A DNA stretch of 64,000 nt from Deltaproteobacteria bacterium (GTDB lineage: Bacteria > Myxococcota_A > Polyangia > Haliangiales > Haliangiaceae): positions 1 to 64,000 of the forward strand of contig JANXOM010000381.1 in NCBI GenBank assembly GCA_025353585.1. Direction: 5' to 3'. Below, piece by piece: positions 1-64,000 of the stretch (position 1 is its first letter; every line of letters starts with the position of its first letter). Below the pieces are notes generated by a model that was not told the DNA's origin, ran no database searches, and worked only from the letters and a program-made list of their open reading frames with translations. Both the position numbers and the translations under genes were made by a program.

Positions 1-965
1 GGCGCGGCAACGACCGAGGCCACCGCGACCGGGACCGCCGCGACCGGGACCGCCGCGGGGACGCCGGGCACCGTCGCGACGACGGGCGCGGCGGCGACCG
101 GGGCGGCGACCGGCGTGGGCGGCGTGGGCGCCGTGGGAATGACAGCGAGCGGCGCGACGGCGGCCGGCGCGACCGGATGACGGCCGGCCAGCGCGAAGTA
201 CGCGCCGACGCCCATCGCGCCGAGTACGAGGAGCGTCCCCGGCAGCGCGAAGCGGCGCAGCGTGCTCCCGAGCGTCTGGCGCGGCACCGGAAGCGTCCCG
301 GACCACGTCTGATCGACCGCTTGGATCTCGACGTTGACCTTGTGAGCCTCGCGCGTGGCCTCGAACCAGGTGTCACCGTTCGTCTGGTCGACGACGGGCA
401 GCGGCGCGACCGGCCGGGCCAGCGGCGCGCGCGCGACGATCGGCGGCGCCGTCGGCGATGCGGGCGGCGACTCGAACGGCGCGGCGACCGGCATGCGGGT
501 GCTCGGCAGCGGCGGCGGCGCCCCCGTCCGCGAGAACAGCTCCGGGGCGGGCGTGCCCTCGGCGGCGCGCTGAGCGGTCACCCGCGGCGGCGGCAGCGAT
601 GGCCGGGTGGCGCGTGTCGGGACCGGCGGCATGGTGCCGGTCGTGGCCTCCGGGCGAGTCGGCATCGTTGTTGCGAGCGGCGGGATGGTCGTCATGCGCG
701 CCGGAGGCGCCGTGACCATGCGGACCGCGGGCGCCAGGTTTGTCTGCGTGCCGTGAGCGGCGCGCGGCAGCGGCGCGACCTCGCCTGCCCCGCGCAGCGC
801 GGGGACGGGTCCTGTCATGCGCGGCGGCCGGGCCTGCGCAGAAGGAGCAACGGGCGCCGCCGGGGAGCGAAACATCAAGTCCGCGGAGTCGTCGCCGAAG
901 TCGATCGGCTTCTTGTTCGCGAGGTCGATGAGCGCGTTGACGGCCGTCGATTCGGTCTTTGCCAT
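1..965 (-). CDS. Pro/Ala-rich single-span membrane protein, partial
   Basis: The reading frame opens at ATG 965-963 and stays open to the left edge, so the C-terminus lies outside the window; 321 residues are visible. A polar N-terminus (MAKTESTAVNALIDLANKKP) is followed by about 190 residues of low-complexity Pro/Ala/Thr/Arg sequence, one hydrophobic segment near residues 235-255, and a second Ala/Val/Pro-rich stretch. It looks like a membrane-anchored protein with a cytoplasmic N-terminus and a flexible exported tail. I recognise no catalytic motif. It diverges from the HEAT/TPR-like gene at 1139 across a 173-bp region holding two copies of ACCACGTGTA. Function unknown. Confidence 0.6.
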   Translation of the reverse strand, partial: MAKTESTAVNALIDLANKKPIDFGDDSADLMFRSPAAPVAPSAQARPPRMTGPVPALRGAGEVAPLPRAAHGTQTNLAPAVRMVTAPPARMTTIPPLATTMPTRPEATTGTMPPVPTRATRPSLPPPRVTAQRAAEGTPAPELFSRTGAPPPLPSTRMPVAAPFESPPASPTAPPIVARAPLARPVAPLPVVDQTNGDTWFEATREAHKVNVEIQAVDQTWSGTLPVPRQTLGSTLRRFALPGTLLVLGAMGVGAYFALAGRHPVAPAAVAPLAVIPTAPTPPTPVAAPVAAAPVVATVPGVPAAVPVAAVPVAVASVVAA

Positions 966-986
966 CGGCGGTGAGAATTACGATTC

Positions 987-1097
987 ACCACGTGTATGTA
1001 AAGCGGAATCCGCTGGCCGGATCCGATGCTCCGGCGCCTCTCAAGTTCGTGCACAACGTCCGGAGTGATCCCGCGGGAGTGGCGTTAACCACGTGTA
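987..1097. promoter_or_regulatory. Paired ACCACGTGTA sites in a divergent intergenic region
   Basis: The 10-mer ACCACGTGTA occurs at 987-996 and 1088-1097, both containing the palindrome CACGTG. The sites lie between two divergent start codons (965 minus, 1139 plus). The distal copy lies 5 bp upstream of the TTGACT -35 candidate. A dimeric regulator binding both sites is an inference; no regulator is identified. Confidence 0.35.
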
Positions 1098-1102
1098 ATA
1101 AG

Positions 1103-1132
1103 TTGACTCCCGCGAAGCTGTGAACCTAGGGT
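1103..1132 (+). promoter_or_regulatory. Sigma70-like promoter, predicted leaderless
   Basis: TTGACT (1103-1108), an 18-bp spacer, TAGGGT (1127-1132), then 6 nt to GTG 1139. With usual promoter geometry the transcript would begin at the start codon. No Shine-Dalgarno-like sequence precedes the GTG, which fits. Confidence 0.55.
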
Positions 1133-1138
1133 AACGAC

Positions 1139-2635
1139 GTGTCGGACAGCGTGTTCGGGGACCTTCGCCGGCTGGCGGACTGGTTGACCGTGGCTGCCCA
1201 CGGGGATCGCGTCCCGGTCACCGGGGTCGTCAGGCGCCTCGGCCGCGCGGCCGTGCCCCTGCTCGGTCGCGAGCTGCGGGGCGCCGATCGCGACCGCCGC
1301 GAGGCCGCTCGCCGGGCGCTCGCCGCCCTCGCCTCGACGGGCCCCGCGCCCCGCGCGCGCGTCATCGCCGAGCTGCACGCGATCACGGCGGCGCACGCGG
1401 ACGTCGCCGGCAGCGACGACATCAAGGTCTGCGCGCTCGGGCTCCTCTCGGAGCTCGGCGAGCGTGGCGCGGCCCGCTTCGCGGATCCGACCGCGATCCA
1501 GCGCCACTCTGCCAGCGCCCTCGCCGCGCAGCTGGCCAGCCCCGTCGACGTCGCCGTCGCCGCGGACATGATGCTGCGCCAGCTCTCCGACGCGGACATC
1601 GGCGACATGGTGGAGGTCATGGCGGACGTCGCGCCCGCCGCCGCCACCCGCGTCGCCGCCGAGCTCGCGGCCCGGCTCGATGCCTCGACCGCGCTGCACG
1701 ACCGCCTCGCCGCCCTTACCCTCCCGGAGCGGGGGCCGGGCCCCCTCTCCGGCGTCCGGGTTTCGGACGCCGGCCAAGCCAAGGCCGAGGCAACGGCGCG
1801 GCGCGCGCCGCGGCCGACGCACGTGTCCGTGCTCGTCGACGCGGCGGCGCGGCTGGTCGTCGTCGCCACGCGCAAGGTGATCGGGGAGCGGCGCTGGCGC
1901 CAGTGGGCCGTGCTGATCGGCGCGGCCGGGCGCATCGACGACTGTCTCCTGACGGAGGACGCGACCGAAGGCGATGCAGCGGCGCTCGTCGCGAGCCTCG
2001 TCGCCGATGGCTATCGGGTCGCGAGCGACGATGTCGCGAAGGCGCACGCGATCGTCGCGTCGGCGGCGCGTGTGACCGGCGCGGACCGCCCCGGCGCGGG
2101 CGTGGCGGCGCCGCCGCTTGGCTCCACGTACTACCTCGGCCGTGATCTCCTCGAGCTCGGCGACGCGCACCTCGGCGGGCGCACGTCCGCCCCGCCGATC
2201 CCGACGACGCTCGCCCGCGCCGTCGAGCTCCTCGCCGCCGGCGAAGCGGCCCGCGCCCACGCCCTGCTCGTGCGCCACGATCCCGGGCTCGCGAGCGCCG
2301 ACGTGGCCGCCGCGGCCGCCGCGTGTCTGCTCGCGCAGGGCCGCCACGCCGACGCGCTCGCCCCGCTCGCCCGCGCGCTCGACGCCGAGCCCGAGTGGCC
2401 GCTCCACCACTGGAACCACGCCGCCGCGCTGCACGCGCTCGGCGATGCGGCCGGCAGCTATCACGCGCTGCGCCGGTTCCTCGCGACCGCCGGGACGCCG
2501 AGCGGCCTCGACGCCGACCCGGATCACCCGGCGCGCATCGCGCTCGCCGAGCGGCTGGTGGCCGAGCTCGAGCGCGCCTCGCGGCTGCGCGGCACGCCGC
2601 TCAAGCGAGCGCGGCGCAAGCGCGTGAAGAGCTAG
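1139..2635 (+). CDS. HEAT/TPR-like repeat protein of unknown function
   Basis: 498 residues, no signal peptide, GTG start fixed by the promoter that ends 6 nt upstream. Residues about 1-200 are Ala/Leu-rich paired helices of HEAT/armadillo character. The middle (about 215-330) has strand-rich sequence with a V-V-V-A-T core. The C-terminal third (about 345-480) again has paired-helix, TPR-like repeats, and the protein ends in a basic tail of Arg and Lys. This suggests a cytoplasmic scaffold. No enzyme motif is visible. It is convergent with the lipoprotein at 2691-4298. Confidence 0.65.
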   Translation: MSDSVFGDLRRLADWLTVAAHGDRVPVTGVVRRLGRAAVPLLGRELRGADRDRREAARRALAALASTGPAPRARVIAELHAITAAHADVAGSDDIKVCALGLLSELGERGAARFADPTAIQRHSASALAAQLASPVDVAVAADMMLRQLSDADIGDMVEVMADVAPAAATRVAAELAARLDASTALHDRLAALTLPERGPGPLSGVRVSDAGQAKAEATARRAPRPTHVSVLVDAAARLVVVATRKVIGERRWRQWAVLIGAAGRIDDCLLTEDATEGDAAALVASLVADGYRVASDDVAKAHAIVASAARVTGADRPGAGVAAPPLGSTYYLGRDLLELGDAHLGGRTSAPPIPTTLARAVELLAAGEAARAHALLVRHDPGLASADVAAAAAACLLAQGRHADALAPLARALDAEPEWPLHHWNHAAALHALGDAAGSYHALRRFLATAGTPSGLDADPDHPARIALAERLVAELERASRLRGTPLKRARRKRVKS

Positions 2636-2690
2636 CGCTCACCTCGGCTCGACCGCCGAGCCAGACGCGAGCCAGAGGGCGGAGGCGAAC

Positions 2691-4298
2691 TTATTTGCGG
2701 AGCGCGAGGTTGTAGCCGACCTTGACGCGCGTCGAGCCCTTGCTCCCGCGCGCCGGCAGCTTCCAGCTCTTGGCCCGGTCGGCGACGCAGCCGGCGACGG
2801 CCGCGACGTCCGCCGTGCCCGCCTTGGGCTCCGTCGCGACGCCCTTGACCGCGCCGCCCTGGTCGACCTCGAGCGTCAGCGTCATGTCGCCGACGAGCTT
2901 CCCGTTCTGCTGCAGGCTCGCCTCGTAGCAGGCCTGGATCTCCTGCGAGTGGAAGTCGATGATCGCGGACGTGTCGATCTGGTCGTAGCGCCCCGTGCCG
3001 ACCTTCGCGTTCTTCATCGTCAGCTCGAGCTTGTTCTGGTAGTCGACGCCCGTGTTGCGGCGCTCCGTGTCCTGGATCTTCGCGACGACGAGCGCGTACA
3101 TGTCGTGGGCCGCGTCGTAGTAGCGCCGGTCGTTCGCCGACGCGTAGATGCCGTGAAACCGCGCCGCGAGGTTGAAGGTCGCGAGCACGACGTTCTGCGC
3201 GTCGGCCGCCGTGCACGCCGAGCCGCACGCCGGGATCGCGTCGAGCGCGCCCTTCGTGTACTTCGCGACGTCGGCCGGCACGTCGAGCGGCAGCGACAGC
3301 TGCGCCTGCTCGAACATGATCGACACCTTGTCGTTCGCGGGGGTCTTCATCTCGAGCGACCTGGCGTCCGCGGAGAGCGCGTCCGTCCAGCGGCCGGCGA
3401 AGTGCATCGTCTGCGCGAGCGTGCGGACGAGCTCGTACGCGTCGGCGGGCTGCTTGCCGAAGTACGGCTGCGCGCCGGTGATCGCGTCCGCGACGCTCGT
3501 GCCGCTGCGCGCGGCGATGACGGCGATGTCGCCCTTGAGCGCGTCGCGGCCGGCGCTGCCCTCCATCTTGTCCCAGCCCGCGGCCGCGGTGGTGATCGCC
3601 TTCCACGCGCCAGCGCCGTCTCCGGTGCGCCACTTCGCCCACGCGGTCACGTAGGCCAACGTCGGCGCCTTGTCGAGCGGCAGGTCCTTCACGACGGCGA
3701 GCGCGTCGGCGTTCTTGCCTTGCTTGAGGAGCGCGAGGGCCCAGAACGCGCGGTTCTGCGGCGCCTTCGCGTCGGTCGGCGCGACCGTCAGCAGCTGCGC
3801 CCACACCTTCTCGGCCGACGCGGGGTCGTCGAGGAGCAGCTCGTAGCGGCCGAGGAGCTCCAGCGCGGTCTCGTCGGCCTTCGCGCCGGCGCTCGCGATC
3901 GCGTCCCGCAGGATCTGGCGCGCATCGCCGAGGAGCTGCTTCTTCGCCTCGCCGTCGGCCTTGAGGCTCTGGCGGAACAGCTCGCTCGCCGCGTTCACGC
4001 CGTGGGCCTGCTTCGTGACGGGGTCCTTGGCCGCGGCGAACGCCTTCTTCTCGGAGTCGACCGTCGCGCGCTTCGGCAGCGGCGCGGCCGGGACGCCGAG
4101 GCCGTCCATCGCGCGCGGCTCGAGGTAGAGGCCCTTGATCTGGATCGCGGGGACGTCGATGGAATCATCGCCCCCGTTCGCCGGCTTCGCGCTGCCGCTA
4201 CCGGCTCCGCTGCCCGCGCCATCGGGTCCTTTGGGGCCCTCTGCCGGGCCACCGCACGCGACAAGGAGAGCAGCCGCACACATCCAGGAGCTACGCAT
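2691..4298 (-). CDS. TPR lipoprotein with AgmX/PglI-type C-terminal domain
   Basis: 535 residues from ATG 4298. The N-terminus has a short lipoprotein signal ending in L-V-A-C, then a Gly/Ser/Pro linker. Residues about 80-400 are helical repeats of TPR type with tandem Ala/Leu-rich pairs. The last about 95 residues (IQACYEASLQQ, then VDQGGAVKGV, then VAGCVADRAKSWKLP) resemble the AgmX/PglI C-terminal domain, a TonB-C-like fold common in Myxococcota, with a conserved Cys pair. It is probably a periplasmic-face envelope protein. I prefer ATG 4298 to longer upstream frames because it begins the signal peptide and TACATA lies 6 nt upstream. Confidence 0.75.
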   Translation of the reverse strand: MRSSWMCAAALLVACGGPAEGPKGPDGAGSGAGSGSAKPANGGDDSIDVPAIQIKGLYLEPRAMDGLGVPAAPLPKRATVDSEKKAFAAAKDPVTKQAHGVNAASELFRQSLKADGEAKKQLLGDARQILRDAIASAGAKADETALELLGRYELLLDDPASAEKVWAQLLTVAPTDAKAPQNRAFWALALLKQGKNADALAVVKDLPLDKAPTLAYVTAWAKWRTGDGAGAWKAITTAAAGWDKMEGSAGRDALKGDIAVIAARSGTSVADAITGAQPYFGKQPADAYELVRTLAQTMHFAGRWTDALSADARSLEMKTPANDKVSIMFEQAQLSLPLDVPADVAKYTKGALDAIPACGSACTAADAQNVVLATFNLAARFHGIYASANDRRYYDAAHDMYALVVAKIQDTERRNTGVDYQNKLELTMKNAKVGTGRYDQIDTSAIIDFHSQEIQACYEASLQQNGKLVGDMTLTLEVDQGGAVKGVATEPKAGTADVAAVAGCVADRAKSWKLPARGSKGSTRVKVGYNLALRK

Positions 4299-4304
4299 GG
4301 CGCC

Positions 4305-4310
4305 TATGTA
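4305..4310 (-). promoter_or_regulatory. -10-like hexamer 6 nt before a start codon
   Basis: On the minus strand TACATA is followed by GGCGCC and then ATG 4298. It fits the leaderless geometry seen at other genes here, but the sixth base is A, not T, and no -35 is evident. Confidence 0.3.
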
Positions 4311-4327
4311 CAACGGATCGGCCCGCG

Positions 4328-4558
4328 ATGTTATGGTCCCACGCCTCGGTGCGCGCGATCCTGATCGTTCTCGTCGTCGCGCTCGCGGGCCCGGGCTGCG
4401 TCGTGGTTCGGGCCCACCAGCGCGAAGACCTCGCGAAGCGCGCGATGACCAACGATCGCGACTCGGGCGAGGCGCGGTTCGGTGAGCACGAGCGCGGCTC
4501 GCGCGAAGGCGCCGAGGGCGGCACCGGCCAGCCCGGCGGCGGCTGCGGCTGCAACTAG
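4328..4558 (+). CDS. DUF4266 small lipoprotein
   Basis: 76 residues. A hydrophobic signal (residues about 9-22) ends in G-P-G-C. The mature part has the DUF4266 pattern: V-x-A-x-x-R-E-D-L-A, then D-R-D, then E-H, S-R-E-G and a terminal GGGCGCN. The family is short, exported and usually lies directly before a DUF3570 beta-barrel gene, as here with 8 bp between them. In other bacteria the pair often accompanies a thioredoxin-like protein and an ApbE-type flavin transferase, which suggests an envelope redox role; neither partner is in this window. Biochemical function is unknown. Confidence 0.85.
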   Translation: MLWSHASVRAILIVLVVALAGPGCVVVRAHQREDLAKRAMTNDRDSGEARFGEHERGSREGAEGGTGQPGGGCGCN

Positions 4559-4566
4559 GCCCCTCC

Positions 4567-5700
4567 GTGCGGACGCTGGGACTCGCTGTCGTCTCGCTGC
4601 TCGCTGCAGCCGGAGCGGCGCGCGCCGACGGCTCGGTCACGCTGCGCACGGTCTACTACAAGGAGACCGCCACGCGCGTCGAGCAGCCGATGCTCGACAG
4701 CATGTTCGACGTCGGCACGCACGGCCTCCTCACCGCGCACCTGCTCGTCGACGCGATCACGTCCGCCTCGGCCGGCTCGGGCGCAGCGAACGCGGCCGCC
4801 TTCACCGAGCACCGCTACGAGGGCGCGGCCGGGTACCTCCACCAGCTCGATCACCTGCGCCTCGGCGGCGACTTCAAGTACTCCACGGAGTCCGACTACC
4901 GGTCGGTGTATTTCGGCGGGCGCGCCGAGCTCGACCTCGCGCAGAAGAACCTGGTCCTCGCCGGCGGCGGCGGCGTCAGCCTCGACCGCGTGAGCGCGGC
5001 GGCCGCGCAGGGACCGTCGATGCCGACGATCAACTGCCGCCCCAACGAGTCAGGCTCGGCCTCCGACCACTGCGGGCTGCACGTGTTCTCGGGCTTCGTG
5101 TCGGCCAGCCAGATCGTCTCGCGGCACGGCCTGGTCGCCGTCACGTACGACATCGCGCGCCTCGATGGCTATCAGGCGAACCCGTACCGGCTCGTCGTCA
5201 CGAACACGGGCTTCGCGCCCGAGACGCACCCCGACGAGCGGCTCCGGCAGGACGTCGCGGTCTCGGCGCGGTACTACCTCCCGGCGACGGAGACGACGCT
5301 CATCGGCGCGTACCGCTTCTACTTCGACAACTGGGACGTCCACGCCCACACGCCCGAGCTGCGGATCGTCCAGCAGGCGGGCGCGAACGTCGACGCGTCG
5401 CTGCGGCTCCGTTACTACCGCCAGAGCAAGTCGTTCTTCTTCGCGGACCGGTACGACAGCACGGATCCCGCGATGAACAACCCGGCGTTCAAGGGCAACC
5501 TCACGGATGACCCGAAGATGTCGGCGTTCACCGGGCAGACGGTGGAAGCAAAGCTCGGCGTTCTGGGCGATGCTTTCGGCGCGGGCGGCACCTGGGCCGG
5601 CGCGCGGTTCGAGGGCATCCTCGAGTACGTCATCCAGAACAACAGGTTTGGAAATGCCCTCGTCGCTCAGTTCGCCATCACGCTCCCGTTCGCTTATTAG
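4567..5700 (+). CDS. DUF3570 outer-membrane beta-barrel protein
   Basis: 377 residues from GTG 4567, 8 bp after the DUF4266 stop. A signal peptide (MRTLGLAVVSLLAAAGAARA) leads into alternating amphipathic strands. Features typical of the family are V-Y-Y-K-E near the N-terminus, repeated R-Y-Y turns (RYYLPATET, RYYRQSKSFFF) and a C-terminal strand ending in a hydrophobic residue and Tyr (LPFAY). It is predicted to be an outer-membrane barrel acting with the DUF4266 lipoprotein. The substrate is unknown. The next gene starts inside its last 47 bases. Confidence 0.85.
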   Translation: MRTLGLAVVSLLAAAGAARADGSVTLRTVYYKETATRVEQPMLDSMFDVGTHGLLTAHLLVDAITSASAGSGAANAAAFTEHRYEGAAGYLHQLDHLRLGGDFKYSTESDYRSVYFGGRAELDLAQKNLVLAGGGGVSLDRVSAAAAQGPSMPTINCRPNESGSASDHCGLHVFSGFVSASQIVSRHGLVAVTYDIARLDGYQANPYRLVVTNTGFAPETHPDERLRQDVAVSARYYLPATETTLIGAYRFYFDNWDVHAHTPELRIVQQAGANVDASLRLRYYRQSKSFFFADRYDSTDPAMNNPAFKGNLTDDPKMSAFTGQTVEAKLGVLGDAFGAGGTWAGARFEGILEYVIQNNRFGNALVAQFAITLPFAY

Positions 5701-6247
5701 CGTCGCCCTGCTCGGCCTCGGGGCCAGTCTCACCCTCGGCGCCGGCTGTGGCGGTGGCGACGGCGCCTGCGGCACGAACGGCGCGTCCGACGACGGCCTC
5801 CTCGCCAGCGCCGGCGGGGTCGTGCTCACGTTCGGCGGGCTGGCGAGCGGGCTCAACAATGACTGCCCCGCCGCAGACGCGCCGGCCGGCGTGACGAGCC
5901 TGACGATCGAGGGCACGCAGACCGACGGCAGCGGCGCGATCACGCTGTGCATCTCGCGGCCCGACAAGCTCGCCACGCAGACGCTGGCGCTCGGTCCGGA
6001 CGCGGTGAGCTCGGATGTTCGCCTCATCGATCTGGGCGGCAGCTCGAACGGCTGCACCTTCGCGCAGGACACGACGCGTATCCCGACCGGCACCGTCGCC
6101 GCCGCCGGCCTGTGCGGCAACGGCAGCGACGCCGCCGGCTTCGAGCTCGTCGTCAACGGCGCGACCTCCCTCACGCGCACCTGCGGCCAGACCGTCGACA
6201 CCGTCGGCGTCACGCTGGTGGGCAGCGTCGCTGTGCACCCGATGTGA
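5654..6247 (+). CDS. Lipoprotein overlapping the DUF3570 gene
   Basis: 197 residues from ATG 5654, which lies inside the 3' end of the DUF3570 gene in another frame (47-base overlap), suggesting translational coupling. The Ser/Arg-rich N-terminus, hydrophobic stretch and L-G-A-G-C lipobox mark a lipoprotein; a Gly/Asp-rich segment follows. The rest is a Cys-containing, strand-rich domain (C-I-S-R, then G-C-T-F, L-C-G-N, R-T-C-G-Q), consistent with disulfides outside the cytoplasm. I recognise no family. It may be a third component of the DUF4266/DUF3570 set. Confidence 0.65.
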   Translation: MPSSLSSPSRSRSLISVALLGLGASLTLGAGCGGGDGACGTNGASDDGLLASAGGVVLTFGGLASGLNNDCPAADAPAGVTSLTIEGTQTDGSGAITLCISRPDKLATQTLALGPDAVSSDVRLIDLGGSSNGCTFAQDTTRIPTGTVAAAGLCGNGSDAAGFELVVNGATSLTRTCGQTVDTVGVTLVGSVAVHPM

Positions 6248-6299
6248 GCGCGCGCCTGCCCGGATAACCGTGGTCAGGCCCCGCTCGACCGCACCGTCG

Positions 6300-7898
6300 T
6301 CAGTAGACGATCGCGCGGACGCGCTCGACCAGCGGGCCGAGGGCGTCGCGGGCGGACTCGCGCAAGAGGTCGGACTCGCCGACGACATGAGCGACGGGCG
6401 GGCCGAACGTGTAGTAGGTCTCGACGAAAAGCTCGCCGAGCGCGCTGCGGCGCAGCATGACATCGCGGAAGTGGCGGAGCATACCGACGTCGGCCGCCAT
6501 CGTGGAGCCGTACGCGGCCGTCGCGATGAAGCACGCGTCCACGCTGCCCGTGGCGATGTCCGTATGGAACGCCGTGACGGTGATCGGCCCGGTGTTGTTG
6601 CAGTCGTCGGTCGCGCGGATCGCGATCGAATAGTCCGTGTCGGGGAGGAGCCCTTCGAGCGGGACCGACTGCACCTGCCCGCCGGCCACGAGCTGCGCGG
6701 GCGTGGCCAGGTGCGGCGCGGCCGCGAACGTCGCCTCGGTGATCGGCTCGCCCGGCGCGAGGCGGATGTCGTAGCTCGAGACCTTGCCGGTGACGCCATC
6801 GTCGCCTGGGGCCGTGAACGTTGCCACGAGGTTCGGCGCGGCCGGCGTGACGACGAGGTTCTGCGGCGCCGCGGGCGCGAGCGCGTCGTGATCCACGCGC
6901 GCGTGGATCTGCACGCGGTACATCGTGCCGCCCTCGCCCGCGACGAGCTGCAGGCGCGAGGCGCCGCTGCCGGGGACTGTCGTGACGATGGTCGCGTCCG
7001 GCGTGCGCACGTTGCCGTCCTGGCCGTCGGGATCGCCGTAGCCCGCGTAGTCGCTCGCGGTGCCGACGAACTCGGTCCCGCTGATCGAGAACGGCACGCG
7101 GTACACGACGGACGGCTGACCGCGATACGGCTCGCCGTACTGGCTGTACGAGATGTTCTTCGGCGCGGGGTAGCTGCTCGCGTTGTACGTGTCGTCCATG
7201 TCGGCCTCCTTCGAGACCTCCACGAACAGAACGTAGTCACCCTCCCCGACGGTCGCCGGCGGGGTCCACGACAGCGTCGCGGGCGCGCCGCCCTCCGGGG
7301 TCGCCTGCGAGACGACGTCGAACGGATTCATCGTCGGGTACATCGCGACGGAATCCGAGTCCGTGCCGGACTGCGCGGTCAGATCGGTGCGCGGCGGATA
7401 GAGGCTCTTCGCGCTCGGCGAGAACACGCCCTTGTCGGTGAACACCGACGTCGCGCAGGAGGTCGCGTCCGCGCCGCTGCCGTACTCCTGCGGCAGGAGC
7501 GGACGGCAATAGTGCTGCTCGTGCGAGCTCTGCGAGAAGCCGTGCGAGAGGTCGCTGTCCTGGCCGTTCTGGAACTCGACCTCCGGGAACGTCTGGCCGT
7601 GCTTGTGGGCCCACACCGGGAACGTCGTGATGCGGCGGCCGTACGGCCACTTCGGCGCGCTGTTGAAGTCGTAGCGGCCGGGGCGGTTGCCCATGCCGAA
7701 CGAACCCGTCGCCTGCGTGATGTACGCGGTGTCGACGTAGTTGCCGTGGGTGTCCTCGATCCACGCGACGATCTGCAGATCAGCCGTGGGCGTGAAGTCC
7801 ACGTCGACGAAGTGGCACGTTCCAGGGGCGTCCGCCCGCGCGCTGGCGGCAGAGGCGGCGGCGAGGATGCAGGCGGCGAGGACGGAGCGTCGGATCAT
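6300..7898 (-). CDS. CFI-box exported protein, copy 2
   Basis: 532 residues from ATG 7898, whose first bases overlap the upstream stop (ATGA). A signal peptide ending A-R-A precedes a domain with L-Q-I-V-x-W, N-R-P-G-R-Y-D-F-N-S and W-P-Y-G-R-R, then a fibronectin-like region with A-T-D-D-C-N-N-T-G-P. The C-terminal module begins at Cys456 with CFIATAAYGS and continues through F-R-D and Y-Y-T-F-G-P-P, the hallmark of the CFI-box-CTERM domain of myxobacterial secreted proteins. No hydrophobic helix follows the module. It is a paralogue of the upstream gene. Function is unknown; cell-surface or extracellular location is inferred. Confidence 0.75.
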   Translation of the reverse strand: MIRRSVLAACILAAASAASARADAPGTCHFVDVDFTPTADLQIVAWIEDTHGNYVDTAYITQATGSFGMGNRPGRYDFNSAPKWPYGRRITTFPVWAHKHGQTFPEVEFQNGQDSDLSHGFSQSSHEQHYCRPLLPQEYGSGADATSCATSVFTDKGVFSPSAKSLYPPRTDLTAQSGTDSDSVAMYPTMNPFDVVSQATPEGGAPATLSWTPPATVGEGDYVLFVEVSKEADMDDTYNASSYPAPKNISYSQYGEPYRGQPSVVYRVPFSISGTEFVGTASDYAGYGDPDGQDGNVRTPDATIVTTVPGSGASRLQLVAGEGGTMYRVQIHARVDHDALAPAAPQNLVVTPAAPNLVATFTAPGDDGVTGKVSSYDIRLAPGEPITEATFAAAPHLATPAQLVAGGQVQSVPLEGLLPDTDYSIAIRATDDCNNTGPITVTAFHTDIATGSVDACFIATAAYGSTMAADVGMLRHFRDVMLRRSALGELFVETYYTFGPPVAHVVGESDLLRESARDALGPLVERVRAIVY

Positions 7899-9607
7899 CG
7901 GGTGAACTTCCTTCGGCTTGTTGGCTCCGCCGCCGGCGCCTGGACGGACGTGACCGCCCGCGACGACCGCGGGCCGAGCAGACCTCGAGCGAGCTCGACG
8001 GCGGGGCCGAGGGCCTCGCGCGCCGTGGACCGGAGGAGATCCGAGCTGCCGACGACCTGCGCCATGGGCGGGCCGAACGTGTAGTACGTCTCGACCGCGA
8101 GCTCCCCCAGCGTGCTCTGCTGCAGCACGCGATCGCGGAAGCCGCGGAGAAGGTCGACGTCGTTCGCCATGATGGAGCCGTAGGCCGCGGTGGCGATGAA
8201 GCACGCGTCGACCTCACCGAACTGCCGGTCCTTGGTCGTGAAGCTCGTGACGGTGAGCGGCCCGACGTTGCCGCAATCATCGATCGCGCGGATGCCGACC
8301 GAGTAGAGCGTCGACGGCAGGAGGCCGCTCACATCGACGAGCTGCACCTGGCCCGGGTCATCGGGCGTGACCGTGCCGGCCACCGGCGTGGCGGCGTCGA
8401 AGTTCGCGTCGGTGATCGACGCGAGCGCGAGGTAGCGGACCTGATAGGCCGAGACCTTGCCGACGAGGCCGTCGTCGCCCGGCGCGATGAACGAGATCGT
8501 GGCGCTGGTCGCGGTGGTGTCCACCGCGGCGGCCTCGGTGGCGGGCCCCGGCGGGATCGCGTCCTGCTGCTGCGAGGTGCGGACGCGCACGCGATAGGTG
8601 GCGCCGGCCTCGCCCGCGACGAGCTGGAGCCGGCCCGCGGCGGTGGTGATGGTCGAGTCGGGCGGGTTCAGCGTGCCGTCCTGGCCCTCGGGGTCGCCGT
8701 AGCCGGCATAGTCGGAGGTCGACGCGGTCGTGGTGCCGCCGAACACGAAGGGCGCGCTGTACACGACCGACGGCTGGCCGCGATTCGGAATGCCGTAGTT
8801 GCCGTACGCGATGCCCACGGGCGCCGGGTAGACGCTCGCGTTGTACGTCGCGTTGCTGTTGCCGTCGGGGTCGCCGCTCTGGGTCTCCTTCGAGACCTCC
8901 GTCCACAGGACGTACGAGCCATTCGGGAGGCCGGCCGGGACGTGCCACGTCACGGTCGCCGTGACGCCGCCGGGGGGCGTCGCCTGGGAGACCGCGTCGA
9001 AGGGGTCCATCAGCTTGTACATGTCGACCGAGGGCGAATCCTGACCCCCTTTGACGATGTCCGTTCGCGGTGGATACAAGCTCGTTGCGGTCGGCGAGTA
9101 GATGCCCTTGTCGGTGTACGGCCCGAGGCCGGAGGCGGACGCGCAGGTGACGCCATCCCACCCCTCCTGGTGCTCGATCCGGGGCTTGCAGAAGTGCGCG
9201 TCCGGCGACGAGATGTCCTGGGAGTGGCTGAGCGCGTTCTCGTCCCCGCAGCACACGTGGTGCTCCATCTGGAAGTCGACCTCCGGGAACGTCATCCCGT
9301 GGCGATGGGACCAGACGGGGAACGTGGTGACGCGGCGGCCATACGGCCAGAGGGGGCCGCTGTTGAAGTCGTAGCGGCCGGGGCGGTTGCCAAGGCCGTA
9401 GCGGCCCGTCTGCTGCGTGATGAAGATCGTGTCGATGTAGTTGCCGCTCGCGTCCTCGAGCCACATCACGATCTGCAGATCGCTCGTCGGCGTGAGGTCG
9501 GCCTGGAGCACCGAGCAGCTCGGCGTCGAATCGGCGAGCGCGGCTCCGCTGGTGACGAGGGCGGCGCCGAGACCGGAGATGGCAGTGGCGATCGCGATCC
9601 AGCGCAC
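7895..9607 (-). CDS. CFI-box exported protein, copy 1
   Basis: 570 residues from GTG 9607. A signal peptide (to about residue 26) is followed by the same architecture as copy 2: L-Q-I-V-M-W, NRPGRYDFNSG, WPYGRRVTTFPVW, a region with paired Cys (V-C-C-G), a fibronectin-like domain and the CFI box at Cys469 (CFIATAAYGS). The tail extends about 25 residues further than in copy 2 and is Ser/Arg-rich and basic. The two genes share synteny of nearly every motif, so they arose by tandem duplication. The stop overlaps the next start by 4 bases, so the pair is probably co-translated. Function unknown. Confidence 0.75.
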   Translation of the reverse strand: MRWIAIATAISGLGAALVTSGAALADSTPSCSVLQADLTPTSDLQIVMWLEDASGNYIDTIFITQQTGRYGLGNRPGRYDFNSGPLWPYGRRVTTFPVWSHRHGMTFPEVDFQMEHHVCCGDENALSHSQDISSPDAHFCKPRIEHQEGWDGVTCASASGLGPYTDKGIYSPTATSLYPPRTDIVKGGQDSPSVDMYKLMDPFDAVSQATPPGGVTATVTWHVPAGLPNGSYVLWTEVSKETQSGDPDGNSNATYNASVYPAPVGIAYGNYGIPNRGQPSVVYSAPFVFGGTTTASTSDYAGYGDPEGQDGTLNPPDSTITTAAGRLQLVAGEAGATYRVRVRTSQQQDAIPPGPATEAAAVDTTATSATISFIAPGDDGLVGKVSAYQVRYLALASITDANFDAATPVAGTVTPDDPGQVQLVDVSGLLPSTLYSVGIRAIDDCGNVGPLTVTSFTTKDRQFGEVDACFIATAAYGSIMANDVDLLRGFRDRVLQQSTLGELAVETYYTFGPPMAQVVGSSDLLRSTAREALGPAVELARGLLGPRSSRAVTSVQAPAAEPTSRRKFTR

Positions 9608-9613
9608 GGGACA

Positions 9614-9619
9614 TTTTTA
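9614..9619 (-). promoter_or_regulatory. -10-like hexamer 6 nt before GTG
   Basis: On the minus strand TGC-TAAAAA (extended -10 style) is followed by TGTCCC and GTG 9607. The T/A-rich patch stands out in this GC-rich DNA. No clear -35. Confidence 0.35.
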
Positions 9620-9668
9620 GCACGAGCGTCGAGGGGAGCTGGCGCGGAAAAGTGTCAGACGCATCGAG

Positions 9669-9674
9669 TAGCTT
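9669..9674 (+). promoter_or_regulatory. -10-like hexamer 6 nt before GTG
   Basis: TAGCTT then GCCTGC then GTG 9681. It matches TANNNT at the leaderless spacing. It shares a 73-bp divergent region with the CFI-box promoter on the other strand. Confidence 0.35.
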
Positions 9675-9680
9675 GCCTGC

Positions 9681-10442
9681 GTGGCCCGGACCAGCGCCGA
9701 CTACCTCGTGCTGGACATCGAGACCGTGACGGACACGGCCCGGTGGACACCTCCGGAGGGGCAAGAGGGGGCATTCCCGCCGAGCTGGGCCCAGCGGGTC
9801 GTGGCGATCGGCTGCATGTGGCTCGACCATCGGTACCGGCTCCGCGAGGCCGATGTGTTCGTCGAGCGCGCGGGCGCCTCGCCGGACGGCGGCGAGCGCG
9901 CCTTGCTGGCGGCGTGGTCGGAGAAGGTTGCCGCCACGCGGCCGGTCCTGGTCAGTTACAACGGCCGCCGGTTCGACCTCCCGGTGCTCGCGCTCCGTGC
10001 GCTGTGTCACGGCGTGCCAATGCCCTGGTACTACCGAGACCCATCGCTACGGCGAAAGTACAGCGAGGACGGCCACCTGGACCTGTGCGACGCGCTGTCG
10101 GACCACGGGGCCGCGCGGTTCTCGAGCCTGGACGCGCTGGCGAAGCTCATCGGCCTGCCCGGCAAGCTCGGCATCGATGGCTCGCAGGTCGGCGACCTGT
10201 ACGCGCGCGGCGAGCGGAGCGCGATCGCCAGCTATTGCCTCGCGGATGTCGCGCAGACGGCGCTGCTGCTGCTGCGGTATCGCGTGCTGCAAGGCCGGCT
10301 GCCGCTGGACGCGTACCGAGCCGCGGCCCGGGAGCTCGTCGGCGCGCTCTCTGCGGACGGCCGGCTCGCGGAGGTCGTGGCCGGGATCGACCTCGGCCGG
10401 CTGCTGGTCGCCGCGGCCGACGCCAGCGCGCCGCGCGCGTGA
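9681..10442 (+). CDS. PolB-like 3'-5' exonuclease
   Basis: 253 residues from GTG 9681. The DEDD-superfamily signature is visible: ExoI D-I-E-T (Asp12, Glu14), ExoII YNGRRFDLPVL with its Asp, and an ExoIII-like Y-C-L-A-D-V near residue 190. This matches the stand-alone predicted exonucleases related to the proofreading domain of family B polymerases. It should digest single-stranded DNA or RNA 3' ends using two metal ions in the cytoplasm. Its stop overlaps the next ATG by one base (TGATG), so it is coupled to a 3-methyladenine glycosylase gene, which suggests a DNA-repair role. Confidence 0.85.
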   Translation: MARTSADYLVLDIETVTDTARWTPPEGQEGAFPPSWAQRVVAIGCMWLDHRYRLREADVFVERAGASPDGGERALLAAWSEKVAATRPVLVSYNGRRFDLPVLALRALCHGVPMPWYYRDPSLRRKYSEDGHLDLCDALSDHGAARFSSLDALAKLIGLPGKLGIDGSQVGDLYARGERSAIASYCLADVAQTALLLLRYRVLQGRLPLDAYRAAARELVGALSADGRLAEVVAGIDLGRLLVAAADASAPRA

Positions 10443-11038
10443 TGATCTCGCCGACGATCGCCGAGCTTCGCGCGGGCCGGCTCCCGGCCGCGTGGTTCCA
10501 GCGCGACGTGCGCGTCGTCGCCCGCGCGCTTCTCGGCTGCGCGCTCGTCCACGGCCGGCGCGCCGGCGTGATCGTGGAGACCGAGGCGTACCGCGGCCCG
10601 GAGGATCTCGCGAGCCACGCGCGCTTTGGCCCGACGAAGCGCGCGGCCGTGATGTTCGGGCGAGGCGGCGTCGCGTACGTCTACCTCTGCTACGGCGTGC
10701 ACGAGATGTTCAACATCGTCACGGGCACCGAGGGCGGCGGCGAGGCCGTGCTGATCCGCGCCGTCGCCCCGCTCGTCGGGCTCGGCGAGGATCCGAAAGT
10801 CGGCCGCGGGCCCGGCAAGGTCACCCGCGCGCTGGCGCTCTCGCGCGCCCAGGACCGCCGGGACCTGGCGACCGGGGGGTTGTTCGTCGCGCCGGCCGTG
10901 CGCGTGCCGCGCGGGGCGATCGCGGTCGGCCCGCGGGTGGGCGTCGCCTTCGCAGGGGCGTGGGCGGCCGCACCGCTGCGCTTCTGGTGGCGCGACCACC
11001 CGAGCGTCAGCGCGACCCGCGCAGTCAAGCCGACTTGA
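10442..11038 (+). CDS. 3-methyladenine DNA glycosylase (AAG/MPG family)
   Basis: 198 residues from ATG 10442, typical length for bacterial members. Hallmarks of the family: R-x-L-L-G-C near residue 29, V-E-T-E-A-Y-R-G-P-E-D with probable catalytic Glu48, a K-R-A-A-x-M-F segment, VYLCYGVHEMFN and G-P-G-K-V-T-x-A. It excises alkylated and deaminated purines to start base excision repair. It is coupled through TGATG to the upstream exonuclease. Its 3' end overlaps the convergent gene at 11025-11843 by 14 bp. Confidence 0.93.
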   Translation: MISPTIAELRAGRLPAAWFQRDVRVVARALLGCALVHGRRAGVIVETEAYRGPEDLASHARFGPTKRAAVMFGRGGVAYVYLCYGVHEMFNIVTGTEGGGEAVLIRAVAPLVGLGEDPKVGRGPGKVTRALALSRAQDRRDLATGGLFVAPAVRVPRGAIAVGPRVGVAFAGAWAAAPLRFWWRDHPSVSATRAVKPT

Positions 11039-11843
11039 GCCGGGCCACGCGGCGCAGGCGATCGCGGAACAGCGCGTCCGTCAGCTTCTTGCGGTCGAGG
11101 CTCTTCGCGGGCCGGTAGTGAAAGTGCGGGACGCTCGCGACCGTCACGAGCTCGGCGGCGCGCGGTATCCCGAGCTCGCCAAACCAGGTGGCGACCTCGG
11201 CCGCGAGCGCGCCGGCCTCGGCGATCCAGAGGACCGTCTTGTGCTCGGACAGCCGCAGCGTCGCCTTGTGCGCGCGGACGTACACGTTGATCTCGATGTG
11301 GCCGTTCTCGATGAGATCGCGGTCGTGCTCGTCGAGGAAGCGGAGCACCTTCTTCGCGTCCACCCGCGAGGTCAGCCAGACATCGGTCACATCGCCCCCG
11401 CCGAAGTCATCGAGGACGCGGACCTCGAGGTTGTCGGCGGCGGGGAGGCGCTCGATCATGCCCAGGAACAGATCGACGAGGTCCCCCGCGTCGGTCTGCC
11501 CCTCGATGACGAGGAGCTCGGGATCGGGGCGCGTCGTGAAGCCGCGGCCGATCGCGGCGAGCCCCGCGGTCGCGCCGAGCTGCGGCAAGGCGCCGGAGGG
11601 GAACCGGAAGCGCGGGGTCCCGGTGGGCGCGGCGCCCAGCTGCACGACGCCGCTCTTGCCGACCGATTCGCCGAGCGGGACGATGCCCGTGGCGGCGACC
11701 ACGTCGACCGCGACGGCCCAGCTCCCGGCGAGCGTGGCCTGCGCGGTCTCGATGGCGACGCCCATGTGCTCGCCGGACGCGGCGACAACGACGGGCTCGT
11801 GGCCCTCCCGCGCGAGGGCGACGCGGTACCAGGTGCGGCTCAC
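11025..11843 (-). CDS. Protein of unknown function
   Basis: 272 residues from GTG 11843; no signal peptide or membrane span. The N-terminal about 65 residues read as a small alpha/beta domain (W-Y-R-V-A-L, then repeated V-V-A). Two further alpha/beta segments follow: LLVIEGQTDAGDLVDLFL and EINVYVRAHKATLRLSEHKT. The C-terminus is basic and rich in Arg/Lys/Leu. I do not recognise a family. TAGGCT lies 6 nt before the start, supporting the GTG. Its 3' end overlaps the glycosylase gene on the opposite strand. Confidence 0.55.
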   Translation of the reverse strand: MSRTWYRVALAREGHEPVVVAASGEHMGVAIETAQATLAGSWAVAVDVVAATGIVPLGESVGKSGVVQLGAAPTGTPRFRFPSGALPQLGATAGLAAIGRGFTTRPDPELLVIEGQTDAGDLVDLFLGMIERLPAADNLEVRVLDDFGGGDVTDVWLTSRVDAKKVLRFLDEHDRDLIENGHIEINVYVRAHKATLRLSEHKTVLWIAEAGALAAEVATWFGELGIPRAAELVTVASVPHFHYRPAKSLDRKKLTDALFRDRLRRVARLKSA

Positions 11844-11849
11844 CGCGCA

Positions 11850-11855
11850 AGCCTA
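11850..11855 (-). promoter_or_regulatory. TAGGCT -10-like hexamer, predicted leaderless
   Basis: On the minus strand TAGGCT-TGCGCG-GTG(11843). The same hexamer at the same distance occurs before ATG 23064. No -35 is evident. Confidence 0.4.
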
Positions 11856-11892
11856 CATCGCGCCGCGAATCATGCACGCCCGCGGCACCGAT

Positions 11893-12501
11893 TCAGAAGT
11901 CCGTGCCGACCGAGAACCCGCCGCTCAGGTGCGTGATCTGCGCGTCGATGGTGCCGCGCCCGCCGCCGCTCCCGTCGTGGTGCAGGCGATAGAAGTCATA
12001 GCCGTCGTCGATGAAGACCGACGCCGTGACCTTCGGGCCCCAGCCCGTGAAGAACAGCGGGAACCACAGGAAGCCGAGCGCGGGCACCTTGCCCTTGAGC
12101 GCGATGCCCGCGCCGAACCCCAGCCCGCGCCCGGCGTAGCCCTCGAGCCGTCCGTCAGCGATGCCTTCACTCGCGTTGCCGCGCAAGTAGAGGTCGAGGT
12201 GGCGCGCGAGCGGGAACGAGCGCTTGAGCGCGAGGCCGTACGTGGCGAGGCTCGGCGCGGACAGATCCTCGTAGCTCGCGTCGTTGTTGATGTCGATCGC
12301 GGTGAAGCCCTCGACGGACCAGGCGCCGCGGCGCATGCCGATCGCGAACCGGGCCTGCACCGCGCTGCTGACGTAGCTCGCCAGCTGGTCGGTGATCTTC
12401 GCGCCGCCGACCTGCTCGGTGAAGTAGAAGCCGTCCGCTCGCGCGGTGGCGCCGGGGAGGACGGCCGTCAGGGCGAGCAGCAGGAGGAGGCGCCTCGTCA
12501 T
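11893..12501 (-). CDS. Small predicted outer-membrane beta-barrel protein
   Basis: 202 residues from ATG 12501, chosen because it opens a classic signal peptide (MTRRLLLLLALTAVLPGATARA). The mature part alternates hydrophobic and polar residues, with aromatic girdles (Y-G-L-A-L-K-R-S-F, FLWFPLFFTGW, Y-D-F-Y-R-L) and ends in V-G-T-D-F, a beta-barrel-like C-terminal Phe. I assign only predicted outer-membrane protein; no family is certain. It lies 102 bp downstream of the gene at 12604-13818 on the same strand, whose promoter it may share. Confidence 0.6.
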   Translation of the reverse strand: MTRRLLLLLALTAVLPGATARADGFYFTEQVGGAKITDQLASYVSSAVQARFAIGMRRGAWSVEGFTAIDINNDASYEDLSAPSLATYGLALKRSFPLARHLDLYLRGNASEGIADGRLEGYAGRGLGFGAGIALKGKVPALGFLWFPLFFTGWGPKVTASVFIDDGYDFYRLHHDGSGGGRGTIDAQITHLSGGFSVGTDF

Positions 12502-12603
12502 CCCCCGGGTATCAGCAATGGCTGCGCCACGCGTAAACCCACAACCATCAACAGGTTGCGAGGCGCGCGTCGCTACGCCGGCCGCCAAACCGCGACGGCC
12601 GTG

Positions 12604-13818
12604 TCAGGGGGTCTGGGTCTGGGACGCCTGGAGGACGACGACCGTGACCTTGTCCTCGATGAGGCCGCCGAACCCGGACGCCGTCGCCGTGTGGATCGGC
12701 GCGGCCCACGCGGTCAGGAACGGCGCGTCGGTCGAGACCCAGATGCCGGTGCTGGTGGTCTGGTCCGCGCCGAGCGTCTGCCCGTCGGCGGACAGGTAGC
12801 GGACGGTCGCGCCCGCGCCGGCGACGTGGATGCCCGCGACCGGGAGGCCCTGGTCGAGCGTGATGCCCAGGACGAGGCCGTGGCCGTCGACGGCGAACGT
12901 CGGATCCTGCGTGTGGATGGCGGCGACGATCCCGGCGAGGCGCTCCTTGGTGACGTGGACGCCGGTGAAGTCGAAGTTCTTCTGCGTCGCGCTCTGCACG
13001 CGGGCGCACGTGAGCGTGTCGGTCGTCAGGTCGCCGGCATCGCGGACGTCGAGGCACGCGGCGCTCGTGAACTGCGTATCGAGGTCCGCGGCCCAGCTCG
13101 GCGGCGGACCGGCCAGCGGCGTGAGCGGCTGGGTGTGGTCCGCCGTCAGCTCGTACGCCGAGCCGACCGCGACCGGCTCGCCGACCGAGAGCGCGAGGTT
13201 GCGCGCGACGTCGGAGCCCACGCCGGTCAAGCTGTCGAGCTCGGTGACGGACGCGTTGATGTGCGTGTTGGTCGTCCCCGTGCAAACCGGGAGGTTCAGG
13301 ACATCGAGGTCATTGCATCCGAGCTCCACGACCGTCACCGAGTCGCCCGGGTGATAGTAGGCGTGCCCGCCGATCGGCGGCGAGAGGGAGTCGGACTCCG
13401 GCACGCCGGTCACGGAAGTGAAGCGGAGGTTTTGCACGGACGAGTCGCAATCGAGGTTGCCGTCGGACCCTTGCTGGAGCGGGAGCACGACGACCTGCAC
13501 CTCCAGCGTGCGGTTCGGTAGCTCGCCGGACGCGGGCAACGATGTCGGATCGAGAGGCAGCGTGACGATGGAGCAGAGGTTCTTGCCGGCGCCCTGGCGG
13601 ACCTGCACGCAGCTCGAGATGAACGGTGAGAGCGGCTGCGTCGGATCGAGCACGCGCACGAGCACCATCGATTCGCACGCGAGCGGCACGTCCTCGCACT
13701 TCGGATCGAGATCCGTTCCGCGTGGACACGTCCGGCCCGCTCCGGACTGAACCTCGAGCTGGATCGTGAGCGGCGGCGTCGAGCAGGCCACGCACGCGAC
13801 CAGGACCAGGCGCCGCAC
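12604..13818 (-). CDS. Cys-containing probable lipoprotein of unknown function
   Basis: 404 residues from GTG 13818, whose G is also the last base of the upstream stop (TAGTG), so translation is probably coupled. The short N-terminus L-V-L-V-A-C-V-A-C offers two possible lipidation cysteines, but the hydrophobic stretch is brief. The mature region is strand-rich with several Cys (T-C-P-R-G, KCEDVPLACES, SSCVQVRQ, LDCDSS, ELGCNDLD), as in myxobacterial surface lipoproteins. The C-terminal half ends in a V-T-V-V-V-L strand. No named domain recognised. Confidence 0.55.
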   Translation of the reverse strand: MRRLVLVACVACSTPPLTIQLEVQSGAGRTCPRGTDLDPKCEDVPLACESMVLVRVLDPTQPLSPFISSCVQVRQGAGKNLCSIVTLPLDPTSLPASGELPNRTLEVQVVVLPLQQGSDGNLDCDSSVQNLRFTSVTGVPESDSLSPPIGGHAYYHPGDSVTVVELGCNDLDVLNLPVCTGTTNTHINASVTELDSLTGVGSDVARNLALSVGEPVAVGSAYELTADHTQPLTPLAGPPPSWAADLDTQFTSAACLDVRDAGDLTTDTLTCARVQSATQKNFDFTGVHVTKERLAGIVAAIHTQDPTFAVDGHGLVLGITLDQGLPVAGIHVAGAGATVRYLSADGQTLGADQTTSTGIWVSTDAPFLTAWAAPIHTATASGFGGLIEDKVTVVVLQASQTQTP

Positions 13819-15002
13819 TACTTGAACCCCAACTTGGAGCCGACGCCCATCGCGCCCTCGCGGCTGCCGTACACGATGCTCGTCACGATCGCGGCGAGCA
13901 CGCTGACCCCGATGCCGACCTGGTAGTTCGTCCGCCGGTACCACGGGGTCCCGTCCGGCGCGATCGGCCGGGTGAACGGCGGCGGCGGGGGATCGGGCGG
14001 CGGCTCCGCCGGCGGCGGGGCCAGCGTGTCGAGCACCTCGGCCGGCGGCACCGGCGCCTGGACGGCCGTGAACCCGGCCTTGTCCTGCCACGTCTGCTCG
14101 GTGATGCGGCGCTTGCCGTTCGCCTCGCTGACCACGTCGAGGAAGATGATGTCGTGCACGCCGACGAGCAGCGCGAGCTTGCGGATCGCCGCGATGCGCG
14201 CCATCGCATCGGGCGCGGTCACGATCGCCACGCGCGCCCGGTACAGGACCTGCTCGCGTGACAGCGGCGCGTCCGCGATCACCGCCACGGCCGGGGCCTT
14301 CGGATCGACGTCGACCCGCATGCCGCGCGGATGGCGCTCGGGCCCGGTGAGCTGCACGAGGTGCGGGCCGGCGTCCTGCTCGAACGTGCCGGGCGCGTCG
14401 CCGACCTCGAGGCCGTCGATCCACACGCGGCCGACCCCCTGGACGTCGATCGTGCCGCGGCCCTTGGGCGCCCGCGCGTGCTCGTAGGCGCTCACGATCT
14501 CCGGCAGGAGGTCGTCGGCCAGCTTCAGGTCCGGCGCGAGGCGGCGCGCGAACACCATCTGCACGTTCGCCTCGTCGGCGCGGCCAGCGCCGAGCTTGGC
14601 GACGCCGAGCTCGAAGACCAGGTCGGCGTACGGGCGCACGGCGGCGGGCGGCGAGAGCGCGCCGACGTTCGTCAGCTCGTTGCTCGCCGTCTGGATCGCG
14701 TTCTTGATGTCGTAGGCGTCGAGATAGGCGCGCGTCTTGAGGAGGGCGAGCCGGCTCTCCTCGAGGAGCTCGGTGTCCTCGGGGGGGCGGTAGTCGCGGA
14801 GCGCGGTCTCGTCGTTGGAGCTCGGGACGCGCTGGAGCCGCGGGTTCTCCTCGAGCTCGCCGTTGAGGAGCCGGATCGGCGCGATCGCGGGCGAGTCCTT
14901 GCCCGTGTCGAGGTTGACCACCGCCACCGGCCGCCGGTCCGCGCGCGCGGCCGTGCCCATCCCCGCGAGGAGGGCGCACGCGAGCGCGGCACGGGCCAGC
15001 AT
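13818..15002 (-). CDS. Exported PEGA-like protein with C-terminal membrane anchor
   Basis: 394 residues from ATG 15002; a signal peptide ends A-R-A near residue 22. Residues about 50-170 are helical and TPR-like. A PEGA-like strand domain follows (GTIDVQGVGRVWIDGLEVGD, then PGTFEQDAGPHLVQL). Near the C-terminus a Pro-rich stretch (P-P-P-D-P-P-P-P-P) precedes one hydrophobic helix (VGIGVSVLAAIVTSIVYG). It probably sits in the periplasm anchored by that helix. It diverges from the protein kinase at 15112 and is followed by a coupled lipoprotein gene. Confidence 0.65.
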   Translation of the reverse strand: MLARAALACALLAGMGTAARADRRPVAVVNLDTGKDSPAIAPIRLLNGELEENPRLQRVPSSNDETALRDYRPPEDTELLEESRLALLKTRAYLDAYDIKNAIQTASNELTNVGALSPPAAVRPYADLVFELGVAKLGAGRADEANVQMVFARRLAPDLKLADDLLPEIVSAYEHARAPKGRGTIDVQGVGRVWIDGLEVGDAPGTFEQDAGPHLVQLTGPERHPRGMRVDVDPKAPAVAVIADAPLSREQVLYRARVAIVTAPDAMARIAAIRKLALLVGVHDIIFLDVVSEANGKRRITEQTWQDKAGFTAVQAPVPPAEVLDTLAPPPAEPPPDPPPPPFTRPIAPDGTPWYRRTNYQVGIGVSVLAAIVTSIVYGSREGAMGVGSKLGFK

Positions 15003-15009
15003 TCCCGTT

Positions 15010-15039
15010 AGTATAGGGGCGTTTGCGGCGAGGGCCCAA
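15010..15039 (-). promoter_or_regulatory. Sigma70-like promoter, predicted leaderless
   Basis: On the minus strand TTGGGC (15039-15034), 18-bp spacer, TATACT (15015-15010), then 7 nt (AACGGGA) to ATG 15002. TATACT is one of the best -10 boxes in the window. The predicted transcript begins at or beside the ATG. Confidence 0.6.
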
Positions 15040-15072
15040 GCGACCCACCGCACACGTCCAAGCCCCGTCCTG

Positions 15073-15091
15073 CCCCGCCCCCGCCCCGCCC
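15073..15091 (-). other. Potential G-quadruplex sequence
   Basis: The minus strand carries four G runs of 3, 4, 5 and 4 separated by single C bases. It lies 21-39 bp upstream of the kinase ATG and behind the promoter of the divergent gene. A 13-bp repeat TCCTGCCCCGCCC (15068-15080 and 15098-15110) flanks it. Folding in the cell is unproven. Confidence 0.4.
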
Positions 15092-15111
15092 GACCGCTCC
15101 TGCCCCGCCCG

Positions 15112-17292
15112 ATGGCTGAAGAACCCGTCCAGAAGTCCCTCGAGCGCTACGACGTGCTCGAGCGCATCGCCGTCGGCGGCATGGCCGAGGTGTTCCTCGC
15201 GAAGGCGTACGGCTCGCACGGGTTCGAGAAGACGCTCGCGATCAAGAAGATCCTCCCCGAGCTCGCGCGGGATCCCGAGTTCGAGGCGCGCTTCATCGCG
15301 GAGGCGAAGGTGTCCGTGCGGCTGTCGCACGCGAACGTCGTCCAGGTCCTCGACTTCGGGCGCATGGGGGAGTCGCTCTTCATCGCGATGGAGTACGTCG
15401 ACGGCCTCGACCTCGCCGCGATGCAGCGAAAGTTCAAGGACGAGGGCCGCCAGATCCCGCTGCCGGCGGCGTTCCACATCGCGATCGAGATCGCGCGCGC
15501 GCTCGACTACGCGCACCAGCACAACGTGGTGCACCGCGACGTCTCGCCGTCGAACATCCTCATCTCGCGCGCGGGTGAGGTGAAGATCGCCGACTTCGGG
15601 ATCGCGGTGGCGGCCTCGCCGCACAAGGGCGGCGGCGCGGGCCCGCGGAAGATCATGGGCAAGTGGCGCTACATGTCCCCCGAGCAGGCGCGCGGCGACA
15701 CGCTCGACACGCGCAGCGACATGTTCTCGGCCGCGTCGGTGATGTTCGAGCTGTTCACGGGGCAGAAGCTGTTCCCGGGCGACGAGTCGGACGACATCAT
15801 CGAGAACATCGAGAAGATGCCGATCCCGAGGCTGGCGTCGGTGCGGCCGGGGATCCCGTCGCGGCTCGACGAGGTGCTCGCCGGCCCGCTGTCGCGCAAG
15901 CCGATCGACCGGCCGCCGCGCCCGGCGGTGGTGCTGCGCTCGCTCATCGAGCTGTCGTACGAGTCGAGCATCATGGCGACGGCGCTCGATGTCGCGGAGG
16001 CGCTCGCGTCCGTGATCCCGCCGCCCCGCGACTCGAGCCGCGGCGCGCTCGACGACGTCATCCGCAAGCAGCTCGGCGACCAGAACAAGGAGCGGTCGGT
16101 CGCGCGCAAGACGGCGGTGACGGACAACAAGCCGCCGAGCACGGCGACGGTCGAGCGGCGCGGCGAGTCCTCGACGGGGCTCTTCCGCAAGATCGACCGC
16201 GACGGGCTCTCGCGGCTCGAGGAGATCGATCCGACGGCGGTGGCCGCGCCGCGCGCGCGCCGGACCTCGGAGGGCTACGTGGCGCCGGAGGGACCGCCGG
16301 AGACGACGGACGTGCACGCGCTGTTCGACGCGCGCGTCGATCCGGACCGGCACACCGAGGTCGGCGGGCCGCCGACGGGCCAGGTCGCTAAGCTGGACTC
16401 GCTGGCGTCATCGCAGTCGCTGCCGGTGCTCGTGCGGAGGGACACGAAGTCGGTGAGCGTGACGGCGACCGCCACGGGCGGCGGCGGTGGACGCGGCGTG
16501 GCGATCGCGATCGGCGCCGCGCTCGTGCTCGCGGGCGGGCTCGGGGTGTTCGCGCTGACGCGCACGAGCGGTCGCGACGTGCCCGTCGCGCCGGTGGTGA
16601 CGGTGGACGCGGCCGTGGTCGTGGCGCCCGCGACGATGATCGACATCGACTCGCAGCCGCCGGGCGCGACGATCACGATCGACGGCAAGGAGCTGCCGCA
16701 GGTCGGCGCGCAGCTCGTGGCCGTGACGCCGGGCGTACGGATCCACGTGCACTTCGAGCTCGCCGGGTACCTGCCGTACGACCGTGACGTGCTGCCGCGC
16801 GCGCGCGAGACCACGCGCATCGATCCGACGCTCATCGCGGCGCCGGCGATGCTGCACGTGGAGACGACGCCGCCCGGCGCGCAGGTCACGCTCGCGGGAG
16901 CGCCGCTGGGGGACACGCCGCTGACCGCGAAGTCGGTCACGCCGGGCAAGGGCGCCGAGCTGGTGCTCGCGCACGCGGGGTACGAGACGGTGCGGCTGAA
17001 GGTGGATCTGACGGCGGGCGAGACGGCGCAGGTGAAGCAGATGCTCAAGGAAGCGCAGCGATACGGCGCGATCCAGATCGCGATCCAGCCGTACGCGGAG
17101 GTGTTCTACGCCGGCCGGGATCTCGGGCAGAACGTGTTCATGGGGCCGCCCAACCCCGGCCCGCAGACGTTCCGGCTACCGGCGGGGCGGCAGCAGCTGA
17201 CGCTCGTGAACAAAGTGAAGGGCAAGCGCACGACGATCTGGGTGAACGTCGTCGCGGATCAGCTGACTTACGTCACCGCGAGGTTCAACTGA
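15112..17292 (+). CDS. Ser/Thr protein kinase with PEGA-like repeats
   Basis: 726 residues from ATG 15112. Kinase domain about residues 13-300: glycine loop V-G-G-M-A-E-V, catalytic Lys45 (L-A-I-K), H-R-D with Asp143, D-F-G with Asp161, and MSPEQAR. The catalytic loop reads HRDVSPSN, not HRDLKPEN, a variant I associate with myxobacterial kinases. A long polar linker leads to one transmembrane helix (about 463-486), then three PEGA-like strand repeats outside (P-P-G-A-T-I-T-I-D-G; P-P-G-A-Q-V-T-L-A-G; PYAEVFYAGR). It is probably a membrane kinase whose PEGA region senses or binds the envelope. Confidence 0.9.
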   Translation: MAEEPVQKSLERYDVLERIAVGGMAEVFLAKAYGSHGFEKTLAIKKILPELARDPEFEARFIAEAKVSVRLSHANVVQVLDFGRMGESLFIAMEYVDGLDLAAMQRKFKDEGRQIPLPAAFHIAIEIARALDYAHQHNVVHRDVSPSNILISRAGEVKIADFGIAVAASPHKGGGAGPRKIMGKWRYMSPEQARGDTLDTRSDMFSAASVMFELFTGQKLFPGDESDDIIENIEKMPIPRLASVRPGIPSRLDEVLAGPLSRKPIDRPPRPAVVLRSLIELSYESSIMATALDVAEALASVIPPPRDSSRGALDDVIRKQLGDQNKERSVARKTAVTDNKPPSTATVERRGESSTGLFRKIDRDGLSRLEEIDPTAVAAPRARRTSEGYVAPEGPPETTDVHALFDARVDPDRHTEVGGPPTGQVAKLDSLASSQSLPVLVRRDTKSVSVTATATGGGGGRGVAIAIGAALVLAGGLGVFALTRTSGRDVPVAPVVTVDAAVVVAPATMIDIDSQPPGATITIDGKELPQVGAQLVAVTPGVRIHVHFELAGYLPYDRDVLPRARETTRIDPTLIAAPAMLHVETTPPGAQVTLAGAPLGDTPLTAKSVTPGKGAELVLAHAGYETVRLKVDLTAGETAQVKQMLKEAQRYGAIQIAIQPYAEVFYAGRDLGQNVFMGPPNPGPQTFRLPAGRQQLTLVNKVKGKRTTIWVNVVADQLTYVTARFN

Positions 17293-17301
17293 CGCGCATG
17301 C

Positions 17302-17940
17302 CTACGCGGGCGGGCCGATGCGGTACTCGGGCGGAATCTGCTCGACCCGCTCGGCGCTCACGCCGAGGTCGCGGATGAGGCCGTCCTCGAGCGAGTAGAT
17401 CCAGCCGTGGACGGCCACCGCCTGCCCGCGCCGCCACGCGTTCTGGATGATCGTCGTGTGGCACAGGTTCTCGACCGCGACCACGACGTTGAGCTCGGCG
17501 AGGCGATCCGCGCGCCGCTCGGGGTTAGCGATCGCGGTCAGCTCGTCGCGATGGTCGACGTAGACGTCGCGGATGTGGCGGAGCCAGTTGTCGATGAGCC
17601 CGAACTGCTGCGATGACATGGCGGACCGGATGCCGCCGCACCCGTAGTGCCCGCACACGATGACGTGCTTCACGTGCAGCACGTCCACCGCGTACTGGAC
17701 GACCGAGAGGCAATTGACGTCCGCGTGCTCGACGACGTTGCCGACGTTGCGGTGCACGAACAGCTCGCCCGGCGCGCGGCCGATGATCTCGTTGGGCGGG
17801 AGCCGGGCGTCGGAGCACCCGATCCACAGCAGATCCGGGTCGTGCAGCGCGCCGAGGCGCGAGAAGAACGCGGGATCCTCCGCCACCGTCGTGGCTGCCC
17901 AGCGACGGTTCGCGGCGAAGCACTCGTCGAGCAGGCTCAC
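17302..17940 (-). CDS. Beta-class carbonic anhydrase
   Basis: 212 residues from GTG 17940. Zinc ligands Cys42, His98 and Cys101 and the Asp44-Arg46 dyad (C-S-D-A-R; H-Y-G-C-G-G) fall at the same residue numbers as in E. coli Can, and the length agrees. It interconverts CO2 and bicarbonate in the cytoplasm. It is the last gene after a PLP decarboxylase and a ferredoxin on the same strand (26 bp after the ferredoxin stop), so it could process decarboxylase CO2; that link is inference. It ends 9 bp from the convergent kinase gene. Confidence 0.95.
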   Translation of the reverse strand: MSLLDECFAANRRWAATTVAEDPAFFSRLGALHDPDLLWIGCSDARLPPNEIIGRAPGELFVHRNVGNVVEHADVNCLSVVQYAVDVLHVKHVIVCGHYGCGGIRSAMSSQQFGLIDNWLRHIRDVYVDHRDELTAIANPERRADRLAELNVVVAVENLCHTTIIQNAWRRGQAVAVHGWIYSLEDGLIRDLGVSAERVEQIPPEYRIGPPA

Positions 17941-17966
17941 GCGGGCTGACGTAGCACACTTGCCGG

Positions 17967-18262
17967 TCAGCGAACGCGCTTGCGAACGATCTCGAAGCTC
18001 ACGTCGCCGGTGACGCGGCAGCGGCACGCGAGGCGCACCTTGGTGATGTGATAGACGTTGCCGAGGTGCTTGCGCTCCTCGTCGGTGAACGGCGACAGGT
18101 GCTCGGCGCCGGCGGTGATCTTCACGCGGCAGAGGCCGCACGTGCCCTTGCCGACGCACGCGGTGTCGATGCCGGCGGTGACGCGCGCGCCCGCCTCGAA
18201 CAGCGAGTCCCCGTCCGCGACCTCGACGTCGACCGGCGGCTCCCCGGCGACGCGCGTGATGG

Positions 18263-18275
<13 letters not shown>
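17967..18275 (-). CDS. [2Fe-2S] ferredoxin
   Basis: 102 residues from ATG 18275, starting 13 bases inside the 3' end of the upstream decarboxylase gene. The cluster motif is Cys40-x5-Cys46-x2-Cys49 (A-C-V-G-K-G-T-C-G-L-C). A fourth ligand lies in R-L-A-C-R-C: Cys84 by comparison with L-A-C-Q ferredoxins, Cys86 by adrenodoxin spacing. It is an electron carrier; the redox partner is not encoded nearby. Overlap with the decarboxylase gene and closeness to the carbonic anhydrase suggest a three-gene transcript. Confidence 0.88.
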
Positions 18276-22518
<4,243 letters not shown>

Positions 22519-22601
22519 GAACGACCTGACCGGTACGACGTGAAGCGAGGCGCGCCTGGTCGGCCGCCGCGACGTGAGAGCTGTTGTGGAGGACGCGCGC
22601 G

Positions 22602-23021
22602 TCAGCCGGTCGCGGGCGGCGACGTCTTCGGTGCGATGCGTAACACCGACGCGAGCACGCGCGCGTGCGTGACGGCCCGCCGCGAACCCGTGGGCGCGGC
22701 GCGGGCGGGCGCGGCGAGCAGAACAGGCGCGGCGCCGGGCGCGGCCGCCTGATGCAGGACGGCGTCGAGGAAGCACGCGCCGCTATCGGCGTCCTGATCG
22801 TCGGCGCGGCCGTGGACGTCGGGCTGCGTACTCGCGACATGCGTGCCGGCGAGCGCGTGCCCGTGCAGCATCGCGCCGGTCCGCGGATCGCGGACGTGGG
22901 CCCCGTCGGCCTCGTGCCGCAGCCCCAGGATCCCTGCCGCGAGCAGCAGCAGCGCCGCGGCGATGGCGGCCAGGCGCCGAGCAGCCGAGCGAGCAGTGCG
23001 GACCGACACGGGCTCCCTCAC
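22602..23021 (-). CDS. Small His-rich single-span membrane or exported protein
   Basis: 139 residues from GTG 23021; GTG 23009, preceded by AGGGAG, is an alternative start. A hydrophobic helix (LAAIAAALLLLAAGILGL) follows an Arg-rich N-terminus. The following stretch is rich in His and Asp (R-H-E-A-D-G-A-H, L-H-G-H, T-H, D-V-H, A-D-D-Q-D-A-D), then A-C-F-L-D-A-V-L-H-Q. Such a composition could bind a metal, and the gene lies just upstream of a TonB-dependent receptor, so a metal-related role is conceivable but unproven. I recognise no named family. Coding confidence is moderate because the region is short. Confidence 0.5.
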   Translation of the reverse strand: MREPVSVRTARSAARRLAAIAAALLLLAAGILGLRHEADGAHVRDPRTGAMLHGHALAGTHVASTQPDVHGRADDQDADSGACFLDAVLHQAAAPGAAPVLLAAPARAAPTGSRRAVTHARVLASVLRIAPKTSPPATG

Positions 23022-23051
23022 GCTGGCGTGGCCAAGGGGTGCTGTCAAGTC

Positions 23052-23057
23052 TAGGCT
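23052..23057 (+). promoter_or_regulatory. TAGGCT -10-like hexamer, predicted leaderless
   Basis: TAGGCT-TGGCGC-ATG(23064). Identical hexamer and spacing to the site at 11850-11855. No convincing -35. Confidence 0.4.
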
Positions 23058-23063
23058 TGGCGC

Positions 23064-23429
23064 ATGCGAACCCTGCGCGCGCTCGCCATGGCCGTCATCA
23101 CCGCCGGCGGCGCCCTGATCGGCGCGTGCACGGCGAACGACGACGTGCCAGCGCCGAGCGCGGGCGCCATCACCCCCGACCACGGCGCGGTCGGCACGGT
23201 CGTCTCGGTGACCGGCGCATACTTCTGCCAGCGCCCCGACAATGGCCAGGACGATCCGACCTGCATGTCGACCGGCGATGTCGTGTTCGGCGAGACGCCG
23301 GCCACGCCCACCACCTGGGCCGACGACGCGATCATGGTCGAGGTCCCCGCCGCGACGCCCGGTGAGGTCCGCGTCACGGTCGAGGTCGCCGGCCGCAACT
23401 CGAACCAGCTCGGCTTCACGGTCGAGTGA
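23064..23429 (+). CDS. Lipoprotein with IPT/TIG-like domain
   Basis: 121 residues from ATG 23064. Signal with lipobox L-I-G-A-C at Cys22. The mature protein is one immunoglobulin-like domain of IPT/TIG type: ITPDHGAVGTVVSVTGAYF, then V-V-F-G-E-T-P-A, then W-A-D-D-A-I-M-V-E-V-P and G-E-V-R-V-T-V-E. Two Cys (positions about 55 and 67) may form a disulfide. It is probably a small adhesive or structural surface lipoprotein. Its TGA abuts the TCA of the convergent gene with no spacer. Confidence 0.75.
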   Translation: MRTLRALAMAVITAGGALIGACTANDDVPAPSAGAITPDHGAVGTVVSVTGAYFCQRPDNGQDDPTCMSTGDVVFGETPATPTTWADDAIMVEVPAATPGEVRVTVEVAGRNSNQLGFTVE

Positions 23430-25139
23430 TCAAAAAATCGGATTGATGACTTTGATGTCGCTGCCGCCGAAGTACGCGTACGCCGAGACCGAGTAGTAGC
23501 CCCACACGAGCAGCCCGAACGGCATCGCACCCGCGACCGTGTGCTGCCCCGCGGCGAGCTTGCACGTCAGCTGCTCGTACGCGACGCCCGCGATGTTGCC
23601 GAGCGGGCCCGTGTAGCACATCGAGAACTCGATCCCGGCGATCGACGTCCCGTCGAGCGTCAGGTCCATCCCCGTGGGGCGCGCGAGCACCATGTAGTTG
23701 TCCTGGAACGTGTCGGGCACGAGGAACACGTACTGCTTGCGGTACTGCTCCGCGGCCGGGATCGTGATCTCGGTCGGGTCCCCGACGTAGCCGTGCTTCA
23801 CGAAGTGCTGCGGCACCGTGAACGTGTTGATCGCGACGGCCGACGTCGACTTCAACGTGAAGCCGCGCGTCGACGCGAACGTCTTCTGCTGGCCCGCGTT
23901 CAGCGTGAAGTGGTCGTACGGCGCGTCGGCCGTCGTGGTGATGTCCGTCCCGTCCGCGCTCGCGACCACGCGGATGATGTCCGGCTCGATCCAGCCCGTC
24001 GAATCGGTCGAGCGGATCGGGCTGCGCGCGACGTTGAACTCCGTGCCGAGCGCCTGCGTGGGGAACAGCTGCTCCTCGACGTGGTCCGTGCAGCACAGGT
24101 CGTCGGCGCCCTCGCCCGACGCGACCCAGTCCGGCGGATAGACGACGTTCGTCGCGCCGCCGAAGCCGTCCGCGCGCTGCCCCGACGTGAACACCGAGAT
24201 GGGCTTGTCCGCGTGGATGAGGCTGCCCGTGAAGTCCCCGTTCTGGCCGCCGTTCACCGCGTTCGCGCACGTGATGACGTCGACGTTCTCCGGCTGATCC
24301 GACGCGAGGTTCAGGATGTCGTAGCGCCCGAGGTGCACGGTGAACGTGCCGCCCTTCGGGATCGCGGCGAGCTGCACGCCGGAGTCGCTGCTCGAGGCCC
24401 GGATCGCGTTGGTCGTGGTGACGGTGACGGTCGTCGCCGCCTCCGCGGCCATGATCGTCATGTACGTGTGGTCCGGGATGCCGGCGAGCCCGAGGCCCGA
24501 GATGCTGCAGGGGTTCGCGGTCGGGAAGCCGAGCATGATGTAGTCGGCGCCCAGCGCGTTGACCGGGATCAGCGTGGACGCGTCGTTGCTGTACTCCTGA
24601 TCGATCGGGTTGAACTGGTAGATGACCACCGGGCCGTCGGTCGTGACGTGGAACGCGCGCGACGAGACGTAGGTGCCCGAGCCGGAGAGCGCGACGTAGC
24701 CGCCCGTCTGGCCCATCGAGCCGTCGATCTCCCGTTGCGGCAGATCCACGCGCTGAGCGACGCCGGGCATCGCGATGGTCTGGAGGATCTTCATCTCCGA
24801 CACGGGGTCACCGTACTTGGCGGTGTTGATCGTGACCGTCACGTGCACCGGGTACGCGTTGTCGTTGGCCACGACGATGGAGTATTGCGACGCCGATGCG
24901 TCGAGGTTGATCGGCGCGGGGTCGACCTCGTTGGGGAGGTCGACCGCGAGGAAGTCGCAGCCGAGGTTCGACGGGTGTTGCGCCGCGTCCTGACACGGGG
25001 TCAGGTTCGGGTTCGTGCCGTCGATGGTCGAGCCGTCGCCGGTGGTGTCGTCGTCACCCGTCCCCGGCCGGTGCGGACTGCCGCAGGCGGTGACGGCGAC
25101 GAGAGCGAGACCGAGCGCGAGCGCGTAAGCGATCTTCAT
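23430..25139 (-). CDS. IgGFc-binding-type lipoprotein
   Basis: 569 residues from ATG 25139. The lipoprotein signal ends V-T-A-C (Cys19), followed by a Gly/Asp/Thr-rich linker. The mature region matches the bacterial IgGFc-binding-protein N-terminal-like family common in myxobacteria: C-Q-D-A-A, G-C-D-F-L-A-V-D, S-Q-Y-S-I-V-V-A-N, R-A-F-H-V-T-T-D-G-P-V-V-I-Y-Q-F-N-P, CANAVNGGQNGDFTGS, D-H-V-E-E-Q-L-F-P and QKYVFL-like Y-V-F-L-V-P-D. It is probably surface-exposed; the ligand is unknown. A TTGACG -35 and a palindrome at 25202-25215 lie upstream. Confidence 0.78.
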   Translation of the reverse strand: MKIAYALALGLALVAVTACGSPHRPGTGDDDTTGDGSTIDGTNPNLTPCQDAAQHPSNLGCDFLAVDLPNEVDPAPINLDASASQYSIVVANDNAYPVHVTVTINTAKYGDPVSEMKILQTIAMPGVAQRVDLPQREIDGSMGQTGGYVALSGSGTYVSSRAFHVTTDGPVVIYQFNPIDQEYSNDASTLIPVNALGADYIMLGFPTANPCSISGLGLAGIPDHTYMTIMAAEAATTVTVTTTNAIRASSSDSGVQLAAIPKGGTFTVHLGRYDILNLASDQPENVDVITCANAVNGGQNGDFTGSLIHADKPISVFTSGQRADGFGGATNVVYPPDWVASGEGADDLCCTDHVEEQLFPTQALGTEFNVARSPIRSTDSTGWIEPDIIRVVASADGTDITTTADAPYDHFTLNAGQQKTFASTRGFTLKSTSAVAINTFTVPQHFVKHGYVGDPTEITIPAAEQYRKQYVFLVPDTFQDNYMVLARPTGMDLTLDGTSIAGIEFSMCYTGPLGNIAGVAYEQLTCKLAAGQHTVAGAMPFGLLVWGYYSVSAYAYFGGSDIKVINPIF

Positions 25140-25201
25140 CGCCGCGGACCGTCGCGTGCGTCCGTGTGCGCGTCAAGCGCAGATGTCGACGCGGCGTCAG
25201 T

Positions 25202-25215
25202 TCCGTTACAACGGA
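25202..25215. promoter_or_regulatory. Perfect 14-bp inverted repeat upstream of the IgGFc-type gene
   Basis: TCCGTT-AC-AACGGA has perfect 6-bp arms. It lies 63 bp upstream of ATG 25139 and 26 bp beyond a TTGACG -35 candidate (25176-25171, minus strand; the matching -10 GACGGT at 25153-25148 is weak). Candidate operator. Confidence 0.35.
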
Positions 25216-25249
25216 CGGCGGCGTCGTGCTGATGGCGCGCCGGCGCGCG

Positions 25250-25444
25250 CTAGTCACCGAGCGCGGGCGTGCTGGTCGTCGGGCGATCCGCAAAGGCGCA
25301 CCACGCCAGCAGCTCGAGGAGGTACCCCTCTGCCGCGGCGAGCTCACCCGCCGCGACCGACAGCGACGCGAGCCACGACAGCGCGCGGGCGCGAGGACGG
25401 GAATCCGTAGCGGGCGCGCCAGCGAGCGAGGTGTTCATCATCAT
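25250..25444 (-). CDS. Possible small protein of unknown function
   Basis: 64 residues from a run of three ATG codons (25444-25436), within a 379-bp stretch otherwise free of genes. The middle is an Ala/Leu-rich helix (W-L-A-S-L-S-V-A-A-G-E-L) and the end polar (R-P-T-T-S-T-P-A-L-G-D). Third-position GC is high, as in real genes here, but there is no clear Shine-Dalgarno or -10 box, and random open frames of this length are common in such DNA. It may be spurious. The region also contains the palindrome GCGCGCCGGCGCGC just past its stop. Confidence 0.3.
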   Translation of the reverse strand: MMMNTSLAGAPATDSRPRARALSWLASLSVAAGELAAAEGYLLELLAWCAFADRPTTSTPALGD

Positions 25445-25518
25445 GAAGCTCGGTAGTTCACGCGCGATGCCAAGGCGCGCCACCGGGCGCGTGCACACCT
25501 CCCGCGCGCCGTCGCGCG

Positions 25519-28154
25519 TCAGCCGTGACCGGCAGCCACCGACGGCGACTCCAGGCGTACGAGCAGCGCGACCGGAAAGGCCTGGAACAGCTCGGGGATC
25601 GGCTGCGCGCCGCCTGCGACCGTGCGGTCGGCCAGGACATCACGCCAGGTCCCCCGCGCGAGCGTGACCGACGTGGCGGCCCACCCCGAGGCGCTCACGC
25701 CGAGCCGGGGTGTCAAAAGCGCCAGGTCCCTGCCCCGCGTGAACGCGAAGACCCGGTCCGCGTGGGGGCCCTCCGCGACGAGCGCCTGGTAGGTGCCGCG
25801 AAACAGCTCGGGCGCCCGCGCCCGCAGCGCGAGTACGCGACGGATCATCCACAGCTTGCGCAGGCCCAGCTCGGCCGGCGCGACCTCGCGGACCCCTGCA
25901 ATGACCAGCTCGCGCAACGCCCGGCGCCGGGCGTCGAGGTCGACGGGCCGGCGATTGTCGGGGTCGACGAGGCTGTCGTCGCGCAGCTCGGTCCCCTGAT
26001 AGAGGTCGGGGACGCCGGGCGCGCACAGCTTGATCGCGAGCTGGGCGAGCGCGTTCCGGTCGCCGTGGGGAGCCAATCGCGCGACGAACGCCGCGATCTC
26101 CGCGAGCAGCTCGCCGTCGCCGAAGACCCCGCCGATCCAGCGCGCGAGCGCCGTCTCGTACGTGGCGTCTGGCTTGCGCCATGACGTTCGCCGCCGCGCC
26201 TCGCGGGCCGCCTTGAGCGCGTAGGTCTGCGCGCGCTCCACCGTCAGCGGCCACGCCCCGACGAGCGTCTGCCACAGCGTGTACTCCGCGGTGCGATCCG
26301 GCGCGATGTCCCAGTGACCCTCCGCGCGCGCCCGCCACCGCGAGACGGCCCCGTCCCACGCGGCCGGCAACTCGGACAGCACCGCGAGTCGCGCGCGGAC
26401 GTCCTCGCCCCGCTTCGTGTCGTGCGTCGCCGTCGCCAGCAAGCCCCGCGCCCCACCCGCGGCGAGCGCGGCGTGCACCGCGGCTGGCGTCTCCGCGAAC
26501 ACCGCCGGATCGGCGCCGACCTCGCACCGGGCCAGCAGCCGCACGAACCGATACCCGAGCGTGTCCTCGTCGCCCTTCGCGGTGACCGCGCCGGTGAGCT
26601 GCTGCACGCCGAGCGCGAGCTCGCGAGCGTCGGGCGCCGCGAGCTCGAACGCGAGCGCGGCGCCGAGGAACTGCACGAGATCCGGATCGAAGTCCGGCGG
26701 GACCGCGGCGATGGCGGCGGCGATCTGGGCGTGCTCGAGCCCGGTCGCGCCGTGCGTGCCGTCGAGGTACGTCCGGTACACCGGGTACCCGGCGAGGACT
26801 TGCGCGAGCGCCGCCTCGACCTCGCCGCGCGTGTAATCCCGACAGGCCGGGCTCGCCGCGCACGCCCGGTAGGCCAGCTCCGCGAGCCGCGCGAGCTCGC
26901 TATGCAGCGCATCGGAGAGCACCTCGAGGCGGGCCGCGCGCCGGGCGACCGCCGGCTCCCAGCGCGTGTCCGTCGCGAGCTCGAACGTCCGCGTCAGCGC
27001 GTCCTCGCCCGCCGGATCCACGAGCAGGCCCGTCAACCGCGCTGCCGTGTCGTAGCCGGTAGTGCCGTCGACCGGCCACGCCGCGGGGAGCACCTCGTCG
27101 GACGCGAGGATCTTCTCCACGACGACCCAGGGCGGCGCGCCGTCCGGGGTCGCGAGGCGGCGCAGGCGCGCGAGGTAGCCCGCGGGGTCGCGCAGGCCGT
27201 CGACGTGGTCCACCCGCACGCCGTCGATCGAGCCATCGGCGAGCCAGCCGATGATCCGGTTGTGGCCGGCGGCGAACACGTCCGCGTCCTCGGCGCGCAC
27301 GCCGACCAGCGTGTTGATGTCGAAGAACCGGCGGTAGGAGAGCTGGCTGCCGCTCACGGACCAGTGCACGAGGCGATAGTTCTGGGCCTCGAGCACCGCG
27401 TCGAGCTCGATCGGATCGGCGGCCAGCGCGGCGACCTCGGCATCCACCGCGCGCGCGCAGGCGGCGTCGGCGGCGCACAGCTCGGCGAGGCGGTGATCGA
27501 GCACGCGCTTGTCGCGGTGGCGGCGGCGCCGCAGCTCGGCGTCGCGCTCCGTCGGCCGCGGCAGGCCGCTGTAGGCGTCGCCGAGGAAGCCGAGCTCGGC
27601 GTGCCCGATGCGCTCGCCGGCGCGCCGCACGATCGGCCCGAGGGAGCGGGGCGCGATCGGAAAGCGCTGCGGGCCGGCGCGCACCGCGAGGTGCCCCGCG
27701 CCGTCGTGCACGACGCCGAGCTGCCCGTTCAGCAGCGCGCGGCCGTAGCGTTCGCCGAGGACGGGGAGCAGGACGCGCTCGTCGCCCTGCCAGTCCACGT
27801 CGAAGAAGTGCGCGTAGTAGCTGGAGTGTCCATTCTCGAGGACATCGCGCCACCACACGTTGTCGGCCCCGGCGATCGACATGTGGTTCGGCACGATGTC
27901 GAGCAGGATGCCGAGGCCGGCGTCACGCACCGTGCGCACGAGCGCCGCGAAGCCCTCGTCGCCGCCGAGCTGCGCGGCCGCGCGATCCGGATCGACGACG
28001 TCGTAGCCGTGCGTCGAGCCCGCGCCGGCTTGCAGGACGGGCGACAGATACAGGTGCGAGACCCCGAGCTCGGCGAGGTACGGGACCGCGGCGGCCGCAT
28101 CGGCGAACGTGAAGCCTGCGGAGAGCTGCAGGCGGTACGTGCACCGCGGCTCGG

Positions 28155-28158
<4 letters not shown>
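25519..28158 (-). CDS. treY: Malto-oligosyltrehalose synthase
   Basis: 879 residues from ATG 28158 (ATGA overlap with the glgX stop), normal length for the family. TreY isomerises the reducing-end alpha-1,4 bond of maltodextrins to alpha-1,1, making maltooligosyl-trehalose. GH13 features: T-Y-R-L-Q at residue 7, L-S-P-V and H-G-Y-D, D-I-V-P-N-H-M, VRVDHVDGL with nucleophile Asp317, V-V-V-E-K-I-L with acid Glu348, T-A-T-H-D-T-K-R-G-E-D and P-G-V-P-D-L-Y-Q-G-T-E near the end. It is the last gene of an operon with a nucleotidyltransferase and glgX. The usual partner treZ, which releases trehalose, is not in this window. Confidence 0.95.
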
Positions 28159-30298
<2,140 letters not shown>

Positions 30299-30299
<1 letters not shown>

Positions 30300-31255
30300 C
30301 AGCTCGCGACCCCGGGGGCGAGGGCCCTCGACGTCCGGCGGTGGGCGAGGACCGCCTCGATCCGCTCGGGCTTGCCCCAGTCGCTCCACTCGACGCCGGT
30401 CATCTCGATCGCGGCGAGGCGGCCCGGCGCGCGCTCCAGCATGCTGCGCGAGAAGTTGACCGGCAAATACGCGCGGTAGATGTAGTCGAGCGCGTCGTCC
30501 TCGTCCTCGGTGCCGACGAGCGGCACGAACGAGTCGAGGATGTCCACGAGCTGCGGCTCCGCCTCGCGGCCGAGCTCCCACAGCGCGTCGACGGTGCCGC
30601 ACGTGACCATCGTGTTCCACAGCGCACCCTGCGCGATCAGCGTGGCCGCGTCGGCGGCGGTCGGCTTCTCGACGAAGCCGCTGACGGCGTGCACGGTGGG
30701 GATCTCGGAGATGGCCGGCCCGAGGACCAGGTAGCCGAGCTCGGGGTCCGGCTCCGTCGGCGTGGCGCCGAGCAAGATCACCTTCTCGCGCAGGCGGGCC
30801 GCGATCGCCTGCGCGCACGCGACCTGCGCGATGTAGCGCTCGGCCGGCGCGACGTAGTGATCGGTCGGCGTGATGGTGACGACGGCGTTCGGCGTCCAGC
30901 GCTTGATCATGGCGAGCGCGACGTAGATCGCGACGCCGGTGTCGCGCGAGCCCGGCTGCGCGAACACGTGGTCGGAGAGGCCCGCGAGCTGGGGCGTGGC
31001 GAGGCGCTCGTGGTGCGCGGCGATGACGGTCAGCGCGCGCGCGGCCGGCGCGAGCTCGCGCATGCGATCGAGCGTGTGCTCGAGCATCGACCGCTTGCCG
31101 AGGAGCGCGCAGTACTGCTTCGGCATGCGCTGGCCGAAGCGATGCTCGACGTACTCGGCGAGGCGCACGCCGTCGCCCCCGGCGAGGGCGAGGGTCCAGC
31201 GCAGGTCGGCCGCGGTGTCATGGACGGGGGCCGAGGCGGAGACGAGGTACGACAT
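30299..31255 (-). CDS. Sugar-1-phosphate nucleotidyltransferase (ManC-like)
   Basis: 318 residues from ATG 31255. It resembles mannose-1-phosphate guanylyltransferases: W-T-L-A-L-A-G-G-D-G-x-R-L (nucleotide loop, slightly modified from L-A-G-G-x-G-T-R), Q-R-M-P-K-Q-Y, A-Q-P-G-S-R-D-T-G, T-P-T-D-H-Y-V, P-E-L-G-Y-L-V-L-G, F-V-E-K-P and WSDWGKPERI. The G-S-x-x-W-x-N-T region reads GALWNTMV. It would make an NDP-sugar, probably GDP-mannose. It leads the operon with glgX and treY (one-base overlap), so it may instead serve storage-sugar metabolism; that is inference. Confidence 0.82.
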
Positions 31256-31421
31256 CGTAGGACGCGCACTGCGATAGACGTGCCGATCTCACAGACCGCG
31301 CAGATGTCCCCCGAGCCGGCGATCTCGGCGGGAGCGAGCGCCGCCGCCTCTCTGTGCGCGGCGAAGCGCGTGGTGCCGAATCGTCAGCCACGTGCCGGAC
31401 TTGCGGCACGCCGAGGGTGCT

Positions 31422-32834
31422 TCAGTCCCGGCCGGGGTTCGCGAGGCCGAGCCGGTGAAGCATCTTGTGGATCGACATGCGGTCGATCCCGGCCGCGCGC
31501 GCGGCGGCCGAGATGTTGCCATCGTGCTGCGCGAGCAGCCGCGAGATGTACCGACGCTCGAACTCGCTCACCACGTTTTGCTTCGCCGTCTTGAACGCGA
31601 GCGTGACGTCGATCGGCACCGTCATCGTGGCGTCGGTCGACGTGGCGGTCTGCGACGGCGTCACCGTGATGCCCGACGGCTCGGCGCGCGGGGGCACGGC
31701 GGGCGTGCGGCGCAGCGAATCCTCGCTGTCCGGCGTCTCCGAGAGCAGCACGGCGCGCTCGATGACGTTGCGCAGCTCGCGGACGTTCCCCGGCCAGTCG
31801 TGCTTCATCATCAGGTCGATCGTCTCCTGCGCGATCGAGGCGGTCTCGCCGCCGGGCGTGGTCGCGAGGATGTGCTGGATGAGCAGCGCGATGTCGTCCT
31901 TGCGATCGCGGAGGGGCGGCACGTGCGCGCGCGCGACGGCGAGCCGGTAGTAGAGATCCTCGCGGAACCGGCCGCGGTTGACCTCGACGCCGAGGTCGCG
32001 GTTCGTCGCGGCCAGGATGCGCAGGTCGACCTCGATCGTCTTCGTGCCGCCGACGCGACGCACCTCCTTGCGCTCCAGCACGCGCAGGAGCTTCGGCTGC
32101 ATCGCGAGCGGGAGCTCGCCGATCTCGTCGAGGAACACGGTGCCGCCGTGCGCGCGCTCGAACGCGCCGGCGTAGCTGTTCGTGGCGCCGGTGAACGCGC
32201 CGCGCTCGTGACCGAAGAGCTCGGACTCGATGAGGTTCGGCGGGATCGAGCCGCAGTCGAGGACGACGAACGCGCCGTTCGCGCGCGGCGAGTGATCGTG
32301 GAGCGCCTCGGCGACGAGCTCCTTGCCCGCGCCGGTCTCGCCGGTGATGAGGACGGTGGCGTCGCTCTTCGAGAGCTTCTCGAGGCGCGCGAACAGCTCG
32401 CGCATCTTCACGGAGCGGCCGATCATCGAGCCGAAGCGATCGGAATCGGAGAGCTCGATCTCGACGGACTCGCCGAGCGGCTCGAACTTGAGGCGCGAGC
32501 TGCCGACCGCGATCTGCGACGACGGCGTGATGTAGACGTCGTTGATGCGGAGGCCCGAGACGTACGTGCCGTTCGTGGAGTCGAGGTCGCGCAGGCGATA
32601 GCCGCGGTCGTCGAGGCGGATCTCGCAATGCAGGCCGGAGACCTTCGAGTCCGTCAGCTGGACGTCGTTCCCGCGGCGGGCGCCGATCCGGATGACCGAG
32701 GCCTCGATGTCGCGGATGAGGCCCGCGTCCGGGCCGCTCGTCACCTCGACGCGACAACGCCGGAGTCGCGCGCTTGTCGCACGACCGCCGATGTACGTGA
32801 CCCATGTGCCCGAGCGCAGGTCATCGACCGGCAT
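31422..32834 (-). CDS. FHA-domain sigma54-dependent activator
   Basis: 470 residues from ATG 32834. Residues about 25-115 are an FHA domain ([29 protein letters not shown]), which binds phospho-Thr peptides. The AAA+ domain (about 135-365) has Walker A GETGAGKE with Lys171, the sigma54-contact loop GAFTGA, Walker [10 protein letters not shown] and the arginine finger region [11 protein letters not shown] Fis-type helix-turn-helix ends the protein. Ser/Thr kinases are probable inputs; two are encoded in this window. It diverges from the PilT-like gene. TGTAAT lies 9 nt upstream of the ATG. Confidence 0.93.
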
Positions 32835-32843
32835 GCGGCGGAC

Positions 32844-32849
32844 ATTACA
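32844..32849 (-). promoter_or_regulatory. -10-like TGTAAT 9 nt before ATG
   Basis: On the minus strand TGTAAT (5/6 match to TATAAT), then GTCCGCCGC, then ATG 32834. The implied 5' leader is only about 3 nt. It supports this start over upstream in-frame codons. No -35 seen. Confidence 0.4.
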
Positions 32850-32982
32850 TCGAAACGAGGCGCCGGCGCGCCGGCGATGCGCGGCTGTCACGGCGCGCGT
32901 GCCAATCTGGCGCGGGATCCCGTGTCGGCGCGCGTGGTCTCGCGGGCTTGGCGCGCGCACGAGGCTTGCTGCGACCGGACCC

Positions 32983-34479
32983 ATGTCCGCCATCCAGTCG
33001 CTCCTTCGCGTCATGACGCTCCGCGACGCGGAGGCCATGGTCCTCGAGGCCGGCAAGGTACCGAGCTTGCGGCGCCGGGGGCTGGTCGAGGCGCTGGCGA
33101 TGCCGCCGCTCGAGGCCCAGTGGCTCGTCGACTTCGTGGCGCCGCTCGTGGTGGACCGGCCGCTCGGCGAGGGGCCGAGCGCGCTGCCGTTCCGCGACGA
33201 CGACGGGACGAGCTACCAGCTCACCGTCGAGCGGGTGCCGAACGGGTTGCGGGTCCTGGTGCGGAAGGGCAACCCCGCGAAGGGTCCGCCGCCGCCGGCC
33301 GCGCCCCCGCCGGCGGGCGAGAGCACGGCCTGGTGGGCCGCGAAGTCCGCGCCGAGCCCGGGCCCGAGCCCCGGCCCGGCGCCGCCGCTGACGTCGATCA
33401 GAGAAGTGCTGCCGCGGCTGAGCGCGCTGCTCGGCGCGGCCCTCGTCACCGCGCGCGAGCAAGGCGCGTCTGACATCCTCTTCTCCTCCCGGCAGACGCC
33501 CCGCATGCGCGTCGACGGTCGCCTGGAGCCGCTCGACGCGACAGTCGACGAGGCCGAGCTCACCGCCTGCGTCACCGCGCTCGTCGCCGCGGCCAACCGC
33601 GACGCACCCGGCGAGCCGCCCGGCGGCGCCGACCTGAGCCTCGAGGTCCACGGGATCCGCGCGCGCCTCAACGCGTTCGCGCACCTGAACGGCGTGGCGA
33701 TCGCCGCGCGTCTCATCCAGGAGCGCATCCCCGGCCTGGCGGAGCTCGCCCTGCCCGCCGAGCTCGGCGCGGTCGTCGATCACCGCGATGGCCTCGTGCT
33801 CGTGTGCGGGCCGACGGGCTCCGGCAAGTCGACCACGCTCGCGTCGCTCGTCGATCTAATCGATCAGCGCCGCGCCGCGCACATCATCACGCTCGAGGAT
33901 CCGATCGAGTACCGGTTCACGCCGCGACGCGGGGTCGTGCATCAGCGCGAGATCGGGACGCACGCGCCGACGTTCGCCGCCGGCCTCCGCGCCGCGCTGC
34001 GCGAGGCGCCCGACGTGATCCTGCTCGGCGAGCTGCGCGACCGCGCGACGATCGCCGCCGCGCTGACCGCCGCCGAGACCGGGCACCTCGTGCTCGCGAC
34101 GCTGCACGCGCCGAGCGCGGCCGGCGCCGTCGACCGCATCATCGACGCGTTCCCCGAGGCCGGCAAAGGCCAGGTGCGCTGGCAGCTCGCGGCCGTGCTG
34201 CGGCACGTGGTCACGCAGTTCCTGCTGCCGCGGCAAGGCGGCGGACGCGCGCCGGCGATCGAGCTGGTGCCGGCGACGACCGCGGTGTGCAACATCATCC
34301 GCAAGGGCGACCTGCACACGCTGCCGACGGCGATCCAGTCCGGGCGCGAGCAGGGGATGATCCCGCTCGAGCGCTCGCTCGCGCGGCTCCTCGAGACCGG
34401 CTACGTGTCGCGGGAGGCCGTGCGGAAGGTCGCCGCCGACCACGATCTGCTGGGCGCGCTCGCCGCGAAGCTGCGCTGA
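32983..34479 (+). CDS. PilT-like secretion/retraction ATPase with N-terminal extension
   Basis: 498 residues from ATG 32983, about 130 longer than typical PilT. Residues 1-100 form an unassigned domain, followed by a Pro-rich linker (G-P-P-P-P-A-A-P-P-P, then PGPSPGPAPPLT). The ATPase core has S-D-I-L-F-S-S near the start, Walker A GPTGSGKST (Lys282), ASP-box-like I-T-L-E-D-P-I-E-Y, Walker B DVILLGELRD and the H-L-V-L-A-T-L-H box. The retraction motif AIRNLIRE is seen as V-C-N-I-I-R-K-G-D, so it is degenerate. No other pilus gene is nearby. It may drive pilus retraction or another process. Confidence 0.85.
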   Translation: MSAIQSLLRVMTLRDAEAMVLEAGKVPSLRRRGLVEALAMPPLEAQWLVDFVAPLVVDRPLGEGPSALPFRDDDGTSYQLTVERVPNGLRVLVRKGNPAKGPPPPAAPPPAGESTAWWAAKSAPSPGPSPGPAPPLTSIREVLPRLSALLGAALVTAREQGASDILFSSRQTPRMRVDGRLEPLDATVDEAELTACVTALVAAANRDAPGEPPGGADLSLEVHGIRARLNAFAHLNGVAIAARLIQERIPGLAELALPAELGAVVDHRDGLVLVCGPTGSGKSTTLASLVDLIDQRRAAHIITLEDPIEYRFTPRRGVVHQREIGTHAPTFAAGLRAALREAPDVILLGELRDRATIAAALTAAETGHLVLATLHAPSAAGAVDRIIDAFPEAGKGQVRWQLAAVLRHVVTQFLLPRQGGGRAPAIELVPATTAVCNIIRKGDLHTLPTAIQSGREQGMIPLERSLARLLETGYVSREAVRKVAADHDLLGALAAKLR

Positions 34480-36495
34480 TCAGAGGTGCTTGCAGGCGCT
34501 GCCGCAGACGAGATCGTGGCCGTTTTCGGTCCCCTCGTCGCACTGCTCGCCGGCGGCGGCGTTGACGTAGCCATCACCGCAGACGGCCGGCGTGCAGTCG
34601 AAGTCGCAGGTCGCGGAGTCCGAGCCGCCGGAGTCGCAGGCCTCGGGCACCTGGACGATGAAGTCGCCGCAGCGCCCGAGCCAGCGGCAGTTGCCGCCGC
34701 AACCGTGGGCAGCGTTGGAGCCGCCGAAGTCGCAGTCCTCGGCGGTGAGGTTGACGTAGCCGTCGCCGCACGTCGACGTCTTGCAGGTCGCGCCGATACA
34801 GCCCGGCGTGTCCTGGATGGTGTCGCACTGCTCGCCGGCGGTCACGTTGAGCAGGCCATCGCCGCACACGACGCTCGTGCAGTCGACGTCGCACTGCGCG
34901 GTCTCGCCGCTGCCGTCGCACGCCTCGACCGGGCTGCCGTCCGCGACCCCGTTGCCGCACGTCGCCGAGAACAGGAACAGGCCGCTCGGCGCGGTCATCG
35001 TGCCGCTGGGCAGCCCGTTGGGGACGAGGTGCCCGGCCGTGTAGTCGGTCGGCGAGACGTTGGCGGCGAGCTGGAACGCGAACGACGTGGCGCCGACGAA
35101 CACCTGGGCCGGGATGAGGATCGACGTCTGGTCGGTGACCAGGTTGGCGATCGAGCGCACGACCGTTGCCCCGTTGCTGTTGGAGACCCGGAACACCCGG
35201 ACCTGATATTCCCGCGCCGTCGCCACCGCGCCCCACTGGAGCGCGACGGGCGTGATGCCGTTGAAGTGGATCACGCCGCCGCCGGAGAACGGCAGGCCGC
35301 CGAGCAAGATGTTCGATGGGAGCTGGACGATGTTGTCGGTCTTGGCGTTGGCGCCGACGGGCAGGTCCGTCGTCCGGAACGAGAACGCGAAGTTGCTGGC
35401 CGGGGCGGCGCCCGGCAGCGCGAACCGCCGCGATTGGCTGTAGCTGACGAGCATGTACCGGTTCCACGCGGCCGGGAACGGATCGGCATACGGATAGTTG
35501 CTCACGGCGTGGACGAGCTGCGCCTTCCCGCTCCAGTCGTCCAGCGTGATCTGGACCAGGTTCTCGCCGAAGCCGGTGTCCGTCGCGATCGGATGCGCGA
35601 CGACGTCCACCTCCATCGACTGCTCCGCCGAGGTGGCATCGAAGCCGCCGTCGTAGGCCTGACGATTGACCGAGACCGACAGGGTGTGAAGCGGCCCCGC
35701 CGGCGCCATCGAGACCGGGATCGTCAACGCGCTGCCGTTCATCATCTCGACGCCGGAGGCCTGGCCGACGTCGATGATCTGATCGAATTGCGCGAGCCGG
35801 CCGTCGCCGCCGAGCTGCCGGCTGACCCGGTGGTGGAGCAGCGTCAGGTCATCGCCGAGGCTCTGGTCCACCAGGGTCGGCACGGCCGCGAACGCGGGCG
35901 CGACGTCGGTCGACCAATCCGAGGTCACGGCGAGCGCGCTCCCGGGGCTGGGCGGCGGGAACATGTCATCGAACTCGGCCAGGGTGAGCGAGGTCGCGTT
36001 GATGCCGTCCGTCGGCCGCGTGTCGGACAGCCCGGTGAGGTCGAACGTGATCGACGTGCGTGCGTTCGTTAGCACGGGCGCGGGGGCGCAGCGCTCCGGC
36101 ACGATGCCGCCGTTGTCGACCTGGTGCGAGGTGGTGTCGAAGTAGCTGTTGTTGAACTCCAGCAGGTAGCGCGCGCCGTCGGGCACGTCGTGGATGACGA
36201 ACGTGCCGTCCGAGGAGCCCACGCCCACGACGATGCGGTACCCCGTCCCGGAGCCGGCGTCCGGGATGAGGGCCTTGATCACCGTGTTCATCGAGAGGTC
36301 GACCGGGGTAACCACGTTGCCCGAGGCCTGCAGGCACGTGTTCGTCGAGCGCCCCAGGACCGTGTTCGCGGGGACGACCGCGGCATCGGGAGCGGCGTCG
36401 GCCGGCGGCCCATCCACCAGGACGGACTCGGGCTGTGGAAAGCCGCAGGCAGCGAGCAACGTGCCGATGACCGTGACCCCCGTGCCGATGCGCAT
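34480..36495 (-). CDS. Cys-rich-repeat surface lipoprotein
   Basis: 671 residues from ATG 36495. Lipobox L-A-A-C at Cys17. The central about 500 residues are strand-rich and Cys-poor. The C-terminus has about four repeats of the myxobacterial Cys-rich type (C-G-D-G-x-x-N-x-x-A-G-E-Q-C-D and variants CGNGVADGSPVEACD, CGDFIVQVPEACD), probably disulfide-linked. It is likely a cell-surface lipoprotein; the ligand is unknown. TATCCT lies 8 nt before the start. Its TCA stop directly abuts the TGA of the convergent PilT-like gene. Confidence 0.8.
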   Translation of the reverse strand: MRIGTGVTVIGTLLAACGFPQPESVLVDGPPADAAPDAAVVPANTVLGRSTNTCLQASGNVVTPVDLSMNTVIKALIPDAGSGTGYRIVVGVGSSDGTFVIHDVPDGARYLLEFNNSYFDTTSHQVDNGGIVPERCAPAPVLTNARTSITFDLTGLSDTRPTDGINATSLTLAEFDDMFPPPSPGSALAVTSDWSTDVAPAFAAVPTLVDQSLGDDLTLLHHRVSRQLGGDGRLAQFDQIIDVGQASGVEMMNGSALTIPVSMAPAGPLHTLSVSVNRQAYDGGFDATSAEQSMEVDVVAHPIATDTGFGENLVQITLDDWSGKAQLVHAVSNYPYADPFPAAWNRYMLVSYSQSRRFALPGAAPASNFAFSFRTTDLPVGANAKTDNIVQLPSNILLGGLPFSGGGVIHFNGITPVALQWGAVATAREYQVRVFRVSNSNGATVVRSIANLVTDQTSILIPAQVFVGATSFAFQLAANVSPTDYTAGHLVPNGLPSGTMTAPSGLFLFSATCGNGVADGSPVEACDGSGETAQCDVDCTSVVCGDGLLNVTAGEQCDTIQDTPGCIGATCKTSTCGDGYVNLTAEDCDFGGSNAAHGCGGNCRWLGRCGDFIVQVPEACDSGGSDSATCDFDCTPAVCGDGYVNAAAGEQCDEGTENGHDLVCGSACKHL

Positions 36496-36503
36496 GCGCG
36501 GGC

Positions 36504-36509
36504 AGGATA
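36504..36509 (-). promoter_or_regulatory. TATCCT -10-like hexamer 8 nt before ATG
   Basis: On the minus strand TATCCT then GCCCGCGC then ATG 36495. It matches TANNNT at near-leaderless spacing. No -35. Confidence 0.38.
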
Positions 36510-36599
36510 ACGCAAGGATCGGCTCACGCGGGGCCGGTTGACGGCCGCGCGACCGGCGGACGCCGGCGTCCGACCGCCCGCGGTATCCCAAGTATTCCC

Positions 36600-38861
36600 A
36601 TGCTATCCATCACGCTCACGATGCCGTCTGTCGCGAGCGAGATCTTCTTCGGCGAGACCGAGACCGCCTCCCTGATGCGCCAGTTCGACTGGGCCAGCAG
36701 CCCGCTCGGCGCCCCGGAGGGCTGGCCCCAGAGCCTGCGGACGATCGTTCCGATCATGCTGTCGTCGCGGTTCGCGATGCGCGTGATGTGGGGGCCCGAC
36801 CTCGTGCTCCTCTACAACGACGGCTACCGACCCGTGCTCGGCCCGTCGAAGCACCCGCGCTCGCTCGGCCGGCCGGCGGAGGCGTTCTATCGCGAGCTCT
36901 GGCACGTCGTCGGGCCGATGTTCCAGCGCGTGCTCGCCGGCGAGTCGATCGCGCTCGACGACACGCTCCTGCCGCTCGACCGCCTCGGGTTCCTCGAGGA
37001 GGCCTACTTCACGCTGTCGTACAGCCCGCTCGCCGACGACGCGGGCGCGATCGGCGGCGTGCTCGGCGTGGTGCACGAGACGACCGAGCGCGTGCTCGCC
37101 GATCGCCGGCTGCGCACGCTGCGCGAGCTGTCCGGCAGCGGGCTCGCGCAGACCGCGGTGGAGGCCGCGCGGGTTGCCGTCGCGGCGCTCGCGAAGAACC
37201 CCGCCGACCTGCCGTTCGCGATCATCTATCTCGTGGACGCGGACGGGACGCGCGCGCGGCTCGCGGCGGCGTGTGGCGTCAGCGGCCGGCTCGCGCCCGA
37301 GGTCGTCGCGCTGGGCGCGGCCGCGCGCCCGGGGACGTGGCCGCTGGAGGACGCCGCCCGTGCGCAGGAGCCGTTCACCCTGGCGCCGCTCGACGCGATC
37401 GCGGGGCCGGGCGTCGAGGTCCGCGGGACGGCGTACCCGGAGCCCGTCACGCGCGCGTGCGTGGCCCCGTTGTATCGCGCGGGCGTCGCGCAGCCGAGCG
37501 CCTACCTGGTCGCCGGGCTCAACCCACGGCGCGCGCTGGACGAGGCCTACGGCACGTTCATCGAGCTCGCGTCGGAGCAGATCGCGGTCGCCATCGGCAA
37601 CGCGCTGGCGGACGACGAGCGCACGGCGCTGATCGCCCGCGAGCGCGCGACCCGTGAGGAGGCGGAGGCGAGCAACCGCGCGAAGGACGAGTTCCTCGCG
37701 ATCGTGAGCCACGAGCTGCGGAACCCCATGTCGGCCGTGCTCGGCTGGACGCGCATGCTGCGGAGCGGCGAATTGCCGGTGGAGAAGCGGGAGCGGGCGC
37801 TCGAGACGATCGAGCGCAACGCGCTCAACCAGGCGCAGCTCATCGAGGACCTGCTCGACGTCTCCCGCATCGTGTCGGGCAAGCTGCGGCTCGAGGTGGC
37901 GCCGCTGTCGTTCGAGGACGTGCTGAACGCGGCGATCGAATCGGCGCGCCCGGCGCTCGACGCGAAGCAGCTCCGGCTCAAGTGCGTGATCGACACGACG
38001 GCGGTGGCGCTGCTCGGCGACGCGGCGCGGCTGCAGCAGGTCGTGTGGAACCTGCTCGCCAACGCGACGAAGTTCACGGCGAAGGCCGGCAGCATCCAGC
38101 TCCTGCTCACGCGCATCGACTCGATGCTGGAGCTCGAGGTGAGCGACTCCGGCAAGGGCATCGCGGCCGACGTGCTGCCCCACGTGTTCGAGCGGTTCAA
38201 GCAGGGCGACTCGTCGACGACGCGGCAGTACGGCGGCCTCGGCCTCGGCCTCGCGATCTCGAAGAGCATCGTGGAGATGCACGGCGGCACCATCTCGGCG
38301 CGGAGCGACGGCGAGGGCCGGGGCGCGACGTTCCTCGTGCGCCTGCCGGTGGCGCCGCTCAAGCGGTCGACACCGCGCGAGCTGCCGGCCGCGCGCCGGC
38401 TGAACCAGAAGGCGCGCTGGGAGTGCCCGCCGGAGCTCGCCGGGCTGCGCGTCCTGGTGGTCGACGATGACGCCGACGGGCGCGAGGTGCTCGAGACGGT
38501 CCTCGTGCAGTGCGGGGCCCACGTGACGAGCGCCGGCTCGGTGGCCGAGGCGCTCGCGAGCTTCGACCGCGAGCGGCCCGACGTGCTCGTCAGCGATATC
38601 GGCATGCCCGACGAGGATGGCTACGCGCTCATCCGCAAGATCCGCGCCCGCGGCGCCGACGCCGGCGGCGGCGTGCCGGCGGCCTCGCTGACGGCGTACG
38701 CCGGGACCGAGGACCGGCGCCGCGCGCTGGTCGCCGGGTTCAACATGCACGTGGCCAAGCCCGTGGATCCCGAGGAGCTGCTGGCCGTGGTGGCGAGCCT
38801 CGCCCGGTTCGCGAAGCAGCTGCGGTCGGGGCGCGCCGGCGCCGGCGCCGAGTTCCTGTAA
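36600..38861 (+). CDS. Hybrid sensor histidine kinase/response regulator
   Basis: 753 residues from ATG 36600; ATG 36621 is an alternative start. An N-terminal PAS-like domain (M-R-Q-F-D-W-A-S-S-P-L-G, typical of soluble hybrid kinases) is followed by a GAF-like domain (about 175-355), then HisKA with H-box S-H-E-L-R-N-P-M (His371), HATPase with N-L-L-A-N-A-T-K-F-T, D-S-G-K-G-I and G-L-G-L-G-L-A-I boxes, and a C-terminal receiver with acidic D-D-D and phospho-acceptor Asp666 (L-V-S-D-I-G-M-P-D) and Lys in V-A-K-P-V-D. No transmembrane segment, so a cytoplasmic sensor. No cognate DNA-binding regulator adjoins. Confidence 0.93.
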   Translation: MLSITLTMPSVASEIFFGETETASLMRQFDWASSPLGAPEGWPQSLRTIVPIMLSSRFAMRVMWGPDLVLLYNDGYRPVLGPSKHPRSLGRPAEAFYRELWHVVGPMFQRVLAGESIALDDTLLPLDRLGFLEEAYFTLSYSPLADDAGAIGGVLGVVHETTERVLADRRLRTLRELSGSGLAQTAVEAARVAVAALAKNPADLPFAIIYLVDADGTRARLAAACGVSGRLAPEVVALGAAARPGTWPLEDAARAQEPFTLAPLDAIAGPGVEVRGTAYPEPVTRACVAPLYRAGVAQPSAYLVAGLNPRRALDEAYGTFIELASEQIAVAIGNALADDERTALIARERATREEAEASNRAKDEFLAIVSHELRNPMSAVLGWTRMLRSGELPVEKRERALETIERNALNQAQLIEDLLDVSRIVSGKLRLEVAPLSFEDVLNAAIESARPALDAKQLRLKCVIDTTAVALLGDAARLQQVVWNLLANATKFTAKAGSIQLLLTRIDSMLELEVSDSGKGIAADVLPHVFERFKQGDSSTTRQYGGLGLGLAISKSIVEMHGGTISARSDGEGRGATFLVRLPVAPLKRSTPRELPAARRLNQKARWECPPELAGLRVLVVDDDADGREVLETVLVQCGAHVTSAGSVAEALASFDRERPDVLVSDIGMPDEDGYALIRKIRARGADAGGGVPAASLTAYAGTEDRRRALVAGFNMHVAKPVDPEELLAVVASLARFAKQLRSGRAGAGAEFL

Positions 38862-38892
38862 CGCGACAGCCGCCTCGGTCGTCTCATCTCCC

Positions 38893-39453
38893 GTGCCTTC
38901 ACGTCTCGCGCTCCTGCTCGTCAGCGCCGCCGCCCTCCTCGGCTGTCACTCGGAGCCGGCCGCGACGCAGGCCGTGGACCCGGTGATGCCGGCGAGCCCG
39001 GCCGCGGTCGAGCCCGCGGGCGCTGCCGCGGCGCCGGGCCCCGGGGCTTGCGTCGGGCGCGGGGGCGAGCCGGCGAAGCTCGGGATGCGCAACGTGCTCG
39101 GCAGCGCGCTGCGGTCGTGTCCGTCGCGGACGGCCACCGGGTTCCATCGCGACGGCTTCTGTTCGACGGGCGCCGACGACGCCGGCGTCCACGTCGTCTG
39201 TGCAACGGTCACCAGCGCGTTCCTCCAGTTCAGCGCGGCCCACGGCAACGATCTGATCACGGCCCGGGGCGACTTTCCCGGCCTCCGCGACGGCGACGCC
39301 TGGTGCCTCTGCGCGGCGCGGTTTCGCGAGGCGCTCGACGCCGGCGTGGCGCCGCCGGTCATCGTCGAGGCCACCGACGAGGCCGCGCTGCGGACGATCT
39401 CGTCCGCCGAGCTCGGCGCGCACCCGGTCGAGATCTGTCGCGAGCCGCGCTGA
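38893..39453 (+). CDS. DUF2237 domain lipoprotein
   Basis: 186 residues from GTG 38893. A lipoprotein signal ends L-L-G-C (Cys18), then an Ala/Pro-rich linker. Residues about 65-180 match DUF2237: R-N-V-L-G-S-A-L, C-P-S-R-T-A-T-G-F-H-R-D-G-F-C, HVVCATVTSAFLQFS, G-N-D-L, DGDAWCLCAARFREALDAG, A-P-P-V-I-V-E-A-T and A-A-L-R-T-I-S. The many conserved Cys are retained. Family members I know are about 120 residues and lack a signal, so this lipid-anchored form is unusual. Function of DUF2237 is unknown. Confidence 0.85.
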   Translation: MPSRLALLLVSAAALLGCHSEPAATQAVDPVMPASPAAVEPAGAAAAPGPGACVGRGGEPAKLGMRNVLGSALRSCPSRTATGFHRDGFCSTGADDAGVHVVCATVTSAFLQFSAAHGNDLITARGDFPGLRDGDAWCLCAARFREALDAGVAPPVIVEATDEAALRTISSAELGAHPVEICREPR

Positions 39454-39490
39454 CGCACGCGGGACCGTGGCGCGCGGCGGGCGCGGTCTC

Positions 39491-39496
39491 TAGACT
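39491..39496 (+). promoter_or_regulatory. TAGACT -10-like hexamer 7 nt before GTG
   Basis: TAGACT then CGTCGCC then GTG 39504. It defines the start of the next gene. No -35 seen. Confidence 0.4.
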
Positions 39497-39503
39497 CGTC
39501 GCC

Positions 39504-40436
39504 GTGCCCCCCGCGCCCGTCTACTACGAGCCACGCGGACAGCTCGGTCCGCGGATCGCGCTGGCCGTCCCGGTGGGCGCGGCGCTGGGCGTCGCCTACG
39601 CGGTCGCGAGCTGCCTCGTCACGCAGGTGTTCGAGGCGCCGCCGCTGTTCGTCCTCGTCACGCCGCTGTTCGGCGGCGCCCTCGCGGCGGCGAGTCGGTG
39701 GGTCGCCGACCGCGCGCAGGTCCGCTCGCGGCGCGGACGGCTCGCGCTGGCCGTGGTGACGAGCGCCATCGCGCTCTACGCCAGCTGGCAGGCGTACCTC
39801 GTCCTCTCGGACCTTCCGGGCCTCGACTTCACGCCGACCTGGGCCATGTCGCCGGCGAAGCTCGGCCACGGGCTCGCGGAGCTCGCGAGCCGCAACGGCC
39901 GCTGGAGCTGGGTCTGGTGGCTCGCCGAGGTGGCCATCGTGGAGTCGATGATCGTGTACCTGATGCGCGCGGTCGATATCGAGGTTCCATTCTGCGAGCG
40001 CTGCCACGCGTGGGCACAGGTTGTCGTGACGTTCGAGCTGGCGGACCGCGAGACGCGAACCGCCGAGGCGCGGCTCCTGGCGGGCGACGCGGCGGCGCTG
40101 GCCACGATGACGCCCCGCCCGTCGGGCGCGGCGGACTGGGCCGTCGTCCGCGTCTATCGCTGCGAGTGCGGGCGGAGCCGCCACGCGTCGCTCGATCGAG
40201 CGCAAAGAGAGGCCGGCGCGAGCGCCGGCGTGCGGACGTATCACGCGATCGGCCGCCGCCCTTCGCTCTACTTCGACCTGGGGTCGAGCGCGACCACGGC
40301 ACTGACACCCATCGTCACCAACCTCGAGATCGACGAGCGCACCGAGCAGGCGCTCGCGGCTGCGCGCGACGAGCTCGCCAGGCGCCGCCGCGCGGATACC
40401 GACGGTGAGCCGGGGCCAACTGCCCGCATCGGCTAA
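39504..40436 (+). CDS. Membrane protein with Cys motifs, unknown function
   Basis: 310 residues from GTG 39504, supported by TAGACT 7 nt upstream. Hydrophobic helices lie near residues 18-40, 45-58, 70-88 and 135-155. A soluble C-terminal domain contains F-C-E-R-C-H-A-W and, about 60 residues later, Y-R-C-E-C-G, a four-cysteine set able to bind zinc. The rest is basic and Ala-rich. I recognise no family. It probably sits in the inner membrane with a cytoplasmic zinc-ribbon-like domain; topology is a guess. Confidence 0.6.
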   Translation: MPPAPVYYEPRGQLGPRIALAVPVGAALGVAYAVASCLVTQVFEAPPLFVLVTPLFGGALAAASRWVADRAQVRSRRGRLALAVVTSAIALYASWQAYLVLSDLPGLDFTPTWAMSPAKLGHGLAELASRNGRWSWVWWLAEVAIVESMIVYLMRAVDIEVPFCERCHAWAQVVVTFELADRETRTAEARLLAGDAAALATMTPRPSGAADWAVVRVYRCECGRSRHASLDRAQREAGASAGVRTYHAIGRRPSLYFDLGSSATTALTPIVTNLEIDERTEQALAAARDELARRRRADTDGEPGPTARIG

Positions 40437-40496
40437 CAGTCCGGTCGGCCGGGCAGATCTTGCCGAGGGCGCGACCGCTCGTCGCGAACGGGACGA

Positions 40497-40526
40497 TTGA
40501 CCCGGCGCATTCAGCTGCGCTAAAAC
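40497..40526 (+). promoter_or_regulatory. Sigma70-like promoter deciding the kinase start
   Basis: TTGACC (40497-40502), 18-bp spacer, TAAAAC (40521-40526), then GGGGT and GTG 40532. It lies inside the longer open frame from 40460, so the protein must start at 40532 or the in-frame ATG 40541. Confidence 0.6.
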
Positions 40527-40531
40527 GGGGT

Positions 40532-42247
40532 GTGATCGGGATGCAGCTCGGTGCCTATCGGGTGCTGAAGCAGATCGGGGAAGGCGGCATGGGCAGCGTG
40601 TGGCTCGCCGAGCACGCGATGCTCGGGCGACAGGCCGCGATCAAGGTCCTTCATCCGAGCTTCACGTCGCGCCCCGAGATCGTGAACCGCTTCTTCAACG
40701 AGGCGCGCGCGGCCACCGCGATCTCGGACGCCGGCATCGTCCAGGTGTTCGATTTCGGGCACCACACCGACGGCAGCGCGTTCATCGTGATGGAGCTGCT
40801 CGACGGAGAGCCGCTCGACAAGCGGCTGCGGCGCCTCGGGTCGCTGCCGATCACGGACGCGCTTCGCATCATGCGGCAGGTCGCCGGCTCGCTCGGCGCC
40901 GCTCACGCGCGCGGGATCGTGCACCGCGATCTCAAGCCCGAGAATATCTTCCTCGTGCGGGACGCCGAGGTCGCGAGCGGCGAGCGCGCGAAGATCCTCG
41001 ACTTCGGGATCGCGAAGCTCACCGGCGACGCGAAGGTGAAGACGCAGACCGCGGCCGTGATGGGGACGCCGACCTACATGTCCCCCGAGCAGTGTCGCGG
41101 CGCAGGGCAGGTCGACCAGCGCTCGGACGTGTACGCGCTCGGCTGCGTGCTGTTCACGCTGATCACGGGCCGCCCGCCGTTCGACGCGGAGGGCATCGGC
41201 GACATCATCGCGATGCACCTGCGCGAGCCGCCGCCGGTGCCGTCGAGCCGGCTCGCGAGCATCCCGCCCGAGCTCGACCAGCTGATCCTGACGTGCCTCG
41301 CGAAGGATCCGGCGCAGCGGTTCGCCACCGCCGCCGCGCTCGCCGGCGCGCTCGGCGCGATCCTGGCGCGCTACGGCGGGACGCCCCCGCCGGGCTCGCT
41401 GTCGGCGCCGGCCGCGAGCGGTAACCTCGCCGTCGCGGCGCCGGCCTACGGCGTCGCATCGCCGACCACGCTCTCGGCGTCGTCCGGCGTGTCGGTCGCC
41501 GGCGGCGTGCCGCTGGCCAGGAAGTCGCGCACCGGGCTCGTCATCGGGCTCGCCGCGGTCGTCAGCCTCGGCGCGGGGATCACCGCGATCGCGATGCACG
41601 GTTCGGGCTCGGCATCGGCGCCTGCCCCGGGCTCCGCTGCGCTCGCCGCGGCCGCTCCCTCGCCGGTCGTCGCGCCGGCCGCCGCGCCCGACGCCGCGCC
41701 CGCCCCGCCGGAGCCGCGGGCCGTCCTCGCCGGCCAGATGAAGACGATGCTGGCCAGCTTCGCCGCGTGGGGCAAGGCGCATCCCGGCGCGCCCTGCCCC
41801 GACGCCTCCGCGCTCGGCGGCGAGATCCGCGATCCGTGGGGCACCCCACTCCTGCTCACCTGCACCGAGCAGCCGACGAATCAGGTCGCGGGCGTCATCT
41901 CCGCGGGTTCGGACGCGAAGCTCGGCACCGACGACGACGTCCCGTCATGGCAGTTCGACGCGGAGGTCACGGCCGTCGTACGTGGCGCGCACTGGCCGGT
42001 CGCGGCGCCCGCACCGACGCCCACGCCGGTCACGCACCGGCCTGCGGGGCCCGCCCGCACCGTCCCGCACGCCACGCCCGCCACGCCCGCACCCGCCGCG
42101 CCTCTCGTCCCGGTCGAGGCGCCCAGGCCGGCGGTCGTGGAGCTGGTGAAGCCCGAGCCGGTGAAGCCCGAGCCGGTGAAGCCCGAGCCCCCCAAACCCA
42201 GGCCCGGCGTCGAGCTCGACGCCAACGGCATGCCCACCCGCCGCTAG
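40532..42247 (+). CDS. Ser/Thr protein kinase with pseudopilin-like tail
   Basis: 571 residues from GTG 40532 ([11 protein letters not shown] matches the usual kinase start). Kinase domain about 7-285: GEGGMGSVW loop, [27 protein letters not shown] linker and one transmembrane helix ([21 protein letters not shown], about 352-372) follow. The exterior part includes a stretch resembling the C-terminal region of the type II secretion pseudopilin GspG ([13 protein letters not shown], then [14 protein letters not shown]), then a Pro/Lys-rich tail with three P-V-K-P-E repeats. It is probably a membrane sensor kinase. Confidence 0.9.
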
Positions 42248-42260
42248 ACGAAAGCCCAAC

Positions 42261-43202
42261 GTGACCCGCATCCACCCTCGCTCGCTGCTCGTCCTCGCCC
42301 TCTTGACTGCGACCGCCGCGCCCGCGGCCGCGCAGGCCGAGAGCGCGCAGGCCGAGGTGTTGTTTCGCGAGGGCCGCGAGCAGATGGAGGCGGGCAAGAT
42401 CGCCGAGGCCTGCGCGTCGTTCGAGAGCAGCCAGAAGGCGGGCCCGGCCGTGACCACGCTGTTCAGCGTCGGGGTCTGCCGGCAGAAGAACGGGCAGCTC
42501 GCGACCGCGTGGGGGGCGTTCGTCGAGGTCCAGCGCCTGGCGCGCGCCAGCAGCGATCCGACCGACCAGCAGCTCGGCGAGCTCGCCGCCAAGAACGCCG
42601 CGGCGCTCGAGACGAAGCTCTCGAAGCTGACGATCAAGGTCGCGCACACGGTGCCGGGGCTCGAGGTGCGGCGCGGCGACGAGGTCGTCGATGCCGGCGC
42701 GTGGAACCAGACGCTGCCGGTCGACGGCGGCACGTTCAAGGTGACCGCGCGCGCGCCGGGCCACGCGGACTGGTCGACGACCGTGACGATCAAGCCGGAC
42801 TCGGACGCGCAGGCGATCGAGGTCCCGGCGCTCGCGGCCGCCGCGCTCGGTGGCGGCGGGGCCGGCCAGGCACGCTCCGAGAAGCTGCCGGTCTTGTTCG
42901 GCGCGGGCGCGGTCGTGCTCGGCGGCGCGGCGATCGGCTTCGAGCTGTGGGCCGAGAGCTTCAACACGAAGATCGACGCCTCGCACGACAACGCCGAGCG
43001 CCTCGCGCTCTGGCACTCGGCGAACTGGCGCCGCTACACGGCCGAGGGCCTCGGCGTCGCCGCCATCGCCGGCGCCGGCGCCGCGGTCTACCTCTACGTG
43101 CGCCACGGCAAGGAAGAGCCGGCGCAGGTCGCGCGCGGCGTGCAGCTGGTGCCGGTGGCGTCGCCCGGCCTCGCCGGCCTCGCGCTCGACGGCCGCTGGT
43201 AG
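42261..43202 (+). CDS. Exported TPR/PEGA-like protein with C-terminal helices
   Basis: 313 residues from GTG 42261, 13 bp after the kinase stop, so likely co-transcribed. A signal peptide ends A-Q-A near residue 26. Residues about 30-120 are TPR-like helices (A-E-V-L-F-R-E-G-R-E-Q-M, A-C-A-S-F-E-S-S-Q-K). A PEGA-like strand region (LEVRRGDEVVDAGAWNQTLP) comes next. Two hydrophobic helices (about 212-228 and 260-280) are separated by a polar loop. It may present a periplasmic partner for the adjacent membrane kinase; that is inference. Confidence 0.65.
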   Translation: MTRIHPRSLLVLALLTATAAPAAAQAESAQAEVLFREGREQMEAGKIAEACASFESSQKAGPAVTTLFSVGVCRQKNGQLATAWGAFVEVQRLARASSDPTDQQLGELAAKNAAALETKLSKLTIKVAHTVPGLEVRRGDEVVDAGAWNQTLPVDGGTFKVTARAPGHADWSTTVTIKPDSDAQAIEVPALAAAALGGGGAGQARSEKLPVLFGAGAVVLGGAAIGFELWAESFNTKIDASHDNAERLALWHSANWRRYTAEGLGVAAIAGAGAAVYLYVRHGKEEPAQVARGVQLVPVASPGLAGLALDGRW

Positions 43203-43260
43203 ACGCCCGGCTTCCGACGGGGACCGGACACATCGTCCGAGCCCCGGACGTGGACGCCGA

Positions 43261-43563
43261 GAGCGGCGTGCCCGAGTACGGGGTCGTCGACGTCGAGCGG
43301 ACTATCGTCCGCGTGCACACCCAGCCCGCCCGAGCGCGCCGACGCGCCGACGGCGTCGCGGTCCTCCGCGAGGGCCCTCCCCGGTCGGCGGGACCCGGAT
43401 CGAACGTCCGTCCTCGCCGCGCGTGCTCGAGGTGTCCGCGTCCTCGCGGCGCTATGCCCCGAGGCGTCGAGCGCGAGCTCCACGCCGTGACCGGTGTGCC
43501 GTACCGGGTCGTCCACGCCGAGCGCACGATCGTGCACGTGCCCCCCAGCCCGACCCGGCGGCC
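43261..43563. repeat. Two diverged direct repeats in a gene-free stretch
   Basis: Within the 379-bp gap 43203-43581, about 74 bases at 43261-43334 recur in diverged form at 43489-43563 (shared blocks include GGGTCGTC, GAGCG and ATCGT). Both copies read E-R-T-I-V-R/H-V in the same plus-strand frame, but flanking frames are not convincing genes. It may be a decayed duplication. Confidence 0.45.
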
Positions 43564-43581
43564 CGCCGCGACGCCGGGTAC

Positions 43582-44901
<1,320 letters not shown>

Positions 44902-44907
44902 GGGCCG

Positions 44908-44913
44908 AGTATC
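44908..44913 (-). promoter_or_regulatory. GATACT -10-like hexamer 6 nt before ATG
   Basis: On the minus strand GATACT-CGGCCC-ATG(44901), 4/6 match to TATAAT, at the leaderless distance. No -35. Confidence 0.35.
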
Positions 44914-44930
44914 GTCGCGCGCGCCCGCCG

Positions 44931-46004
44931 CTACCAGTCGTGATCGGGATCAGGCGCGTGGCCCGTCGCGTGGCGGCGGGCCTCGTCGCGCTGCATGCGG
45001 CGCGAGTAGTCCTCGAGATCGTCGAGCTTGCGGTCCGTCGGCGTGCGCGGCGACTCGCCGCCATGCGCGCCACGCCCGCCGTGCTGCGGCTTGCCCGCGT
45101 GGTTCGCATCGGAGCCCGTCGGCGCCTGCTGACCCTGCGGCCCTTGCGGCGACGATGGCTGCGGTCCCTGGCCGCCGCCGCTCCCCTGCTGCGGCTGGCC
45201 GCCGGCGGCGCTGCCTTGCGGCGGCGGCAGGCCGCTCCCCGCGCCGCTTCCCTGCTGCGGTTGCGGTTGCGGCCCGCTCCCCGCGCCGCTCCCCGGCTGC
45301 GGTTGCGGTTGCGGGCCACCGCCCGCGCCGCTCCCTTGCTGCGGCTGCGCGCTCCCCGCGCCGCTCCCTGGCTGCGGCTGCCCGCTCCCCGCGCCGCTCC
45401 CCGGCTGCGGCTGCCCGCTCCCCTGCGCCGCGCCGCTCCCTTGCTGCGGTTGCTGCCCCTGCTGCCCGCCCTGCTGCGGGCCTTGTCCCTGCTGGCCTTG
45501 TCCCTGCGGTCCCGGCCCGCCGCCGCCCCCCTGCTTCTGCTTCCGCCGCAGCGCGACCTCGAGGTTCATGCGCGCGTCCTCCTGCAGCGGATCCTCGCGC
45601 AGCGCGTCCTTGTACGCGTCGATCGCCTCGTCGAGCTTGTTCGCGCCGAGGAGCGCGTTGCCGGCGTTGTAGTGCGCCGCGCCGCGGACCGGCGCGTCCT
45701 TCGCGTGCGCCGCCTGCTTCAAGTGCTCGAGCGCCTGCTGCGTGAGCGCCTCCTTCGCCGCCGGGTCGCCGAGCCGGGCCGCCGCCGCGAGCTCTGCGGT
45801 CCCGCGGTCGTACGCGAGGCCGTCGGGGTCGACCGCGCCGCGCTCCTCCGCGCGCCCGTACGCCGCGATCGCCTCGGCGTAGCGGCCGGCCGCGTAGGCG
45901 TCGTTGCCCGCGACCACGTCCGGGTCCGCGGCGCGAAACGGCTGCCAGCCGCCGAGCGCGACCACCAGCACCACCGCGAGCGTCTGCCGCCGGATCGCTG
46001 TCAT
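44931..46004 (-). CDS. batC: BatC-like TPR protein with Gln/Gly/Pro repeats
   Basis: 357 residues from ATG 46004, 10 bp after the preceding stop. A signal or anchor (VVLVVALGGW) is followed by TPR-like repeats (about 30-150: A-G-N-D-A-Y-A-A-G-R-Y-A-E-A, HYNAGNALLGANKLDEAIDAY). The second half is low complexity, built of Gln-Pro-Gly-Ser-Gly-Ala units, ending in a charged segment (K-L-D-D-L-E-D-Y-S-R-R-M-Q). It matches the TPR member of Bat-type operons, as the last gene after MoxR, DUF58 and two VWA genes. The Gln/Gly/Pro tail is much longer than I expect. Periplasmic scaffold by inference. Confidence 0.8.
   Translation of the reverse strand: MTAIRRQTLAVVLVVALGGWQPFRAADPDVVAGNDAYAAGRYAEAIAAYGRAEERGAVDPDGLAYDRGTAELAAAARLGDPAAKEALTQQALEHLKQAAHAKDAPVRGAAHYNAGNALLGANKLDEAIDAYKDALREDPLQEDARMNLEVALRRKQKQGGGGGPGPQGQGQQGQGPQQGGQQGQQPQQGSGAAQGSGQPQPGSGAGSGQPQPGSGAGSAQPQQGSGAGGGPQPQPQPGSGAGSGPQPQPQQGSGAGSGLPPPQGSAAGGQPQQGSGGGQGPQPSSPQGPQGQQAPTGSDANHAGKPQHGGRGAHGGESPRTPTDRKLDDLEDYSRRMQRDEARRHATGHAPDPDHDW
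45200..45470 (-). repeat. Tandem repeats encoding Gln-Pro-Gly-Ser-Gly-Ala units
   Basis: Units of about 30-36 bases built on CCGCGCCGCTCCC and GGCTGCGG(T)TGC (plus-strand reading) encode the low-complexity tail of the TPR protein. About eight imperfect units are visible. Confidence 0.7.
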
Positions 46005-46014
46005 GACCGCGCCT

Positions 46015-47205
46015 TCATGATAGCGCCTCGGGGAACTTGCGCCGCCGCCGCGTGCTGATCGCGGCCTCGACGAGCAGCAGCATCAGCCCCGCGAACAGGA
46101 ACGGCGGGTAGATCTCGCGCAGCTCCTTCACCTGCTTCGTCGAGAGCCCGCGGTCGACCCGGCGCAGCGCCGCGACGATCGCCGTCGGGTCGACCTCGCC
46201 GTGCTCGTTCGCGACGAGGTAGCGCTGCGGATCCCCGGCCGCCTCCGCGAGCGCGCGCATGCCGTCGTCGTCGCGCTTTGCGGTGATGGTGGTGTTGCCA
46301 GGCCCGCGCTTCGGCCGCGCCGTCCGGCGCCCGAGCCCGTCGACCTCGGGCACGAGCCCGCCCACCTCCGTCCCGACGCCCACGACGATCACGGCGATCC
46401 CGAGCTCGCGCGCGGTCGCGACCTCGCGCAGCGCCTCGCCGCTGACGTCGCCGCCATCGGTGAAGATCGCGATCGCCTTGCCGCGCGCGATGCGCTGCTG
46501 CTCGGCGTTGTCGTCGACGGTCGCCTTCCTCGGCGGGTCGAGCGACTCGCCGGCGAGCGCGTCGCCGCCGTGCCCGCGCCGCCCGATGCGCGCGCAGCCG
46601 AGGTCGTCGTACAGATCGGGCCGCAGCAAGCAGCGCGACACGCGGAACACCTCCGCGACGTTCGTGCCGAGGGGCAAGTCCGCCGTGCCGAGGTCGTTCA
46701 GGAACTGCGTCGCGACTAGGTGATCCTCGGTCAGCGGGAAGTGCGCGGCCGCGCCGGCGTAGACCACGGGCGCGATCCGATCGCCATCGAGCGCGTCGAT
46801 CACCGCGCCCGCCAGCTCGCGCGCCCGGGCGAGCCGCGTCGGATCGCGCCGCGCGGCCATCTCCGCCGTCGGCTCCACGTCGTCGACGAGCATCGACTTG
46901 CTGACATCCATCGCCACCACGAGGTCGAGCCCGCGCAGCTCGATCTGCCGCTTGCCCGGGACCGCCGGGCGGGCGGCCGCGAACACCACGAGCGCCAACG
47001 CGACGCCGGCGAGGATCGCCTTCGCGAGCCGGCGGCCCGGCGACACCGATTGCAACACGCGGCCGAGCACCGGCAATTCGCCGAGACGGCGCGTCAGCTG
47101 CGCGCGCCGCCAGCGGTCGAACACCCACAGCGCCAAGGCGCCCCCGATCGCGAGCGGCGGACCGACGACGCCGAGGAGCGGATGCGCGAACGAGAGCCCG
47201 CTCAC
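46015..47205 (-). CDS. batB: BatB-like VWA membrane protein
   Basis: 396 residues from GTG 47205 (GTGA overlap with the upstream stop). N-terminal hydrophobic helices (about 8-28 and 60-78) precede a von Willebrand factor A domain with MIDAS D-V-S-K-S and later D-R-I-A-P-V-V-Y and I-F-T-D-G-G-D. An insertion of about 60 residues follows (RRGHGGDALAGESLDPPRKA). A C-terminal helix (FLFAGLMLLLVEAAIS) anchors the other end, so the VWA domain lies between spans, as in BatB. Its role is with MoxR and DUF58, possibly assembly or stress functions at the inner membrane. Confidence 0.85.
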   Translation of the reverse strand: MSGLSFAHPLLGVVGPPLAIGGALALWVFDRWRRAQLTRRLGELPVLGRVLQSVSPGRRLAKAILAGVALALVVFAAARPAVPGKRQIELRGLDLVVAMDVSKSMLVDDVEPTAEMAARRDPTRLARARELAGAVIDALDGDRIAPVVYAGAAAHFPLTEDHLVATQFLNDLGTADLPLGTNVAEVFRVSRCLLRPDLYDDLGCARIGRRGHGGDALAGESLDPPRKATVDDNAEQQRIARGKAIAIFTDGGDVSGEALREVATARELGIAVIVVGVGTEVGGLVPEVDGLGRRTARPKRGPGNTTITAKRDDDGMRALAEAAGDPQRYLVANEHGEVDPTAIVAALRRVDRGLSTKQVKELREIYPPFLFAGLMLLLVEAAISTRRRRKFPEALS

Positions 47206-48260
47206 GGCAGCCTCCGCAGCCGCGTGTTCGCGAGCAAGAGCTCGAGCGCGAGGAGCAGCGCCGCCACCAGCGCGAACCCCACGAAGAGCTGCTGGTCCGG
47301 GACGCGCTCGGTGATCACCCGCTTCGTGGTGTCGAGCTTCGTGCGTACGCTCTGGAACCCGCGGTCGAACGACTCGTAGTCGCTCGCGCGATAGAAGTCG
47401 CCGCCGGTGATCGTGGCGATGCTGTGCAGGGTCGCCGGGTTGACGGGCATCGCGTCGAACGAGCCGCCGTCCTCGCGGCCGACGAGCAGCGTGTAGACCT
47501 TGACCCCCATGGCGCGCGCCGCCTGCGCCGCCTCGTCGGGCTCGAAGCGAGTGACCCAGTTCGAATCGCCGTCCGACAGCAAGACCACGACCTTGCTCTT
47601 CGCGTCCGAGCGGCGCAGCTGCGCGAGGGCGAGCGCGAGGCCGTCGCCGATCGCGGTGCCGAGCTCCGGGACATCGCCGATCGAGAGATCGGCCACGATC
47701 TGCTCGACGACCTTCGTGTCCGACGTCAGCGGGCACTGCAACATCGCCTGCTGCCCGAAGATCACGAGGCCGACGCGATCGTTCGACGTGCGCCGCAGGA
47801 AGCGGCGGATCACGCGCTGCGCGGCGTCGAGCCGGTCGCGCGGGAGGTCGGTCTCCTCCATCGACTTCGACATGTCGACGACCAGCATGATGTCGATCGA
47901 GTCGACCTCGCGCGTGACCGTCCGGTACGTCTCGGGACGCGCGAGGGCGATGGCGATCGCCGCCACGGCGACGACCCGGAGGACGCCGGGGAGATCCGCG
48001 AGCCACGCGACCAGGCCGCGCGCGCCGACGAGCCCGACCTGGGAGTAGCCCATCGTCGCCGTGCGGCGGCGGTGCAAGTGGAACGCGAGCACGCCGACGA
48101 GGAGCCCGGCCAGCGCGAGGTAGGCGGCGTGCGGCGCGCGCCACACGACGAGCTCGGCGGCGGCCGACGTGCGGAGGTAGAGCAGGAGCCCCCCACCGAC
48201 GAGGGCGCCGATCACCCCGACGAGGAGCCACGGCCACACCGCGCGCAGGAGGGGCCTCAC
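47202..48260 (-). CDS. batA: BatA-like VWA membrane protein
   Basis: 352 residues from GTG 48260 (GTGA overlap with upstream stop). Three hydrophobic helices lie in the first 110 residues (VWPWLLVGVIGALVGGGLLL; Y-L-A-L-A-G-L-L-V-G-V-L-A-F; R-V-V-A-V-A-A-I-A-I-A-L-A). The VWA domain has canonical MIDAS DMSKS, TSNDRVGLVIFG and V-V-V-L-L-S-D-G-D-S-N. A C-terminal helix (L-F-V-G-F-A-L-V-A-A-L-L-L) closes it. It is the paralogue of the following gene and the usual BatA of MoxR-DUF58-VWA operons. Confidence 0.87.
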   Translation of the reverse strand: MRPLLRAVWPWLLVGVIGALVGGGLLLYLRTSAAAELVVWRAPHAAYLALAGLLVGVLAFHLHRRRTATMGYSQVGLVGARGLVAWLADLPGVLRVVAVAAIAIALARPETYRTVTREVDSIDIMLVVDMSKSMEETDLPRDRLDAAQRVIRRFLRRTSNDRVGLVIFGQQAMLQCPLTSDTKVVEQIVADLSIGDVPELGTAIGDGLALALAQLRRSDAKSKVVVLLSDGDSNWVTRFEPDEAAQAARAMGVKVYTLLVGREDGGSFDAMPVNPATLHSIATITGGDFYRASDYESFDRGFQSVRTKLDTTKRVITERVPDQQLFVGFALVAALLLALELLLANTRLRRLP

Positions 48261-49270
48261 GCGGCGACCTCGGCCGGCGCGGCGGCTGGCGCCTCGGTCG
48301 CGGTGGTCTCGACGACGAGCGTCCGAGCCGCGCCGAGCACGCTGCGCCCCTCGGCGGTCGTCGCGCGGAGCCCGCCGTACTTCACGACGTCACACCGCTC
48401 GAGCCACGCCTCGACGTGCAGGCGCTCGGTGACCGGCGCGACGGGCGCGAGCGCCCGCACGAGCTCGGCGGACGTGAGATCGGCGGTGGCGACACGGTAG
48501 CGTGCGCCGACGTACGCGCGGATCGCGGCGACCATCTGCGCGTAGCCAGCCTTGCGCGTGTCCTCGCGGTCGAGGACGCCGCTGCGCTCGATCGCGAGGA
48601 GCAGCGCGAGGGCGCGCTCGCCGGGGAGGTCGAGGCGGCGGGCGAGCTGGCGCGCGGGCGCGAGCTGGATCGGCGCGCGACGACGGCGCGCCCAGACGAG
48701 CCCGCCGCCCCCCGCGAGGACGAGCCCGCCGACGCCGCTCGCCACGGCGAGCCAGAACCAGTCGCGCGCCGTCAGCTCGGCCGGCGGCTCGTCGGCACGC
48801 GGGCGTGGATCGTCCTGCACCGCGCCGAGCATGCTCTCGACGCGCACCGGGACCGCGTTTGTCGCGACCTGGCCCGCGTGGCCGGCGAGCGTGAACGTGA
48901 CGGCGACCGGCGGGAGCTGCAGGTCGCCGACCTCCCACGCGAAGACGGCGAGCTGGTACTCGCGGACGCGCTTGCCGTTCGGGCCGTCCCGGTCGCGCGA
49001 ATCGCGCGTGCGGACCTCGAACGCGGGACCGAGCTCGACGGGCTCGCGGAGGTTGACCTCGACGCCGGGGTCGAACGTCACGGTCACGAACAGGGTCAGC
49101 TGGGCGCCGAGGCGAACGACGCTCGGGCTCGCGGCGGCGGACACCTCGGGCGCGCCGGCCTCGAGCGGCGGCTGCACGAGCACCGCGCTCCCGGTGTCGG
49201 CACGCGCGACACCGGCGACGGCGACGGCGAGGGCGACGGCGACGGCGACCGCGACGGCCACGCTCTTCAT
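48257..49270 (-). CDS. BatD-like exported protein
   Basis: 337 residues from ATG 49270 (ATGA overlap with the DUF58 stop). A long hydrophobic signal (VAVAVAVAVALAVAVAGVARA) leads to an Ig-like strand domain (A-S-P-S-V-V-R-L-G-A-Q-L-T-L-F-V-T-V-T-F-D-P-G) where the V-x-L-G motif recalls BatD N-terminal domains. One transmembrane helix (about 170-195, FWLAVASGVGGLVLAGGGGLV) is followed by a cytoplasmic helical domain (A-R-Q-L-A-R-R-L and A-Y-V-G-A-R-Y). It is about half the length of classical BatD, so the name is by position and topology. Confidence 0.65.
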   Translation of the reverse strand: MKSVAVAVAVAVALAVAVAGVARADTGSAVLVQPPLEAGAPEVSAAASPSVVRLGAQLTLFVTVTFDPGVEVNLREPVELGPAFEVRTRDSRDRDGPNGKRVREYQLAVFAWEVGDLQLPPVAVTFTLAGHAGQVATNAVPVRVESMLGAVQDDPRPRADEPPAELTARDWFWLAVASGVGGLVLAGGGGLVWARRRRAPIQLAPARQLARRLDLPGERALALLLAIERSGVLDREDTRKAGYAQMVAAIRAYVGARYRVATADLTSAELVRALAPVAPVTERLHVEAWLERCDVVKYGGLRATTAEGRSVLGAARTLVVETTATEAPAAAPAEVAA

Positions 49271-50154
49271 GCGCGGGCCATCCGCTTCGCGCGCGCGCGA
49301 AAGAACGCCAGCAGCGCGTCGAGGTACGGCTCGTCGGTCCGGACCTCGACCAGGTCCACGTCGAGCCGCCGCAGCGCGCTGTCGCGGACCCGCGCCGCCG
49401 CCGCCGCCCGCGCACGCAGCGCGTGCCCGGCCGACCCGCTGGTGTCGAGCTCGACGACCTGGCCCGTCTCGAGGTCCTCCAGCACGAGCAGCCCCACCGA
49501 CGGGATCCACGCCTCGAGAGGGTCGCTCACGACGACCGGCACGAGCTCGTGCCGCTGCGCGCAGATCTTGAGCGGCCGCTCCCAGCCCTCGCTCATGAAG
49601 TCGCTCGCGAGGAACACGACGGAGCGCCGGCGCGCGACCTTCGCGAGGAAGTCGAGGCCCACCGCGAGGTTCGTCCGCCGCGAGAGGGGCTGGAACGCGA
49701 GGATCTCGCCGATCACGCGGAGCACGTGGCGGCGGCCTTTCTTCGGCGGGATGTACTTCTCCACGCGGTCCGTCACGATGACGAGCCCCACGCGGTCGTT
49801 GTTCTTGATCGCGGAGAACGCCACGACCGCGGCGAGCTCCGCCGCCAGCTCGCGCTTCGGCACCCCGCGCGAGCCGAACAGCCCCGACGCGCTCATGTCG
49901 ATGACGAGGTTGACCGTGCGGTCGCGCTCCTCGACGAACTGCTTGACGTGCGGCGCGTTCATCCGCGCCGTGATGTTCCAGTCGATGGAGCGCACGTCGT
50001 CGCCGGGGGTGTAGGGGCGGACGTCACTGAAGATGAGGCCGCGGCCCTTGAAGACCGAGTGGTACTGGCCGGCGAGCTGCTCGTCGACGAGGCGGCGCGA
50101 CGCGACCTCGATGGCGCGCGCCCTGCGGAACAGCTCGGCCGACGCGGTCGCCAT
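49267..50154 (-). CDS. DUF58 domain protein
   Basis: 295 residues from ATG 50154, 8 bp after the MoxR stop. The DUF58 signature PGDDVRSIDWNITAR is near residue 50, with H-S-V-F-K-G-R-G-L-I-F-S-D-V-R-P-Y before it. A VWA-like fold follows (V-N-L-V-I-D-M-S-A-S, V-F-L-A-S-D-F-M-S-E). No membrane helix. DUF58 proteins accompany MoxR ATPases almost universally and are thought to be their substrates or adaptors for assembling partners. The stop overlaps the next ATG (ATGA). Confidence 0.93.
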   Translation of the reverse strand: MATASAELFRRARAIEVASRRLVDEQLAGQYHSVFKGRGLIFSDVRPYTPGDDVRSIDWNITARMNAPHVKQFVEERDRTVNLVIDMSASGLFGSRGVPKRELAAELAAVVAFSAIKNNDRVGLVIVTDRVEKYIPPKKGRRHVLRVIGEILAFQPLSRRTNLAVGLDFLAKVARRRSVVFLASDFMSEGWERPLKICAQRHELVPVVVSDPLEAWIPSVGLLVLEDLETGQVVELDTSGSAGHALRARAAAAARVRDSALRRLDVDLVEVRTDEPYLDALLAFFRARAKRMARA

Positions 50155-50162
50155 GGCGCGGC

Positions 50163-51233
50163 TTACGGCACCGGCAGGTATTCGAAGACGCGGCGCACCA
50201 CGTCCTCGGAGCTGACGTCCTCGGCCTCCGCCTCGTACGTGACGGAGACGCGGTGGCGCATGACGTCCATCGCGATCGCCTTGATGTCGTCGGGCGTGAC
50301 GTACGCGCGGTGGCGGAGGAACGCGTGGGCGCGGGCGGCGGCGGCGAGGAACAGCGTGGCCCGCGGCGAGGCGCCGTACTCGATCAGCGGGGCGAGCTCG
50401 GCGAGCCCGTAGTCGCGCGGGCGGCGCGTGGCCTGCACGACGTGGACGATGTAGTCGCGCACGCGGTCGTCGAGGTAGATCGAGGCCACGACGCGGCGGG
50501 CGTCGAGGATCTGCGCGACCGACGTCACCTCCTGCGCCGCGGGCGGGTCGAGGGTCGCCATGCGATCGAGCATCGCGCGCTCGTCCTGCGCGGTCGGATA
50601 GCCGACCTTGATGAGCAGCATGAAGCGATCGAGCTGCGCCTCGGGCAGCGGGAACGTGCCCTCCTGCTCGATCGGGTTCTGCGTCGCGAGGACGAGGAAC
50701 GGATCGGGGAGCTTGTGGGTCGTGTCGCCGATGGTGACCTGGCGTTCCTGCATGGCCTCGAGGAGCGCGGACTGGACCTTCGCGGGGGCGCGGTTGACCT
50801 CGTCGGCGAGGACGAGGTTGGCGAACAGCGGCCCACGCTTCTGCGTGAAGTCGCCGGTGTGCATGTTGTAGATGATGGTGCCGGTGATGTCGGCGGGCAG
50901 GAGATCGGGGGTGAACTGGATGCGCTGGAACGAGGCGTTGATCGTCTGCGCGAGCGTCTTCACGGTCAGCGTCTTCGCGAGGCCCGGGACGCCCTCGATG
51001 AGGCAGTGGCCGCCCGTCAGGAGCCCGATGAGGACGCGCTCGATCATGTCGCGCTGGCCCACGACGACCTTGCCGACCTCGGCGAACACGTCATCGCAGA
51101 AGGCGCTGGCGGCGCGGACCTCGGCGGCGTGCTGCTCGGTATCGACGGCGCTGTGCGCCGCCTGGGCCACCGCGGTCAGGGCGGGTAGCTCGCCCGGCCC
51201 GGCGCCCGGAATCGTGTCGCGGAGGGTATCCAT
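50163..51233 (-). CDS. moxR: MoxR-family AAA+ ATPase
   Basis: 356 residues from ATG 51233. MoxR features: V-V-V-G-Q-R-D-M-I-E-R-V-L, Walker A GVPGLAKT (Lys87), R-I-Q-F-T-P-D-L-L-P-A-D-I-T-G, N-L-V-L-A-D-E-V-N-R-A-P (Walker B), QSALLEAMQERQVT, A-T-Q-N-P-I-E-Q-E-G-T (sensor 1) and L-P-E-A-Q-L-D-R-F. An extra about 45 residues precede the core. It is a chaperone-like ATPase working with the DUF58 and VWA proteins encoded downstream. TGTAAT lies 13 nt upstream of the ATG. Confidence 0.95.
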   Translation of the reverse strand: MDTLRDTIPGAGPGELPALTAVAQAAHSAVDTEQHAAEVRAASAFCDDVFAEVGKVVVGQRDMIERVLIGLLTGGHCLIEGVPGLAKTLTVKTLAQTINASFQRIQFTPDLLPADITGTIIYNMHTGDFTQKRGPLFANLVLADEVNRAPAKVQSALLEAMQERQVTIGDTTHKLPDPFLVLATQNPIEQEGTFPLPEAQLDRFMLLIKVGYPTAQDERAMLDRMATLDPPAAQEVTSVAQILDARRVVASIYLDDRVRDYIVHVVQATRRPRDYGLAELAPLIEYGASPRATLFLAAAARAHAFLRHRAYVTPDDIKAIAMDVMRHRVSVTYEAEAEDVSSEDVVRRVFEYLPVP

Positions 51234-51246
51234 GAACCGGTCAACG

Positions 51247-51252
51247 ATTACA
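51247..51252 (-). promoter_or_regulatory. -10-like TGTAAT upstream of the MoxR operon
   Basis: On the minus strand TGTAAT (5/6 match) lies 13 nt before ATG 51233, implying a leader of about 7 nt. No -35. It shares the 74-bp divergent region with TGTTAT at 51292-51297, which is 10 nt before ATG 51308 on the other strand. Confidence 0.35.
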
Positions 51253-51307
51253 CGGGCGGGTGCCCCAAGCCAGCGCGCCTCGTCGGCCGGGTGTTATCGT
51301 CGCGCCC

Positions 51308-51577
51308 ATGGCGGACGCCCCGGTCACTCTCGGAGACGTCGACTTCTCGACGCACGTGTTCTCGCTCGCATCGACGGCGCTCATCGCGCTCGGGAAGATG
51401 CCGGCGCCGGATGGCCAGCCGCACCCGGTCGATCTCGAGACGGCGAAGCACTTGATCGACGTGCTCGGCATGCTCGAGACAAAGACGAAGGGCAACCTCG
51501 ACGAGGCCGAGGGCAAGCTGCTCGCGAGCCTGATCTACGATCTGCGCGTCGCGTACGTGGACGCACGCCCGGCATGA
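51308..51577 (+). CDS. DUF1844 protein
   Basis: 89 residues from ATG 51308. It matches DUF1844: V-D-F-S-T-H-V-F-S-L-A-S-T-A-L-I-A-L-G, then D-L-E-T-A-K-H-L-I-D-V-L-G-M-L-E-x-K-T-K-G-N-L, E-G-K-L-L-A-S-L-I-Y-D-L-R. The protein is small, helical and cytoplasmic with unknown function. Its stop overlaps the ATG of a lipoprotein HtrA protease gene (ATGA), so the two are probably translated together. Confidence 0.9.
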   Translation: MADAPVTLGDVDFSTHVFSLASTALIALGKMPAPDGQPHPVDLETAKHLIDVLGMLETKTKGNLDEAEGKLLASLIYDLRVAYVDARPA

Positions 51578-52698
51578 CGCGCTCGGCGTGGCGGCTGGTG
51601 GCGCTCGGACTCGGGATCGGAGCCTGCCGCGAGATGCCCGATTCGCGCGCCGGCGGCGGCAGCGGCGGGCCGGGCGTGGCCTCGGCCCCGCCGACCGCGC
51701 GCACGATGTACCCGAGCGCGCCGGGCTCGTTCGTCGAGCTTGTCGAGAACGCGAAGCACGGCGTCGTGGCCATCCGGGCGGCCGCCCCCGTGAAGAGCGG
51801 GCCCGCGGCGATGTTCCCGGGCGCGCCCGAGACGACGGCCGACGTCGCGCTCGGCACGGGCTTCCTCGTCGAGAACCAAGGCGTGTTCGTGCTGACGAAC
51901 GAGCACGTGGCCGCCGCGTCGCCGGATCTGCGCGTCGTGCTCGAGGGTGGGGTGGAGGTACCCGCGCGGGTGATCGGTCGCGACATCCGCCTCGATCTGG
52001 CGCTGCTCGTGCTCGAGCCGCCGGCCGGCTCGCCGGTCGTGGTGACGCGGCTGCGCGGCTTGCCGCTCGGCGATTCGGATGACCTCGAGGTCGGCGAGTG
52101 GGTCGTGGTGCTCGGCGATCCGTTCGGGGACGAGGTGACGGCGGCGCACGGCATCGTATCGGCGACCGGGCGCGCCACGACCGCCTCGCTCGCGACCGGA
52201 CGCATCCAGGGCTTTCGCACGTACCTCCAGACCGATGCGCGCATCACGCGCGGTAACTCCGGTGGGCCCGTGATGGACACGGCCGGCCAGGTCGTCGGCG
52301 TGGCGCTCGCGACGGGCGACCGCGTCGGCGAGGTCTCGTTCGCCATCCCGAGCAACCGCGTGAAGGAGATCATCGGGCTCCTGCGGGACACCGGCGACGT
52401 CGCGCACTCGTGGCTCGGCGCGCTGGCGAACGGGGTAACGGCGGATCAGGCGGCGACGCTCGGCCTCCCGCATGCGTCGGGCGCGCTCCTCACCGAGGTC
52501 AAGGTCGGCTCGCCCGCCGCCGTGGCCGGCCTGCGCGCCGGTGACGTCATCGTGCGCTGGGCGGGCGAGGAGTGTGACCAGCGCACGCTGCCCGGCCTCG
52601 TCTCGGCGACCCCACCGGGCAAGTCCGTGGTCCTCGGGGTCTGGCGCGACCGCACGGAGCTGCCCGTCACGATCGTGACCGCCAAGATGCCCGAGTAG
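51574..52698 (+). CDS. HtrA/DegP-type serine protease, lipoprotein
   Basis: 374 residues from ATG 51574 (overlaps the upstream TGA). The signal ends I-G-A-C (Cys18), so it should be lipid-anchored, followed by a Gly/Ser linker. The trypsin-like domain has catalytic His111 (T-N-E-H-V), Asp141 (R-L-D-L-A-L) and Ser229 (R-G-N-S-G-G-P). One PDZ domain lies at about 285-370 (G-A-L-L-T-E-V-K-V-G-S-P-A-A-V-A-G-L-R-A-G-D-V-I). It degrades or refolds damaged envelope proteins. Lipid anchoring is less common than a transmembrane anchor or free periplasmic form. Confidence 0.92.
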   Translation: MTRSAWRLVALGLGIGACREMPDSRAGGGSGGPGVASAPPTARTMYPSAPGSFVELVENAKHGVVAIRAAAPVKSGPAAMFPGAPETTADVALGTGFLVENQGVFVLTNEHVAAASPDLRVVLEGGVEVPARVIGRDIRLDLALLVLEPPAGSPVVVTRLRGLPLGDSDDLEVGEWVVVLGDPFGDEVTAAHGIVSATGRATTASLATGRIQGFRTYLQTDARITRGNSGGPVMDTAGQVVGVALATGDRVGEVSFAIPSNRVKEIIGLLRDTGDVAHSWLGALANGVTADQAATLGLPHASGALLTEVKVGSPAAVAGLRAGDVIVRWAGEECDQRTLPGLVSATPPGKSVVLGVWRDRTELPVTIVTAKMPE

Positions 52699-52740
52699 CC
52701 GCAGGCGTCGCGCAGATTAACTCCCCGCTCGCGCGAGCCG

Positions 52741-55062
52741 TCAGTTGAGCTCGGTCGGCCGCAGGTAGGTCGCCAGCACGGTCTTGCGGCCGAGGGCCGC
52801 GAACTCGACGATCACCTTGCGGTCCTTGCCGGCGCCGGAGACGGCGATGACGCGGCCGTCGCCGAGCTGGGCGTGGCTGACCGCGTCGCCGCTACGGAAC
52901 GGCTCTCGCGAGTGCTGCTCGGCCGGGACGTCATCATCCACGCGGTACACGCGCTCGCCATCGTCCGCCGGCGCGCGCTGGTCGAACTCGTCGATCGGTC
53001 TGCCCCGCCCTGCGGCGGCGCTGCCGGCGTGGGGCAGGCCCCCGCCGTCGACGCTCCGCGCCAAGCGCCGCCCCTGTCCCGGCTTGCCGGCGAAGTTCCC
53101 GTCGACGATGCGCGGCCCGCGCGGCAGCATCGGGCTCCGCCCCTTCGGCTGCGCGAGGCACGTCGCCGGGATGTCCTCGAGGAATCGCGACGGCCCCTGC
53201 ATCCGGATCTCGCCCCACACGCGCCGCGTCCGCGCGTAGGACACCACGAGCCGCTCGCGGGCGCGCGTGATCGCCACGTACGCGAGCCGCCGCTCTTCCT
53301 CGAGCGCCGCGTCCTCGCTCTGCCCGTCGCGCAGCCGCAGCGATGGGAACAGCCCGTCCTCGAGCCCCGTGATGAACACGACCGGCCACTCCAGGCCCTT
53401 CGCCACGTGGATCGTCATCAGCACGACCTGATCTGCCACCGGGATGTCATCCGCGGCCGCGTTCAGCGCCATCCGCTCGAGGAACGCGTCCACGCTCTGC
53501 CCCGTCTCGCTCTCGTCGTCGAAGTCGCTCGCCGTCGTGACGAGCTCGGCCAGGTTATCGAGCCGGTCGCGCGCGTCCGCGCTGTCGTCCGCCTCGAGCT
53601 TGCCGCGCAGCCCGCTGCGGTCGACGATCTGGATGATGGTCTCGGCCACCGACGCGCCCTGCGCGATCACGTCGACCAGCCCGTCCAGTAGCTCGCAGAA
53701 CGCATGCAGCTTCTTGCGGGGCGCCGCGCCGAGGCCCGCGATCTCGCCCCGCCCCGCCGACCGCGCCGCCTCGAGGAGGCTCCAGCCCGCCGCCCGCGCC
53801 CCGGCGCGCAGCCGCTCGACGGTGGTATCTCCGATGCCGCGCGCCGGCACGTTGACGACGCGCTCGAACGCCGAGTCCATGTTCGGGTTCGTCAGGATCC
53901 GCAGGTAGGACACGACGTCCTTGACCTCCTTGCGTTCGAAGAACGAGACCGCGCCGACGATCTTCGCCGGCACGCGCGCCGCCCGCAGGTGCTCCTCGAG
54001 CACGCGCGACTGGGCGTTCGTCCGGTACAGGATCGCGATGTCGCTCGGCGACAGCGGCCCCTCGTCCAGGAGGCGCCGGATCGATTGCGCCACGAAGTAC
54101 GCCTCGCCGCGCTCGTCCCCGGCCGCGTAGACCTCGATGCCGTCCCCGGTGCCCTTGTCCGTCCACAGCGCCTTGTCGTGGCGGTCGCGGTTCTTGCTGA
54201 TGACGCCGTTCGCGGCGTCGAGGACCGTCTGCGTCGAGCGGTAGTTGTGCTCGAGCTTGACGACCTGCGCGTCGGGAAAGTCGCGGTCGAAGTCGAGCAG
54301 GTTCCGCGGCTCGGCGCCGCGCCACGCGTAGATCGACTGGTCATCGTCGCCGCCGACGGTCAGGTTGCGCGTGGCCTCGGCGAGCTGGCGCACGAGATCG
54401 TACTGCACGAGGTTCGTGTCCTGGAACTCGTCCACCAGCACGTGGCGGAACCGGAGCCGCAGCTTGTTGGCCGTGTCCGGGTGGTTCAAGAGCTCGAGCG
54501 TCTTGAGGAGCAGGTCGTTGAAGTCGACCGCGTTCTCGCGCGCGAGCTGCGCCTGGTAGAGCGGATAGACCTTCTCGACCACGTCGTCGAACTGGCCGGT
54601 CTGCAAGGTCCGCGGATCGACGCCGCGGTTCTTCGCGCGATCGATGCGCGAGAGGATCGTGCGCGCGGACACCTGCTCCTCGAAGCCCGTGTCCTTCAGC
54701 AGCCGCTCGATCAGCCGCACCTGGTCCGCGTCGTCGAAGATGACGAAGCTGCGCGTCAGGCCGAGCGCGCTACCGTGCGTGCGGAGGAGCTTGGCGCACG
54801 TCGCGTGGAACGTACCGATCCACATCGCATCGGCCGGCGCCCCCAGGAGCTCGCGGAGCCGCGCTCGCATCTCGCCCGCCGCCTTGTTCGTGAACGTGAC
54901 CGCGAGGATGGTCCACGGCTCGGCACCGGTCTCGATCAGGTGCGCGATCCGCTGCACCAGGACCCGGGTCTTGCCGGTCCCGGCCCCCGCAAGAACGAGT
55001 AACGGGCCGTCGCCATGTTCGACGGCGGCCCATTGCTCGGTGTTGAGAGCGGCCCTCTCCAT
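52741..55062 (-). CDS. pcrA: UvrD/PcrA-type ATP-dependent DNA helicase
   Basis: 773 residues from ATG 55062, typical length. SF1A helicase motifs in order: L-N-x-E-Q-W-A-A-V, Walker A GAGTGKTR (Lys31), T-F-T-N-K-A-A, F-H-x-x-C, V-D-E-F-Q-D-T-N, G-D-D-D-Q-S-I-Y-A-W-R-G-A, N-Y-R-S, L-T-I-H-V-A-K-G-L-E-W-P-V-V and Y-V-A-I-T-R-A-R. The C-terminus (V-I-V-E-F-A-A-L-G-R-K-T) is the Tudor-like tail of PcrA/UvrD that contacts RNA polymerase. It unwinds DNA 3' to 5' in repair and replication-transcription conflict. Confidence 0.95.
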   Translation of the reverse strand: MERAALNTEQWAAVEHGDGPLLVLAGAGTGKTRVLVQRIAHLIETGAEPWTILAVTFTNKAAGEMRARLRELLGAPADAMWIGTFHATCAKLLRTHGSALGLTRSFVIFDDADQVRLIERLLKDTGFEEQVSARTILSRIDRAKNRGVDPRTLQTGQFDDVVEKVYPLYQAQLARENAVDFNDLLLKTLELLNHPDTANKLRLRFRHVLVDEFQDTNLVQYDLVRQLAEATRNLTVGGDDDQSIYAWRGAEPRNLLDFDRDFPDAQVVKLEHNYRSTQTVLDAANGVISKNRDRHDKALWTDKGTGDGIEVYAAGDERGEAYFVAQSIRRLLDEGPLSPSDIAILYRTNAQSRVLEEHLRAARVPAKIVGAVSFFERKEVKDVVSYLRILTNPNMDSAFERVVNVPARGIGDTTVERLRAGARAAGWSLLEAARSAGRGEIAGLGAAPRKKLHAFCELLDGLVDVIAQGASVAETIIQIVDRSGLRGKLEADDSADARDRLDNLAELVTTASDFDDESETGQSVDAFLERMALNAAADDIPVADQVVLMTIHVAKGLEWPVVFITGLEDGLFPSLRLRDGQSEDAALEEERRLAYVAITRARERLVVSYARTRRVWGEIRMQGPSRFLEDIPATCLAQPKGRSPMLPRGPRIVDGNFAGKPGQGRRLARSVDGGGLPHAGSAAAGRGRPIDEFDQRAPADDGERVYRVDDDVPAEQHSREPFRSGDAVSHAQLGDGRVIAVSGAGKDRKVIVEFAALGRKTVLATYLRPTELN

Positions 55063-55068
55063 CCGGCG

Positions 55069-55098
55069 TGCTTACCACACCGGGGTGACACTGCTCAA
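55069..55098 (-). promoter_or_regulatory. Sigma70-like promoter of pcrA, predicted leaderless
   Basis: On the minus strand TTGAGC (55098-55093), 18-bp spacer, TAAGCA (55074-55069), 6 nt, ATG 55062. The -10 box is weak (2/6), but the spacing equals that of the better promoters in the window. Confidence 0.4.
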
Positions 55099-55161
55099 AA
55101 GGTCAGCGCAGAGCGCGCGGCTCGGTGAGCTGAACGGCCAGGGCACCCGGACGCCGGGCAA

Positions 55162-55190
55162 GAAAAAAGCCGGAGGGTCTCCCCTTCGGC
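55162..55190 (-). terminator. Rho-independent terminator
   Basis: On the minus strand GCCG-A-AGGG-GAGA-CCCT-C-CGGC followed by six T. The stem has 8 pairs around one mismatch and a GAGA tetraloop. It lies 39-67 bp past the stop of the Oar-like receptor gene. It is the only clear hairpin-plus-T-run terminator I find. Confidence 0.85.
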
Positions 55191-55228
55191 CTCGTTCTGC
55201 CTGGCGTCCCTGCGCCTGGCGGCTGTTC

Positions 55229-58200
55229 CTAGAACGTCAGGCGGATGCCGAGGCGAGCGTTCGCCGGCGGATAGCGCCCCACCGTGTTGTGGAAGTTCGG
55301 GTTGCGGCCGATCGGCTCGTTGGTCTCGGCGCCCTTGTTGTTGAGCGTCTTGACCCAGATGAGGTCGTCGTACGTGCCGCCGGACACCGGGTTCGCGTTC
55401 TGCTGGATGCCCGGCGAGCCGGGGCCCGCCAGGCGGAAGAACGGCGCGTAGGTGTCGTCGGTCGAGGCCGTGCCCTGGCGGTCGTACACGTTGAAGATAT
55501 CGGCGAAGAGCTCGAGCTGCATGCCCTTGGCGATCTGGCGGGCGTAGCCGATGTGGAGGTCGAGGCCGTGGTCGAAATCGCCGCGGCCGAGCTCGCCGCG
55601 CGGCAGGAGGAACGACTCGTCGGCGCCGTAGAGGTAGTGACCGCCGAGGGCGTTCTCGGGGATACCGGAGAGCGCGCGGAAGCGGATACCGGTCGTCAGC
55701 TGGCCGGCCTTGTGGAAGTCGAAGGTGTAGTAGCCGTCGAGCTTGATGTAGTGCGGGCGATCGAGTGGCAGCGGGCCCTGACGGTTGGCGAGGAGCTCGA
55801 TGAGGTCGTACTGCGACGAGATGTTGGGATCGGCCTGGCCGTTGTCCGGCGAGTACGAGCCCGGATAGTTACCCTGGTTGCGCGAGTAGGTGTAAGAGCC
55901 CTGCACGTACAGCGACTTCGAGAAGCGACGCGTCAGCGTGAAGGTGAGCGCGTTGTACTCGCGCTGCGGCTTGTCGAAGATCCGGATCCCCTGGAAGAGC
56001 TTCAGCTCGTTCTGGAGGTGAGCCTTCGCCTTGGGGTCATCGGTACGGTTGATCTTGTCCTGCAGCGCGTTCTCCTGCGACGAGTCCCACTCGCCCGGGT
56101 TCGCGATGATGTACGTGTTCGCGCCGTCGGTCGAGACGTCCTCGATGATGCGACCGAAGTTACGGTTCTGGTACGACACGCCGATCTTCAGATCGTCGAG
56201 GAGCTCGTACTCCATGCCGGCGATGAACTCGTCGAGGTACTCCGGCTTGAGGCCCGGCGCGATGAGCACGCCGGACGAGCCGATCAGGTTCTCGCCGTTC
56301 GCCGCGATGGCGCTCTGGTCGAGGAGGCAATCGGCGCCGTTGACGCCGCCGATCTTCGGGTCGACCTTGCCCGGCATGCCCGGGAGGCCGCACTGCGGCG
56401 TGTTGCCGCCCGCGGTGCTGGTCGCGAACTGCTGGCGATAGTTGACCTCGCCGCCGAACGACCGGTCGTTGATGTCCATCGGGACGGACTCGTAGAACCG
56501 CCCCCAGTGGGCGTAGATCTTCGAGCGGCCTTCCTTCGTCCAGTCGTAGAGGATGCCGATGCGGGGGGCGACCATGCCGTTGAGCTCGATCGCGTTCTTG
56601 CCGAGCGCGTCGCCCGTGAGGACGTCGGTCGTGTTCTGCAGGAAGCCGGCGTAGCGCAGGCGCTGCTGCTCGTAGCGAATGCCGAGGTTCAAGGTCAGGT
56701 TCGGCTGGATCTGCCAGGAGTCGCGGAGATACGCGGCCCAGTTGAACGTCTCGCCGGTGACCTGCGTGCCGGGCGAGCCGATCACACCGGAGAGAATGTC
56801 GCACTGAAACTCGAGCGTGCCGCCGCCGCTGGGGCCCGACCGGACCGGGTTCGGGGTGTGGCACTTGTTGTCGAACCGCGGATCCATGCTGTTCGGGTTC
56901 GTCGGGCCCATGACCGGCGAGAGCTCGCGCGCGAGCTGCACCCAGCGGGTCACGACGACGTTGCCGCCGCCGACGTCGTTCTGGATGAAGCCGCCGCCGG
57001 AGTAGAGGCGCGCCTTGTCCGAGGTGTTGTCCTCGGCGTCGATGCCGGCCTTGATCTCGTGCGTACCGGCCGCCTTGAGGCGCTCCGTGATCGAGATCTT
57101 GCCGCTCTTGCGCTGCTCGGTGTCGCGGTTGATGCTGCCGAAGCCGCCGATCGCATACGCGGCCGAGTCCATCGGGCAGTTGACGATGTTCTTGTACTTG
57201 TCCGTGGCGACGTTATCGACGCAGCCCTTGTTGGTCGCGGCCGACTCGGCCCCGAACCCGGGTCCCCACACGCCGAGGTTGCCATCGAAGAGCACCTGCG
57301 CCGGCGAGTTCTCGAACGCCGGGTCGAGCGCGTCGGTGGTGACGTGGTCGCGGTGCCAGCCGATGATGGCCTCGATCTCCGTCTTGTTATCGTTGAACTT
57401 GGACGTCCACTTGGCCGACAGGTCCGTCGTCAACTGCGAGGCCGTGTACGCGCCGCCCTGGTTCGCGGGGCCGAGGAGCCCCGGGTTCTTCGCCGAGCCC
57501 GGCAGCGCCTGGAACGTCAGCTGGCCCTGGTTCTCCGGGTTCGCCGCGTAGTTCAGCTTGCCGAGGATGCTGTAAGCCTTGGACGTCGCGCTGCGGACCT
57601 CGCTATCGAGGGTGTCCGTGATGAAGAAGCCGGTCGTCGGATCGGTGTCCGGGATGCCGTCCGAGTTGCCGCCCATCGACTTCGGGCCGGAGACACAGGT
57701 CGAGAGGCTGCCGTCCGGGTTGACCTTGCGGCAATCCGTCTGGCTCTTCGTGATGCGGGTGAAGTCGACCTTGTTGAACTGCGGGTCGAAGCCCACGAAG
57801 AACCAGAGCTTGTCCTTGATGATCGGACCGCCGAGGTCGAACCCGAAATCCGCGCTGTACGCCAGGTCGCGGATATAATCGATCGACGCCGAGTTCCGAG
57901 GCGAGCCCTTGGACGCCGCGGTCAGCTGACCTGGCTGCCAGTAGCCGAACACGCTGCCCTTGAACTCGTTGCTGCCCGACTTCGTCACGACGTTGACGAT
58001 GCCGCCGGTGGCGCGGCCGAGCTCGGCGTTGTAGCCGCCGGTGATGACCTCGATCTCCTCGATGAAGTCGTTGACCACGGGCGAGCCGACGGTGCCGAAC
58101 GTCAGGTTCGTCGTGTTGACGCCGTCGACGAAGTACTGATTCTCGAGCGACGTCGAGCCGGAGAACGACACGCCGAGCGCGTCGCCCTGCGAGCCGGCCG

Positions 58201-58708
58201 CGGCGCCGAGGGCGGCCTCGAACGTGCGACCCGGGATCGGAATGTTCTTGATGTAGTTCTTGTCGAGGGTGATGCCCTGCGTCGTCGACGTCGGGTCGAT
58301 CGTCGGCGCCTTCGCGTCGATCTTGATCGTCTCGCCCTTCTGGGCGGCCGTCGCCGTGTTGATCTTCATGTAGACCGGCGTGGCCTTCTCGATCCCGACG
58401 CGCACGTTGTCCTGCTGGACCGTGTAGTCGAGGTAGTAGAAGGTGACGAGGAACTCGCCGGGCGGCAGGTCGGAGACCTTGTAGTACCCCTTCTCGTCGG
58501 AGATCGCGGTCTGCGATTGGCCAAGCGCGGGCGACGTGACGATGACCGTGACGCCCGGCAGCTGCCCGCCATTCTCGTCGACGATGACGCCCTGAATGGC
58601 GCCCGTCGTGCCGCTCTGCGCGTGCGCCACGGAGGGCGCGAGCAGATGGCTGGTCGTGAGGGCGGCGACGCCGGAGAGGGCGGCGAACAGGATCTTCTTG
58701 GTGGTCAT
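55229..58708 (-). CDS. Oar-like TonB-dependent receptor
   Basis: 1159 residues from ATG 58708, 2 bp after the upstream lipoprotein stop. A signal peptide ends A-H-A, then a CarboxypepD_reg domain (GAIQGVIVDENGGQLPGVTV). The plug has G-R-T-F-E-A-A-L, Q-Y-F-V-D-G-V-N-T-T-N, I-E-V-I-T-G-G-Y-N-A-E-L-G-R-A-T-G-G. The barrel ends R-L-G-I-R-L-T-F, a good outer-membrane C-terminal Phe. Architecture and size match Oar proteins; in Myxococcus xanthus Oar is needed for export of the PopC protease. A TonB-ExbB-ExbD operon lies just upstream. Confidence 0.9.
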   Translation of the reverse strand: MTTKKILFAALSGVAALTTSHLLAPSVAHAQSGTTGAIQGVIVDENGGQLPGVTVIVTSPALGQSQTAISDEKGYYKVSDLPPGEFLVTFYYLDYTVQQDNVRVGIEKATPVYMKINTATAAQKGETIKIDAKAPTIDPTSTTQGITLDKNYIKNIPIPGRTFEAALGAAAGSQGDALGVSFSGSTSLENQYFVDGVNTTNLTFGTVGSPVVNDFIEEIEVITGGYNAELGRATGGIVNVVTKSGSNEFKGSVFGYWQPGQLTAASKGSPRNSASIDYIRDLAYSADFGFDLGGPIIKDKLWFFVGFDPQFNKVDFTRITKSQTDCRKVNPDGSLSTCVSGPKSMGGNSDGIPDTDPTTGFFITDTLDSEVRSATSKAYSILGKLNYAANPENQGQLTFQALPGSAKNPGLLGPANQGGAYTASQLTTDLSAKWTSKFNDNKTEIEAIIGWHRDHVTTDALDPAFENSPAQVLFDGNLGVWGPGFGAESAATNKGCVDNVATDKYKNIVNCPMDSAAYAIGGFGSINRDTEQRKSGKISITERLKAAGTHEIKAGIDAEDNTSDKARLYSGGGFIQNDVGGGNVVVTRWVQLARELSPVMGPTNPNSMDPRFDNKCHTPNPVRSGPSGGGTLEFQCDILSGVIGSPGTQVTGETFNWAAYLRDSWQIQPNLTLNLGIRYEQQRLRYAGFLQNTTDVLTGDALGKNAIELNGMVAPRIGILYDWTKEGRSKIYAHWGRFYESVPMDINDRSFGGEVNYRQQFATSTAGGNTPQCGLPGMPGKVDPKIGGVNGADCLLDQSAIAANGENLIGSSGVLIAPGLKPEYLDEFIAGMEYELLDDLKIGVSYQNRNFGRIIEDVSTDGANTYIIANPGEWDSSQENALQDKINRTDDPKAKAHLQNELKLFQGIRIFDKPQREYNALTFTLTRRFSKSLYVQGSYTYSRNQGNYPGSYSPDNGQADPNISSQYDLIELLANRQGPLPLDRPHYIKLDGYYTFDFHKAGQLTTGIRFRALSGIPENALGGHYLYGADESFLLPRGELGRGDFDHGLDLHIGYARQIAKGMQLELFADIFNVYDRQGTASTDDTYAPFFRLAGPGSPGIQQNANPVSGGTYDDLIWVKTLNNKGAETNEPIGRNPNFHNTVGRYPPANARLGIRLTF

Positions 58709-58710
58709 AA

Positions 58711-59910
58711 TCACGCCCCCGTCATGAAAGTGGCCATCAGCGCCTGCACGAGGTGCTGACCATAGGTGTCGGTGACGCTCGTCGGCACCGTGAGCATGTA
58801 CGTGGCGCTCGGGTCGAAGCCGGTCGGGTTCGTGGAGTGGATCGTGATGTTCGCGCCCGAGGCGTCGAGCGAGATCGTGAACTGCGTGTACGGCGCGCCG
58901 CCCTCGGTCAGCTTGACGCCCGACAGCGAGGCCGGGTCGAGCGGGATGTTGTCCGCCGTCGAGACGATGATGTCGTCGGTGCGGGCGAGCGTGCCGCTGG
59001 TCGGATTGGACAGGGAGACGACGAGCGGCTCCATCTGGAACGTGAACGCCGAGGTGTCGCCCGGCGTGCAGTCCTTGGTGACGTCTCCGAGCGGCGGAGC
59101 GCAGACGTTGTTGCCGGACTTGTCGACGATGTCGTTGGAGAACACGAGCTGGCACTTCACGTTCGCCGGCAGCGCGCCGAGCGGGTTCAGGATGATCGCC
59201 GGGCCGAGGGCGTCGAAGCCGCCGACCGCGGGGACCTGCTGATCACCGGACGGATTCCAGTAGCTCGTGTCGAGGTTCAGCGGGACGTCGATCGCGAGAC
59301 CGTCGCCGCACTTGATATTGACCTCGTCCTTGCGGAACTGGTGGAGGTCCGCCGCGCCATCGAGGTTGCCGTCGAGCACGCCGACCGGCGTGCCCTTCGC
59401 GAACGTGCCACAGCCGGCGTCGCGGTGGCAGATGCACACGGCGTGGTCGCCGGTGCAGGTCTGCGGAAGGACGTCCGCGGCGACCGAGCACTTCGCGATG
59501 TCGTCCGGCGTCGCCCCGACGGGGACGAACTGAAACGAGCTGCCGTCGTTCTCGACGGGCACGGTGCAGGAGATGTTCTCGAGGTAGTTGCCCACCAGGA
59601 GCTCGTCGATGATCACGCGGAGCGACTGGCTGGTCGCGGCGATCTGGAGCGTGGCAACGTCCGGCTCGTCCGACGCGCTCGCGTCGATGTGCGACCCGAA
59701 GCCGAAGACGCGGCTCGCGTGGACAACGCCGAACTGGTCGGTGACGCTGTCCTGCAGGCGAACCTGCTCCACCATCGGCGGGCCGTCGGTGTTGAGGTTG
59801 GTCGCGCTGTCGGTACTCACGCAGCCGGCAATGGCAGCGAGACCGAGCACGAGCGCGCCGGTCAGCGCGAGCATGGGGCGGTTGGGGGCTTGATGGATCA
59901 GCGAGGTCAT
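58711..59910 (-). CDS. Lipoprotein partner of the Oar-like receptor
   Basis: 399 residues from ATG 59910, preceded by a strong Shine-Dalgarno-like AAGGGGAG (59929-59922). The lipobox A-I-A-G-C is at Cys30. The mature region contains a Cys-rich part (C-T-G-D-H-A-V-C-I-C-H-R-D-A-G-C) and a C-terminal Ig-like domain (DIIVSTADNIPLDPASLSGV, F-D-P-S-A-T-Y-M-L-T-V), as in bacterial Big/SbsA-type domains. It is adjacent to and co-oriented with the receptor gene (2-bp gap). It may be an extracellular or periplasmic partner; no ligand known. Confidence 0.72.
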   Translation of the reverse strand: MTSLIHQAPNRPMLALTGALVLGLAAIAGCVSTDSATNLNTDGPPMVEQVRLQDSVTDQFGVVHASRVFGFGSHIDASASDEPDVATLQIAATSQSLRVIIDELLVGNYLENISCTVPVENDGSSFQFVPVGATPDDIAKCSVAADVLPQTCTGDHAVCICHRDAGCGTFAKGTPVGVLDGNLDGAADLHQFRKDEVNIKCGDGLAIDVPLNLDTSYWNPSGDQQVPAVGGFDALGPAIILNPLGALPANVKCQLVFSNDIVDKSGNNVCAPPLGDVTKDCTPGDTSAFTFQMEPLVVSLSNPTSGTLARTDDIIVSTADNIPLDPASLSGVKLTEGGAPYTQFTISLDASGANITIHSTNPTGFDPSATYMLTVPTSVTDTYGQHLVQALMATFMTGA

Positions 59911-59921
59911 AAACTTTGATG

Positions 59922-59929
59922 CTCCCCTT
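59922..59929 (-). promoter_or_regulatory. Strong ribosome binding site
   Basis: AAGGGGAG on the minus strand, 11 nt before ATG 59910. This gene has a true leader, in contrast to the many starts here without a Shine-Dalgarno sequence. Confidence 0.65.
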
Positions 59930-59962
59930 CAGTTAGCGACCAGCGAGAAACGACGCCCGCTT

Positions 59963-59989
59963 GTACTAACCGCGTCGAGAATGTGTCAA
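59963..59989 (-). promoter_or_regulatory. Sigma70-like promoter of the receptor operon
   Basis: On the minus strand TTGACA (59989-59984, perfect -35), then a 15-bp gap and TAGTAC (59968-59963). The spacing is short, so the exact -10 is uncertain. It lies 53-79 bp upstream of ATG 59910, leaving room for a leader of about 45 nt. Confidence 0.42.
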
Positions 59990-60154
59990 GGCAGTTCTAG
60001 CCTTGTATCAAGTTGCTACGCGCCGCGAACCAGCCATCTGATCACGCGAGGTGACAGCGCGACCGAGCGGCGTCGCAGACGCTGTCGCAGGCTAGTCGAC
60101 CAGCCGCCGCGTTCTGCCACGAGCAGGCCTGCAGGCGTGATGAATGTCCGGGGT

Positions 60155-60292
60155 CAGGCGCGCGAAGCGCGGCCGGTCACGCGCAAAGCGCGGCCGGTTA
60201 GACGCGCGAAGCGCGGCAGTCGAGCTCCGCGAAGCGCGGCCAGTCGAGCGCCGCAAAGCGCGGCTACTCCAGCGCCGCGAGGCGCGCAGCGG
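60155..60292. repeat. About six tandem 21-24 bp units with a GCG-rich hairpin core
   Basis: Between the ExbD stop (60300) and the receptor-operon promoter, units of 21-24 bp share the core CGCGAAGCGCGG (variants CGCAAAGCGCGG, CGCGAGGCGCG). The core can pair as CCGCG-AAG-CGCGG. The rest of the 390-bp gap 59911-60299 holds the promoter and ribosome binding site; I see no gene in it. Confidence 0.7.
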
Positions 60293-60299
60293 CCCGACG

Positions 60300-60773
60300 C
60301 TACTTGCCGGCGCCGGGCTGGTCTTCTTTGACCTTGAGCGCGACCTTGATCTCGTCGTGGTTCACGTCCGCGGCGAGGCTGCGGATGGTGTCCATCGTCG
60401 AGACGACGTCCTTCCAGCCGACCTTGCCCTCGAAGTCCACGAACACGACCTTCTCCGTCCCGCTGTGCATGCTCTCGAGCTTCGGGCGCAGCGACTTCGC
60501 GATGTCCGTCAGCTGGATCGGCTGATCCTTGTCGCCGTCGTTGAACACGAACGAGCCGTCGTTCTTGACCGAGATCGTCAGCTGGATCGAGTTCGGATCC
60601 GGCATCTCGATCTCGGTGTTGAGCTTACGCGGCACCTCGAGGGTCTCCATCTTCATCATGATGGGCATGACGACGAGGAAGATGATCAGCAAGACGAGGA
60701 GCACGTCGATCAGCGGGGTCACGTTGATCTCGCTCTGGACCCCGCCCTTGTTGCCGCCGGATGACATCCCCAT
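60300..60773 (-). CDS. exbD: ExbD/TolR-family protein, second copy
   Basis: 157 residues from ATG 60773, 2 bp after the first ExbD stop. One transmembrane helix near residues 20-42 contains the proton-path Asp23 in I-N-V-T-P-L-I-D-V. The periplasmic part has V-P-R-K-L-N and D-G-S-F-V-F-N-D, then V-F-V-D-F-E-G-K-V-G-W. It works with ExbB and TonB to energise outer-membrane receptors with proton-motive force. Two different ExbD genes after one ExbB is a pattern of specialised TonB clusters; the copies may form heterodimers. Confidence 0.93.
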   Translation of the reverse strand: MGMSSGGNKGGVQSEINVTPLIDVLLVLLIIFLVVMPIMMKMETLEVPRKLNTEIEMPDPNSIQLTISVKNDGSFVFNDGDKDQPIQLTDIAKSLRPKLESMHSGTEKVVFVDFEGKVGWKDVVSTMDTIRSLAADVNHDEIKVALKVKEDQPGAGK

Positions 60774-60775
60774 GG

Positions 60776-61273
60776 CTAGTTCTCCCCCTTGGAGTCTTTC
60801 GCGATGGCGAGATCGATCGACTGCACGTCCATGTTCTTGTTCAGGTACATGAGCACCGGGTAGACGCTCTCGTACGGCGCGAGGCCGTCCGCCTTGAGAT
60901 AGATCCGGCCGACCGCCTCGGGGTTCTTCGGCACCGCCCACGCGGCGCGGACCTGCTGCTCCATCTCCTTGAGCGTCGCCTCCGTCACCGGGCCGAGCTT
61001 GTTCTTCTCGATGAAGAGCGTGCCTTCCACGTCGATCGTGACGACCGGCTGCAGCTTGTCCTTCTCCTGCGAGTAGTTGTGCGCGCCCGGCAGGTTCACG
61101 TCGTGGCCGCGCCCCATCAGCAGCACCATCAGCATGAAGATGATGAGCAGCACCAGCATGACGTCCACGAGCGGCGTCACGTTGATGTCGTTGCGAACGA
61201 CATCCGTGTGGGGCTTCTTGTGCCCCGACAGCCGCCAGCGGCGGTTGTTATGGCCAGCGCGGGCCCTCGTCAT
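60776..61273 (-). CDS. exbD: ExbD/TolR-family protein, first copy
   Basis: 165 residues from ATG 61273, 4 bp after the ExbB stop. A basic N-terminus rich in Arg, His and Asn precedes the membrane helix with Asp37 (I-N-V-T-P-L-V-D-V-M-L-V-L-L-I-I-F). The periplasmic domain includes L-F-I-E-K-N-K-L and I-Y-L-K-A-D-G-L-A-P-Y-E-S-V. It keeps the Asp needed for proton passage, as does the second copy. Energy-transducing partner of ExbB. Confidence 0.93.
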   Translation of the reverse strand: MTRARAGHNNRRWRLSGHKKPHTDVVRNDINVTPLVDVMLVLLIIFMLMVLLMGRGHDVNLPGAHNYSQEKDKLQPVVTIDVEGTLFIEKNKLGPVTEATLKEMEQQVRAAWAVPKNPEAVGRIYLKADGLAPYESVYPVLMYLNKNMDVQSIDLAIAKDSKGEN

Positions 61274-61277
61274 CTGA

Positions 61278-61964
61278 TTAGTTCCGACCCTCGCGGAGCA
61301 CGAAGTCGATGAACTCGCTCGAGACGTCGTTCATGTCGATGACGAAGCTCTCGACGCGCGACGTGAAGAAGTTGAACGACATGGCCGCGATGATGGCGAC
61401 CGCGAGGCCGAGCGCGGTGGACACGAGCGCCTCGGAGATCTTCGGGCCGATCTCGTTGATCGTCACGCTGCCGCCCTTGAGCAGCTGGAAGGTCCCGAGG
61501 ATGCCGATGACGGTACCGAGGAGGCCGATGAACGGCGTCGCCGAGGCGACGGTGCCGAGGTACGGGAGACCCTTGCGGAGGTTGGAGGTCTCGCGCTCCT
61601 TGACGCGCTCGAGGGCGCGGTTCACGGAGTCGACGAGGTCGAAGTCGCCGACGTCATCGGGACCCTCGGTCTTGAGCGCCTCGCGCCCGGCGACGAGCGC
61701 CGTGAGGCCCGACGCCATGACGTTGGCGACCGGGCTCTGCTTCATCTGCTTCGCCGCGTTCAGCGCGCCGACCGCGTTGTTATCGCGGAGGAAGTTCCCG
61801 AGAGCCTGCACGTAGCGAATGCTCTGACCGCTCGCCGAGGAGTACGCGATGAGGCGCTCCGCGATCACGTAGATCATGAACACCGACATGCCGAGCATGC
61901 CCACCGTGATGATCTTCACGATGATGGACATGTTGTTCCACAGCTCTACAAGGTCGAGTCCCAT
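61278..61964 (-). CDS. exbB: MotA/TolQ/ExbB proton channel protein
   Basis: 228 residues from ATG 61964. Three membrane helices: about 14-38, 130-155 (P-Y-L-G-T-V-A-S-A-T-P-F-I-G-L-L-G-T-V-I-G-I) and 172-195 (S-T-A-L-G-L-A-V-A-I-I). The family motif G-L-L-G-T-V-x-G-I and the E-A-L-V-S-T-A-L-G-L segment are clear. It forms the proton channel with ExbD and drives TonB. It lies between tonB and two exbD genes, on one strand with gaps of 39 and 4 bp. Confidence 0.95.
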   Translation of the reverse strand: MGLDLVELWNNMSIIVKIITVGMLGMSVFMIYVIAERLIAYSSASGQSIRYVQALGNFLRDNNAVGALNAAKQMKQSPVANVMASGLTALVAGREALKTEGPDDVGDFDLVDSVNRALERVKERETSNLRKGLPYLGTVASATPFIGLLGTVIGILGTFQLLKGGSVTINEIGPKISEALVSTALGLAVAIIAAMSFNFFTSRVESFVIDMNDVSSEFIDFVLREGRN

Positions 61965-62003
61965 AGCACGTTCCTGTCGGGGGTTTTGAGCGGTCCTGGA
62001 TCG

Positions 62004-62825
<822 letters not shown>

Positions 62826-62849
62826 CGGCGTGGGCTCCTTGGAGGGCGA

Positions 62850-63902
62850 TCAGCCGCCGGTCTTTGCCGGGTCACTCGGTGGAGCGATCGGCGCCGAGGG
62901 AACCTCGGGCGCACCTTGGGCCTTCTTCGCCTCATCGGATAGAACGTGCGATGCGTGCTGAAGTTCTTGCGCCGTGGCCCGATCGATGGCGGCCGCGAAC
63001 GACGCGCCCTGGGCCATGGACCGGAAGTTGTAGATCGAGGCCTGAAGGCCCGGAAACTTTGGGTTCTTCGGCGACAGCTTGGCCGCCTTGCCGAGCGCGC
63101 CGACCGCGCGATCCGCGAGCTCGATGGACTCGGTCGCCGCCAGGCTCCGCGAGTTGAGCTTGGCCCAGCCGACGTTGCCGATGAACTGGTAAGCGCCGAT
63201 CTTGGCCGACGGCTCCGTCGAGGTCTCGGCGACCTGCAGGTACCACTCGATCGACTTGCGCCAGTTGCCCGACTTCAGGTTGATGCCGGCGAGGTTACCC
63301 ATGATGTCGGGATCCTTCGGCTTCTTGTCGAGGAGGCCCTGCCAGTAGGCGAGCGCCTTGTCGTACTGCGACGAGTCGATCCAGATCTGCGTCATGAGGG
63401 CGCGGATTTCGGCGTCGTCCGGGTGGTCGGTCAGCCAGCGGCCGAACGAGTCGGCGACCAGGTCCGCGACGTCCTTCGGCGCGATCGCGCAGAGGTCGAC
63501 CTTCTTGCACTCGAAGCTCGACGCGCAGACGTTCTTCTCGTCGCACGGGTCGAAGCGCTCGTCGTCGTCCTTGACGCACACGAACTTCGTCAGCGGCGTG
63601 ACCTTCGGGGTCAGCTTGCACTGCGGAGTGTCCGACGCGCCGAGGATGATCGGCTCGTCCGTGCCCGGCTTGAAGATCTTGGCCTGGTCGAGACCGAGGT
63701 TGTAGCGCAGCACTGGATCGTCGAGCTTCTGCTGCGCGAGCTCGTAGTGACCGAGGGCCGCCTTGAAGCGCGTCTCGCGGAAGGCGGAGTTGCCCTTCCG
63801 GATCCGGCTGCGGGCATCGAGACTGTCGCACCCGCCGGCCGCGACTGTCGCGACGACAATCGCCAGACACATCGCGAGGCTGCGGGTGGCGGTCCGGGTC
63901 AT
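62850..63902 (-). CDS. TPR lipoprotein of the TonB operon
   Basis: 350 residues from ATG 63902; a longer frame from 63929 would begin inside the promoter and is rejected. The signal ends A-G-G-C (Cys24). Helical TPR-like repeats follow: IRKGNSAFRETRFKAALGHY, Y-D-K-A-L-A-Y-W-Q-G-L-L-D-K-K-P-K-D and W-R-K-S-I-E-W-Y-L-Q-V-A. A four-Cys insert (C-D-E-K-N-V-C-A-S-S-F-E-C) lies near residue 120. A Pro/Ala-rich tail ends the protein. It leads the tonB-exbB-exbD-exbD cluster, with 24 bp to tonB, so it probably serves the same machine. Confidence 0.75.
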   Translation of the reverse strand: MTRTATRSLAMCLAIVVATVAAGGCDSLDARSRIRKGNSAFRETRFKAALGHYELAQQKLDDPVLRYNLGLDQAKIFKPGTDEPIILGASDTPQCKLTPKVTPLTKFVCVKDDDERFDPCDEKNVCASSFECKKVDLCAIAPKDVADLVADSFGRWLTDHPDDAEIRALMTQIWIDSSQYDKALAYWQGLLDKKPKDPDIMGNLAGINLKSGNWRKSIEWYLQVAETSTEPSAKIGAYQFIGNVGWAKLNSRSLAATESIELADRAVGALGKAAKLSPKNPKFPGLQASIYNFRSMAQGASFAAAIDRATAQELQHASHVLSDEAKKAQGAPEVPSAPIAPPSDPAKTGG

Positions 63903-63914
63903 GTGGGGCGCGCG

Positions 63915-63943
63915 ACTATACATACGCAAGTGATGGGCATCAA
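63915..63943 (-). promoter_or_regulatory. Sigma70 promoter of the TonB operon
   Basis: On the minus strand TTGATG (63943-63938), 17-bp spacer, TATAGT (63920-63915). Among the best sigma70-like promoters in the window. The predicted +1 is near 63908, giving a leader of about 6 nt before ATG 63902 and ruling out ATG 63929. Confidence 0.65.
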
Positions 63944-64000
63944 CCAGGGAGGCCCATCTCTACTACGAGGTACTACACGCCGGGTCTGACGCGAAGTGAC

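Follow-up and report, generated by a model that had tools for sequence, protein, structure and literature searches.

Many genes of a Kofleriaceae-like lineage of Myxococcota, placed by the names of its best helicase matches, appear to be transcribed without a leader, a reading that is well supported by promoter geometry. A gap of 6 nt most often separates a TANNNT hexamer from the start codon, and at this spacing +1 falls on the codon itself. An mRNA that begins at its start codon is a known but unusual route to protein. The proposal that many mRNAs of this lineage are leaderless came from a sequence-only reading of the window, i.e., the whole 64,000-nt stretch of DNA analyzed, and the counts below support it. 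Very probably, a single explanation covers the leaderless -10 boxes, the Shine-Dalgarno (SD) sites of later operon genes and a TGTCA-bearing subset of promoters with PafBC geometry.

Under this explanation, the hexamers would be -10 boxes of housekeeping-type promoters adjoining the open reading frame, and RNA polymerase would start on, or a few nucleotides from, the first base of the ATG or GTG. The mRNA would then have neither leader nor SD site, and initiation would have to take place at the 5'-terminal codon, the 70S route described in the literature being the probable way. Later genes of an operon would use SD sites, and in a subset of promoters the -35 would be replaced by a TGTCA box lying 16 nt upstream of the -10.

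Promoter-like hexamers in the window

Gene starts in the window were called by coding score, with upstream sequence ignored. All 12 hexamers of the sequence-only reading are present letter for letter and end 5–8 nt before their start codons; seven are exact TANNNT and five inexact. The distance is 6 nt at eight sites. On the forward strand these are the -10-like TAGGGT (1127..1132; GTG 1139, with TTGACT 18 bp upstream), the -10-like TAGCTT (9669..9674; GTG 9681 of a PolB-like exonuclease) and TAGGCT (23052..23057; ATG 23064). On the reverse strand they are TACATA (4305..4310; ATG 4298), TAAAAA (9614..9619; GTG 9607), TAGGCT (11850..11855; GTG 11843), GATACT (44908..44913; ATG 44901) and TAAGCA (55069..55074; ATG 55062 of a PcrA/UvrD-type helicase, TTGNNN with an 18-bp spacer). 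The other four are TAAAAC (40521..40526, forward; 5 nt before GTG 40532, TTGACC 18 bp upstream), TATACT (15010..15015, reverse; 7 nt before ATG 15002, TTG 18 bp upstream), TAGACT (39491..39496, forward; 7 nt before GTG 39504) and TATCCT (36504..36509, reverse; 8 nt before ATG 36495). A further hexamer, absent from the earlier list, is TATCGT (51295..51300, forward), 7 nt before the called start 51308. Neither an Rfam family nor a tRNA was found on scanning the window.

The TTGNNN with 18-bp spacer claimed for four sites is there, at 1139, 15002, 40532 and 55062. As a general -35 element it was rejected: the 55 motif genes of the source genome have one TTG at spacing 17, one at 18 and 0–2 at each remaining spacing between 12 and 24. 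In most of these promoters the -35 is weak or absent, and an extended -10 may be provided by a GnGn stretch that precedes TANNNT.

Enrichment in the source genome and its relatives

Gene-level counts covered 634 kb of the source genome, a metagenome-assembled genome (MAG; G000). Of its 538 called genes, 23 were left out as short, open-ended or near the end of a stretch and 16 as lying at contig edges, which gives 499 classed genes, 343 transcription-leading and 156 operon-internal. TANNNT ending 5–8 nt before the start was found in 55 of the 343 leading genes (shuffle mean 5.5) and in 9/156 internal genes; some of the internal matches may be accounted for by upstream stop codons. Altogether, 64/499 classed genes (13%) carry the exact motif. 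Among leading genes it occurs in 30/160 divergent genes and 18/57 with gaps of 20–49 nt, but only 7/126 with same-strand gaps of at least 50 nt. Inside the window, 7 of the 32 leading or short-gap genes have it (shuffle mean 0.49; none of 500 shuffles reached 7), compared with 0/16 internal genes; the seven include 51308, and 15002 is left out because the caller places its start elsewhere. Outside the window, the fraction is 48/311, whereas 200 shuffles averaged 4.5 and never exceeded 12. Out-of-frame RTG decoys have the motif in 0/237 (divergent), 1/168 (gap) and 1/66 (short-gap) cases. At spacing 6, base -1 is C in 21/25 genes vs 158/288 leading genes lacking the motif.

The refuting condition set with the sequence-only reading, a lack of enrichment at this distance over shuffled or intra-operon starts, does not hold: the motif exceeds both in the source genome, and enrichment recurs in smaller samples from three relatives: divergent leading genes have the motif in 11/40 (G019), 7/46 (G023) and 8/44 (G011) cases, with 0.4, 0.7 and 0.3 in shuffles. 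These gene-level counts were made without G016 (G+C 57%) and G017 (G+C 50%).

Whole-genome counts of TANNNTN6ATG/TANNNTN3ATG were 480/64 in G000, 478/35 in G011 and 539/47 in G023. The same counts were 1766/1881, 1752/1748 and 1264/1297 in Peptoniphilus/Anaerosphaera genomes and 414/396 in a gammaproteobacterial MAG; a Pseudonocardiales MAG, the actinobacterial positive control, gave 269/137, weaker than G000. Against a backward control, the excess in G000 is smaller (480/174), and it is nearly gone in G001 (563/475), G007 (570/497) and G016 (923/859). Across 77 genomes of the phylum the signal is patchy: besides G000, it is seen in G038 (339/147), G102 (330/140) and G097 (253/116), while ratios to the backward control are near or below 1 in many genomes.

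Spacing, start codons and Shine-Dalgarno sites

In a pool of 614 leading genes drawn from four genomes, matches at spacings 0 to 10 number 1, 0, 0, 0, 1, 5, 57, 26, 19, 21 and 3, so that seven matches at spacings 0–5 are followed by 57 at spacing 6. This sharp onset speaks against a reading in which the geometry is incidental, the -10 box being real but the true start codon lying further downstream, or longer leaders being made from other promoters. Starts called by coding score may indeed be off: the caller agrees with 9 of the 12 starts read in the window and differs at 4298 (called at 4283), 9607 (9511) and 15002 (15053). Nevertheless, the motif is rare at in-frame downstream RTG codons of divergent genes (4/131). 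In orthologs, moreover, the motif tracks the start codon where the latter has apparently shifted. Exact TANNNT lies 5–8 nt before the start in 16/19 orthologs of the exonuclease, own copy included; in five of these the start has apparently moved by a single codon, with a spacing of 6–8 retained. Incidental geometry is very unlikely.

Of 17 sigma-54-activator orthologs, four without an alignable N-terminus were left out, and 9 of the remaining 13 have exact TANNNT at 5–7 nt, the window's own copy being without it. Several orthologs of the gene at 44901 show exact TANNNT (TAGACT, TATGCT, TATACT) before the start. Among helicase orthologs (L032–L061), 3 of the 29 that are readable (L055, L057 and L061) have it at 5–8 nt.

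Operon-internal genes have GGAG in the SD zone in 37/156 cases vs 7.4 far upstream. Divergent leading genes are at background (8/160 vs 7.6), and leading genes with gaps of at least 50 nt are slightly enriched (12/126 vs 5.4). With a looser SD pattern, leading genes of G019, G023 and G011 lie somewhat above background. The slight SD enrichment in gap genes, together with their few motifs (7/126) and the SD excess in relatives, indicates that many leading genes look leadered, or have miscalled starts. Neither a 16S gene, from which the anti-SD would be read, nor rpoB turned up in the source MAG.

A/T-rich patches before start codons are known to help initiation. An unstructured patch of this kind could aid ordinary ribosome binding without any promoter being present, but two observations argue against it: internal genes differ from divergent leading genes in their SD signal, and TGTCA keeps the fixed distance to TA described below. 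So does the composition of the motif: among 160 A/T triples TA...T alone stands out, with 55 genes vs 23 for the runner-up. This reading is less probable still. Least credible of all is chance or a start-calling artefact, e.g., in-frame stops just upstream of called starts: TA is in frame with the start at spacings 6 and 9, but the out-of-frame spacings 7 and 8 and the non-stop TAC/TAT, alongside TAA/TAG, are enriched too, which rules out the stop-codon artefact, the equally in-frame spacing 3 is rare, and shuffles fall far below the observed counts.

TGTCA boxes and a PafB/PafC-like pair

Two window genes have a TGTCA box whose first base lies 16 nt from the TA of the -10 (TGTCA-N11-TA), the geometry of PafBC-type promoters: the PolB-like exonuclease (box at 9653..9657, forward) and the PcrA/UvrD-type helicase (55086..55090, reverse). 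The box was tested with A as the fifth base. Over 1.17 Mb, spacing 11 has 7 matches, including the two window sites that prompted the search, and 12 other spacings total 11; TGTCG has no peak at 11, only a coding-like 3-base periodicity. Before a start codon, TGTCA-N11-TA has 30 matches in G000 vs 3 in the backward control. In the G000 matches listed, the letters 3' of TGTCA are mostly not the GTG of the full box tTGTCRgtg. The arrangement is present in 15/19 exonuclease orthologs and, among helicase orthologs with a readable N-terminus, in 9/29 (eight from the same genus, one from the family), own copies included in both. DNA-metabolism genes make up 11 of the 24 usable targets in G000, or 10 without thymidine kinase, vs 0/20 leaderless controls.

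Adjacent WYL genes of PafB/PafC-like type were found in 8 of the 9 genomes searched, among them G000 (contig C136). Both G000 proteins have the PafBC structure 6sj9 as their top match in the PDB (E 2.8e-19 and 1.3e-35); NCBIfam gives neither a name, and Pfam HTH_PafC matches one of them below cut-off. In the 77-genome survey, forward/backward counts are 30/3 in G000 and milder in G022 (12/4), G085 (9/2), G109 (8/1), G036 (53/27) and some further genomes. In this survey, which covered leaderless forms and represented the order of G000 by G000 and G022 only, the PafBC layout is thus not seen throughout the phylum: most genomes are near or below 1.

It is likely that this lineage and its neighbours possess a LexA-independent, PafBC-type damage regulon wired through leaderless promoters, in which a TGTCA box bound by the PafB/PafC-like pair would replace the -35, the -10 would lie about 6 nt before the start, and repair mRNAs would be leaderless. 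The TGTCA-subset genes probably respond to DNA damage.

Relation to known systems

Leaderless TA-led genes have been predicted in 8 of 33 delta-proteobacteria, at an average of 15.8% (5.7–20.6) (Zheng et al., 2011; PMC3160421). There, as here (64/499, 13%), TANNNT lies some 12 nt ahead of the start codon. The leaderless layout was thus already predicted in delta-proteobacteria, and the present lineage, known here from MAGs only, adds a member; the main text of that paper does not give Myxococcus, Anaeromyxobacter, Sorangium, Haliangium or Bdellovibrio by name. A literature search by title and beginning of abstract, including Haliangium, Sorangium and Anaeromyxobacter, returned no report of leaderless genes in myxobacteria among the matches listed. 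In Deinococcus-Thermus, a -10 motif only a few bp upstream of the open reading frame acts as a promoter in experiments and a -35 only raises expression (PMC12340547). The position is similar here, although the phylum differs and the motif precedes about 30% of open reading frames there vs about 13% of classed genes here. As a Gram-negative group with many apparently leaderless genes, the present lineage lends itself to testing why certain bacteria dispense with leaders, and the -10 position could be used to correct gene starts in these genomes.

The RecA-independent P1/RecA-NDp promoters of mycobacteria, activated by PafBC, read tTGTCRgtg - 8 nt - TannnT (PMC5656591, PMC6789036, PMC11804915). 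The 16 nt from TGTC to TA, the DNA-repair targets and the side-by-side PafB and PafC are shared with the present promoters. Unlike the mycobacterial TGTCRGTG, the box here is mostly TGTCAGAC, TGTCACAC or TGTCAGRG-like, and a 6-nt gap usually lies between the -10 and the start codon. Myxococcus xanthus has a pafB-pafC-cyaA operon, likewise a WYL-regulator pair in a myxobacterium, and 24 of 51 indirectly LexA-affected genes are said to carry a PafBC-binding sequence (PMC9705874, PMC12288472). The passages on this operon do not describe promoter geometry or a leaderless layout. The 2025 paper does not take the pair further and relates that, before DdiA was added, more transcription factors of the LexA-independent response in this species were said to await identification (PMC12288472).

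The PafBC-type promoters offer a concrete, testable regulon for a LexA-independent DNA-damage response in myxobacteria. If true, a leaderless PafBC regulon would mean that sigma adaptation, known from mycobacteria, reaches into a Gram-negative phylum, and it would point to a candidate mechanism behind the response without LexA that is described in Myxococcus. The repair genes in the proposed regulon comprise the helicase, RecJ, RecQ, RecG-like, DprA-like, NadK-RecN and exonuclease genes, with RuvC and MutS in relatives.

Probable Leaderless Promoter Layout

The genome holding the window (G000) is a MAG of 8.0 Mb in 437 contigs, 89.9% complete. G+C of the window is about 72%, decreasing to about 0.65–0.66 at 56001–64000 and exceeding 0.70 in the remainder. 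The PcrA/UvrD-type helicase starting at 55062 has ten matching loci (69–79% identity) in MAGs labelled Kofleriaceae, Myxococcales, Deltaproteobacteria and once Proteobacteria, and the lineage is accordingly regarded as Myxococcota. TonB-plug and outer-membrane barrel domains in some of the proteins are consistent with a Gram-negative organism.

The sequence-only reading had listed 12 hexamers resembling −10 boxes 5–8 nt before start codons and proposed leaderless mRNAs. Read on the proper strand, all 12 are present at that distance, seven being exact TANNNT and four having TTGNNN at an 18-bp spacer. To avoid circularity in start choice, genes were called from coding composition and assumed start-codon frequencies alone, giving 538 genes in 634,330 bases of G000, window included. 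The caller agreed with nine of the 12 starts and placed the remainder elsewhere; it also chose all four starts described as lacking the motif. The 515 usable genes comprise 160 divergent leading genes, 126 and 57 same-strand genes behind gaps of ≥50 and 20–49 nt, respectively, and 156 operon-internal genes, with 16 at contig edges left out of the classes.

TANNNT at spacing 5–8 (nt between hexamer and start codon) precedes 55 of the 343 leading genes of G000. The counts by class are 30/160 divergent genes (shuffle mean 2.5), 7/126 behind gaps of ≥50 nt (1.5), 18/57 behind gaps of 20–49 nt (1.1) and 9/156 internal genes (1.1). Among 160 A/T triples, TA…T ranks first with 55 genes, followed by a triple with 23. 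If the final T is not required, TA occupies the −10 place in 98/343 leading genes versus 30 in shuffles, so that the TA-led share is roughly one fifth by excess; for exact TANNNT it is about 14%. The motif is commonest where intergenic space is short: at spacing 5–9 it occurs in 17/48 divergent genes with gaps of 60–119 nt, and 21/57 genes with same-strand gaps of 20–49 nt, but in 3/32 divergent genes once the gap reaches 250 nt. About one third of the sampled genes behind short same-strand gaps (18/57) carry their own leaderless-type −10, hinting at many promoters within apparent operons. In addition, the positions 2 and 4 nt 5′ of TANNNT are enriched for G (67% and 65% of the 55 sites, seven of them in the window), perhaps as an extended −10.

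Generally, about 6 nt separate the end of a −10 box from +1, and spacing 6 therefore sets +1 at the start codon. Pooled from G000 and three relatives (G019, G023 and G011; 614 leading genes), matches at spacings 0–10 number 1, 0, 0, 0, 1, 5, 57, 26, 19, 21 and 3. The cliff below 6 is explained because a closer −10 would cut off the start codon, and matches at 7–9 would be leaders of 1–3 nt, variation in transcription start, or starts miscalled by one codon. In-frame stop codons were ruled out as the cause of the pattern, since TAC and TAT act the same as TAA and TAG.

Orthologs keep the box. For instance, 16 of 19 copies of the PolB-like exonuclease (9681), its own included, have exact TANNNT 5–8 nt before a start codon. 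The inclusion of imperfect hexamers in the sequence-only list is supported as well: GATACT of the sigma-54 activator (44901) is exact TANNNT at 5–7 nt in 9 of 13 readable copies. Leaderless translation of many mRNAs is predicted from sequence for this lineage with high confidence. Leaderless genes as a kind are already known and were previously predicted for delta-proteobacteria (excerpts of PMC3160421).

GGAG in the Shine–Dalgarno (SD) zone of G000 occurs in 37/156 internal genes versus 7.4 far upstream, in 8/160 divergent leading genes versus 7.6, which is background, and in 12/126 gap-leading genes versus 5.4, a slight excess. A looser pattern in G019, G023 and G011 reaches 2.5 to 4 times background for internal genes and about 1.5 to 3 times for leading genes. 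Therefore, SD serves mainly operon-internal genes, and the divergent operon heads of G000 show no SD signal.

Distribution Among Relatives

TANNNTN6ATG was counted against the equally in-frame TANNNTN3ATG on both strands of 36 genomes. Within the genus, the counts were 480/64 (G000), 563/162 (G001), 500/72 (G003), 472/83 (G004), 495/107 (G005), 431/68 (G006), 570/196 (G007), 431/99 (G009), 478/35 (G011), 505/96 (G012) and 539/104 (G014). The family gave 923/607 (G016), 1322/1005 (G017), 300/31 (G018), 453/58 (G019), 560/67 (G020) and 331/102 (G021); the order 227/84 (G022), 539/47 (G023), 155/19 (G024), 1058/1047 (G025) and 335/249 (G026); the class 426/338 (G028), 227/140 (G029), 82/41 (G030), 347/107 (G031), 347/207 (G034) and 496/199 (G035). 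Further genomes, chosen via named loci, were a Myxococcales MAG (G110, 409/86), the genome of locus L018 (G111, counts equal to those of G019), Peptoniphilus/Anaerosphaera (G112–G114, 1766/1881, 1752/1748 and 1264/1297), and Pseudonocardiales (G115, 269/137), gammaproteobacterial (G116, 414/396) and Chloroflexota (G117, 38/15) MAGs. The backward control of the 6-nt pattern exceeds the spacing-3 control, hence smaller ratios: 480/174 in G000, 478/109 in G011 and 539/138 in G023, with near parity in G001 (563/475), G007 (570/497) and G016 (923/859). Part of the order shows the layout most strongly and some members show it weakly; among the latter, G016 and G017 have more chance matches because their G+C is only 57% and 50%.

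Putative PafBC-Type Promoters of DNA-Metabolism Genes

In both the exonuclease and the helicase promoter of the window, the TA of the −10 is preceded by TGTCA at a distance of 16 nt, a layout kept in 15/19 and 9/29 orthologs, respectively, own copies included. The mycobacterial RecA-independent damage promoter, tTGTCRgtg–8 nt–TannnT (excerpts of PMC5656591), has the identical 16-nt distance from TGTC to TA; PafBC reads a −26 promoter motif and reaches sigma domain 4 (excerpts of PMC11804915). Matches to TGTCA-N11-TA-N9..13-RTG versus its backward control were 30/3 in G000, 25/5 in G003, 29/4 in G012, 25/3 in G014, 25/3 in G023, 13/4 in G020, 10/3 in G019 and 9/1 in G011, the G000 and G019 totals each counting one site twice. 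In 1.17 Mb gathered before the motif was noticed, a sample non-random because part of its contigs were picked from helicase matches, spacing 11 gave 7 matches, including the two window sites that prompted the motif, and 12 other spacings together gave 11. Among 77 genomes of the phylum, G000 is the strongest for the exact layout and several show a mild excess.

The 29 G000 sites lead into 24 ORFs of ≥60 aa and five of 4–17 aa. DNA-metabolism genes make up 11 of the 24: the PcrA/UvrD-type helicase, PolB-like exonuclease, NAD kinase followed by recN, RecJ, RecQ, thymidine kinase, a DnaQ-like exonuclease, a RecG-like protein, two DprA-like proteins and DnaB. Three are borderline (SMC-like AAA, SNF2, ParA) and ten other or unknown (DUF3127, FliO, OsmC, GST, HTH, Rieske, AAA_28, MYG1, two without family). 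No replication or repair gene occurred among 20 leaderless control genes without the box, drawn randomly from 46 eligible, the family E cut-off being 1e-5 for controls and 1e-3 for targets; eight controls had no family and two were nucleotide-related (DeoC/LacD aldolase, 5′-nucleotidase domain). All nine G011 matches lead to MutS, RecJ, dCMP deaminase, a NadK-like gene, Rieske, TPR, a SnoaL-like protein, an AAA_28 gene copy and a 33-aa ORF, and four of the ten in G019 to RuvC, a RecJ-like gene, a RelA/SpoT-domain protein and a 63-aa ORF; the NadK-like, AAA_28 and RecJ-like assignments rest on likeness to G000 proteins rather than family scans. Two similar stretches, L268 (G000:C365) and L270 (G000:C437), share the same 12 bases 5′ of the box and have five-residue ORFs downstream; they may represent a dispersed repeat instead of promoters.

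Adjacent WYL gene pairs occur in eight of nine genomes searched. In G000, tandem WYL regulators lie on the minus strand at L271:697-2860 (G000:C136), and the PafBC fusion 6sj9 is the best PDB match for both (E 1.3e-35 and 2.8e-19), with DriD and BrxR far below it for the PafC-like protein; an NCBIfam search gave neither a named family. No WYL match was found in G025, the small genome (1.6 Mb) of the same order, which also has no spacing-6 excess. For Myxococcus, homologs of PafB/PafC have been published in a paper that gives PafBC-binding sequences a single sentence (PMC9705874). A LexA-independent response has been described too (PMC12288472), so the components are known. Excerpts of these two papers contain no promoter geometry before leaderless repair genes, and the newest part is the PafBC-type promoter subset ahead of such genes. 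The upstream WYL gene of L271 is itself preceded by TAGACA, which ends 6 nt short of the called GTG.
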